A stretch of DNA of 37,259 bases from Mycobacterium sp. (lineage in GTDB: Bacteria; Actinomycetota; Actinomycetes; Mycobacteriales; Mycobacteriaceae). Of this stretch, positions 1 through 37,259 are shown in pieces. Each line of letters begins with the position of its first letter. Position 1 is the first letter of the stretch. Position numbers and translations under genes: made by a program. Below the pieces are notes generated by a model. That model saw only the letters and a list, made by a program, of their open reading frames with translations, searched no databases and was not told the origin of the DNA. The stretch lies in assembly GCA_020438905.1 (NCBI GenBank), contig JAGQTQ010000014.1, forward strand, positions 7,020 to 44,278, given 5' to 3'.

Positions 1-215
1 GCCAGCACCGGATACATCATGATCAGCAATCCCAGAGCGATCGGCAGGGAGACGCCGTCGACCTGAACCTTCTCCAGGGCCGTATTCAGCCCGGGCACCC
101 CACGGCCCAGCAGCAGCCCGGCCGCCATCGCCACCCCGATCCACACCGGCAGGAACCGGTCCAGGGTGGACAGCCGCCCGGCCACCGGCACCTCGGCACC
201 CACCGTGCCGGTCAC
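1..215 (-). CDS. acr3: ACR3-family arsenite efflux permease (N-terminal part, cut by window edge)
   Basis: Reading leftwards from a GTG at 213-215, the frame encodes a soluble N-terminus followed by LSTLDRFLPVW, a hydrophobic helix, and VDGVSLPIALGLLIMMYP, which I recognise as the first two membrane segments of ACR3 (ArsB/Acr3) permeases. These export As(III) across the inner membrane using the proton motive force. Only about 71 residues are inside the window; the rest lies before position 1. The GTG overlaps the TGA of the upstream arsR by four bases (GTGA), so the two genes should be translationally coupled and co-repressed by arsenite-responsive ArsR. The catalytic Cys of TM4 is outside the window, so integrity cannot be judged. 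Confidence 0.85.
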   Translation of the reverse strand, partial: MTGTVGAEVPVAGRLSTLDRFLPVWIGVAMAAGLLLGRGVPGLNTALEKVQVDGVSLPIALGLLIMMYPVL

Positions 216-586
216 GCCGAAACCCCCACAGCCGCAGCGGAATCAGCGCCGACACTCAACAGTGCCGACAGTGCTTCAAAAGCTTCGGGCACCACCGCGT
301 AGTACACCCACGAGGCCCGCCGCTGCGAGGTCAACAACCCGGCGTCGCGCAGCACCTTCAGGTGATGGGACACCGTCGGCTGCGAGACCCCCACGCCGGT
401 GGAGATGTCACACACGCACGCCTCGCCACCGGCGTGGCTGGCCACCGAGCTGAGCAGTTGCAGCCGAACCGGATCCGACAACGCCTTGAACTTTGCCGCC
501 ATCTCCACCGCCGCCGGCATGCTCAACGGTTCGGCCACCAGGGGTGCCACCGGGCAGCCACCGTCACCCGCATCTTGATTCGACAT
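212..586 (-). CDS. arsR: ArsR-family arsenite-responsive repressor
   Basis: This encodes a 124-residue winged-helix repressor with the ArsR core: KALSDPVRLQLLSSV, then the metal-sensing segment GGEACVCDI, then the recognition helix SQPTVSHHLKVLRDAGLL. The Cys-x-Cys at the start of the sensing helix, plus an extra Cys near the N-terminus (GGCPV), is the usual As(III)/Sb(III) trigonal thiol arrangement. It strongly resembles M. tuberculosis Rv2642, which also precedes an ACR3 permease. I place the start at the ATG 584-586. A longer reading from a TTG at 622 would include the promoter and is less likely. It overlaps the permease start by four bases and should autorepress through the dyad covering its own start codon. 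Confidence 0.9.
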   Translation of the reverse strand: MSNQDAGDGGCPVAPLVAEPLSMPAAVEMAAKFKALSDPVRLQLLSSVASHAGGEACVCDISTGVGVSQPTVSHHLKVLRDAGLLTSQRRASWVYYAVVPEAFEALSALLSVGADSAAAVGVSA

Positions 587-622
587 GAGTCGATATTGAC
601 AGAAATCTAATCCCGAGTGCAA
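580..622 (-). promoter_or_regulatory. Predicted leaderless arsR promoter with overlapping operator
   Basis: On the minus strand, TTGCAC (617-622) is followed after 17 bp by TCAATA (594-599), matching a sigma-A-like -35/-10 pair. The ATG of arsR begins about seven bases later, so the transcript is probably leaderless, as is common in mycobacteria. A perfect dyad, TCGAC-atga-GTCGA, occupies 580-593 and covers the predicted start site and the ATG. A repressor bound there would block initiation. That this dyad binds ArsR is inference. Confidence 0.5.
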
Positions 623-669
623 GCGAACTCCCGGTGAAGATCTGGTTGATAGCGCCGGCCGTGGCGGGC

Positions 670-1038
670 TTAGCGACAGCAGTTCGGGTCAAGCACCGCG
701 CACAGCGCGGCAAGTGAGTCCGGGCTGGGGCGGTGATAAACGTTCATGCCGCGCCGATCCGACTCGACCAAGCCGGCCTTGCGCAGTTGAGTCAGATGGT
801 GACTGATCGTCGACTCGCTCAACCCGAGGGCCGTCGCAAGTTCTCCGCTATTGCGTTCCCCGGCCGGCGAACCGAACAGCAGCGACATGATCTTCAACCG
901 GGCGGGATCGGCAAGCGCCTTCAGTCGCAAGGCGACGTGCAGCGCGTCGTCGTCGCTCATCGACCCGGCAGCCATTGGCGCGCAACACACCGGGGCGGAG
1001 ATCTCGACCACGGGCAGCGTCTTGGGCACGAAGCACAT
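670..1038 (-). CDS. ArsR/SmtB-family metal-responsive repressor with Cys-rich termini
   Basis: This is a 122-residue winged-helix repressor: LKALADPARLKIMSLLF, then SESTISHHLTQLRKAGLVESDRRG as the recognition helix and wing, then a C-terminus ending DPNCCR. A Cys-Cys pair near the N-terminus (APVCCAP) and another at the C-terminus replace the Cys-x-Cys of the neighbouring ArsR, so metal is probably bound between termini. The gene corresponds in context to Rv2640c, the regulator beside cadI in M. tuberculosis. The start at ATG 1036-1038 is supported by AAGGAG nine bases upstream. It is transcribed divergently from cadI and the shared spacer carries two related palindromes, its likely operators. 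The ligand (As(III), Cd or Pb) cannot be settled from sequence. Confidence 0.85.
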   Translation of the reverse strand: MCFVPKTLPVVEISAPVCCAPMAAGSMSDDDALHVALRLKALADPARLKIMSLLFGSPAGERNSGELATALGLSESTISHHLTQLRKAGLVESDRRGMNVYHRPSPDSLAALCAVLDPNCCR

Positions 1039-1051
1039 CCTGTCAGACTCC

Positions 1052-1109
1052 TTGACATATATCAAAGAACTGGCATCCTATAAGCGTCACCGTAGTTAGA
1101 CATATGTCT
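1052..1109. promoter_or_regulatory. Two related palindromic operators in the arsR2/cadI divergent spacer
   Basis: TTGACATATATCAA (1052-1065) is a 14-bp palindrome with one mismatch, and AGACATATGTCT (1098-1109) is a perfect 12-bp palindrome. They share the core GACATAT, one beside each gene start, which suggests one dimeric repressor controls both directions. The first lies just upstream of the AAGGAG of the repressor gene; the second ends 22 bp before the cadI ATG. Assignment to the adjacent ArsR-type protein is inference from position. Confidence 0.6.
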
Positions 1110-1131
1110 TAGAAGTTGGAGGATCATCCCC

Positions 1132-1623
1132 ATGTCCCGAGCTCAACTCGCCCTCAACGTCGACAACCTCGACGAGGCGATCACCTTCTACTCCAAGCTG
1201 TTCAACACCGCACCGGCCAAGATCAAGCCGGGTTACGCCAACTTCGCCATCGCCGAGCCGCCACTGAAGCTGGTGCTGCTGGAAAACCCGGGACAGGGCG
1301 GCACCATCAACCATCTCGGCGTCGAGGTCGAGACCAGCGACAAGGTGCACGCCGAAATCGCCCGCCTCACCGGCGAGGGCCTGTTCACCGATGAGGAGAT
1401 CGGCACCACGTGCTGTTTCGCCACCCAGGACAAGGTGTGGGTGACCGGTCCGGCAGGCGAGAAGTGGGAGGTCTACACCGTGTTGGCCGACTCGGAGACC
1501 TTCGGTACCAGCCCGCAGCACCTCGAGACCCCGGCGCAGGTAGGGGGATGCTGCGGATCGGCCGAGCCGACCGGTGAGGTAGGCCAGCCCGACAACGCGG
1601 CGGCTCGCTCATCGTGCTGCTGA
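1132..1623 (+). CDS. cadI: CadI/ArsI-family vicinal-oxygen-chelate protein
   Basis: This 163-residue cytoplasmic protein belongs to the glyoxalase/dioxygenase fold. The N-terminus (LALNVDNLDEAITFYSKLF) and NHLGVEVE around residue 61 are nearly those of mycobacterial CadI. The segment GTTCCFATQDKVWV holds the vicinal Cys94-Cys95 pair that in ArsI binds the trivalent organoarsenical before C-As bond cleavage; Glu113 (KWEVYT) fits the conserved metal ligand. Like CadI, and unlike biochemically studied ArsI, residue 5 is Gln rather than His, so lyase activity is uncertain. The tail carries further thiols (VGGCCG, and SSCC at the end), suggesting a soft-metal sink. A GGAGGA sequence precedes the ATG at a good distance. 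Expression should follow As/Cd through the upstream palindromes. Confidence 0.9.
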   Translation: MSRAQLALNVDNLDEAITFYSKLFNTAPAKIKPGYANFAIAEPPLKLVLLENPGQGGTINHLGVEVETSDKVHAEIARLTGEGLFTDEEIGTTCCFATQDKVWVTGPAGEKWEVYTVLADSETFGTSPQHLETPAQVGGCCGSAEPTGEVGQPDNAAARSSCC

Positions 1624-1633
1624 CGCCGTGACC

Positions 1634-1663
1634 GGACCGGCGGGCCGCCCGGCGGGGTGGTCC
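1634..1663. terminator. GC-rich hairpin between convergent cadI and lpd
   Basis: Outer arms GGACC (1634-1638) and GGTCC (1659-1663) enclose a very GC-rich inner stem in the 80-bp gap between the convergent stops of cadI and lpd. There is no U-tract, so it would be a weak or non-canonical, possibly bidirectional, terminator. Confidence 0.35.
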
Positions 1664-1706
1664 GCCGATCAGGGTGTGGAACCTGCATGGACCACGCGGC
1701 CCCGAG

Positions 1707-3101
1707 TTACAGGTTGATCATGTGGCCGGCCAGGCCGTGGAAGCACTCCTGCAGCGCCTCCGACAGGGTGGGGTGGGTGTGCACATTGCGGACCAACTCG
1801 GTGACCGTCAGATCCCACTTCTGGGCCAAGGTGAGTTCGGGCAGCAACTCCGAGACGTCGGGCCCGATCAGGTGCGCGCCGAGCAGCTCACCGTATTTGG
1901 CGTCGGCGATGACCTTCGCGAACCCGGTCGCCTCGGCCAGGCCGTGGGCCTTGCCGTTGGCGCTGAACGGGAACTTCGCCACCGTGACGTCATAGCCTTC
2001 CGCGCGCGCCTGCTCCTCGGTGAGCCCGAAGCTGGCGACCTGGGGTCGGCAGAACGTGGCACGGGGCAACATCCGATAGTCCCCCAGCGGCATCGTCTCG
2101 GCCCCGGCGATGGCCTCGGCGGCCACCACACCCATCGCCGAGGCGACATGAGCCAGTTGCAGTTTCGCCGTGACGTCACCGATGGCGTACAGGTGCGGGA
2201 TGTTGGTGCGCATGTAGTCGTCAATCGCGATCGCACCGCGATCGGTGAGCGCCACACCGGTGGTCTCCAGCCCGAAGCCCTCGACATTCGGCGCGAACCC
2301 GATGGCCTGCAACACCCTGTCGGCCTTGAGCTCCTGCGTGACACCGTCCTTGCTCACCATGACGGTCACCGCCGAGCCGTCGTCGGTGATCGACTCGACC
2401 TTGGTGCCGGTGAGGATCTTCACCCCGAGTTTCTTGTACTGCTTCTCGATCTCCTTGGAGACCTCGGCGTCCTCGTTGGGCAGCGCCCGCGGCAGGAACT
2501 CCACAATGGTCACCTCGACGCCATAGTTGGCCATGACGTAGCCGAACTCCATGCCGATGGCACCGGCGCCGGCAATGACGATCGAGCGCGGCAGATCCCG
2601 GGACAGGATCTGCTCCTCGTAGGTGACCACGTTCGTCGACAGCGAGGTCCCCGGCACCAGGCGCACGCTGCTACCGGTGCCGATGATCGCGTTGTCGAAG
2701 GTGACGACCTGTGTGCCGCCGTCGTTGAGGGCCACCTCGATGGTGTTGGCGTCGGTGAACCGGCCGGAGCCATTGATCTCGGTGATCTTGTTCTTCTTCA
2801 TCAGGAAGTGCACACCGGCGACGTGACCGTCGACCACCGTGCGGCTGCGGTCGAACGCCGCCCCGTAGTCGAACCTCGCCTCCCCGCTGATCCCGAAAGT
2901 CTGGGCATCCTTGGTGAAGATGTGGGCCAACTCGGCGTTGCGCAACAACGCCTTCGACGGGATGCACCCGACATTGAGGCACACCCCACCCCAATACTTC
3001 GGTTCGATAACCGCGGTGTTCAGCCCGAGTTGGGCGGCGCGAATAGCAGCAACGTATCCGCCGGGACCGCCCCCAAGGGCGACGACGTCATAGTGGGTCA
3101 T
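1707..3101 (-). CDS. lpdA: Dihydrolipoamide dehydrogenase (E3)
   Basis: From the ATG at 3099-3101 the protein is 464 residues, the length of M. tuberculosis Lpd (Rv0462), and it is highly similar throughout. It is a flavoprotein that reoxidises protein-bound dihydrolipoamide with NAD+. Visible parts: FAD-binding [14 protein letters not shown] at the N-terminus, the redox disulfide in [13 protein letters not shown] (about residues 38-50), the NAD-binding [13 protein letters not shown], the second FAD motif YAIGDV, and the catalytic His-Glu in [12 protein letters not shown] near the C-terminus. An in-frame ATG at 3114-3116 and longer readings are less likely. All catalytic residues are present. 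It is isolated from any E1/E2 genes and convergent with cadI. A second, accessory copy is plausible since arsenite poisons lipoyl thiols. Confidence 0.92.
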
Positions 3102-3580
3102 CGTCCCAGAATTCATGGAGAGAGCCGCTGTAGGCAAGCGCCCCGGGCGCTCCCACCTACATGAATTGTCCCGGTGACGACGCGGAATTCGAGTCCACTC
3201 GTAAGGGAACCGACATCGCTTGCTCCGCGCGGTGGACAATCGACCGCGTCATGAGCGTCCCACCGGGAAAGGCTCTACGGTCAACAGTTAGGTACCCGTC
3301 CTAACAACTTTCCGGCAAAATTGCCAACTTACTGCCATCAAGAGCGGAATTTTCCCACTTGTAGGTTCTCAGCGCTCATGTCCCATGCCGCGATCCTGAC
3401 CGGAGGCTTTCCCGTCTTTCTCATGAAGTTGGCGGCGGCCTTTTTCTCATTTCCATGGCAAATCCGATAACCGTACGGTTGTGCACATCTAGGCACGTTC
3501 ACGCGGCGACCGGCACGATGAGGGCTGGCCGTAGACGAGGTCGAACTCAGCCCCCATGGATCACAGGGTCCAGTTCGTCA
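3102..3580. other. Intergenic region upstream of lpd with a dyad and repeat copy A
   Basis: This 479-bp stretch has no credible gene. It contains the upstream region of lpd, with a perfect inverted repeat GTTAGG-N7-CCTAAC at 3287-3305 that could be an operator, and then repeat copy A at 3358-3483. The last 100 bp run into the stop of the CDF-type transporter gene without a recognisable signal. Confidence 0.6.
3358..3483 (+). repeat. 126-bp direct repeat, copy A
   Basis: Copy A aligns without gaps to 5897-6022 with 12 mismatches by my count, about 90% identity. Both copies begin CTTGTAGGTTCTC and end CGGTTGTG. Neither copy has a shared intact reading frame: substitutions are spread over all codon positions and copy A has a stop where copy B continues. 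It is more likely a structural or mobile-element-derived segment. Near the right end both copies can form a short hairpin (AACCG..CGGTT). The two copies bracket the CDF/SHOCT/cupredoxin cassette in direct orientation. Confidence 0.9.
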
Positions 3581-4261
3581 TCAGTCGCAGCACTGCGTTG
3601 ATCCGCAGGAGGATTCAGGCAACGGCACTGGGCTGCAACAGTTTCGGCCCTTCCAGGCTTCGCGTCCTTCGCGGACCGCGACGGCGGCGATGACCAGACC
3701 GGCGATCGGGTCGGCCCAGGACCAGCCGAACAAACTGTTGAGCCCGAGGCCGACGAGCAGGACCGCGGACAGGTAGGTGCACAGCAGGGTTTGTTTGGAA
3801 TCGGCCACCGCCGAACGGGATCGGAGTTCACGTCCGGTGCGGCGCTGGGCCCAGGACAGCAGCGGCATCACCACCAGGCTGACCGCGGCCAGCACGATAC
3901 CGACGATCGAGGGCCGTGGCTCGGAGTCCCCGAACAGCGCCCGCACCGATTCCACGCTGACGTAGGCGGCGAGGGCGAAGAACGACAGGGCGATGATCCG
4001 CAGCGCGGCCTTCTCCCGGGCCTCGTGGTCAGGCTTGGAGAACTGCCAGGCCACCGCCGCGGCTGAGGACACCTCGATCACCGAGTCCAGGCCGAACCCG
4101 ATCAGCGCGGTCGAGGACGCCTGCGCCCCCGCGGTGAGCGCGACCACGGCCTCGATCACGTTGTAGCCGATCGTCGCGGCCACCAGGAACCGGATACGCC
4201 GTGTCAGGACCTGTCGCCGACCGGCGTCGACCACGACTGCGGCGGGGTGGTCAACACTCAT
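3581..4261 (-). CDS. CDF-type cation efflux membrane protein with Cys-rich tail
   Basis: From ATG 4259-4261 this gives a 226-residue membrane protein resembling short cation diffusion facilitator proteins. About five hydrophobic helices are visible: FLVAATIGYNVIEAVVALTAG, the GLDSVIEVSSAAAVAW helix, ALSFFALAAYVSV, IVGIVLAAVSLVVMPLLSW, and LCTYLSAVLLVGLGLNSLFG followed by WADPIAGLVIAAVAV. Acidic residues inside helices (LDSVIE, ADP) could be metal ligands. Instead of the usual cytoplasmic domain it ends with NCC, SC and CC, a thiol-rich tail fitting Cd, Pb or another soft ion. The start overlaps the stop of the ArsR-type gene by 11 bases, so the two form an operon. Confidence 0.8.
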   Translation of the reverse strand: MSVDHPAAVVVDAGRRQVLTRRIRFLVAATIGYNVIEAVVALTAGAQASSTALIGFGLDSVIEVSSAAAVAWQFSKPDHEAREKAALRIIALSFFALAAYVSVESVRALFGDSEPRPSIVGIVLAAVSLVVMPLLSWAQRRTGRELRSRSAVADSKQTLLCTYLSAVLLVGLGLNSLFGWSWADPIAGLVIAAVAVREGREAWKGRNCCSPVPLPESSCGSTQCCD

Positions 4262-4628
4262 CGGAATCCTCAGTGCAGCTGTCGATCCCGTAGGCGGGGC
4301 ACAGCGCCACGGCCTGCCCGGTGGACTGCAGCACAGTCTCAGCACTGGCCAGCAGGTCGATCAGCGCGGGCTGGGACAACCGGAACATCGACGCCCGGCC
4401 CACCGGCTCGGAGTCGACCAGGCCGCACTCTTTGAGGCAGGCCAGGTGCTTGGACACCGTGGACTGGGCCAACCCGACTTCCTCGACCAGCTCGCCCACC
4501 CGGGCCTCCCCCAGGGCCAGGCGGCGCAGGATCGCCAGCCGGGTGGGATCGCCCAGCGACCGGAACAGGGCGGCCGCCGGCGCCAACTCCACCTTCGTCA
4601 CCGCACCGGACACCGCAGGGATCGCCAT
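4251..4628 (-). CDS. CmtR-like ArsR-family Cd/Pb-type repressor
   Basis: This 125-residue winged-helix protein contains FRSLGDPTRLAILRRLALGEARVGEL and the recognition helix QSTVSKHLACLKECGLVDSE. The two Cys in ACLKEC occupy the place of the helix-4 thiols of CmtR, and the C-terminal ALCPAYGIDSC supplies further Cys as in CmtR's tail. CmtR senses Cd and Pb in M. tuberculosis, so the same soft-metal response is likely here. The gene lies directly upstream of, and overlaps, the CDF-type transporter, and is divergent from the SHOCT-cupredoxin pair. It probably controls both through the 101-bp spacer. The exact metal is inference. Confidence 0.87.
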   Translation of the reverse strand: MAIPAVSGAVTKVELAPAAALFRSLGDPTRLAILRRLALGEARVGELVEEVGLAQSTVSKHLACLKECGLVDSEPVGRASMFRLSQPALIDLLASAETVLQSTGQAVALCPAYGIDSCTEDSDEC

Positions 4629-4657
4629 CTGGCGATGTTATCGGCATTTAGTGACAT
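4621..4657. promoter_or_regulatory. Candidate operators in the cmtR-like/SHOCT divergent spacer
   Basis: A perfect dyad ATCGCC-atct-GGCGAT (4621-4636) covers the start codon of the repressor gene, and ATGT....ACAT half-sites (4635-4656) follow in the AT-richer spacer. Position suggests autoregulation; no experimental motif is matched exactly. Confidence 0.35.
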
Positions 4658-4729
4658 TTGGGCGGAACGGGCGCATGCTGGATTCATCGGGGGTTACCCC
4701 CCGGGGTTTACTCGCGAAGGGGGTTGGTG

Positions 4730-5014
4730 ATGTGCGGTAACGGCGGTATGTGGCACCACGGCTACGGCGGTTGGGGGTGGGGTAGTTGGATTCTGACCGC
4801 GATGGTCCTGACTCTGTTCTTCGCTTTGGTGATCACTGCGGTCGTGGCGGCGGTGCGCTACCTGGGCGGCCCCGGACACCACCACGGACCCGGGGCCCAC
4901 GGCGCACTGCCTGGGCGCAGGCCCGAAGAGCTTCTCGCTGAACGCTTCGCCCGCGGGGACATCGACGACGAGGAATACCGTCGCCGCGTCGCACTACTGC
5001 GGGAACACCAGTGA
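4730..5014 (+). CDS. Small SHOCT-domain membrane protein
   Basis: This 94-residue protein starts at ATG 4730 behind an AAGGGGG sequence. It has a Gly/His/Trp-rich N-terminus (MCGNGGMWHHGYGGWGWG), one transmembrane helix (LTAMVLTLFFALVITAVVAAV), a His-rich linker (GHHHGPGAHG), and a C-terminal SHOCT motif (PEELLAERFARGDIDDEEYRRRVALL). SHOCT is a short oligomerisation helix pair found in many actinobacterial membrane proteins; its role is poorly defined. The His clusters and the neighbouring cupredoxin suggest a metal-handling function. Its stop overlaps the GTG of the next gene by four bases (GTGA). A longer frame from 4658 exists but lacks a ribosome site. Confidence 0.82.
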   Translation: MCGNGGMWHHGYGGWGWGSWILTAMVLTLFFALVITAVVAAVRYLGGPGHHHGPGAHGALPGRRPEELLAERFARGDIDDEEYRRRVALLREHQ

Positions 5015-5748
5015 ACCCGCGCCTTCGCACCGGCCTAATGATCGGTGCGGCCTCACTGGCCCTCGGAATCGGCACCACAGCCGCAATGGCCGGCGCCGGA
5101 GCCGGACCCGGCTTCGCCCCGATGGCCGGCCCACCCGGCTTCAGCGGACCCATGCCCGCCCAGCCCGCACCCTGCACACCACCCGCACTGGCCGGCGCAA
5201 TCGTGGACGTCACCACCTCCGACATGGGCGGCATGATGGGCCCCGGCATGAACGGCGGACCCATGATGGGCCCCGGCATGATGGGGCCGGGTATGAACGG
5301 CGGACCCATGACGGGCCCCGGCATGATGGGGCCAGGTATGAACGGTGGACCCATGATGGGCCCGCAAGGAGCGTGGCCCAATAGCCCCGGGATGGGGATG
5401 GGCATGATGCGCCTGAGCATCAACCCGACCTCGGTGCCCGCCGGCCAGGTCTCCCTGCGGGTCGCCAACAACGGCTGGCTTCCCCACGAGGTCATCGTCC
5501 TGCCGCTGGGCCCGGGCCAGAACCCCGGCCAACGACCCATCGGCAACGACTGGGAAGTCGACGAAGCCGGCAGCCTCGGCGAAGCCGCCCAAACCTGCGG
5601 CGCCGGCGAAGGCGACGGCATCGCCCCCGGCACCATGAGCTGGACCACCCTCACCCTCACCCCCGGACGCTACGAACTGCTCTGCAACATCGCCGGCCAC
5701 TACGGCTCCGGCATGTACACCGAACTCGACGTCACACCAGCACGGTAG
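5011..5748 (+). CDS. Secreted Met-rich cupredoxin (type 1 copper protein)
   Basis: This 245-residue exported protein starts at a GTG overlapping the previous stop. Residues 1-28 form a signal peptide (LMIGAASLALGIGTTAAMA). Residues 72-133 are Met/Gly/Pro-rich with three near-identical MGPGMNGGPM units, typical of periplasmic Cu(I) binding. The C-terminal domain (about 134-245) is a cupredoxin: His159 (LPHEV), then Cys225-N-I-A-G-His230-Y-G-S-G-Met235, a complete type 1 copper ligand set as in sulfocyanin-like proteins. It likely buffers copper or carries electrons outside the membrane. It follows the SHOCT gene in an operon and is divergent from the CmtR-like repressor. No oxidase partner lies directly beside it. 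Confidence 0.87.
   Translation: MNPRLRTGLMIGAASLALGIGTTAAMAGAGAGPGFAPMAGPPGFSGPMPAQPAPCTPPALAGAIVDVTTSDMGGMMGPGMNGGPMMGPGMMGPGMNGGPMTGPGMMGPGMNGGPMMGPQGAWPNSPGMGMGMMRLSINPTSVPAGQVSLRVANNGWLPHEVIVLPLGPGQNPGQRPIGNDWEVDEAGSLGEAAQTCGAGEGDGIAPGTMSWTTLTLTPGRYELLCNIAGHYGSGMYTELDVTPAR
5233..5364 (+). repeat. In-frame tandem repeats encoding Met-rich motifs
   Basis: Roughly 42-bp tandem units encode MMGPGMNGGP-type decapeptides three times. The units are almost identical at DNA level, including repeated ATGATGGG and GGCCCCGGC blocks, so copy number may vary by slippage, changing the number of Met ligands in the cupredoxin's N-terminal region. Confidence 0.85.
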
Positions 5749-6228
5749 GACCGAATTCGGGCGCGAAGAACCAACGCTGCTCACTCGAAGTCGTCGACGG
5801 TGGTCGTCCTACGATTCCCGCGAATTCGCCATCGCTGCGCCACCAAAACTGGAATTACGCCAACGAAAAACGGAACCTACACTCTCGCTGCACGCTCTTG
5901 TAGGTTCTCAACGCTGATGGCCCATGCCGCGATCCTGACCGACGGCTTTCCCGTCTTTCTCATCAAGGTGGCGAGGGCCTTTTTCTCATTTCAATGGCAA
6001 ATCCGACAACCGCACGGTTGTGTAGTTGTCGACCCGTGGTTGAGGTGACGGTTCATGGGGTTTGGGATGAAATCGCCGGGTTGACTATCTGCCGCAGGAT
6101 CCGCCCCGCTGGAAATGATCGCCTGGCCCACAACACTATTTGCTATGGACGCGGAAGAAGGGACGGCGGAAGTCGCCCAGCCAGAAGGCCAGTTCCTGGA
6201 TAGCGGACCAGTGGCAGACGTGGATGGC
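5749..6228. other. Gene-poor stretch holding repeat copy B
   Basis: No credible gene is seen. An inverted repeat GAACCTACA (5873-5881) / TGTAGGTTC (5899-5907) flanks the left boundary of copy B and could form a 9-bp stem with a 17-nt loop. The stretch from 6023 to 6228 is unidentified DNA that joins an MFS-transporter fragment, probably a recombination junction. Confidence 0.5.
5897..6022 (+). repeat. 126-bp direct repeat, copy B
   Basis: This is the partner of 3358-3483, gap-free and about 90% identical. In this copy the hairpin GACGG-ctttc-CCGTC (near 5940-5955) and the terminal ACAACCG..CGGTTGT stem are perfect, whereas copy A has substitutions in both. The copy lies downstream of the cupredoxin gene, so the two repeats enclose the whole metal cassette. 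Confidence 0.9.
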
Positions 6229-6399
6229 GTAAGCGGCCGGGCGGTCGGCTTCTTGTTGGCCGGTCCACTGGTGGACGCGTTCGGGCTCACCACGGCGTTC
6301 CTCGCACTGGCCGGACCGATCCTGGTCATCGCGCTGGTGTGCCCGTGTATTCCTGGGCTCGGGAGTTCGACGGGGCGCATCACTGAGGGTCAGAATTAA
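6229..6399 (+). pseudogene. C-terminal fragment of an MFS transporter
   Basis: The frame encodes GRAVGFLLAGPLVDAFGLTT, then AFLALAGPILVIALVCPCIPGL, and a short polar tail to a stop at 6397-6399. This looks like the last one or two helices and loop of a major facilitator superfamily transporter. The 5' part of the gene is missing: sequence left of about 6229 in the same frame is not MFS-like and adjoins the repeat region. No start codon is convincing, so I call it a remnant. Confidence 0.55.
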
Positions 6400-6402
6400 A
6401 GC

Positions 6403-6867
6403 GTGCACTCCTACCGCGTCTCCTCGGATCTGGCCGCCGACCCTGACGTCGTGTGGCGGCACGCCACCGATCTGAACGGCGTCAACTCCGAGTTGATGCC
6501 ACTGGCGCGGATGACGGTTCCAACAGGGCTTGTAGGCGCACGACTGGATGACCTGCCGGCGGGCCGCAGTGCCGGGCGCAGTTGGCTGCTGTTATTCGGC
6601 TTGATCCCCGTGGACTTCGATGACCTCACCATTGCCGAGCACGGGCCCGGTCGTCGATTTCTCGAACGCTCCACCATGCTGACCCAGTCCCGGTGGGAAC
6701 ATGAGCGCACCGTGGCGACGGTCGTCGGTGGGTGTCGCGTGGTCGACCAGTTGGACTGGCAGGGCAGGAACCTTGCACTCGGTGCGCTCTACCGGTTGGC
6801 CGTTCCGATTCTGTTCAGTCACCGGCATCGACGATTGCGCCGGCGCTTCGGAGTCCGGTCGCGGTGA
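6403..6867 (+). CDS. SRPBCC (START-like) family protein
   Basis: This 154-residue cytoplasmic protein starts at GTG 6403, three bases after the MFS remnant ends. The pattern YRVSSDLAADPDVVWRHATDLNGVNSELMP, with later RSWLLLFGLIPVDFDDLTI and WEHERTVATVVGGCRVVDQLDW, is typical of SRPBCC/polyketide-cyclase-like helix-grip proteins of actinobacteria, which bind hydrophobic ligands. The C-terminus is basic (HRHRRLRRRFGVRSR). No ligand or pathway can be inferred from the neighbours. It is convergent with the SulP transporter gene; the 48-bp gap contains a small GGGC-gtt-GCCC hairpin. Confidence 0.65.
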   Translation: MHSYRVSSDLAADPDVVWRHATDLNGVNSELMPLARMTVPTGLVGARLDDLPAGRSAGRSWLLLFGLIPVDFDDLTIAEHGPGRRFLERSTMLTQSRWEHERTVATVVGGCRVVDQLDWQGRNLALGALYRLAVPILFSHRHRRLRRRFGVRSR

Positions 6868-6915
6868 AAGCGAAGGGCGTTGCCCCGCGCCGGTGAACAG
6901 CGTCGACCAGTAGGG

Positions 6916-8418
6916 CTAGAGAACGGTTAAGCCGGGCACCGGGAGCTTGTCGGCTGCCGCGCTGACCAATCCGCCGCGAGCCTCGTGCTGGCGTCGCCAT
7001 TCATCGATGAAGTCCAGTACTGCGTGGTCGGTGTAGCCGGTGGACATGAGGAGGACGACGTGGGAGCCCGGGGGCACCGCGTCCAGGGCCGTGTGCAGCC
7101 GGGGCAGGCACAAAAACGTGCATGTCCCGTGGATCGTTACCCGCCAGTGGTCGTCGGTGACGGCCTCGACGGAGATATCAGCGCGTGCGACTCGGTAGAG
7201 CGTCATCACTACCGAGAGCGCCAGGCCGAGAAGCACGCCTTCGAGGAGGTTGAGGAAGACCACGCCGACCAGGGTGATCAGGTAGACCGCGAGATCGCCA
7301 GTGCGCCGAGCGGTCTCGATATGGGTGACCTTCACCAGTTGAATGCCGATGACGATGAGCAGCCCGGCCAGCGCGGCGGTGGGGATCTGCTCCACCAGCC
7401 CGGCGAACGGCAGTGCGAACAGTAGAACCCAGATGCCGTGGAGAACGCTCGAGGCGCGGGTCCGCGCTCCCGCTGCGACGTTGGCGGAGCTGCGCACGAT
7501 GACCCCGGTGATCGGCAGGCCTCCGATGGCACCGGAGAGCATGTTGGCTGCTCCCTGTCCGATCAGTTCCCGGTCGAGGTTGCTGCGGACCCGGGTCTGC
7601 ATCCTGTCGACCGCGACTGCTGTCAGCAGGCTCTCCACGCTGGCGATCAATGCCACGGTCAGCACACCGACGGCGAACCCGCCCCACAGGCCGTCGGGCA
7701 GGCTGGGCGGTTGCAGCGCATCCAGTAGCGAGCCGTCCAATTCGACGCGCGGTATGCCGAGATTGAATATCGACGAGACGATGGTGGCGACCAGGATGGC
7801 GACCAGGGGCCCGGGGATTTTGCGCGCACGCACCGGAAGGCGCTGCCACGCAATCAGAATCGCGATCACCAGCAGTCCGATCGCCGTCCCCGGCAGGTTC
7901 GCTCCGATATGCGAGGGCAGCCTAATGAGGTTGTGCCAGGCCGAACTGTATGACTCCCCACCGAGCAGGACGTGCATCTGTTGCAGCGCGATGGTGATCC
8001 CGATGCCGGCGAGCATCGCGTGGACCACCATCGGCGAAATAGCCAGAGCGGCGCGGCCCACTCTGGTCAATCCGAACAGAATCTGAAGGAATCCGGCGCA
8101 TACCGTGATCGCGCAGGTGACCGCCCAGCCGAACTCGGCGACCAGACTGGCGACGATGACGGTCAATCCGGCTGCCGGCCCGCTGACCTGCAGCGGCGAG
8201 CCTCCCAGTGCACCCGCGACCACGCCACCGACGACCGCGGCGATCAGACCCGCCAGCGGCGGGGCGTCCGAGGCCATCGCGATGCCCAGTGACAGCGGCA
8301 GAGCCACCAGGAAGACGACCAGAGAGGCGGGCAGGTCGTAGCGCAGGAACACCGATGATGTTGCGGGAGAATCGGTGACGGGGCTCTGCCTTACCGCACC
8401 TCTGACAGCCAGACTCAT
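6916..8418 (-). CDS. SulP-family anion transporter
   Basis: This 500-residue integral membrane protein starts at ATG 8416-8418. The N-terminal DLPASLVVFLVALPLSLGIAMAS, GGVVAGALGGSPLQVSGPAAGLTV, and later SVESLLTAVAVDRM and GGLPITGVIVRSSANVAAGARTR segments are SulP signature regions, within about 10-12 helices. SulP proteins carry sulfate, bicarbonate or related anions. The C-terminal 90 residues (VTIHGTCTFLCLPRLHTALDAVPPGS) are a reduced STAS-like domain. It is a paralogue of the SulP part of the fusion at 18671-20992 but lacks the carbonic anhydrase. A 20-bp palindrome lies 58 bp upstream. Substrate is not decided by sequence; bicarbonate is favoured by the paralogue. Confidence 0.9.
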   Translation of the reverse strand: MSLAVRGAVRQSPVTDSPATSSVFLRYDLPASLVVFLVALPLSLGIAMASDAPPLAGLIAAVVGGVVAGALGGSPLQVSGPAAGLTVIVASLVAEFGWAVTCAITVCAGFLQILFGLTRVGRAALAISPMVVHAMLAGIGITIALQQMHVLLGGESYSSAWHNLIRLPSHIGANLPGTAIGLLVIAILIAWQRLPVRARKIPGPLVAILVATIVSSIFNLGIPRVELDGSLLDALQPPSLPDGLWGGFAVGVLTVALIASVESLLTAVAVDRMQTRVRSNLDRELIGQGAANMLSGAIGGLPITGVIVRSSANVAAGARTRASSVLHGIWVLLFALPFAGLVEQIPTAALAGLLIVIGIQLVKVTHIETARRTGDLAVYLITLVGVVFLNLLEGVLLGLALSVVMTLYRVARADISVEAVTDDHWRVTIHGTCTFLCLPRLHTALDAVPPGSHVVLLMSTGYTDHAVLDFIDEWRRQHEARGGLVSAAADKLPVPGLTVL

Positions 8419-8475
8419 CCCGCCAAGCTAACCGCCGATGACCCAGGTGCTCCAGCGATGCTGCCGGATACATAG

Positions 8476-8495
8476 AGCATCCATATCTGGATGCT
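8476..8495. promoter_or_regulatory. 20-bp palindrome upstream of sulP
   Basis: Arms AGCATCCA and TGGATGCT are perfectly complementary around a 4-bp centre, 58 bp upstream of the SulP start codon. This is operator-like in size and position. It does not resemble the TCTAC/TACGTA family seen elsewhere in the window, so a different regulator is implied. Confidence 0.5.
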
Positions 8496-8608
8496 AGGAG
8501 TTACCGTCCCGCAGTCCCTGTGCGCGTTTGCAGTTGAGCGGCCCACGTTGCACACGCCGAACGATGGACGCCTCGCGGATCTGGTTGTGGCAGAGCACGG
8601 CGGCGCGA

Positions 8609-9073
8609 TCAGATCCAGCGCCGCACTGTCGCGCAGTAGGTCGTATATGCAGATCCGAACCGGCCCGACAGGACCCGTTCTTCCGGGATGATCTGAAGGC
8701 GGGTGATGGTCGGCACGAACAGCACCGCGATGCCCACCGAGATGGGGTTGCTCAAGAAACACCCCAAGGCCAGCAGTCCCAGCAACATCGCCAAGTACAT
8801 CGGGTTCCTGCTCACGCGATAGACGCCGGTGGTGACGAAGGCGGACGTTCGGGTCAAGTCGAGGGGGTTCACCGATGTTCGCTGCTTACGGAACCCCTGC
8901 ACGGCAACAGTCATCACGAACATTCCCGCAGCCGCAAAAGCGAATGCCAGTGCCGCCCGCGGCGGCAGGGGGATATCCAGTTTCGGCGTGACCGTGGAGG
9001 TGATCCACATGAGCAGCGCGAAGGCTGCTGTGAGCAGGACAGGCGGAACCCGCCGTGGGCGTCGCATCGTCAT
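8609..9073 (-). CDS. Isoprenylcysteine carboxyl methyltransferase-family membrane protein
   Basis: From ATG 9071-9073 this gives 154 residues. Two or three N-terminal helices (VPPVLLTAAFALLMWITS, AALAFAFAAAGMFVMTVAV) precede the ICMT/PEMT core TSAFVTTGVYRVSRNPMYLAMLLGLLALG, and the C-terminal PEERVLSGRFGSAYTTYCATVRRWI. These are the hallmark RNPMY and E-x2-L-x3-F-G-x2-Y motifs of the phospholipid/isoprenylcysteine methyltransferase superfamily, which uses S-adenosylmethionine at the membrane. The substrate is unknown. It lies 10 bp downstream of the anchored-protein gene and probably shares the ATPase transcript. Confidence 0.85.
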   Translation of the reverse strand: MTMRRPRRVPPVLLTAAFALLMWITSTVTPKLDIPLPPRAALAFAFAAAGMFVMTVAVQGFRKQRTSVNPLDLTRTSAFVTTGVYRVSRNPMYLAMLLGLLALGCFLSNPISVGIAVLFVPTITRLQIIPEERVLSGRFGSAYTTYCATVRRWI

Positions 9074-9083
9074 CTGCGGGACC

Positions 9084-9545
9084 TCAATGCTTCTCGTCGA
9101 ACACCACAAGGGTGTGCGCCAGCGCGCCGTCGACGAAGTAGGCGCGGCAGGTGAAGTGGTCTTGGATGACAGATTCGACTTCGGTCTGGGCATTGACCAC
9201 CCCGGAGACGTTGAGCACGGTGATGCGTGAGGTGTCGACACCCTTGAGCGGCTCTTCCAGCGTCACCGGGAACAGATCGCGGCCTTCGAGGTCGAGGCTG
9301 CTGTCTTCGGTGCGTACCTGCGAGAGGTGCGCTTTATCGGGGGCGGCCAGCCGTTTGGTGACATCCGATTCGCACCGCTGTTGGGCGGAACTCTCGGCGG
9401 AGGGCCCAGACGGCTGCGAGCCCGGCGGTCGCAGGGCACCGACGCTGAGTGCGACCGCGACCGCGACCGCGCCGAGGGTCACCAAAGCGCCCGTCAACAG
9501 AAGCCGTCTGCGTCCTGCGGGCTGGTCAGCGTCCTGCTTGCTCAT
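9084..9545 (-). CDS. Membrane-anchored mycobacterial protein of unknown function
   Basis: This 153-residue protein starts at ATG 9543-9545 behind a good AGGGAGG sequence. It has a basic N-terminus (MSKQDADQPAGRRR), one transmembrane helix (LLLTGALVTLGAVAVAVALSVGAL), a Pro/Ser linker, then an extracytoplasmic domain with two Cys (QQRCESDV, FTCRAYFVDG) that could form a disulfide. The end, ALAHTLVVFDEKH, recurs in a decayed paralogue at 30001-30460, which also follows an envelope gene. I do not recognise a named family or function. It lies 40 bp downstream of the ATPase and 10 bp upstream of the methyltransferase, so it is probably co-transcribed with them. Confidence 0.75.
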   Translation of the reverse strand: MSKQDADQPAGRRRLLLTGALVTLGAVAVAVALSVGALRPPGSQPSGPSAESSAQQRCESDVTKRLAAPDKAHLSQVRTEDSSLDLEGRDLFPVTLEEPLKGVDTSRITVLNVSGVVNAQTEVESVIQDHFTCRAYFVDGALAHTLVVFDEKH

Positions 9546-9585
9546 TGCCCTCCCTACCTTCGCTGCCCACTTTCCCCGACGTTTC

Positions 9586-12099
9586 CTATCCGGCGTCCGG
9601 CGGGCGTGGCCCCAGCGGCTCACGGTGGCCGGACTCCGGTGCGGGAAAACGCAACAACCGCAACGCATTTGCCACCACCACGAGTGTTGAGCCTTCGTGG
9701 ACGAGTACGGCCAGCCCGATGCTGAGTCCGAAGAGGGTAGCGGGGATGAGAAGCGCGACGACACCGAGACTGGCCAGGAGGTTCTGGCGGATGATGCGGC
9801 GGGTGCTTCTGCTGAGTCCGACGGCAAACGGCAACGCATCGAGGTTATCGGCCATCAGGGCGATATCGGCGGTTTCCAGGGCGACGTCGGATCCGGCGGC
9901 GCCCATGGCGATCCCGACGGTTGCGTTGGCCATTGCGGGGGCATCGTTGACCCCGTCGCCGACCATAGCGACCTGATGCTCCTCACGCAGTCGCTTGATT
10001 GCCTCGACTTTGTCCTCAGGCAGCAGATCCCCCCAGGCCTCGTCCATGCCGGTCTGCGCGGCGATCGCGTCGGCCACTTGTTGGTTGTCCCCGGAGATCA
10101 TGATCATCCGGGTGATGCCCAGCTTGCGCAGGCTGTCGGCGACGGTGCGCGCGGATTCGCGGGGGGTGTCCATCAGGCCGATCGCGCCAAGGAATGTGCC
10201 GCCGCGGCGCACCACCATGATGGTGCGGCCCTGCGTCTGGGCTTGCAGGATGCCGGCCATCAGTTCGCTGGGCATCGTGGGTCCCCCCAGTTGGCTGAAC
10301 AGGACGGGCTTGCCGATGTAGACCTCCTCCCCATTGACCGTGCCCCGGACCCCGCGTCCGATGAGCGCTTCCACTCCGCTGGCCACCAACGGGGTGTCGT
10401 TGTTCAGGCGGGTGCGGCCGTCACGCGCGACGGCCGCGGCCAGGGGATGGTCGGAGAGTTCCTCGACTGCCACACAAACCTGCAGCAGGTCGGTCTCGTC
10501 CACGCCCGGTGCGGGGAGCACCTCGACGACGCGGGGCTCACCGGTGGTCAGGGTGCCCGTCTTGTCGAAGGCGATTGCGGTCAGTCCGCCCAGGCTCTCC
10601 AGTGGGCCGCCGCCCTTGATCAGCACGCCGGCGTTGCCGGCACGGGCCACGGCGGCCAGGACTGCACTCGGGGTGGCGATGGCCAGCGCGCAGGGGCTGG
10701 CCGCGACGAGGACTGCCATGGCCCGGTAGAACGACGTTGCGAACGGCTCGTGGGTTACCAACGGCGCCAACAGGAGTACGGCGACCAAGCCCAGCACAAG
10801 GGGTACGAAGATGCGCTCGAACTTCTTGGTGAGCCGCTGGGTCGGCGAGACCTGCGTTTCGGCCTCGCTGATCATCGTGACCACGCGTGCAAGGGTGCTG
10901 TCGGCCGACGGCCGCGACACGACGATGTCGAGGGCACCCTGGCCGTTGATGGTTCCGGCGAAGACCCGGTTCTGGTCGGGCAGCCCGTCGGGGTTGGCTG
11001 CGGCCCGTTGGCGGTCCGGTACCGCAGACTTATCGACCGGAACGCTCTCGCCGGTCACCGGTGCCTGGTCGACGCTGCTGCGGCCCTCGATGACGAATCC
11101 ATCCGCGGGAATCCGGGAATTGGGCTTGACTGCGACGACGTCACCGACATCGAGTTCTTCCACCGGAACTTCGGTCACCTCGGCGCCGCGGCGGACCATG
11201 GCGGTTTTGGGTGCGATGTCGGCCAGCGATTCGATCGCCCGCCTGGCCCGACCCATCGCGTAGCCCTCCAACGCGTGGCCGATTCCGAACAGGAACAGCA
11301 GCAGCGCGCCTTCGGCGAAGTCGCCCAACGCCGCCGCCCCCAGGGCCGCCACCAGCATGAGGAGGTCGATTTCGAAGCGGCCTGCCCGGATCGACTCGAA
11401 TGCCTCCCGGGCGGTGAAATACCCCCCCGTCGCGAAGGACAGCAGATAGAAGACCAGCGAAAGCCACTGCGGCGCAGCCGATACGAAGGACAAACCGAAT
11501 CCGACGGCGAGGAATACTCCGCAGGCGATGGCGAAAATCAGTTCGCTCCTGTCGCCGAACAGCCCTCCGTGGTGGTGCTCTTCCCCTTCAGCGACCGAGG
11601 GGCGGTGTTCCCCGGTCGGTGCCGGCGGTCCCGGTGGGACGGTGAGTGCCCGGTCAGGCTGTACGCGCACACCCAGTCCGGCGAGTTGGGCGCGCAGGTC
11701 CTGCTCGCCGATCTGTTCGCGGTCGAACTCGATGCGCAGAGGCCCATCCGACCAGGCGCGGGCCTCCAGCACACCGGGGACTCTCTCCAATTCGGCGGTG
11801 ATGCGCTCGGCCCGCCGTGGCCGCTTGAGTCCGCTGGCCTGCCACACCACGTGGCCGTACCGGTCGGTGATCTCGGCGCCCGCACGAAAGGCCAACTCGC
11901 GCAGGGTGCTGACGGTCAGCGCGTCGCGGTCATAGTGCAGACACAGCTGCGCGGGACCGTCGGCTCCGGTGACGATGTGCGCCTCGTCGACTCCTGGCGT
12001 TCGCGCTAATGCTTCAGACAGCCGGTCCATGCAGCCGTCGCCGTCGTCGTGCCCGTCGGGCAACAGCGTCGACAGTTCCAGTTCAAGCTTTGTGCCCAC
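9586..12099 (-). CDS. P1B-type heavy-metal ATPase with SPC and HEGS motifs (P1B-4-like)
   Basis: This 837-residue pump starts at GTG 12097-12099 after GGAGGAG. Residues 1-150 contain two ferredoxin-like HMA-type modules lacking the CxxC pair, then a His-rich linker (EGEEHHHGG, 171-179). The core shows PVTGES (about 347-352), the transmembrane motif SPC (468-470) instead of CPC, DKTGT with phosphorylated Asp512, HP at 551-552, and GDGVNDAPA. Near the end, VHEGSTLVV matches the TM8 signature of P1B-4 ATPases such as mycobacterial CtpD/CtpJ, which export Co, Ni or Fe(II). The enzyme should therefore pump divalent transition metal out, not copper. Downstream genes appear co-transcribed. An operator-like dyad lies about 110 bp upstream. 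Confidence 0.9.
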   Translation of the reverse strand: MGTKLELELSTLLPDGHDDGDGCMDRLSEALARTPGVDEAHIVTGADGPAQLCLHYDRDALTVSTLRELAFRAGAEITDRYGHVVWQASGLKRPRRAERITAELERVPGVLEARAWSDGPLRIEFDREQIGEQDLRAQLAGLGVRVQPDRALTVPPGPPAPTGEHRPSVAEGEEHHHGGLFGDRSELIFAIACGVFLAVGFGLSFVSAAPQWLSLVFYLLSFATGGYFTAREAFESIRAGRFEIDLLMLVAALGAAALGDFAEGALLLFLFGIGHALEGYAMGRARRAIESLADIAPKTAMVRRGAEVTEVPVEELDVGDVVAVKPNSRIPADGFVIEGRSSVDQAPVTGESVPVDKSAVPDRQRAAANPDGLPDQNRVFAGTINGQGALDIVVSRPSADSTLARVVTMISEAETQVSPTQRLTKKFERIFVPLVLGLVAVLLLAPLVTHEPFATSFYRAMAVLVAASPCALAIATPSAVLAAVARAGNAGVLIKGGGPLESLGGLTAIAFDKTGTLTTGEPRVVEVLPAPGVDETDLLQVCVAVEELSDHPLAAAVARDGRTRLNNDTPLVASGVEALIGRGVRGTVNGEEVYIGKPVLFSQLGGPTMPSELMAGILQAQTQGRTIMVVRRGGTFLGAIGLMDTPRESARTVADSLRKLGITRMIMISGDNQQVADAIAAQTGMDEAWGDLLPEDKVEAIKRLREEHQVAMVGDGVNDAPAMANATVGIAMGAAGSDVALETADIALMADNLDALPFAVGLSRSTRRIIRQNLLASLGVVALLIPATLFGLSIGLAVLVHEGSTLVVVANALRLLRFPAPESGHREPLGPRPPDAG

Positions 12100-12190
12100 G
12101 CGGTCTCCTCCGGTTCACAGCGCCCCCCAGGGTGGGCAGTAAATGCCAGCCCCCACGGGCTCTGGTCCAGCGACCCTGGGGATGCCGGAT

Positions 12191-12230
12191 GGGTTAGAGT
12201 AACCCGATATCTACGTACCTCGATAGTAGA
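12191..12230. promoter_or_regulatory. TCTAC-N11-GTAGA dyad plus GGGTTA/TAACCC dyad
   Basis: TCTAC at 12210-12214 and GTAGA at 12226-12230 are separated by exactly 11 bp; the left half extends to TATCTACGTA. Read on the minus strand it is nearly the sequence found before the L,D-transpeptidase at 22453. Next to it, GGGTTA-gag-TAACCC (12191-12205) is a second perfect dyad. The site sits between the divergent ATPase and MltG-like genes and could serve either. See the regulon finding. Confidence 0.65.
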
Positions 12231-12240
12231 GAGGTCCGGG

Positions 12241-12389
12241 ATGGAACTCGACGCACGGGAGGGTCGCGGCACCGTTGTCACCAGCCACACCCAATGAGCG
12301 CCCCCGCCGCGGGTCCCGCGTCCAACCGCCTGAGCGGTTGGGCCAGCTCGGTGGGCATGCCGCTGACCGTGTCACGACGCACCCGCTGA
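12241..12389 (+). other. Two short overlapping frames ahead of the MltG-like gene
   Basis: An ATG at 12241, eleven bases after the dyad, opens an 18-codon frame ending at 12297. It overlaps by ATGA a 31-codon frame (12294-12389) starting MSAPAAGPASN. These may be a translated leader or only chance frames. No homologue is recognised, and the second ends five bases before the ATG of the MltG-like gene. Confidence 0.25.
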
Positions 12390-12394
12390 CGCAG

Positions 12395-13357
12395 ATGGGC
12401 GACCCCAGCGATGCGGGACCGGGGGCCGGTCGGCGCCTGCGACTGCTCTCTGCGGTGGCCGGGCTGTGCGCGATCGTCGGGGCGGCGGCGGTGACATGGA
12501 CCAGTGTGGGGCGGCCCGCCCCTGACGGCGCTGCCCCGCAGTCCGTGACCGCTGATCGCGACCACGACAGGGTCCTCGAGGTGCGCCCCGGCGACAGTGT
12601 GCCGGTTGTCGAAGAACGGTTGGCCGCGTTGGGCGTGGTGGACGCGGCGCAGTCGTTCGCCTCAGCGGCACGGTCACACACGCCGCCGATGGACACCGTG
12701 GAACCGGGTTTCTATGTTGTCTCACCGGGGCGCCAGCCCGCCGCTGTCGTGGAACAGTTGATGGATCCGGCCAGCAGGGTCGGAGTAGTCACCGTGCAGG
12801 CAGGCCGACAGCTCGACGACGTCACCGACCCGGCTACCGGATCGGTCACACCGGGATTGCTCTCCGAGATCGCCCAGGCGACGTGTGTGCCGACCGGGGG
12901 CGGTCGACGGTGCGTATCGGCTGAGGATCTGCGGCAAAGCGCCGCGCAGTCTGATACCGCGGCGCTGGGCATTCCCGACTGGGCCCGCGATCCGGTAGCG
13001 GCCATGGCCGGCGATCACCACCGACTCGAGGGATTGATCGGGGTGGGCAGATGGAACGTCGATCCGACGGCCACGCCCGCGCAGATTCTGTCCACGTTGA
13101 TCTCAGGCAGCGCGGCCCGATACGACCAGAATTCCCTGCTGCGCTTCGCTGCCCGGGAACACGGACTGCGCGAATACCAGGTGCTGATCGTGGCCTCGCT
13201 GCTTGAGCGTGACGGTCGACCCGGCCAGTATCGGCAGACCGCTGTCGAGATTTATGAACGCGTGCGCAACGGTGGTGACGAAGGGCAGCTTCCGCCGGTG
13301 CCGGTCACCGTGCCCGGTTCCGAGGCGCTCTACGCGGCCGAGCATCCGAACGGCTGA
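12395..13357 (+). CDS. MltG/YceG-like membrane-anchored protein
   Basis: From ATG 12395 this gives 320 residues; a TTG at 12275 gives a longer, less likely form. A basic N-terminus and one helix (LLSAVAGLCAIVGAAAVTW) anchor the protein outside. Then comes a LysM-like segment of MltG proteins (VLEVRPGDSVPVVEERLAALGVV, with VEPGFYVVSPGRQPAAVVEQL) and a catalytic-like region with HHRLEGLIGVGRWNVDPTATPAQIL and VLIVASLLERDGRPGQY, where the Glu of LLERD matches the MltG catalytic Glu. MltG cuts nascent glycan strands. It differs from canonical MltG in replacing the conserved LEGYLFPDTY with LEGLIGVGRWNV, so activity is uncertain. It lies next to a D,D-carboxypeptidase. Confidence 0.72.
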   Translation: MGDPSDAGPGAGRRLRLLSAVAGLCAIVGAAAVTWTSVGRPAPDGAAPQSVTADRDHDRVLEVRPGDSVPVVEERLAALGVVDAAQSFASAARSHTPPMDTVEPGFYVVSPGRQPAAVVEQLMDPASRVGVVTVQAGRQLDDVTDPATGSVTPGLLSEIAQATCVPTGGGRRCVSAEDLRQSAAQSDTAALGIPDWARDPVAAMAGDHHRLEGLIGVGRWNVDPTATPAQILSTLISGSAARYDQNSLLRFAAREHGLREYQVLIVASLLERDGRPGQYRQTAVEIYERVRNGGDEGQLPPVPVTVPGSEALYAAEHPNG

Positions 13358-13396
13358 TCGAGCGTGGCGGCTGGGTGCTCTCTGTGATCCCGCGCA

Positions 13397-14251
13397 CTAG
13401 GCCAGGCTGAAGCCCCAGTCCAGAACGGATCGAGCCTGACCTTCTAAATCGCCGTGGCTGTACATCAGGACCGCGACCAGTCGCCTTCCGTTGCGCTGAG
13501 CCATCGCGACGTAGGTCTTGCGGGCTAGGTTGGTGAAGCCGGTTTTGCCGGCGATGAATCCGGGGTAGCTGGAGAGCAGCGCGTCCTGGTTGGCGATCTG
13601 CCGCGTCCCGCCCCTGCCGTCCGGGAACAGTGCCGCACGCTGGTGCATGATCTGAACCAGCAGAGGGTATTTCAGCGCAAAGCGGTAGATCACCGCCAGG
13701 TCGTGCGGGGAACTGACCGATTCCCAGCCCGGCCCGTCGAGCCCGGACGGCGAGTTGGAACGGGTAGAGCGGGCGCCGACAGCGGCAGCTTTGGCGTTCA
13801 TTTTGGCCACCGCGATCCGATAGCCCCCCAACATGTCGGCGAGCATATTGGCCGCATCGTTGCCTGACACCAGCAGCAGTCCGTCGAGTAACTGACGGAC
13901 GGTGTAGGCCTGGCCGGCGACCAGACCGGCGCACGAGCATTCCACCTGGGTGTGTGACTGGTTGGCCCGCGCGGCGGCATCGGGCCGTAACTGGTCGAGG
14001 ACCACCATCGCCAGCAGCGGCTTAATGGTTGAGGCCGGCGCGTAGGCGCCATAGGCGTCTTGGCCGGCGAGGATCGCTCCGCTGACCATGTCAGCCACCA
14101 GCCAGGCCTGTGCCGGGCCGCCGGGCGGTACAGCCAGAGGCTGGTTGGCGTTGGGCTGAGCCGCGCTGTGGGGAACGACGTGAGCCGGCGAGGCGGTCAG
14201 GATGCAAACAGCGGCGGTCACAAGTGCGGTCACGCGCCGCCATCGGTACAT
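13397..14251 (-). CDS. D-alanyl-D-alanine carboxypeptidase (S11, DacB-like)
   Basis: This 284-residue exported protein has a signal peptide (VTALVTAAVCILTASPAHV) and the three penicillin-binding motifs: Ser74-T-I-Lys77 (PASTIKPLL), Ser129-Gly-Asn (LVSGNDAA), and Lys236-Thr-Gly (AGKTGFT). It trims the terminal D-Ala from pentapeptide stems, producing the tetrapeptides that L,D-transpeptidases use as donors, so it fits functionally with the two Ldt genes in the window. It is shorter than DacB proteins carrying a C-terminal anchoring domain. It is convergent with the MltG-like gene. No operator of the shared dyad type is seen upstream. Confidence 0.9.
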   Translation of the reverse strand: MYRWRRVTALVTAAVCILTASPAHVVPHSAAQPNANQPLAVPPGGPAQAWLVADMVSGAILAGQDAYGAYAPASTIKPLLAMVVLDQLRPDAAARANQSHTQVECSCAGLVAGQAYTVRQLLDGLLLVSGNDAANMLADMLGGYRIAVAKMNAKAAAVGARSTRSNSPSGLDGPGWESVSSPHDLAVIYRFALKYPLLVQIMHQRAALFPDGRGGTRQIANQDALLSSYPGFIAGKTGFTNLARKTYVAMAQRNGRRLVAVLMYSHGDLEGQARSVLDWGFSLA

Positions 14252-14383
14252 GATGGTCGACCCTAGTGGCGCTGGGCCGCGGCGAGGACTCAGTGCCGTC
14301 TCGAATCAGGCACAGCGTGGTGGTTGGAGCACCCGGGCTGCGTCCGAAGAGTGGCACCGCTGAAAACCGTTCCGGAATATAGC

Positions 14384-15424
14384 TCAACTACTCGCGGGAA
14401 CGCTAAGACGACATTCAAATCCGTTGCGCGAAATCGTCTTTCGCTGGAGGGCGGGCCGGTGTTCTTCTTCTCGCCGGGCCGGGGATGGTTTGCCATTGCG
14501 GGGTGTCACGACGGGGCGCACACCCAGGTCGTGCAGGGCGTCTTCGACGCGTTTCTCGCAGTAGCCGCGGTCGGCGGTGACGATGCGTCGGGAAGGTTGC
14601 CGACCTCGACGGAGTGGTCGAGCACGATGCCGTCGTCGGTGACTGGCCGTTGTGGCCGAACTCGACCGGTTTGCCCAAGCGGACCTCGGCGTTCGGGCGG
14701 GCACCGCTTTCGTGCAGGCTGACTCGCCGGTCGGCGCCGGCGGGTGTCTGCTCGGCTACCCGCTGGTGGGTCTGGGTGACGATCTGGTGGGTGAGGGCGA
14801 CCAGTTTCTGCAATTCGTTGACCGCTGGCACGAGTCGGCCCCGGGGCCGGCAGGCGGCGGCGTCCCGCTGACCACGGGCGGCCAGTTGGGCGGCTTTGAC
14901 CTTCCCTCGGCGGATCGCCTGCTTGACGTTGATGAGCAGCCGCTGGGCATCACAAGCGGCGGCGCGGGCCAATCCGGCCAGCTCGCCGCCCGTGGCCAGC
15001 ACCGCCGCGGTGGCTTCGCCACAGCCCATTACCGAGCCTGAGCCGCAGTTTGGCAGCGACCGCATGAGCACGGTTGGCGGCCGCGCGGGAACGGTCACGC
15101 ACCCGGGTGCGCACGGCCGGCGTCCTGAATCCGCTTGGCAGCCGACCCGATTCGGCGCACCGCTTTGGCCAACAGCCCCGAATCGGTCGGGTAGGCCAGA
15201 TTTGCCGGCACCACCGTGGTGTCGGTGCGAACCCTATTGGTGCGATGCACTTTGGCCTCGGCGGCCTTGGCCAACAGGGCCTCGTTGAGCCTGTCGACAG
15301 CTGCCGAACCGCTGCGGGTAATCAGCCTCATCAGCGTGGTCGGATGCGGCAGATGCCCGTCGAGCGGGATGCGGCACGCGTGCGACTTGGCCGCCGCGGG
15401 AATCCGGGTCAATACCGTGGCGGC
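14384..15424 (-). pseudogene. Degenerate IS transposase (DDE type, several frameshifts)
   Basis: Three reading frames in succession carry one transposase. 15095-15412 gives HPTTLMRLITRSGSAAVDRL and VHRTNRVRTDTTVVPANLAY; the next frame (to about 14640) gives QRLLINVKQAIRRGKVKAAQLAARG and SLHESGARPNAEVRLGKPVEFGH; the third gives RIVTADRGYCEKRVEDALHDLGVRPVVTPRNGKPSPARR. This matches the family of actinobacterial transposases often filed as IS5-like or ISNCY. At least three frameshifts are needed, the final helix with the second acidic residue is missing, and no terminal repeats were found. It is an inactive remnant. Confidence 0.75.
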
Positions 15425-15537
15425 GGGCTACATTGACAGGCCAGAGCGAGAGCAGGGCCCGGGAAATGGTTCCCGGTGTAGCGTCCGCAACAATCGGTGG
15501 AGCGCCCTCGACCGCCGGCTGACCCGGAACGGAGCCC

Positions 15538-17457
15538 ATGACGTCCACAGCTGCTGACACCGGCCGGGCAGCAGTCCCGTCGCTGCTGCTCGGCTTCGCC
15601 GTGGCGGCCGGCGCGGTTGCGGTGTATGTGCTCACGGCACTGTCCCCCGCGACGGCCACGACCGTCGCCGAGGCCGTCGGCTACTTCACCGCCACCCTCG
15701 CGGGCGCGGTGTGCCTGGGTGGCCTGGTGCTGGTTGTCATCACCGCCCGCCCCGACGACCGGGGGGTCCTGGACCTGGCAGCATTCCGGGCACATCTGGT
15801 GGTGGAACGGGTGGCTCCGGTATGGGTGATCGCCGCGCTGGTCATGGTGGTGGTGCAGACCGCCGCGGACGCGGGCGTCTCCGCGACCCGGTTGCTCGTC
15901 AGCGGCCGGCTCGCCGCCGCGCTGGAGGCGTCGGAGACGGGGCGGGGGTGGGTGGCCGTCGTCGTGGTCTCGGCGGTGCTCGCCGTCACGGTGCGGCTGA
16001 CGGTGCGGTGGGAATGGCATGTGCCGCTGATGATTCCGGCTCTGGTGGGGGTGGTCGCCGTCCCGGTCACCGGAAACGCCGGTCAGGGTCCCGACCACGA
16101 CTATGCGACCAGTTCGGTGATCGTCTTCGCCGTCGCCGTGGCCGTGTGGGCCGGCGTGACGGTCGTGAACGCCGCGGCGCCGAGCGATCCCGCCGTGCGC
16201 CGCCGCGTCACGGTCACGGCCCTGGCCGCGGGGTCGGTCGCGGTGATCTACGGCCTGCTGCTCCTGGGGTTACGGGCGGGAGATCTCACGAGCGGGTACG
16301 GCGTGCTCGGTCTGTTCGTCGGCGCGGTACTGGCCGCTGGACTCGTGGCCGGGGTGGTCGCACTTCGCGGGGGGCGCAGCATCCCGGTGCCGGCGCGGCT
16401 GGCCGCGGCGATGGCCGTGCCGGCGGGGCTGTCCCTGATGGCGATTCAGACCGCGCCCGGCCTGCTGGCGACCCGGCCGAGCATCTGGGACGTCCTGCTG
16501 GGCTATGAACTGCCCGGCGCCCCGACCGCGCTGCGACTGGCGACGTTCTGGCGTTTGGACACCTTCCTCGGGGTTCTGGGCCTTGCCCTTGCCTGCGGGT
16601 ACCTGGTCGGCGTGGTCCGGTTGCGTCGGCGGGGTGACCGGTGGCCGGTCGGCCGCACGGTCTCCTGGCTCGCCGGTTGCGCGGCATTGGTGGTCGCAAC
16701 CGGTTCGGGGGTGCGGTCCTACGGATCGGCGATGTTCAGCGTGCATATGGCCGAGCACATGATGCTGAACATGTTCGTGCCGGTTCTGCTGGTCCTCGGG
16801 GCGCCGGTCACCCTGGCGTTGCGGGTGCTGCCCAGCGCCGCGCCGGGGACGCCGCCCGGTCCGCGGGAATGGATTGTGCGCGCGGTGCATGCGCCGTTCA
16901 CCGCGTTCCTGTCCAGTCCCGTCACGGCGTTCGTGTTGTTCGTCGGCTCGCTGTACGCCGTGTACTTCACCCCGTTGTTCGACACCCTGGTTCGCTACCA
17001 CTGGGGACACGAGTTCATGGCGGTGCACTTCCTGATCACCGGCTACCTGTTCTACTGGGGCATCATCGGCGTCGATCCCGGACCGCGCCGACTGCCGTTC
17101 ATCGGCAGGCTCGCACTGTTGTTCGCCATCATGCCGTTCCACGCATTCTTCGGTGTCGCGATGATGACCATGACATCGGTCGTCGGCGGGAACTTCTATC
17201 GCGGACTGGCCCTGCCGTGGGTGGCCAACCTCAACGACGACCAGCATCTCGGCGGCGCCATCGCCTGGGGCGCAAGCGAAGTGCCGCTGATCATGGTGGT
17301 GGTCGCCTTGGTGACGCAGTGGGCACGCCAGGACCGGCGCACCTCGACCCGCTCAGACCGGCACGCCGACGCCGGCTACGACGACGATCTGGCGTCCTAC
17401 AACAACATGTTGCGCGAACTGGAACGTCAGCGCACTCGGGACGTCAGGAGACCGTGA
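15538..17457 (+). CDS. CopD-CtaG fusion membrane protein (Rv0102-like)
   Basis: This 639-residue protein starts at ATG 15538 behind GGAG. It has roughly 16 hydrophobic helices. The N-terminal half resembles CopD copper-resistance proteins; the C-terminal half is a caa3-type CtaG domain with the conserved HMAEHMMLNMFVPVLLVLGAP, YHWGHEFMAVHFLITGYLFYW, and MPFHAFFGVAMMTMT segments rich in His and Met. The M. tuberculosis relative is Rv0102. Such proteins are linked to copper delivery or cytochrome oxidase assembly. Its stop overlaps by 14 bp the stop of the convergent secreted protein gene. It lies directly beside a transposase remnant, which may have brought or disturbed its promoter. Confidence 0.88.
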   Translation: MTSTAADTGRAAVPSLLLGFAVAAGAVAVYVLTALSPATATTVAEAVGYFTATLAGAVCLGGLVLVVITARPDDRGVLDLAAFRAHLVVERVAPVWVIAALVMVVVQTAADAGVSATRLLVSGRLAAALEASETGRGWVAVVVVSAVLAVTVRLTVRWEWHVPLMIPALVGVVAVPVTGNAGQGPDHDYATSSVIVFAVAVAVWAGVTVVNAAAPSDPAVRRRVTVTALAAGSVAVIYGLLLLGLRAGDLTSGYGVLGLFVGAVLAAGLVAGVVALRGGRSIPVPARLAAAMAVPAGLSLMAIQTAPGLLATRPSIWDVLLGYELPGAPTALRLATFWRLDTFLGVLGLALACGYLVGVVRLRRRGDRWPVGRTVSWLAGCAALVVATGSGVRSYGSAMFSVHMAEHMMLNMFVPVLLVLGAPVTLALRVLPSAAPGTPPGPREWIVRAVHAPFTAFLSSPVTAFVLFVGSLYAVYFTPLFDTLVRYHWGHEFMAVHFLITGYLFYWGIIGVDPGPRRLPFIGRLALLFAIMPFHAFFGVAMMTMTSVVGGNFYRGLALPWVANLNDDQHLGGAIAWGASEVPLIMVVVALVTQWARQDRRTSTRSDRHADAGYDDDLASYNNMLRELERQRTRDVRRP

Positions 17458-18430
17458 CGTGGACGTGGTTGAAATGATCCGGCACACGCCACATCGTGTA
17501 GTCGATACCGAAGCGTCCTGCCTGCCGCTGGAGGTCGGCGTTGATTGCGTCCCCCAAGTCCATGTTTGTGCCAGTCATGATGTCCAGGGCGCGGCCACTG
17601 GGGTGGTCCGGAAGCGGGTCTGCGCGGACCCCACCGATGGACTGCACACCGGGGAAGGTGGACATGATGTAGGCAGCCAGCACACTCGCGTTGGGCACCA
17701 GCCCATTCATCCCGATCGCGGGGACCGGTGCGACCAGATCTGACGCCGCGATGACGGAGCCTGGCAAGATGACGGAGCCTGGCGATACGGCTTGTCCAGC
17801 GGTGTCCAGCATGAGGCCCTTCGCTTGCACCGCGGCGATTCGGCTTCGAAGCTCTGACTGCGTGCTCTGCAGATCCGCTCGCACCTCGGCAGCCGCTTCA
17901 ACGGCAGCCGCGGCTGCGGCCGCAGACTTGGCGGCTGTGGCTTCGCGGAGCTTTGCCTCCCGCTCAGCCTGTCGGAATCCGCGCATCCGCGACGACATCT
18001 CCGTGGCCATCACCCGTTGAACGGACAGCTTGTCGATCAGGCCCTTGGGCGTGGTAGCCGTAAGGAGCGCGTGGAGACCATCTGCGCGCCCGCCGGTGTA
18101 AACCGCGGCCGCGAGAACGTCGACGGCCTGCTGGTAGCTGGCCAAACGCCCGCTGGCGGCATCGAATTCTGCCAGATCGACGGCGTGCGCCTGATCGGCG
18201 CGCGTGAGTGCTTGAAGTCTGTTGTCCAGAGTCGCCTGCGCTGTTTGAACAGTCGCGGCCAGCTGCTCAGCCTGCTGAGACAGTTCCTTGAGCTCCACCA
18301 GCGGGTCATCTTGCGGGTCGGCAGCGGCGGGACCGCACCACGGCGGGACGAGCAGCGCAAGCGCGGCGATCGCGATGACGAAACGAACACCGCCAGCCCG
18401 CCTTGCCGCACGCGGGGCAACGAAATCCAA
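17444..18430 (-). CDS. Secreted coiled-coil protein with M15-like peptidase C-terminal domain
   Basis: I choose the TTG at 18428-18430, since GGGAGGG lies seven bases upstream and the next residues form a signal peptide (GGVRFVIAIAALALLVPP, cut near AAA-DP). The 328-residue protein then has a long Ala/Gln-rich coiled coil (ELKELSQQAEQLAATVQTAQ to about residue 210) like RipA/RipC N-termini. The C-terminal domain carries DHPSGRALDIMTG and DHFNHVHVTVS, whose His/Asp residues are those of M15-like metallopeptidase domains in many mycobacterial wall proteins. It likely acts on peptidoglycan; the cleavage specificity is not known. A longer frame to 18661 lacks a ribosome site. Confidence 0.78.
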   Translation of the reverse strand: MDFVAPRAARRAGGVRFVIAIAALALLVPPWCGPAAADPQDDPLVELKELSQQAEQLAATVQTAQATLDNRLQALTRADQAHAVDLAEFDAASGRLASYQQAVDVLAAAVYTGGRADGLHALLTATTPKGLIDKLSVQRVMATEMSSRMRGFRQAEREAKLREATAAKSAAAAAAAVEAAAEVRADLQSTQSELRSRIAAVQAKGLMLDTAGQAVSPGSVILPGSVIAASDLVAPVPAIGMNGLVPNASVLAAYIMSTFPGVQSIGGVRADPLPDHPSGRALDIMTGTNMDLGDAINADLQRQAGRFGIDYTMWRVPDHFNHVHVTVS

Positions 18431-18670
18431 GACCCGACCCTCCCTTTCGCCACTAGTCGACCGACCCGTCACATGAGGTCTCGAAAAGATAACGAACGCA
18501 CGGCCGCGCTGTCTAACCTCCAGCGGAGCCGCGTACCCCAGCCGCGCTCGGGGCTGGTCAGCGGACGTCGGGATCGGATGGGAACCCTCGGCTGTTTCGC
18601 TTCTGCCCGTCTCGGCGAACAGTCCGCTGACACCCGCACGGGCGGGCGGAGCAGGTTCCACGTCTGGCCG

Positions 18671-20992
18671 TCACCACAGGGACCTGTTGCCGTCCCGGCG
18701 ATGCCCGCCGCGAACGCCAGCTCTTGAAGCCTCGCCTTGCCCCAGGATGCCGTACTCGTCGATCTCATAGACGTGGGCTGCGCCAATGTCGAAGAACATG
18801 CCGACCACTCGCACGCGACCAGCTTGCACCGCTTCAGCCAGCATGGGATGGCGGGTCAGACGTTCTACTTGAACCGCGACATTGACGATGGCGAGCTGGT
18901 CGGCCGAGCTGAAACCCTGCAGTTCGGCGCTCATCCGGGCGGGGTGATGGTTTTGGTAAGCCAGGACACTGTCCGAGGCGTGGCGGAGCCACTGGGCCAC
19001 CGCAGCGTGGGGGCTCTTAGAACCCGGCAACAAGGCCTTCATCGCGCCGCAGCACGAATGACCGCACACTACAACGGAATTCACGCGCAGTTGATTGAGC
19101 GCGAAACTCAGTGAGGCGTCGACCGACCCATCGTTGACGTCGGCGGGAACAAGGTTGCCAACGTTGCGGACGGTGAACAGATCGCCCGGGCCGCTGGAGG
19201 TGATGACATTGGGCAGAATGCGGGAATCGGTGCAGGTGAGGAAAAACGCATCGGGGTCCTGGACGTTTACCAGCTCGGCGACGTGGGGTCGCAGGGCATG
19301 GGACCCGCGCTGGTTGTACTCCGTGATGCCATCAATGATCGACGCACCGGTACCGACGGTCTCGCTTCGAGGCCACGACCGCCATGGAACCAAGCCCATG
19401 GCGCGGGAGCTGAAGTGGCGCTGCGGCGGCTTCAGTAGCGCATGATGCAGCTCAGCCTGGCTGGACTCGATGATCATGACCGTGCCGCCGCCAGCCTCGT
19501 GGGCGCGTTTCCACTCAGAGATGGCCTCGGAGCAGGCGCGGTCGATGTAGTCGGCGTTGATGGAGAGCGTGGTGTGCGCCCCTGCGTCAACGGTGCTCAG
19601 CGTCGCGGTGAGTCGTGGGAGCGACAGAAAGCTCAGCGACCCGTCGAGAGCGACGTGCCACTGCCGTGAACCCTGTGTGCCGAAGGGCCGGGCTTCCATG
19701 TGTGTGCGCATCACCCGGGCAACCAGGATGCTGATCGCCACCAGGAGTCCAATGCCGACACCTTCGAGCAGATTGAGGAAGACCACGCACACGATCGTGA
19801 TGGTGTAGACCGCGAGATCGCCGGTGCGCCAGGCGAGTTTTACGTGCGCGAGCTTGACCAGCTGCAGGCCGATGACGACGAGCAGGCCAGCCAGCGCTGC
19901 CTTGGGGACCAGCTCGATGAGGTTGCTGAACAGCGAGGCGAACAGCAGGATCCACACACCGTGCAGGATTGCTGAGGATCGCGTTCGTGCGCCGGCGGCC
20001 ACGTTGGTGGAGCTGCGGACGATGACCCCGGTGACGGGTAGACCACCCAGGAAGCCTGACACCACGTTCGCGCTACCTTGACCAAGCAATTCGCGATCGA
20101 GGTTGGTTCGTGGTCCTGAGTGGAGTTTGTCGACGGCCACAGCGGACAGCAACGATTCGACGCTGGCGATCAGCGCGACAGTCAGCACGCTGAAGATCAC
20201 GCCCGGCCAATCACCATTGGCGGGTCCGGTTAGCGTTGGCAGGCTCAATGCTTGGAAGAAGTCACCCGTCAGGGAGATTCGCTCCGCCGGTGAGTCGGTG
20301 ACAACGGCCAACACCGTCGCCACGGTGATGGCGGCCAAAGCTCCCGGGACGACGCGCGCCTTCGCTGGCAGCTTGGGCCACAACACGAGGAGCGCGATCA
20401 CCACGGCGCCGATGATGACGTCGGACAGGTGGTGGTTGAGGACCGATCGCGGCAGCTCCGTGAGGTTCTGCCAGGCAGAGCTTTGCGATGTACCGCCCAG
20501 CAGAATGTGGAACTGCTGCAAGGCGATGGTCACCCCGATGCCGGCAAGCATGGCGTGAACCACTACCGGTGCGATGGCAAGGGCAGCGCGCGCCCGCCTG
20601 CTCAAACCGAACAGGATCTGCAGCGCGCCCGCGCCGAGGGTTATCAGACAGGTCATCTCCCAGCCGAATTTGTTGACGATCTCGGCCACCACGACGGTGA
20701 GGCCCGCGGCGGGGCCACTGACCTGCAGCGGGGACCCGCCAATCGCCCCCGCGACGATACCGCCGACGACGGCGGCGATCAGGCCTGCCATCAGCGGTGC
20801 GCCCGAGGCAATAGCGATACCCAGAGAGAGCGGCAACGCGACGAGGAACACCACGAGCGACGCGGGAAGGTCGTGTCGCACGTTCCCCCGGAGGATTGCG
20901 AGCGATTCGTGGAGCGACGCGCGCGGTTCAGCACAGCTTTCGGAGGCCCGACCGGGAAGTCGGGTGCGTTCCTTCTGTGAGCCTTCGTTCAT
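18671..20992 (-). CDS. SulP transporter fused to beta-carbonic anhydrase
   Basis: This 773-residue protein matches M. tuberculosis Rv3273 in architecture. Residues 35-430 are the SulP domain (DLPASLVVFLVALPLSLGIA, GGSPLQVSGPAAGLTVVVAE, GGLPVTGVIVRSSTNVAAGA), followed by a short STAS-like segment. From about 570 a beta-class carbonic anhydrase follows with the zinc motifs CTDSR (in LTCTDSRILPN) and HSCC (VCGHSCCGAMKALLPG). The fusion suggests bicarbonate uptake coupled to CO2 interconversion at the inner membrane face. The start is ATG 20990-20992. The gene for a small secreted Cys protein lies 84 bp upstream on the same strand and may share its promoter. All zinc ligands appear intact. Confidence 0.92.
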   Translation of the reverse strand: MNEGSQKERTRLPGRASESCAEPRASLHESLAILRGNVRHDLPASLVVFLVALPLSLGIAIASGAPLMAGLIAAVVGGIVAGAIGGSPLQVSGPAAGLTVVVAEIVNKFGWEMTCLITLGAGALQILFGLSRRARAALAIAPVVVHAMLAGIGVTIALQQFHILLGGTSQSSAWQNLTELPRSVLNHHLSDVIIGAVVIALLVLWPKLPAKARVVPGALAAITVATVLAVVTDSPAERISLTGDFFQALSLPTLTGPANGDWPGVIFSVLTVALIASVESLLSAVAVDKLHSGPRTNLDRELLGQGSANVVSGFLGGLPVTGVIVRSSTNVAAGARTRSSAILHGVWILLFASLFSNLIELVPKAALAGLLVVIGLQLVKLAHVKLAWRTGDLAVYTITIVCVVFLNLLEGVGIGLLVAISILVARVMRTHMEARPFGTQGSRQWHVALDGSLSFLSLPRLTATLSTVDAGAHTTLSINADYIDRACSEAISEWKRAHEAGGGTVMIIESSQAELHHALLKPPQRHFSSRAMGLVPWRSWPRSETVGTGASIIDGITEYNQRGSHALRPHVAELVNVQDPDAFFLTCTDSRILPNVITSSGPGDLFTVRNVGNLVPADVNDGSVDASLSFALNQLRVNSVVVCGHSCCGAMKALLPGSKSPHAAVAQWLRHASDSVLAYQNHHPARMSAELQGFSSADQLAIVNVAVQVERLTRHPMLAEAVQAGRVRVVGMFFDIGAAHVYEIDEYGILGQGEASRAGVRGGHRRDGNRSLW

Positions 20993-21076
20993 GATGGAGT
21001 CACTTTCTGTGAACCATCGCCGAGACGACGGCGACGGAATTCGAATGAGATGGCGCCGAACCGGAGCAGGTGTGTG

Positions 21077-21409
21077 CTACCGGCTGCCCCCCCGGACCGT
21101 GAGGCTGGAGATCGGAAGATCCGCCGGCGAGGGCAAGGTCGCACGCGGCCTGGTGGCGTTCTGCTGCGCGGCACGGCAGTTTCCCAGTTCACCGGGGCGG
21201 CAGCCTGCGGCGCCGTTTGCCGCCCCCAGACGATTACGGCTTTCGACGGTCCAGCAGTTCCCGGTGACCGGGTCCAACTGCCCCACGCAGGCGGCGCTCG
21301 CCTCAGGCGCGGTGTAGACGGCCGCCGACAGCGCTAGTCCGCCGGCCAGGATCGCAGCTGGGATGCCCGTCAGGTTGATGGCCCCGACATGAGCGAATCC
21401 TGATCGCAT
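21077..21409 (-). CDS. Small secreted four-cysteine protein, function unknown
   Basis: This 110-residue protein starts at ATG 21407-21409 with a strong AGGAGG eight bases upstream. Residues 1-38 are a signal peptide (IPAAILAGGLALSAAVYTAP, cut after EASA). The mature part is about 70 residues with four Cys in two pairs (ACVGQLDPVTGNCW and GCRPGELGNCRA), suggesting two disulfides, then a basic, disordered tail. I do not recognise a family. The dense TACGTA dyad cluster just upstream implies strong regulation, and the DsbA-like gene across the spacer could supply its disulfides. It is upstream of the SulP-carbonic anhydrase gene on the same strand. Confidence 0.7.
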   Translation of the reverse strand: MRSGFAHVGAINLTGIPAAILAGGLALSAAVYTAPEASAACVGQLDPVTGNCWTVESRNRLGAANGAAGCRPGELGNCRAAQQNATRPRATLPSPADLPISSLTVRGGSR

Positions 21410-21425
21410 GAGTTCCTCCTGAGTG

Positions 21426-21467
21426 GTTACGTACGTAGTTGTTACGTATCAACTGTAACGTACGTCC
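21426..21467. promoter_or_regulatory. Dense TACGTA dyad cluster upstream of the small Cys protein
   Basis: Three TACGTA-type elements occur in about 40 bp: TTACGTACGTAG, GTTACGTATC and GTAACGTACG. CGTAC (21430-21434) and GTATC (21446-21450) are again 11 bp apart, and the outer ACGTACGT blocks make the whole cluster nearly palindromic. It lies 16-57 bp from the start codon of the minus-strand gene, where a promoter is expected. Confidence 0.65.
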
Positions 21468-21607
21468 CGTCCGCCCCCGGGGGAACATCGTTTGCGTCAC
21501 GGGATGGCGGCGGTACCGTCACGACGGGGGAACTGCCCATCACCCTTAAACGGTTCTGGCATTGGGGATTTCGAGTCGAACAGCGGCCGAAGTACTCGCT
21601 ATGATCA

Positions 21608-21628
21608 TCTACGCTGCCGCTACGTATA
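21608..21628 (+). promoter_or_regulatory. TCTAC-N11-GTATA dyad upstream of DsbA-like gene 1
   Basis: TCTAC (21608-21612), 11 bp, GTATA (21624-21628), with TACGTATA at the right end. The spacer tail GCCGCTAC is shared with the 22453 site. It lies about 100 bp before the start codon, the same distance as the related site before the second DsbA-like gene. Confidence 0.65.
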
Positions 21629-21729
21629 TCATCGGGGCCATGCCGCGCGGGCCCAGGATTGCGCAGCGTGTAACCGCCGGACCAACAGCCCGGGACCGCT
21701 TCTCGCCGACGTCATTGGAGGATTTACCG

Positions 21730-22392
21730 ATGGCCCCTGTCACGCGAATCCTTCTGACGGCCTTCGCGGTCATCACCCTGCTCGTAGGAACGGGCGTGTA
21801 TCTGTCCGTTCGGGGCGACGACACTGCCACCACTCAATCCGACAGCGGCCCACCAGGTCAGTTGGTCCGCGACAACAGCCATCGTCTCGGCGAGGCGTCA
21901 CGTGAGGCCGTCACCCTGGTGGAATTCCTGGACTTTGAGTGCGAGGCGTGCCGCGCCGCCTTCCCCATGGTCGAGCGGCTGCGCAGCGAATACGGCGAGC
22001 GGCTCAACGTCGTTGTCCGCTACTTCCCCATCCCGTCGCACTTCAACGCCGAAAGGGCGGCGCGTGCGGTTCAGTCGGCAGCCCAACAGAGCAGGTTCGA
22101 GGCCATGTACAAGAAAATGTACGAGACCCAGACCGAATGGGGCGAGCGCCAGACACCCGCGGACTCACTGTTCCGGGAATTTGCCACCGAGCTCGGTCTC
22201 GACGTGGCCCGCTACGACGCGGCCTACAGCGACCCCGCAACGCTCGAGCGGGTGAAACTCGACGTGGCCGACGGCAAGGCCCTCGGCGTCAGGGGCACGC
22301 CCACGTTCTTCCTCAACGGGGACAGGCTGAAGCTCAACGACTACGGGGAGCTGTCGGCGGCGGTCGAACGCGCCCTCAACCAGAAGTCGTGA
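21730..22392 (+). CDS. Membrane-anchored DsbA-like thiol oxidoreductase 1
   Basis: This 220-residue protein starts at ATG 21730 after GGAGG. A basic N-terminus and one helix ([19 protein letters not shown]) anchor it. The thioredoxin fold carries Cys71-Glu-Ala-Cys74 in [17 protein letters not shown], a long helical insert ([30 protein letters not shown]), and the cis-proline loop [12 protein letters not shown]. This is the DsbA/Thioredoxin_4 family, which makes or shuffles disulfides in exported proteins. A paralogue about 70% identical lies at 32260-32919. Next door are an L,D-transpeptidase with a catalytic Cys and a secreted four-Cys protein, both plausible clients. A dyad of the shared type precedes it. 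Confidence 0.9.
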
Positions 22393-22452
22393 CCGGCGAC
22401 CACACCGCGGGGGCCGACCGGCAGCGGCACTAGCACCTCAGGAAGTTCAGCA

Positions 22453-22473
22453 TCTACTATGCCGCTACGTAGA
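22453..22473 (+). promoter_or_regulatory. TCTAC-N11-GTAGA dyad upstream of L,D-transpeptidase 1
   Basis: TCTAC (22453-22457), 11 bp, GTAGA (22469-22473) is a perfect dyad in its arms, with CTACGTAG at the right. Minus-strand reading of 12208-12230 matches it at most positions outside the centre. It ends only a few bases before the upstream candidate ATG at 22478. Confidence 0.7.
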
Positions 22474-22531
22474 TACGATGGCCTGCCAGCCCCGTAAGCG
22501 GTCGGCGAACAAGGGAAAGGTGTCTCACCCG

Positions 22532-23494
22532 ATGGGAGGTGGCATCCTGCGGCGCCGGCTTAGGACCGCGATCGTCGAGGTTCTCGTCGCTATCGTGGCG
22601 GTGACAGCGCTCCCGATCACGACCTCGGCTGCAGCCGAACCGCGACTTCCAGAACCTGCACCGAGCGACATCCTGACGATTCCCGCTCCCGCTTCATCGG
22701 ATCCGGCCGATCCCGGGGCCTCCTTGGGGCCGCCAATGACCACACCAGGAACAGCAGCGGCCGGCCAGAATCCGGACCCGTACCTGGGACCGCCGGTCTT
22801 CGCTCCCCCCACGTTCAACCCCGTGAACGGCGCAGTTGTTGGCGTTGGCAAGCCCATCATCATCAATTTTCAGATTCCGATCACCGAGCGCGGTCTCGCT
22901 GAACAGGCTGTCCGCATTTCATCAACCCCCGCCGTTGCGGGAAAGTTTTACTGGATGAGTACCACCCAACTCAGATGGCGTCCGATGGAATTCTGGCCGG
23001 CCAACACCGCGGTCACCATCGACGCGGGCGGAACGAAGTCGAGCTTTCGCACCGGTGATGCGTTGGTGGCGACCATCGACAACGCGACCCTGCAAATGAA
23101 AGTCACCCGCAACGGCGCCCTGGAGAGGACGATGCCGGTATCCCTGGGCAAACCGGGCTATGAGACACCTAACGGGACCTACTACGTTCTCGAGAAGTTC
23201 GCCGACATGGTGATGGACTCCTCGACCTACGGCGTTCCCGTAACATCCGCCGAAGGCTACAAAATCAAAGTCCGGCACGCTGTGCGGATCAACAACGCCG
23301 GCATCTTCGTCCACGGGGCACCCTGGTCGGTGGCAGACCAAGGCCGTCGCAACGTCAGCCACGGCTGTCCCAACCTGAGTCCCAGCAATGCGCAATGGTT
23401 TTTCAACACCTTCGGAAGCGGCGACCCAGTCGTTGTGCGGAACTCCACCGGTGTTTACAACGAAAACGACGGAGCGCAGGACTGGCAGCTATGA
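22532..23494 (+). CDS. L,D-transpeptidase 1 (YkuD family)
   Basis: I favour ATG 22532, giving 320 residues and a clean signal peptide ([22 protein letters not shown]); an in-frame ATG at 22478 gives 338. After a Pro-rich linker comes an Ig-like domain ([21 protein letters not shown] to about FRTGD), then the YkuD catalytic domain. The active site is HG-A-P-W followed by SHGCPNLS, with the catalytic Cys (residue 279 in the short form) and His 261. These enzymes make the 3-3 cross-links of mycobacterial peptidoglycan and resist most penicillins. The Ig-YkuD order is that of LdtMt proteins. A TCTAC/GTAGA dyad covers the promoter region. Confidence 0.9.
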
Positions 23495-23623
23495 CAACGC
23501 CGCCGCATCTACGGCCACCCGGCGGCAGAAGTGCAACCCTGTTTCGCAAGCGTCGGCTCCAATGCCATGCTGGCTGGGTCCAGGCGCGTCGACAGACCCG
23601 AGGCGACGCGTGACGTCGTAAGC

Positions 23624-23646
23624 TACCTACTGACTAGGTCAGGAGG
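23624..23646 (+). promoter_or_regulatory. Weak TAC-N11-GT dyad and ribosome site before blaI
   Basis: GCTAC (23622-23626) and GTCAG (23638-23642) are 11 bp apart, a degenerate form of the shared dyad. ACCTA-ctgac-TAGGT is a second small inverted repeat in the same place. AGGAGG at 23641-23646 sets the blaI start. Autoregulation is expected in this family, but this copy is imperfect. Confidence 0.4.
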
Positions 23647-23653
23647 TCCGACA

Positions 23654-24040
23654 ATGGCTCGGGTGCGCGGCTTCGGGGAACTCGAAGCGACGGTCATGGA
23701 CCGTCTGTGGAATCGCGGGACCGACTCCGCCACCACGGTCAGGGAGATTTTCGACGAGCTGGGCGCCGAGCGACATATCGCCTACACGACGGTGATGTCG
23801 ACGATGGACAACCTGCACAGCAAAGGCTGGCTATCGCGGGAACGCGACGGCAAGGCCTACCGCTACCGGCCTACCCTCACGCGCGAGGAACACAGCGCGC
23901 GACTGATGCTGGAGGCGCTGAGCGGAGGGGGACGTTCAGAGGCGGTCCTCAACCACTTTGTGGCGCAGATCGACGCGGAGGAGTCCGCAAGTTTGCGTAA
24001 CGCCCTGCGGCGCCTGTCGGGCAAGACCGGTCGACGGTGA
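23654..24040 (+). CDS. blaI: BlaI/MecI/CopY-family repressor
   Basis: This 128-residue protein starts at ATG 23654, eight bases after AGGAGG. The N-terminal winged helix reads FGELEATVMDRLWNRG, then TVREIFDELGAERHIAYTTVMSTMDNLHSKGWLSRERDGKAYRYRP, the classic BlaI/MecI recognition region; the C-terminal helices (LMLEALSGGGRSEAVLNHFV, ESASLRNALRRL) dimerise. M. tuberculosis BlaI (Rv1846c) is a close family member. In such systems the partner M56 protease triggers repressor loss after a cell-wall signal. The M56 gene follows with a GTGA overlap. It is the best candidate to bind the TCTAC-N11-GTAKA sites in this window. Confidence 0.92.
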   Translation: MARVRGFGELEATVMDRLWNRGTDSATTVREIFDELGAERHIAYTTVMSTMDNLHSKGWLSRERDGKAYRYRPTLTREEHSARLMLEALSGGGRSEAVLNHFVAQIDAEESASLRNALRRLSGKTGRR

Positions 24041-24981
24041 CGATCGCTGCAGCCTTGCTGCTCTACGTTGCCGCCGTCCTGATGATCGGGCCCACGGTAT
24101 TGGTGCGGATCACTGCAGTCGGCTGGGCGCCGCGCTTGGCGATCACCGCCTGGCTGACGGCCATCGTGACGGTGATCGGCTGCTCAATTGCCGTCGTCGG
24201 GCTGCTGCTCGTCGAGGCCGCCGGGCACTGGGACAACCCCGACGAACTACTGGTGTCGTGCCTGGAGCGCCTTCGCGCGATCGCACTGGGGCACGGCGGC
24301 GGAGTGGCCCAAGTCGTCGCGATCGCAGCGATGGCTCTCACAGTCGCGAGCCTCATCGCAGCTAGCATGCGGTTCGGCCGGGCGCTGAGCCGGATGCGCA
24401 GCCACACCTTCGCCCACGCTGATGGCGTGCGTCTGGTCGGCAGACCAATCGGAAGCGATGTCATCGTCATAGACGCGCCCACACCTGCGGCCTACTGTGT
24501 CGCAGGTCGGCCGCCGGCGATCGTTGTCACCACCGCAGCGTTGACCGCGCTCGACCAACGCCAACTCAACGCTGTCATTGCTCACGAACGTGCTCACCTC
24601 AAGGGGCGTCACGCATACCTCGTCGCCGCCGTGCGCGGGCTCACTACCGCTCTTCCCACCATCAGACTGTTCGCCGGTGCGGCGATGCACGTCAGTTCTC
24701 TACTGGAGATGTGCGCCGACGATGCCGCCGCCCGCGCCTATGGGCGCCGACCTCTCCTCGATGGGCTTTTGACTCTGTCCGGCGCGGGCACGCCGGCTCA
24801 CGGTTTGGCTGCGGCAGGAATTGCCGTGCTGGCCCGCGCCCAGCGCCTGTCAGACCCGCCCGGCGGCCTCGCCCGAATCCGGTCCTGCTTCGCGCTCTGC
24901 GGTGCCGTTGTAGCGATGTCTGCGACACCGGCGACCATCGCGGTGCTATCTCTGTCGGGTGCTTTGATCTGCTTCGCGTAG
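24037..24981 (+). CDS. M56 (BlaR1-like) membrane zinc protease without sensor domain
   Basis: This 314-residue protein starts at a GTG overlapping the blaI stop by four bases. It has about three N-terminal helices (AALLLYVAAVLMIGPTVLV, ITAWLTAIVTVIGCSIAVVG, VVAIAAMALTVASLIAASM), a cytoplasmic gluzincin domain with His183-Glu184-R-A-His187 (VIAHERAHLKGRH) and the downstream acidic ligand region EMCADDAAARAYG, and a last helix (ALCGAVVAMSATPATIAVLSL). Unlike staphylococcal BlaR1 it lacks the extracellular penicillin-binding sensor, as do mycobacterial homologues, so the inducing signal must come another way. Translational coupling to blaI supports a repressor-antirepressor pair. Confidence 0.9.
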   Translation: MTIAAALLLYVAAVLMIGPTVLVRITAVGWAPRLAITAWLTAIVTVIGCSIAVVGLLLVEAAGHWDNPDELLVSCLERLRAIALGHGGGVAQVVAIAAMALTVASLIAASMRFGRALSRMRSHTFAHADGVRLVGRPIGSDVIVIDAPTPAAYCVAGRPPAIVVTTAALTALDQRQLNAVIAHERAHLKGRHAYLVAAVRGLTTALPTIRLFAGAAMHVSSLLEMCADDAAARAYGRRPLLDGLLTLSGAGTPAHGLAAAGIAVLARAQRLSDPPGGLARIRSCFALCGAVVAMSATPATIAVLSLSGALICFA

Positions 24982-25214
24982 GCAAGGAAAGCTCGCCGCT
25001 ATATGGCAGATCCCCCCATCCGTCGCGAGAGCGACCGGTCTCCTGCACAGGGCGCGCGCTCGTGTGGCTGTGCCCACAGCAGTCGGGGCATCCAGCGGCG
25101 CCATTGCCGTGGCTCGCACGCGCTAGTCGTCCTCTGCGTCGGCGTGTAGTCGATGGCCGATCCCTAAGGTTGGGGAATCCGAGATTCGCGCCGGTGCGCC
25201 GTAATGGGGTGGTC

Positions 25215-26054
25215 TTAGTTGCCAGGTCCGAGCAGGATGCGGCTGAGTTCTGTTGTCGTCGTAATGCCGTCGTCGTAGCCACCTTCGTCGCCGAGGGCGT
25301 TCATGACCGCCAGCGTGTAACGCTGTTGGGGTCCGGCGAAGCCGACAGTGTTGACCACCCAGCCGCCTTCCTCCTGTGACCAACCGTTCTTGTTACCGGG
25401 ACTCATCGCCGGTCCGGCTCCCCAAACTCCCCATTGTTGGCGGCCGTCGACGCGCTGCATCTCAGCGACCACCGCGGCTGCGTCGGGCCGGTCGAGGCCG
25501 GTGAGAACGAAGTTCATGAGAGCGTCGAAGTCGTCGGCGGTGCCTTTTTGAAATCCCCAGTCCGGGAAGACGTCCCCGAAGCCTGGTTGTGGCCGCACAT
25601 TGTCCATGCCGTAGCGCGGGAAGTTGGTGTTGAATGCGTGGGTCGGTCCGCCGTACCGCGACCACAGGGTATCCGCGGCCTCGTTGTCGGAGTGGCGGAG
25701 CATGGCCGCCATGAGGCGACGGTCGGCGTCGGTGAGTCGCAGGGCGCCCACGCGCTCGCGGGCAAGCAAATCGGCGACCATCGCCAGTTTGATCGTCGAC
25801 GCAGTCCAGATGGCAAAGCCGGCGTTGGCGTTGCGGAACTTCATTCCGGTCGCTCGGTCACGCAGCACATAGCCGACGGTTCCGGGGCGGCCGGCAAGGT
25901 ATGTGTCTGCGGCGGCGATTCGCTGGCTCAAGCCGCAGTCAGCAGTGGACGGTTCACAGCCCGCGCGGGCCAGGGGTTGGGTTGAGCCAGTAGCGACCAG
26001 CAGAAGCAAGGTAACGGCCAAGACGGACGGAGCTCTCCTCGGACTCCTTGGCAC
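25215..26054 (-). CDS. Exported class A beta-lactamase-like serine hydrolase
   Basis: I choose GTG 26052-26054 (GGAG eight bases upstream), giving 279 residues with a signal peptide (VLAVTLLLLVATGSTQPLA) and two early Cys (GCEPSTADC). Motifs: Ser86-T-I-Lys89 in WTASTIKLAMV, Ser122-Asp-Asn124 in RHSDNEAAD, and a KTG-like NKNGWS late in the protein. An obvious E166-type motif is not seen, so true beta-lactamase activity is uncertain; it may be a related penicillin-recognising hydrolase. Upstream in-frame starts to 26168 exist. It is divergent from the response regulator remnant, and the strongest TCTACTAC/GTAGTAGA dyad lies in the shared spacer. Confidence 0.72.
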   Translation of the reverse strand: MPRSPRRAPSVLAVTLLLLVATGSTQPLARAGCEPSTADCGLSQRIAAADTYLAGRPGTVGYVLRDRATGMKFRNANAGFAIWTASTIKLAMVADLLARERVGALRLTDADRRLMAAMLRHSDNEAADTLWSRYGGPTHAFNTNFPRYGMDNVRPQPGFGDVFPDWGFQKGTADDFDALMNFVLTGLDRPDAAAVVAEMQRVDGRQQWGVWGAGPAMSPGNKNGWSQEEGGWVVNTVGFAGPQQRYTLAVMNALGDEGGYDDGITTTTELSRILLGPGN

Positions 26055-26266
26055 AGTCTCGCTCCATCCGGGTTGTCGGGACACCTGGCTTGTCGGCCAA
26101 CACCGCGCAGTTGTGACGACACTATGGACGACCAAGCGGCGGATGGTTCGGACGCACCGCAGCACCATAAGTTGTTAAGCAAGCGTTATTCGCGGCCTCC
26201 CGACGCGGTCGAGACGTCCAGCCGCCGAGATCACCGACCCCCCAACCAACCCTAGGTAACTACTGC

Positions 26267-26290
26267 TCTACTACATGGGTTAGTAGTAGA
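26267..26290. promoter_or_regulatory. TCTACTAC-N8-GTAGTAGA dyad between hydrolase and two-component genes
   Basis: Perfect 8-bp arms, TCTACTAC (26267-26274) and GTAGTAGA (26283-26290), flank an 8-bp centre. Two overlapping registers with the 11-bp spacing of the other sites are present (TCTAC-N11-GTAGT and ACTAC-N11-GTAGA). It is the most symmetric copy in the window, 212 bp upstream of the chosen hydrolase start and 35 bp upstream of the response regulator frame. Confidence 0.75.
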
Positions 26291-26324
26291 AGCATTTTCC
26301 GTCGTCACCGCCCCGGGGCGTGCG

Positions 26325-27040
26325 GTGGTTTGGTGTTGGTTGTGTGAAGATTCGCTCAAGACGCGGTATGACGCGGCCCGCGCGGCACGATACGAGGATG
26401 GATCGTTTACCCGGCCTCGCCCGAGCGGCGCTGACCTCGGCTATCGCGCGCTGGTGGTCGATGACGAGGCCGCCCCGGCCGACGTGGTCGCCAGTTATCT
26501 GCAGCGCGATCATTTCAAGGTGACGGTCTGCCACGGCGAGGCTGAGGCGTTGGCGGTGGCCCGCGAGGTCGACCCCGACGTGGTGGTGCTGGACCTGGGG
26601 TTGCCGCGTATCGACGGGCTGGAGGTGTGCCGGCAACTGCGGACATTCTCCGATGCCTTCGTGGTGATGCTGACCGCCCATGACACCGAGATCGACACCA
26701 TCGTCGGGCTGTCGGTGGGGGCCGATGACTACCTCGCCAAACCGTTCAGCCCGGGCCGCTGTCGATCGAGGTGGCGAGCCGTCAGGTATTCCTCGACGAG
26801 GACCCGATCCCGTTGACCCGCAACGAATTCGACATCCTGGCCGTGTTGTCCTCGCGCCCCGGTGCGGTGTGGAGGAGCCGCCGGCTCATCGACCCGGTGT
26901 GGGGCGCCTGGGTGGGCAACGACTACCCGGTCGACGTCCACGTCGGGCACCTTCGCCGCAAACTCGGCGACGACCCCGCCACCGGGCGGTTCGTGTTCAC
27001 CGTCCGCGGGGTGGGCTACCGGATGGGAACCAGGCGATGA
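26325..27040 (+). pseudogene. OmpR-type response regulator split by an internal deletion
   Basis: The first frame (26325-26816) encodes a receiver with the acidic pocket VVDDE, phospho-acceptor Asp in VVVLDLGLP, and the conserved Lys in YLAKPFSP. Immediately after KPFSP the winged-helix domain continues in another frame: GPLSIEVASRQVFLDEDPIPLTRNEF to GVGYRMGTRR, ending at 27040. About 25-30 residues of the usual linker are missing and the frame changes, so a true deletion is likelier than a one-base error. The DNA-binding half could start alone at GTG 26771. No good start or ribosome site precedes the receiver frame. The stop overlaps the kinase ATG (ATGA). Confidence 0.8.
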
Positions 27041-28227
27041 CGACGCGACCGGGAATGGGGATGCGCGGGCGGCTGCTGGCCGCCCAGACGCTGGTGCTGC
27101 TCGCCGGCGGGGTGACCACCGGGGTGGTCGCTTCGGTGGTCGGGCCGCCGCTGTTCCGCGAGCACCTGCGCCAGGCCGGGGTGGCGCACAACTCCAACGA
27201 GCAGTTCCATGCCGAGCAGGCCTACCAGCACGTCACCGCGCTGTCGATCGCGGTGGCGATCACCGTGGCCGCCGCGACCGCGTTCGTCGTCACCGCCCAT
27301 CTGAGCCGGCGCCTGCACCGTTCCGTCGTCGAACTGTCGCAAGCGGCATCGGCGATCGCTGAGGGCCGCTACGACATCCGCGTCGCTTCGCCGCGACTGG
27401 GAGACGAATTCGACGACTTGGCCGGCGCGTTCAACCAGATGGCGCAGCGCCTCCAATCGGTGGAATCCACCCGACGCCGCATGTTCGGGGACCTGGCCCA
27501 TGAGATCCGCACCCCGGTGGCCGTGCTCGAGGCCTACCTCGAAGCCGTCGAGGACGGGATCAAAACCCTTGACCCCCAGACAATTGCGATGCTGCGCGAG
27601 CAGACCGGTCGGCTGGTGCGCTTCTCCGTCGATGCCGCCTCCCTGGCCCACGCCGAGGAATCCCATACCGCGATCACTCCAGGATGGGTCGACACGGCCG
27701 AACTCCTCACCGCACTGTGGGCGGTGTTCGCCGACCGCTACGCCACCAAGAAGGTTGCCCTGCACACCCACGTCGGTGATATCGCACGGATCTGGGCCGA
27801 CCGGCAACGGCTCACTCAGATAATGGGCAACCTGCTCGACAACGCCCTGCGGCACAGCCCCGCCGGCGGGGACGTCACTCTCACCGCTACCCGGCGCAGC
27901 CAGGAGATGGTTATCACCGTGACCGACGGTGGCGACGGGATCCCCGCAGAGCACCTGCCGCACGTCTTCGAACGATTTTATCGCGCCGACTCCGCCCGCG
28001 ACCGCGGCCACGGCGGATCGGGTATCGGACTGGCGATCGCCAAAGCGTTGACCGAAGCCCACGGCGGCCACATCAGCGCGACCAGCCTCGGCCCCGGCCG
28101 GGGTGCCACCTTCACCGTGACGGTGCCGATTGCCCTCAGTGCGAGGGCGTGCCGACGTCGTAACCCGCGGCCGCCACCGCCTCGCGCACTGCACCGTCGG
28201 TCAGATCAGACGTGCTCGTCACGGTGA
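27037..28227 (+). CDS. Sensor histidine kinase (BaeS-like)
   Basis: This 396-residue protein starts at ATG 27037, overlapping the response regulator stop. Two helices (LLAAQTLVLLAGGVTTGVVASVV, residues 13-35; ALSIAVAITVAAATAFVVTAHL, 68-89) flank a short His-containing extracytoplasmic loop. A HAMP segment follows, then the phospho-acceptor His155 in DLAHEIRTP, the N box NLLDNALRHSP (265-275), DGGDGIP, and HGGSGIGLAIAKAL. The kinase domain ends near residue 365. The last 30 residues (ACRRRNPRPPPPRA and on) are read antisense through a copZ-like remnant, so the original stop seems lost. With its regulator broken, signalling output is doubtful. Confidence 0.87.
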   Translation: MTTRPGMGMRGRLLAAQTLVLLAGGVTTGVVASVVGPPLFREHLRQAGVAHNSNEQFHAEQAYQHVTALSIAVAITVAAATAFVVTAHLSRRLHRSVVELSQAASAIAEGRYDIRVASPRLGDEFDDLAGAFNQMAQRLQSVESTRRRMFGDLAHEIRTPVAVLEAYLEAVEDGIKTLDPQTIAMLREQTGRLVRFSVDAASLAHAEESHTAITPGWVDTAELLTALWAVFADRYATKKVALHTHVGDIARIWADRQRLTQIMGNLLDNALRHSPAGGDVTLTATRRSQEMVITVTDGGDGIPAEHLPHVFERFYRADSARDRGHGGSGIGLAIAKALTEAHGGHISATSLGPGRGATFTVTVPIALSARACRRRNPRPPPPRALHRRSDQTCSSR

Positions 28228-28232
28228 CTGGT
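28136..28232 (-). pseudogene. C-terminal remnant of a CopZ/HMA-type metal chaperone
   Basis: Minus-strand reading from about 28232 gives VTVTSTSDLTDGAVREAVAAAGYDV and stops at 28136-28138. The pattern (D-A-V-R-E-A-V-x2-A-G-Y-x-V) is the last helix and strand of heavy-metal-associated domains. The N-terminal half with the Cys-x2-Cys site is absent upstream, so the gene is truncated. It overlaps, antisense, the extended 3' end of the kinase gene. Confidence 0.5.
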
Positions 28233-28627
28233 GAATCACTCCGGCACCACCTCAACCGCCCAGCCAGGGCAGGGCGGCGTCACCGCAAGCACGGCTGGGG
28301 AATACATTCGCCCCACATTTCTGACGTCGTCGAACGTGGAGAGCGGGCGGGCGTAAGACTGTGCGAGCTTCCTTTGGATCCGTACCCAGCCGGGCTGGAT
28401 TCTGGCGAAGTCGTGCACTCCTTCTCGATGACCCGGCGCGACTGTGGACAATGGAGGTCGGCGGCGTCGTGGCGGAGCGCGTCTGCGGGGTTTCGTTCGT
28501 GATCAAGCGCTGCAGGGTGATACCGGTCGACCAGCAACGGACAGGGCAACTCGCCGTGACGCTGTTGGGCGCCGCTTACACGGTGAACAGGTTCTACATG
28601 CTTTTCGGAGGATGAGGTGGGTTACGT
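28233..28627. other. Non-coding stretch upstream of L,D-transpeptidase 2
   Basis: About 395 bp without a recognisable gene. It contains the probable promoter and GGAGG (28607-28611) for the next gene, and a poor CTTAC-N11-GTTCT match (28574-28594) to the shared dyad. Short frames on both strands show no family resemblance. Confidence 0.5.
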
Positions 28628-30004
28628 ATGGGCCGTCTTACCGCGATAGCAGGAGCCAGGCATCTGCGGCGGCGTGCGCTACTGGTCGTGCACCTGGCGG
28701 TCCTGCTCGCCGTGGTGGTCGCGATGCCCAGTGCGTTGAGTTGCCCGCCGTTGCTGTGTGCCCATCGCGCCGAGTCGGCTCCTCTGGCCTCCCGCGCCGT
28801 GGTGCCGCCGGCTCCGGTCGAACTGTCAATGAGCCTTGCACCGAGTGCGCAGAACGTCGATCCGCTCGCACCGGTTACCGTCACCGCGACCGCAGGAAGT
28901 CTGCTGAGCGTGAGGATGGTCAACGACGCCGGCAAGCCCATCGAGGGAGTGACCACCCCGGACAACACCGTGTGGAAACCCACGGTGCCGCTCGGATACG
29001 GGCGCACCTACACCGTCACCGCCACCGGCCTGGGCGCCGACGACGTCACCCGGGCCCTGGTGTCGAGTTTCACCACGCTGGTGCCCGGCAATCAGGCCGC
29101 GGTGCGGTTGACCACCACCGGCAACCAGGATCTGGGCGAGGGTGGGACCTACGGCATCGGGACCGTCGTCGTCGCACGCTTCGATGAACCGATCCCTGAC
29201 CGCGCCGCCGCCCAGCGCACCCTGCGGGTCACCACCAGCCCGCCCGTCGACGGCGCGTGGACCTGGGTCAATGACGCGACCGCGCACTGGCGGCCGCAGC
29301 ACTACTACGCCCCGGGAACGACCGTCACGGTCGCGGCCAACATCTACGGCGTCCCCCTCGGTGGGGGGCTTTACGGGCAAGCCGACGCCGGCGTGACGTT
29401 CCGCATCGGCGACGCACACGTCTCGATCGCCAATGACATCACCAAACAGGTCAGCGTGTTCAGCAACGGAAGATTGGTGCGCACCATGCCGACGTCGATG
29501 GGCATGGGCGGCAGCGAGACCATCGGGGGTCGCACCATCAGCTTCTGGACCCAACCCGGGATCTACACCGTGATGGACAAGGCCAACCCCGTCGTCATGG
29601 ATTCCTCCACCTACGGGCTGCCGATCAACTCCCGGCTGGGCTACAAACAAACCATCAACTGGGCCACCCGGATCAGCACCGACGGCATCTACCTTCACCA
29701 ACTCGAGGACACCGTCTGGGCCCAGGGCAACACCAACCTCTCCCACGGATGTCTGAACCTCAGCGCCGACAACGCACGCTGGTTCTACGACTTCTCCCAG
29801 CCCGGCGACGTCGTCGAGGTCCGTAACACCGGCGGGGCGCCGCTGGAATTATGGCAGAACGGCGACTGGGGAGTGCCCTGGCCGCAGTGGCTGGCCGGCG
29901 GTGCAACCGACGCGACCACCCAACAGGCTCCGGCACTGTTCGTCGGCGACCCACCGCCACTTTCGCTCGGAAAGCAGGGAGCCGGTGGGCCAGCACCACG
30001 GTGA
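28628..30004 (+). CDS. L,D-transpeptidase 2 (LdtMt5/LprQ-like)
   Basis: This 458-residue protein starts at ATG 28628. A signal sequence (ALLVVHLAVLLAVVVAMPSALSC) ends in a lipobox-like ALSC, so it is probably a lipoprotein like M. tuberculosis LprQ (Rv0483), whose length it matches. Two Ig-like domains follow (about 60-155 and 158-260), then YkuD with GIYLHQLEDTVWAQGNTNLSHGCLNLS: His357 and catalytic Cys375. A Trp-rich tail (LWQNGDWGVPWPQWL) closes it, as in LdtMt5. It forms 3-3 cross-links in peptidoglycan. Its stop overlaps by GTGA the start of the decayed anchored-protein gene. It is more distant from Ldt 1 in sequence, so not a recent duplicate. Confidence 0.9.
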   Translation: MGRLTAIAGARHLRRRALLVVHLAVLLAVVVAMPSALSCPPLLCAHRAESAPLASRAVVPPAPVELSMSLAPSAQNVDPLAPVTVTATAGSLLSVRMVNDAGKPIEGVTTPDNTVWKPTVPLGYGRTYTVTATGLGADDVTRALVSSFTTLVPGNQAAVRLTTTGNQDLGEGGTYGIGTVVVARFDEPIPDRAAAQRTLRVTTSPPVDGAWTWVNDATAHWRPQHYYAPGTTVTVAANIYGVPLGGGLYGQADAGVTFRIGDAHVSIANDITKQVSVFSNGRLVRTMPTSMGMGGSETIGGRTISFWTQPGIYTVMDKANPVVMDSSTYGLPINSRLGYKQTINWATRISTDGIYLHQLEDTVWAQGNTNLSHGCLNLSADNARWFYDFSQPGDVVEVRNTGGAPLELWQNGDWGVPWPQWLAGGATDATTQQAPALFVGDPPPLSLGKQGAGGPAPR

Positions 30005-30460
30005 CCGGCCGGCGAGTCGGCGCCCATGGCTGTTTGACCGCCGCCGTGATCGCGGTCGGCGCGGCCCTGGGCACCATAGCGGTGGCCACCGGCGCGCTAC
30101 GGCTGGGAAAGCCCGCCGACTCTGCCCCCTCTGCCGACCAGTTAGCTCAACAGCGTTGCCAGTCCGACGTGCTCAAGCGGTTGGTCTCCCCGACACAGCC
30201 ACGATCTCTGATGTCCACACCGAAACCAGCACTCTCGACATCAACGGTCGGGACTTCTTCCTCGCTGACCGCCAGCGAGCCGCTCAAGGGCGTCGACGTC
30301 TCGCGCGTATCAGCGTGCTGAACGTGTCCGGTATGGCCAACGCTCCCAGCGAAGTCGGCACCACGATCCAGGACGACTTCGACTGCCGCGCCTACTTCGT
30401 CGACGGCGCACTGGCCCACACCGTGGTCGTCTTCGACCGCGGCCACGGAGGTACGGCGCG
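30001..30460 (+). pseudogene. Frameshifted paralogue of the 9084-9545 anchored protein
   Basis: From GTG 30001 the frame gives a membrane helix (TAAVIAVGAALGTIAVATGAL) and QQRCQSDVLKRLVSP, then homology jumps to another frame (SDVHTETSTLDINGRDFF), back (ASEPLKGVDVSR), and again (ISVLNVSGMANAPSEV, then DCRAYFVDGALAHTVVVFD). Each block matches 9084-9545 in order, so the gene was complete but now has at least three frameshifts. Either it is a recent pseudogene or this stretch has sequencing errors. The GTGA overlap with the transpeptidase shows it was once coupled to it. Confidence 0.75.
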
Positions 30461-30795
30461 ACTCGCAGCAATGAGTCTCCGCCCAACAGCTCACAATCAA
30501 ACTGCAAGCCGTGATCGACGCCCTCGGCGACCAGAACCCACCCGGCGAGGGATCAGAACAAGCGGACCTTCGCGGCAGGGGTAGGCACAGCCGCGATCCG
30601 ATCGGGCAATTCCGCCGCGGCGAGCTACGCCGCGAGGCACCGGGTCCACCCGTCGACGTTCGGGTGTCGGCGGCGGCACCAGAGCCGGCGGCCGCCCAAC
30701 GCACCAAAGCCGTCGCTGAAACCGGCTGGGCCCCGAACACCTGCTTCGGTATTGGCCCGGATCAGAGTTCGGGGACTTCGCCCGACGAGGCTTGA
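30461..30795. other. Unassigned stretch after the decayed gene
   Basis: One frame briefly reads SAQQLTIKLQAVIDALGDQNPP, which looks like a coding fragment, but a stop lies just before it and no family is recognised. The rest shows no gene. It is probably debris between the Ldt locus and the DUF3093 gene. Confidence 0.4.
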
Positions 30796-31302
30796 TCAGC
30801 GGTTTCCCGCATGGGCGGCTTCACCACCATCGCGCAGTGCCGACAGCACTTTGTCGGGGTGGCGGGTGCTCACCAGCCAGTACGGCGTCGGGTCGTCGGG
30901 GTCGTCCAGGACGACCAACACCATCGGACCCACCCAGTTGCGGTGCAACACGTAGGCGGCCGGGTCGAGCTGACGGCCCAGGGCGGCGAACTTCGCCGAG
31001 CGCGGGACGGCTGCCGATCGCGTCATCACCGAGGCCGGCAGGTGGGCCGGCCCAGCCCACAGTTCGACCTCGGCGCCCGCGCCGATGACCTGCACCTCCA
31101 TCCGCCCGAGCGACAGCAATACGCCGATGGCCGCCGGGGCCAGCATCGCGTAGGGCAGCCAGTCGGGAAGATTGCGGACGCCCATGTTCACCTCGGCGGC
31201 CAGCAGGGCCGACAAACCCAGGCCGATCGGCCACCACCACCACGGCACCCACAGCCGCTCCCGATACCGCACAGTTTGGGTGGCGACCTGCGAACCAGAC
31301 AC
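30796..31302 (-). CDS. DUF3093 membrane protein (Rv2698-like)
   Basis: From GTG 31300-31302 this gives 168 residues. TVRYRERLWVPWWWWPIGLG followed by LLAAEVNMGVRNLPDWLPYAMLAPAAIGVLL gives two helices, then a soluble domain (RMEVQVIGAGAEVELWAGPAHLP, then NWVGPMVLVVLDDPDDPTPYWLVSTRHPDKVLSAL). This is the DUF3093 pattern, whose M. tuberculosis member Rv2698 sits beside dut in the core genome. Function is unknown. Here it lies away from dut among accessory genes, so it may be a second copy. TATCCT about 11 bases upstream could be a -10 element for a near-leaderless transcript. A longer reading to 31476 has no support. Confidence 0.82.
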   Translation of the reverse strand: MSGSQVATQTVRYRERLWVPWWWWPIGLGLSALLAAEVNMGVRNLPDWLPYAMLAPAAIGVLLSLGRMEVQVIGAGAEVELWAGPAHLPASVMTRSAAVPRSAKFAALGRQLDPAAYVLHRNWVGPMVLVVLDDPDDPTPYWLVSTRHPDKVLSALRDGGEAAHAGNR

Positions 31303-32128
31303 GCGACCCAAGGATAGTCTTTGCCCTCGTGCACAGCACTCTCGCGGTGAATCCGCGACAGCGTCGAGGCGGTGTCGAGGCGAGAGAGTTTCGAGAAGAT
31401 CGCCCGGGCATCCCGTCACACGAGGTCTCGTCGGTGCTGAGCCGCACCCTCCCCTGCAGTACATCCGTGACGGCATCAGCGAGAAGTTGCCGTGCCGTTG
31501 CGATCAGTGACTGCTTCTTCATCGGGTTCCTAGGTCACCGGGTGTGATCGGCGTGCGAGTCCACGCTGGCAGTCACCCAAGGCTTGGGAGCCCACCTCGG
31601 TATCCCCACGCGGCGATGGCCACCCACGTTCTCAACAAATCCACCCGCCTGGTCGGCGGCCTTGGGTGTCGCGATGGTTGCAGCGGCGGGTCGGCCGGTC
31701 GCGGAGGCCTGACCTGGATTCTCGGCGCGTTCACCGCGGTCCTGTCGGTCTATGTAGTCACCGATGCCATCGCCGGCCGAGTCACTGCCGACCGCGTCCT
31801 CACCCACTCCGCTCGCCGCCGGGGGCTTATTCGCCTGGATCGTGTGGCGGCGGGGCCGCCCTGATTGGAATCATCCCGACCAGACTGTGATCGCGGACTC
31901 CGATGAGATCGTGCTGCCCGAGAAGGCTTCTCGGGGACGTCGACATGGACACCTGCGCCCCAGCGACGGCTGCGCAGCCTGAAAATGCCCGTCAGAGCAT
32001 GACTGCGAACATGATGGCCATGCCGGCCGCCATGGCGAGTGGGCACAGTATGTCCACAGTCTTATGGGGGATGAGGAAATTGATCCTTCCTGATCTCGTT
32101 CTTGTCCATCCACCGCCGCGCCGATAGA
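31303..32128. other. Long gene-poor stretch with decayed fragments
   Basis: No intact gene is convincing. Plus-strand 31711-31800 reads LTWILGAFTAVLSVYVVTDAIAG, a possible membrane fragment. Minus-strand 31992-32100 reads INFLIPHKTVDILCPLAMAA, ending in a hydrophobic stretch, like the end of a tiny membrane protein, but no start fits in frame. Both look like broken pieces. Confidence 0.4.
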
Positions 32129-32149
32129 ACTACGGTCTATCTACGTATA
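32129..32149 (+). promoter_or_regulatory. ACTAC-N11-GTATA dyad upstream of DsbA-like gene 2
   Basis: ACTAC (32129-32133), 11 bp, GTATA (32145-32149), with TACGTATA at the right end as in the site before DsbA-like gene 1. It overlaps CTATC-TACGTA-TATAG, itself a 16-bp palindrome with one mismatch. It lies 110 bp before the start codon. Confidence 0.65.
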
Positions 32150-32259
32150 TAGTTGCTGCCGGCACGCATCCCCGCAAGCCCGCTACCCGGCATGGGGGCA
32201 CGGCCCACTGCCCTGCCTCAGATCAGAGGTTCACTGATTTCTACGAAGGACTTGCTCGA

Positions 32260-32919
32260 ATGGCACCTTTCACGCGCATTCTGCTGACGGCTTTCGCAGT
32301 CGTCGCCCTCGTTATCGGCGCGGGTGTCTACCTCTCGGCCCGAGATAGAGACGCCTCCGCCGGATCGCAAGTGCAGGTTGATGACGTGGGGCAACTGGTT
32401 CGCGACAACAGCCGCCGCCTCAACACAGTGCCGAACAGTGACGTCACCGTCGTCGAGTTCCTCGACTTCGAGTGTGAGGGGTGTCGGGCGGCCTTCCCGA
32501 TGGTCGAGAAACTTCGATCCGAATACGGGGACCGCGTCAATTTCGTCGTCCGCTACTTCCCCATCCCGTCTCACTTCAACGCAGAGCGGGCTGCCCGCGC
32601 GGTCGAGGCGGCAGCCCAGCAGAGCAAGTTCGAGCCGATGTACAAGAAGATGTACGAGACACAGAGTCAATGGGGTGAGCAGCAGAAACCAGCCGATTCC
32701 ATATTCCGCAGTTTTGCAAGTGAACTCGGTCTCGTCATGCCCGCCTTCGATGCGGCCTACAACGACCCCGCGACACTCGATCGCATCAACTTGGACGTCG
32801 CCGACGGTAAAGCGCTCGGCGTCCAGGGCACTCCGACCTTTTTCCTCGATGGACATCGCTTGGAATTCAAGAGCTACCAGGATGTGTCGGCGGCGATTCA
32901 ACAAGCGTTGAGGGAATAG
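32260..32919 (+). CDS. Membrane-anchored DsbA-like thiol oxidoreductase 2
   Basis: This 219-residue paralogue of 21730-22392 starts at ATG 32260 with GAAGGA upstream. It has the same anchor ([20 protein letters not shown]), the active site Cys72-Glu-Gly-Cys75 (DFECEGCRAAFP), the identical block [20 protein letters not shown], and GVQGTPTFFLDG for the cis-proline loop. The residues between the two Cys differ from copy 1 (EG versus EA), which can tune redox potential. Identity is about 70%, so the duplication is not recent. Neighbours here are debris and a DUF3093 gene rather than a client, but the shared dyad upstream keeps it in the same putative regulon. Confidence 0.9.
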   Translation: MAPFTRILLTAFAVVALVIGAGVYLSARDRDASAGSQVQVDDVGQLVRDNSRRLNTVPNSDVTVVEFLDFECEGCRAAFPMVEKLRSEYGDRVNFVVRYFPIPSHFNAERAARAVEAAAQQSKFEPMYKKMYETQSQWGEQQKPADSIFRSFASELGLVMPAFDAAYNDPATLDRINLDVADGKALGVQGTPTFFLDGHRLEFKSYQDVSAAIQQALRE

Positions 32920-33481
32920 CGGCCGGCCATCGGCGACGGTGGTACGTCGGGTCGCCGTTGCATCTTCGCTTGGCACAACACTGATTCAGCTGTACGGCCC
33001 GTCGCAGAAAGCGCGCCCACTGTTCTGTAGCCGAGGTTGCTGGGGACGTTGCCATGTCGGCTGAAACCGCGTGGGGTGGCGTTGCCCCGACTACTGCGGA
33101 ACTCGGTGTGGGAGAACCAGATTCCGCCGAATACCATCGACGCCTGCAACGGCAGGGCGTCTATTGAAAGCCTCTCGCTCTGATCGGTCACTTGGCGGGC
33201 AGATTGTTTGTCGAGTGTCTCCCGCAACATGGAGTCGAGTAAATTGGCAGCGAGTGCTTGAGCCCCTTCTGGATGCCCGTCCACCAACATGTCGATCACT
33301 TTCAGTGCAAGACCCCGGTACTCAATGACGTCGTCCTCGGAGGTAGTTTCGACGCCTCACGACACGCCGCGAACATCCGCTTCCATCGGCGTCCGAGAAT
33401 GCGGCGCCGCTCTTGCTTTGACGCGGCAGCTATTAAGGCGTTGAGAACGTCCCGCGGCGGCACCCATGCGTGGGCGAGCAC
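32898..33481 (-). pseudogene. Frameshifted gene of unknown function after vanW-like gene
   Basis: Starting near GTG 33479-33481 one frame reads VLAHAWVPPRDVLNALIAAA, then KQERRRILGRRWKRMFAACREASK. Near 33355 the coding signal moves to a second frame: SEDDVIEYRGLALKVIDMLV, DGHPEGAQALAANLLDSMLR, then LPLQASMVFGGIWFSHTEF and a late FSRHGNVP, ending at 32898. The late Arg-His motif recalls HEPN-like proteins, but that is a guess. It lies 19 bp downstream of the VanW-type stop on the same strand and its 3' end overlaps, antisense, the end of DsbA-like gene 2. Confidence 0.45.
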
Positions 33482-33500
33482 CTGATGCTCAACATCGATG

Positions 33501-35339
33501 TCAAGGTGTACTCCCTGGCTCAGCCCCGCACACGACCTTCGGCGCGGGGTCGTACCGAACCGTGTGCGTCTCGGTACGGATTGCCCCGGTAGCGATCTCG
33601 CGCAGTGTGCGGGTGTCGGTGATGGTGAACCCGGACGTTCCGCCGCTGGTGCTGCACTGCTGGCCAGCAGGAATGGTCACCGTGCTGGGGGTCGTCGCGT
33701 TGGTCCGTGAGCTCTGAGATGACGTCACCTCGAAGCGCTTGACCCCCGACAGTCGCACCGTGACCGAACTGGGCGTCCACTCGGTCTCGATCAACACCGC
33801 CGCCAGACCGTCGTTGCGGAACTTCAGGTCGATGTCGTCGCCGGACACAGTCGCCTCCCGACCCGCCGGGTAACGACTGATGTAGAAACTGTGCTCCTGG
33901 TGTTCGACGTCAACCATGCCGGCGAAGTACGCGGCATTGAACAACGTGGTGGCGACCTGCGAGACGCCACCGCCGACGCCGCGCGCCGGGCGGCCGTTCT
34001 CGATCACGCCCGCCTCGACGTAGCCGGCCGCGGTGCTGCGCGGGTTCGTCGCCGCGTTCAGGCTGAACGTCTCGCCCGGCCCGACCACCGCGCCGTCGAT
34101 CTGCCCCGCTGCGCGCTTGATGTTCACCCCGGAGTCGGTGGCGAATCCGCTGGTTTGGAACTCGCCGATGACACCTGGGACGCCGAGTGCCTCTAGATCC
34201 GCAGTCGTGAATCGTGCCGGCTGGTCGGCGTACACGGCGGCGATCTCGCGATCACCGGTGCCGGTCAACGCGGATGGGAGATCCGCCAGCGTGGTCTCGT
34301 AGTCGATGCCCCGACCGTCCTGCGACGGCACCACCACCGCCGTCCCGGACGCGAAGTCGAGCGCCGCGTCGCGGCCCGGGATCTCCGAGGCGGCGAGCTG
34401 CGGTCGGAGCGCATCGGCGATGGCGGCGAGGTTGATCTCCGGTACGAGCGCACCGGCCTCGGCGCGGAAGGCCAGTGCCGCGGCGACGACCTCCGTGGTG
34501 ATCGTGGCCCGTGCGCCGCCGTCGCCGACCACGGTGACCGGCGCCGACACCGCGGGTCGCGCGACCTGGTCGACTGCGGCGGCCACGTCATCGGCCGTCG
34601 TACTCGCAGGGAGTTCGACGACCGGCAGCGCCACAGCCTGACCCGTCGCCCAGTCACGCTTCAGCGTTGCGGCTGCGGCGTTCACGTCGAGCTTCTGGCC
34701 CGCACGCGGGTCGACCGGAACCGGCCTGCCGTCTACGAAGCCGACCGAGCCCTCGACCGGACTCCTGTCGACGGTCGGTGCGAGTTCTTTCAGCGCAGCG
34801 GTCAGCGCCTCGTCGTCAACCGTGGAGACCACGCCGACCTCCCGCTCGGTGAACAACGACGTGATGCGCGTGATCGGGTTGAGCGGCTGGGCACCGGTCT
34901 CCTGCGCCGTGCGCGCCCAGTCGACCATCAGCCCCACGTTCGTCGGGTCGATCTCACCGGGCGCTGACCCGACGGTGATGGCCACAGGTCGCGGGGCGCG
35001 CGGGGCGAGCTCAGCGCGCAGTCGCTGCTCGGCGTCGTCCACGTTCATGCCGCCGATCTGCACACCCGCCGCGGTCACCCCCCGAGGAACCGCTCCTGAC
35101 GTCACAACAAGGTCGGCGAAGTAGATCAGCCCCAGCACCGCGGTGACCCCGGCGAGCCCCAGGAGTTGCCGCGAGCGACCATGCGCCCCGGGGCGGTCGG
35201 CGTCAGGCTTACCGGGCGTGCGCGAGTCAGCCCCGGCCCGCGACGGATCCGTCGCAGCTGGGGGGCCTGGTTGCTTCGCCACGCTATGCGCGCCGCCACC
35301 GCCTACTGAGACGTCAGTGGACTGCCGCTCGGGCAACAC
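33501..35339 (-). CDS. VanW-family exported protein with peptidoglycan-binding-type repeats
   Basis: I choose GTG 35337-35339, since GGAGG lies seven bases upstream, giving 612 residues; a TTG at 35375 is possible. After a disordered cytoplasmic tail comes one helix (LLGLAGVTAVLGLIYFADLVV), then two repeat domains of the type found before VanW (VQIGGMNVDDAEQRLRAEL, LGVPGVIGEFQTSGF), then the VanW domain: INIKRAA-like NIKRAAGQIDGAVVGPGETFSLN, then GGGVSQVATTLFNAAYFAGM and HSFYISRYPAGREATV. The C-terminus has a Thr/Ser-rich G5-like segment. VanW proteins are linked to glycopeptide loci but their biochemical role is unknown. It fits the envelope theme of the region. Confidence 0.87.
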   Translation of the reverse strand: MLPERQSTDVSVGGGGAHSVAKQPGPPAATDPSRAGADSRTPGKPDADRPGAHGRSRQLLGLAGVTAVLGLIYFADLVVTSGAVPRGVTAAGVQIGGMNVDDAEQRLRAELAPRAPRPVAITVGSAPGEIDPTNVGLMVDWARTAQETGAQPLNPITRITSLFTEREVGVVSTVDDEALTAALKELAPTVDRSPVEGSVGFVDGRPVPVDPRAGQKLDVNAAAATLKRDWATGQAVALPVVELPASTTADDVAAAVDQVARPAVSAPVTVVGDGGARATITTEVVAAALAFRAEAGALVPEINLAAIADALRPQLAASEIPGRDAALDFASGTAVVVPSQDGRGIDYETTLADLPSALTGTGDREIAAVYADQPARFTTADLEALGVPGVIGEFQTSGFATDSGVNIKRAAGQIDGAVVGPGETFSLNAATNPRSTAAGYVEAGVIENGRPARGVGGGVSQVATTLFNAAYFAGMVDVEHQEHSFYISRYPAGREATVSGDDIDLKFRNDGLAAVLIETEWTPSSVTVRLSGVKRFEVTSSQSSRTNATTPSTVTIPAGQQCSTSGGTSGFTITDTRTLREIATGAIRTETHTVRYDPAPKVVCGAEPGSTP

Positions 35340-35527
35340 GCCGGTTCCTCCAGACCATCTCGGATTGCGGACCAACCGACTTCATGCTGGCGACGCCATC
35401 GTTTGACGGCGGCCGAGCACGCGCCACGTCAGTGTTTGGCCGACCGGTTCTGCAGACCGCTGAAATGACGACGTCCCAACCAGGAATGCGGATCGATGAC
35501 GGGCCAGCCCAGTGTGCGGAGGGCGGC

Positions 35528-35734
35528 TCATTCGGGGGGCATGACTTTCCGTCGGTGCCGCCGTGACTGCCAGAACGCGATCACCGCGCCGAGAAGTAAT
35601 CCGATGACCGCCGCGGTGATGACAGTTCCTTTGGTGTCCGATCCGAGGGGGCCGGAGGACGTGGGCGGGGCCGTGGCCGTTGGTGAGGCGCTTGTCGTTT
35701 GTGAGGCGGAATTTGTCAAGGTGTTTGAGTCCAT
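35528..35734 (-). pseudogene. Truncated small membrane protein; start supplied by IS end
   Basis: The 68-codon frame starts at an ATG (35732-35734) that lies inside the left inverted repeat of the IS element; its first seven codons (MDSNTLT) are IS sequence. The remainder is Ser/Thr/Pro-rich, then one helix (GTVITAAVIGLLLGAVIAFW) and a basic end (QSRRHRRKVMPPE). This looks like the C-terminal part of a wall-associated, membrane-anchored protein whose 5' part was displaced by the insertion. Confidence 0.55.
35714..35734 (+). repeat. Left terminal inverted repeat of the IS3 element
   Basis: Reads TGTCAAGGTG then TTTGAGTCCAT on the plus strand, pairing with 37234-37255 with a few mismatches and a one-base gap. 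Confidence 0.8.
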
Positions 35735-35740
35735 GGGGTG

Positions 35741-36751
35741 TTAGGCGGCGGTCGCTGGGTCGTCCTGTTCGGTTGGTTTGGGCGGGTTGATCGCCGCGGT
35801 CTCGGGTAGGTCGATGATCTTGGGTGCATCCTCGCCGGTGAATCGGTGGGGGTGGCGCGTTCGGGCGTCGGCCAGGACGGCGCGGCGCGCGGTGTCTTTC
35901 TCCTCGGCGAGGCCGTAGAAGACATCGGCGGGGGTGTGCAGGCCGATGCCGCTGTGGCGGTGTTCATGGTTGTACCAGGCGACGAATTCGTCCATGAAAT
36001 CGCGGGCGTGATGCAGGGAGTGGAACCGCGCCGGGAACCTCGGCGCGTACTTGAGGGTCTTGAACCACGACTCGCTGTAGGGGTTGTCGTTGGAAACCTT
36101 CGGGCGTGAATGTGACCGCGTAACACCCAATTCGGTGAGCAGCCCGGCCACGCTGTTGCTGGTCATCGAGGTTCCCCGGTCGGCGTGCACGACGTGCGGG
36201 ATGCCGTAGGTGCCGAAGATCTGCTCCATCATCTCTTTGGCCAGCACCCCGCACTCGCGGGCGTGGACATGCACCCCGACGATGTAACGGGAGTAGATGT
36301 CGATCATCACGTAAGCGTCGTAGTAGATCCCCTTGGCCGGTCCGGCCAGCTTGGTGATGTCCCAGGAGTACACCTGCCGCGGGGCGGTGGCCACCAACTC
36401 CGGGCAGACCGCTTTACGGTGCCGGGCCAGCCGGCGGCGTTCCTTGACCTGCTTGTTCGCGTTGAGAATCCGGTACATCGTGGAGATCGAACACAGGTAG
36501 ATGCCCTCATCGAGCAGGGTGGCCCACACCTGCATCGGGGCGGCGTCGACGAAGCGGGCGCTGTTCAACTCCTGCACGATCCGCTCACACTCCGCGGCGG
36601 TGAGCTTGTTGACCGGCACGGTCGGTACCGGGTCACGCGGTGTCGGTTTCGGCGCGGCCCGCCGGGTCGCGGTCGAGCGGTGCATCCCGGTCAACACCGC
36701 CGCCTCCCGGGTGGTGATGGTGTTGGTGCGCAACTCATTCCAGGCATCCAT
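35741..36751 (-). CDS. IS3-family transposase OrfB (rve integrase core)
   Basis: This 336-residue protein starts at ATG 36749-36751 and shares one base with the orfA stop (TGATG). It has an N-terminal HTH-like part (TREAAVLTGMHRSTATRRAA), then a DDE core: first Asp in YSWDITKL, second in HADRGTSMTS, and Glu in SNDNPYSESWFKTLKY. WYNHEHRHSGIGLHTPADVFYG near the end is the usual IS3 C-terminal signature. All catalytic residues are present, so the element may be active. OrfA-OrfB here seem joined by stop-start coupling rather than a slippery A-run, which I do not see. Confidence 0.92.
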   Translation of the reverse strand: MDAWNELRTNTITTREAAVLTGMHRSTATRRAAPKPTPRDPVPTVPVNKLTAAECERIVQELNSARFVDAAPMQVWATLLDEGIYLCSISTMYRILNANKQVKERRRLARHRKAVCPELVATAPRQVYSWDITKLAGPAKGIYYDAYVMIDIYSRYIVGVHVHARECGVLAKEMMEQIFGTYGIPHVVHADRGTSMTSNSVAGLLTELGVTRSHSRPKVSNDNPYSESWFKTLKYAPRFPARFHSLHHARDFMDEFVAWYNHEHRHSGIGLHTPADVFYGLAEEKDTARRAVLADARTRHPHRFTGEDAPKIIDLPETAAINPPKPTEQDDPATAA

Positions 36752-37185
36752 CAACGCCTGGTCGGCCTGCTGGGCGGCTCCGCGCTCTCGGAGAGACTCT
36801 CCAAGAGCGCGTGAGCTTTTCCCATTATTTGCAGCGCTACCTCGGTAGTGGCCAGCCGTTTGGTGGTCGTGTCCAACTCCCGACGCAGGCGGGCGATCTC
36901 GGCCTGCTCAGCGGTGAGCCTGCCCAGTTTCGCCCCTGCCGGCTTGCCCTCCAACACACCGGCGTCACGCTGTTTGCGCCACTCGCTGATCAGCGACGAA
37001 TACAGGCCCTCCCGCCGAAGATAGCCGCCACCATCATTGGTCTGGCAAGCCTGCTCGTAGGCCACCAGGTGCGCCAGCTTCTCGGCCGGACTGAACGTCC
37101 GCCGCCGCTGCGGGCCACCAGCACGCGGATGCAGTGAATCCATACGCGCATTCTCCCCGGCCGAAGCCAGGCTGGAAATCGTCAT
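36751..37185 (-). CDS. IS3-family transposase OrfA (HTH and leucine zipper)
   Basis: This encodes 144 residues from ATG 37183-37185, or 130 from ATG 37141-37143, which has GGGGAG nine bases upstream and may be the real start. RRRTFSPAEKLAHLVAYEQA begins the helix-turn-helix (with YLRREGLYSSLISEWRKQRD), and AEQAEIARLRRELDTTTKRL is the oligomerisation zipper. OrfA binds the element ends and partners OrfB. It lies 49-70 bp inside the right inverted repeat. Confidence 0.9.
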   Translation of the reverse strand: MTISSLASAGENARMDSLHPRAGGPQRRRTFSPAEKLAHLVAYEQACQTNDGGGYLRREGLYSSLISEWRKQRDAGVLEGKPAGAKLGRLTAEQAEIARLRRELDTTTKRLATTEVALQIMGKAHALLESLSESAEPPSRPTRR

Positions 37186-37233
37186 CTTCGGGTCGATCCG
37201 TATCTCGCCCTGCAGGCGGGTTGCTATGAACCA

Positions 37234-37255
37234 GTGGACTCAACTCACCCTGACA
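37234..37255 (-). repeat. Right terminal inverted repeat of the IS3 element
   Basis: On the minus strand it reads TGTCAGGGTGA then GTTGAGTCCAC, matching the left end. Only four bases follow it in the window. Confidence 0.8.
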
Positions 37256-37259
37256 CGCA

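Follow-up and report, generated by a model that had tools for sequence, protein, structure and literature searches.

In Mycobacterium tuberculosis, the repressor BlaI (Rv1846c) is neighboured by a BlaR-like protease, and Sala et al. are said to have listed the loci of its regulon in 2009. The passages available of two papers describe BlaI control of the atp operon in this species (PMC5874750, PMC12565901), with binding to the Rv1303 (atp) promoter reported in 2025 (PMC12565901). No mycobacterial BlaI operator sequence was found printed in the portions covered of PMC4757040, PMC12565901, PMC5874750, PMC5403904 and PMC7253601, the BlaI motif of PMC12565901 being given, as far as its available passages go, in a figure only; since this coverage is made up of passages and abstract starts, the operator may already be in print.

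The window considered here, the whole 37,259-nucleotide stretch of Mycobacterium sp. DNA that was analysed, carries five predicted operators at 12210, 21608, 22453, 26267 and 32129, the positions given in an earlier note on this DNA (Table 1). With good confidence, they can be read as operators of a BlaI/MecI-type repressor within an island-borne BlaI/M56-type-protease regulon of envelope thiol, cross-link and metal genes. The idea of a shared operator linking scattered genes, put forward in that note, is supported by the selected spacing of the sites, their reappearance before dsbA and ldt1 in other species and their association with BlaI genes, all of which can be read from the sequences directly.

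Table 1. Predicted operators, candidate regulators and target genes in the window
Feature	Position	Strand	Remarks
Heavy-metal P-type ATPase, putative target	9586..12099	-	
Operator (predicted), strict	12210..12230	.	Between P-type ATPase gene (-) and MltG/YceG-like gene (+)
MltG/YceG-like protein, putative target	12275..13357	+	
Related palindromic sequence	21426..21467	.	TAC-N11-GTA at 21430; membership doubtful
Operator (predicted), strict for GTAKA	21608..21628	+	~101 bp before dsbA-like gene 1
DsbA-like thiol oxidoreductase 1, probable target	21730..22392	+	
Operator (predicted), strict	22453..22473	+	~58 bp before L,D-transpeptidase gene 1
L,D-transpeptidase 1 (Big_10 + YkuD), probable target	22532..23494	+	
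BlaI/MecI/CopY-family repressor, candidate binder	23654..24040	+	PF03965 4.4e-24; PDB 2g9w E 3.3e-22
M48/M56-type metalloprotease, possible BlaR-like partner	24037..24981	+	PF01435 1.7e-10
Beta-lactamase-like serine hydrolase, putative target	25215..26168	-	
Operator (predicted), 24-bp palindrome TCTACTAC-N8-GTAGTAGA	26267..26290	.	~100 bp before beta-lactamase-like gene (-)
Operator (predicted), ACTAC-N11-GTATA	32129..32149	+	110 bp before dsbA-like gene 2
DsbA-like thiol oxidoreductase 2, probable target	32260..32919	+	

All five sites share TAC-N11-GTA, so the exact 11-bp spacing claimed for them holds; the further claim of identical arms is overstated for two, because strict TCTAC-N11-GTAKA is confined to 12210, 21608 and 22453 (mean of 0.00 in 100 dinucleotide shuffles), and 32129 and both N11 registers within the 24-bp palindrome (26267-26287 and 26270-26290) are each one arm base off. 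Against the symmetric TCTAC..GTAGA, to which family counts were scored, 21608 has one flank mismatch and 32129 two. TACGTA stands at one end of four of the five sites and 12210, read in reverse, matches 22453 in 17 of 21 positions, both as had been noted, and all five are upstream relative to the gene starts chosen in the analysis. The 26267 site also lies upstream of a response-regulator gene (26325). At a tolerance of one arm base, the window holds 13 strand-matches where 0.37 would be expected, one of them a non-member at 35899; when spacings of 0-30 were scanned for TCTAC..GTAGA, one mismatch being allowed, N11 gave six matches and each other spacing 0-2. The related form proposed at 21426-21467 keeps the core but differs at all four flank bases.

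The strict pattern occurs at three places in the whole assembly (3,685,382 bases, 84.9% complete), all inside the window, and one-mismatch matches are common there (55 forward, 47 reverse). The reversed pattern, taken as a control, is not rarer in the same assembly (4 and 5 strict matches), and genome-wide rarity was therefore dropped as evidence.

Across 80 loci retrieved through BlaI similarity, the motif not being a criterion, 47 sites have N11 spacing and other spacings account for 0-17; with identical contexts removed, N11 retains 44, followed by N18 (17) and N0 (9), and the everted control gives 0-3. This comparison indicates that the 11-bp spacing, which related promoters retain, is under selection. 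Sites occur in 84 of 496 upstream regions and are almost missing from the scored gene-body windows (1/496), in counts for which, as for those of promoter conservation, 61 of the 142 sequences were selected in part because they contain sites; in the 80 loci, which the motif played no part in selecting, the figures are 42/231 and 1/231. Base preferences extend to unseeded positions in the 96 distinct strict sites, with G or T following TAC in 99% of half-sites and A preceding TCTAC in 68%. In 85 oriented sites, TANNNT lies at offset +2 in 47 cases (9 mirrored), at +19 in 11 (3), at +37 in 17 (0) and at +17 in 11 (23), a promoter geometry consistent with overlap between the site and the -10 region.

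Recurrence upstream of the same families holds for relatives of dsbA and ldt1; for the 12210 and 26267 sites, conservation was not found. Of 27 regions upstream of DsbA relatives, 16 carry a site (the two DsbA classes pooled, many stretches picked for having sites), and Ldt1 relatives carry any site form in 17 of 33. The 22453-type form ATCTACTATGnnnCTACGTAG is found again in loci L042, L044, L069, L083, L085 and L201, and the DsbA2 promoters of L044, L050, L053, L178 and L201 have TCTACGGT...CGTATATAGT sites 104-111 bp upstream. Among ATPase relatives, 2 of 51 upstream regions have a site, one being the window itself, and the one other case in which the 26267 palindrome was seen before the beta-lactamase-like family is L066, whose sequence is nearly that of the window. 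Upstream-region scoring found no site at M56, kinase and CtaG genes.

Three lines of evidence, namely placement before blaI genes, association with paralog number and physical linkage, favour BlaI as the most likely regulator of the sites. In Nocardia, the aligned blaI start is preceded at 53-61 bp by a site with no more than one flank mismatch in 19 of 20 loci, and strict sites lie 91-291 bp upstream of blaI in L095 and L101; over all BlaI genes, 33 of 121 have a site at this flank tolerance. Site number rises with BlaI number across 198 genomes (Spearman 0.59, a statistic that ignores shared ancestry), and the partial rank correlation, controlled for genome size and CsoR and calculated with the host genome left out, is 0.49 (shared ancestry uncorrected). 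In 19 genomes chosen partly for having sites (G030, G121 and G084 being excluded from the count), 78 of 129 sites have a PF03965 gene no farther than 20 kb away, where 3.7 would be expected; the other 51 lie beyond that distance from every BlaI gene, and 16 of them have the ctaB/tkt sequence form.

The island protein at 23654 contains a Penicillinase_R domain (PF03965, 85.5 bits; cut-off 22.6), and its neighbour at 24037 matches Peptidase_M48 (41.5 bits; cut-off 20.3), with Peptidase_M56 (PF05569) at 18.9 bits, below the cut-off of 31. Pfam and NCBIfam searches of this 314-aa protease returned protease families only and no penicillin-sensor domain, which sets the pair apart from BlaR1 beta-lactam sensor systems. 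A CopY copper sensor was likewise rejected (TIGR02698 33.3 bits, cut-off 121.95; no cysteine in residues 1-127 for a CXC motif), as was the canonical Firmicute TACA-N2-TGTA operator, given the spacing of 11 at every site. A weak site had been suggested before blaI at 23624; no TAC-N11-GTA is present nearby or elsewhere in the island BlaI promoter within the window, and among its relatives at 81-91%, promoters either lack the core or carry mostly copies with poor flanks. The blaI-proximal TACTGA-N5-TCAGTA of the relatives L070, L073, L075, L079 and L081, 114-120 bp upstream, differs in position from 23624.

From this pattern we infer binding, repression, relief by the protease and a signal. A winged-helix BlaI dimer would sit on the palindrome (A)TCTAC-K-N9-M-GTAGA(T), on or beside the promoter -10 region, where its occupancy would stop transcription of dsbA1, ldt1 and dsbA2, and probably also of the beta-lactamase-like and ATPase/mltG genes. 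Upon an envelope signal, the neighbouring M48/M56-type protease would remove BlaI and the whole island would be opened together. The natural binder would be the island BlaI at 23654, though chromosomal BlaI may bind too.

That last point touches the most serious rival, in which the BlaI sites are real and repression is exerted by a chromosomal BlaI (encoded on contigs C180 or C100 of the same assembly) or by a mixture, placing the island and core respiration under one switch. The host genome encodes three PF03965 proteins, the C180 gene promoter carries TACGAC-N5-GTAGTA, and strict TCTAC..GTAGA stands between ctaB and tkt in 22 of 37 loci examined (20 distinct genomes), including G065, which has a single PF03965 gene. 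This arrangement nevertheless seems rather unlikely, given that island sites differ in their flanks, that site number follows BlaI number, and that 94 of 111 island and Nocardia BlaIs have AYTTVMSTMDNL where PDB 2g9w has AYTTVMAVLQRL.

Another island-borne regulator, such as the response regulator at 26325 or an ArsR- or CsoR-type protein, is improbable as the binder. Two-component and ArsR genes do occur on islands, and the response-regulator gene is also downstream of the 26267 site, but upstream sites are found at 1 of 25 response regulators and 0 of 23 kinases, and in the 20 Nocardia loci, 19 with the site, the relatives found of the 22 window proteins are limited to BlaI and the M56-type protease. 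The weak correlation of CsoR with site number (Spearman 0.32; 0.24 given genome size) falls to 0.06 given size and BlaI (198 genomes, ancestry uncorrected), and CsoR was rejected as the regulator because its contribution vanishes after BlaI is taken into account. Chance pairing of TAC and GTA in AT-richer promoter stretches is scarcely credible: one-mismatch matches are widespread and the reversed pattern is commoner across the 198 genomes (1482 forward matches vs a site total of 497), but its number does not rise with BlaI number after genome size is allowed for, spacing 11 is far above all others, and related promoters keep the site.

A BlaI-type repressor acting at these sites would provide a precise, scannable operator for many accessory BlaI paralogs of mycobacteria and Nocardia, from which target genes could be predicted, and suggests one common response on mobile islands that joins envelope redox, cross-linking and metal handling. 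BlaI is also predicted to act at cydA and ctaB besides atp. More tentatively, mycobacterial plasmids and islands may carry self-contained BlaI/M56 circuits whose operators are a version of the chromosomal BlaI operator with shifted flanks. Such circuits would place disulfide formation, L,D cross-linking, metal export and spare oxidase parts under the same kind of switch that serves cydA, ctaB and the atp operon in the core genome, and a newly arrived island might in this way join or disturb respiratory control.

BlaI-type repressors are a known kind of regulator; the sites very probably serve one of them, employed here in an island-wide circuit. Chromosomal blaI, atp and cydA promoters have TACKAC-N5-GTAGTA, and TAC-N11-GTA is present in 18 of the 20 retrieved blaI promoters of chromosomal type, as well as upstream of atp in 11 of 12 genomes and of cydA in 10 of 12 (27-48 bp to the cydA ATG); by this comparison, the predicted island operator has the core of mycobacterial blaI and atp promoters and is a variant of a known operator type. 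The likeness to the M. tuberculosis BlaI (Rv1846c) regulon lies in the BlaI family and in a core compared through other mycobacterial genomes, no promoter here being identified as M. tuberculosis, whereas the island differs in its TCTAC..GTAGA flanks and in its targets (DsbA, Ldt, metal ATPase). Firmicutes MecI/BlaI/CopY operators (TACANNTGTA; RNYKACANNTGTMRNY) share the TAC/GTA half-site dyad and dimeric repressors, but their TAC-to-GTA spacing, in the passages available, is 4 rather than 11 (PMC7253601). Among plasmid-borne metal/oxidase islands, that of M. gallinarum pJCM6399, where six strict matches are distributed over four places within 47 kb, combines BlaI and M56 with a thioredoxin-domain protein, Ig-like and L,D-transpeptidase proteins, P-type ATPases and cytochrome oxidase assembly proteins, and differs in adding ctaD, oxidase subunit III, CcdA and a multicopper oxidase.

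The 44,278-base contig C37, which ends with the window, belongs to a 3.69-Mb host assembly that is 84.9% complete. Strict matches to TCTAC-N11-GTAKA are confined, across the whole assembly, to three places in the window (12210, 21608 and 22453), and at 26267 and 32129 a single arm base deviates in each case. The same arms, claimed for five sites in the earlier note, are thus kept in three, while the exact 11-bp spacing is borne out in all five, which have TAC-N11-GTA in common. A weaker site proposed before blaI, at 23624, was not upheld: the window's BlaI gene is without a good site of its own.

Positions of putative operators and other features in the window, on its contig C37 and at other loci (L-numbers)
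Sequence	Coordinates	Feature	Remarks
Window	12210-12230	Site	Between P-type ATPase and MltG/YceG-like genes
Window	21608-21628	Site	Before dsbA-like 1
Window	22453-22473	Site	Before L,D-transpeptidase 1 (Ldt1)
Window	26267-26290	Site	Before beta-lactamase-like gene/response regulator
Window	32129-32149	Site	Before dsbA-like 2 (DsbA2)
Window	23654..24040 (+)	Island BlaI	PF03965; 128 aa
Window	24037..24981 (+)	M48/M56-type protease	
Window	26325-28227	Response-regulator ORF	Receiver domain only; overlaps kinase ORF in other frame; gene may be broken or frame-shifted
Window	35741-37185	Transposase genes, right contig end	Integrase-core and HTH_Tnp_1 domains (HTH_Tnp_1 below its cut-off)
C37 (L034)	1-7100	Arsenic-like set, left of window	By ORF reading: ArsA-like ATPase, ArsC-like phosphatase, ACR3-like carrier
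L128	9434-9462	Overlapping operators	
L236	27861; 41204	Overlapping operators	
L058	5598	TCTACTACnnnnnATGGTAGA-type site	Between divergent ctaB and tkt
L206, L212, L216, L217, L220, L224, L229, L230, L232, L234		Chromosomal-type operator	Before cydA

Shuffled sequence gave no strict match, and with one mismatch allowed 13 matches were found against 0.37 in shuffles. Spacing is a stronger test than shuffling for an operator beyond chance. Occurrences of TCTAC-Nx-GTAKA (x = 0 to 30) were counted in 80 loci picked through BlaI protein similarity rather than the motif (1,410,525 bases, a few near-identical), yielding 47 for N11, 17 for N18, 10 for N0, 8 for N3 and 0-5 for the rest, with 0-3 per spacing for the everted control. 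Counting each identical context once left 44, 17, 9 and 7, respectively, and 0-4 elsewhere. Overlapping operators, such as those in L128, may contribute to the N0, N3 and N18 counts; there and in L236 the operators are offset by eight bases, which may allow a pair of dimers to sit side by side on the DNA.

The sites are concentrated upstream of genes. Relatives of 22 window proteins were scored from -300 to +30 of the aligned start against TCTAC..GTAGA (TAC and GTA fixed, at most one flank mismatch) in 142 sequences, comprising the window, the 80 BlaI loci and 61 island stretches picked in part for holding sites (2,602,194 bases, partly overlapping). The earlier note had regarded similar density inside genes as an argument against a regulon; sites occurred in 84/496 upstream regions, where one between divergent genes can score twice, compared with 1/496 equal-sized gene-internal windows. 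They precede DsbA (16/27), Ldt1 (17/33), Ldt2 (8/38), BlaI (33/121), beta-lactamase-like (4/13), ATPase (2/51), hypothetical 17444 (2/17), response-regulator (1/25) and MltG genes (1/1, this window), and none was scored for M56 (0/109), kinase (0/23), CtaG (0/17) or nine small classes (0/21 together). The CtaG score is too low because CtaG matches span just part of the protein; in four loci (L043 and L079-L081) a site precedes the aligned CtaG start by 48-49 bp. The BlaI loci alone gave 42/231 upstream regions versus 1/231 internal windows (BlaI 28/73, Ldt1 8/16, DsbA 3/8, ATPase 0/22). Particular forms recur: five DsbA2 relatives are preceded, at a distance of 104-111 bp, by a GTATATAGT-type site like that at 32129, ATCTACTATGnnnCTACGTAG is kept at six Ldt1 relatives, and the GTAGA form is found at other DsbA relatives. 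A TATAGT or TATCAT -10-like box into which the arm runs may therefore account for the T of GTAKA.

Several associations connect the sites with BlaI. In 19 of 20 Nocardia loci (three of the 20 from one species) the aligned blaI start is preceded, at 53-61 bp, by a site that has no more than one flank mismatch, and the site in the remaining locus (L122) has two; only BlaI and the M56-type protease (19/20) have relatives there among the 22 window proteins. Across 198 genomes of one genus (the host assembly and 197 others; shared ancestry uncorrected), strict-site count correlates with PF03965 gene number (Spearman 0.59; 0.54 given genome size; 0.49 given size and CsoR, own genome excluded). Mean sites per genome are 1.6 with one BlaI (n=81), 5.0 with four (n=12) and 12 with thirteen (n=1). 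CsoR number correlates weakly (0.32 alone; 0.24 given size) and not at all once size and BlaI are allowed for (0.06, p 0.41), and the reversed pattern shows no increase with BlaI number in these genomes (-0.13 given size). Among 129 sites in 19 genomes, chosen mostly for many sites, 54 lie within 5 kb of a PF03965 gene (1.1 expected) and 78 within 20 kb (3.7 expected); 16 of the 51 beyond 20 kb are the ctaB/tkt form.

Island BlaI, one of three PF03965 paralogs in its genome, is a sequence relative of MecI and of PDB 2g9w (E 3.3e-22), which we take to be M. tuberculosis BlaI. Its closest public relatives, at 100%, come from two actinobacterial assemblies; mycobacteria make up most of the next matches, and Nocardia and a Rhodococcus follow further down. 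By analogy with the family, it would repress by sitting on the -10 region, and the neighbouring protease would relieve repression. Pfam and NCBIfam reveal no recognisable penicillin-sensor domain on this protease; therefore, beta-lactams need not be the signal. The predicted targets (DsbA, L,D-transpeptidase, metal ATPase), to which the pJCM6399 neighbourhood adds ctaD, CcdA and a multicopper oxidase, point to envelope, copper or oxidase stress.

Chromosomal-type PF03965 promoters (18 from other genomes, two own) carry TACGAC-N5-GTAGTA in 18/20 cases; of these 20, L160 has the final base altered and the gene on own contig C100 no obvious site. TACKAC-N5-GTAGTA, which also has the TAC-N11-GTA core, lies upstream of the atp operon in 11 and cydA in 10 (27-48 bp from ATG) of 12 genomes searched, predicting from sequence that cytochrome bd oxidase is under BlaI control. 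Between the divergent ctaB and tkt genes, the TCTACTACnnnnnATGGTAGA-type site occurs in 22/37 loci examined (20 distinct genomes). G065, whose genome holds just one PF03965 gene, has a TCTAC-type site at this position; the two operator types may therefore be read by one protein rather than by one each. The presumed recognition helix reads AYTTVMSTMDNL in island BlaI and 94/111 relatives (island and BlaI loci) but AYTTVMAVLQRL in 2g9w, a difference that would go in step with the flank change. According to PMC12565901, BlaI binds the Rv1303 (atp) promoter. In Firmicute operators TAC and GTA are separated by 4 bases (PMC7253601), in contrast to 11 in the window sites.
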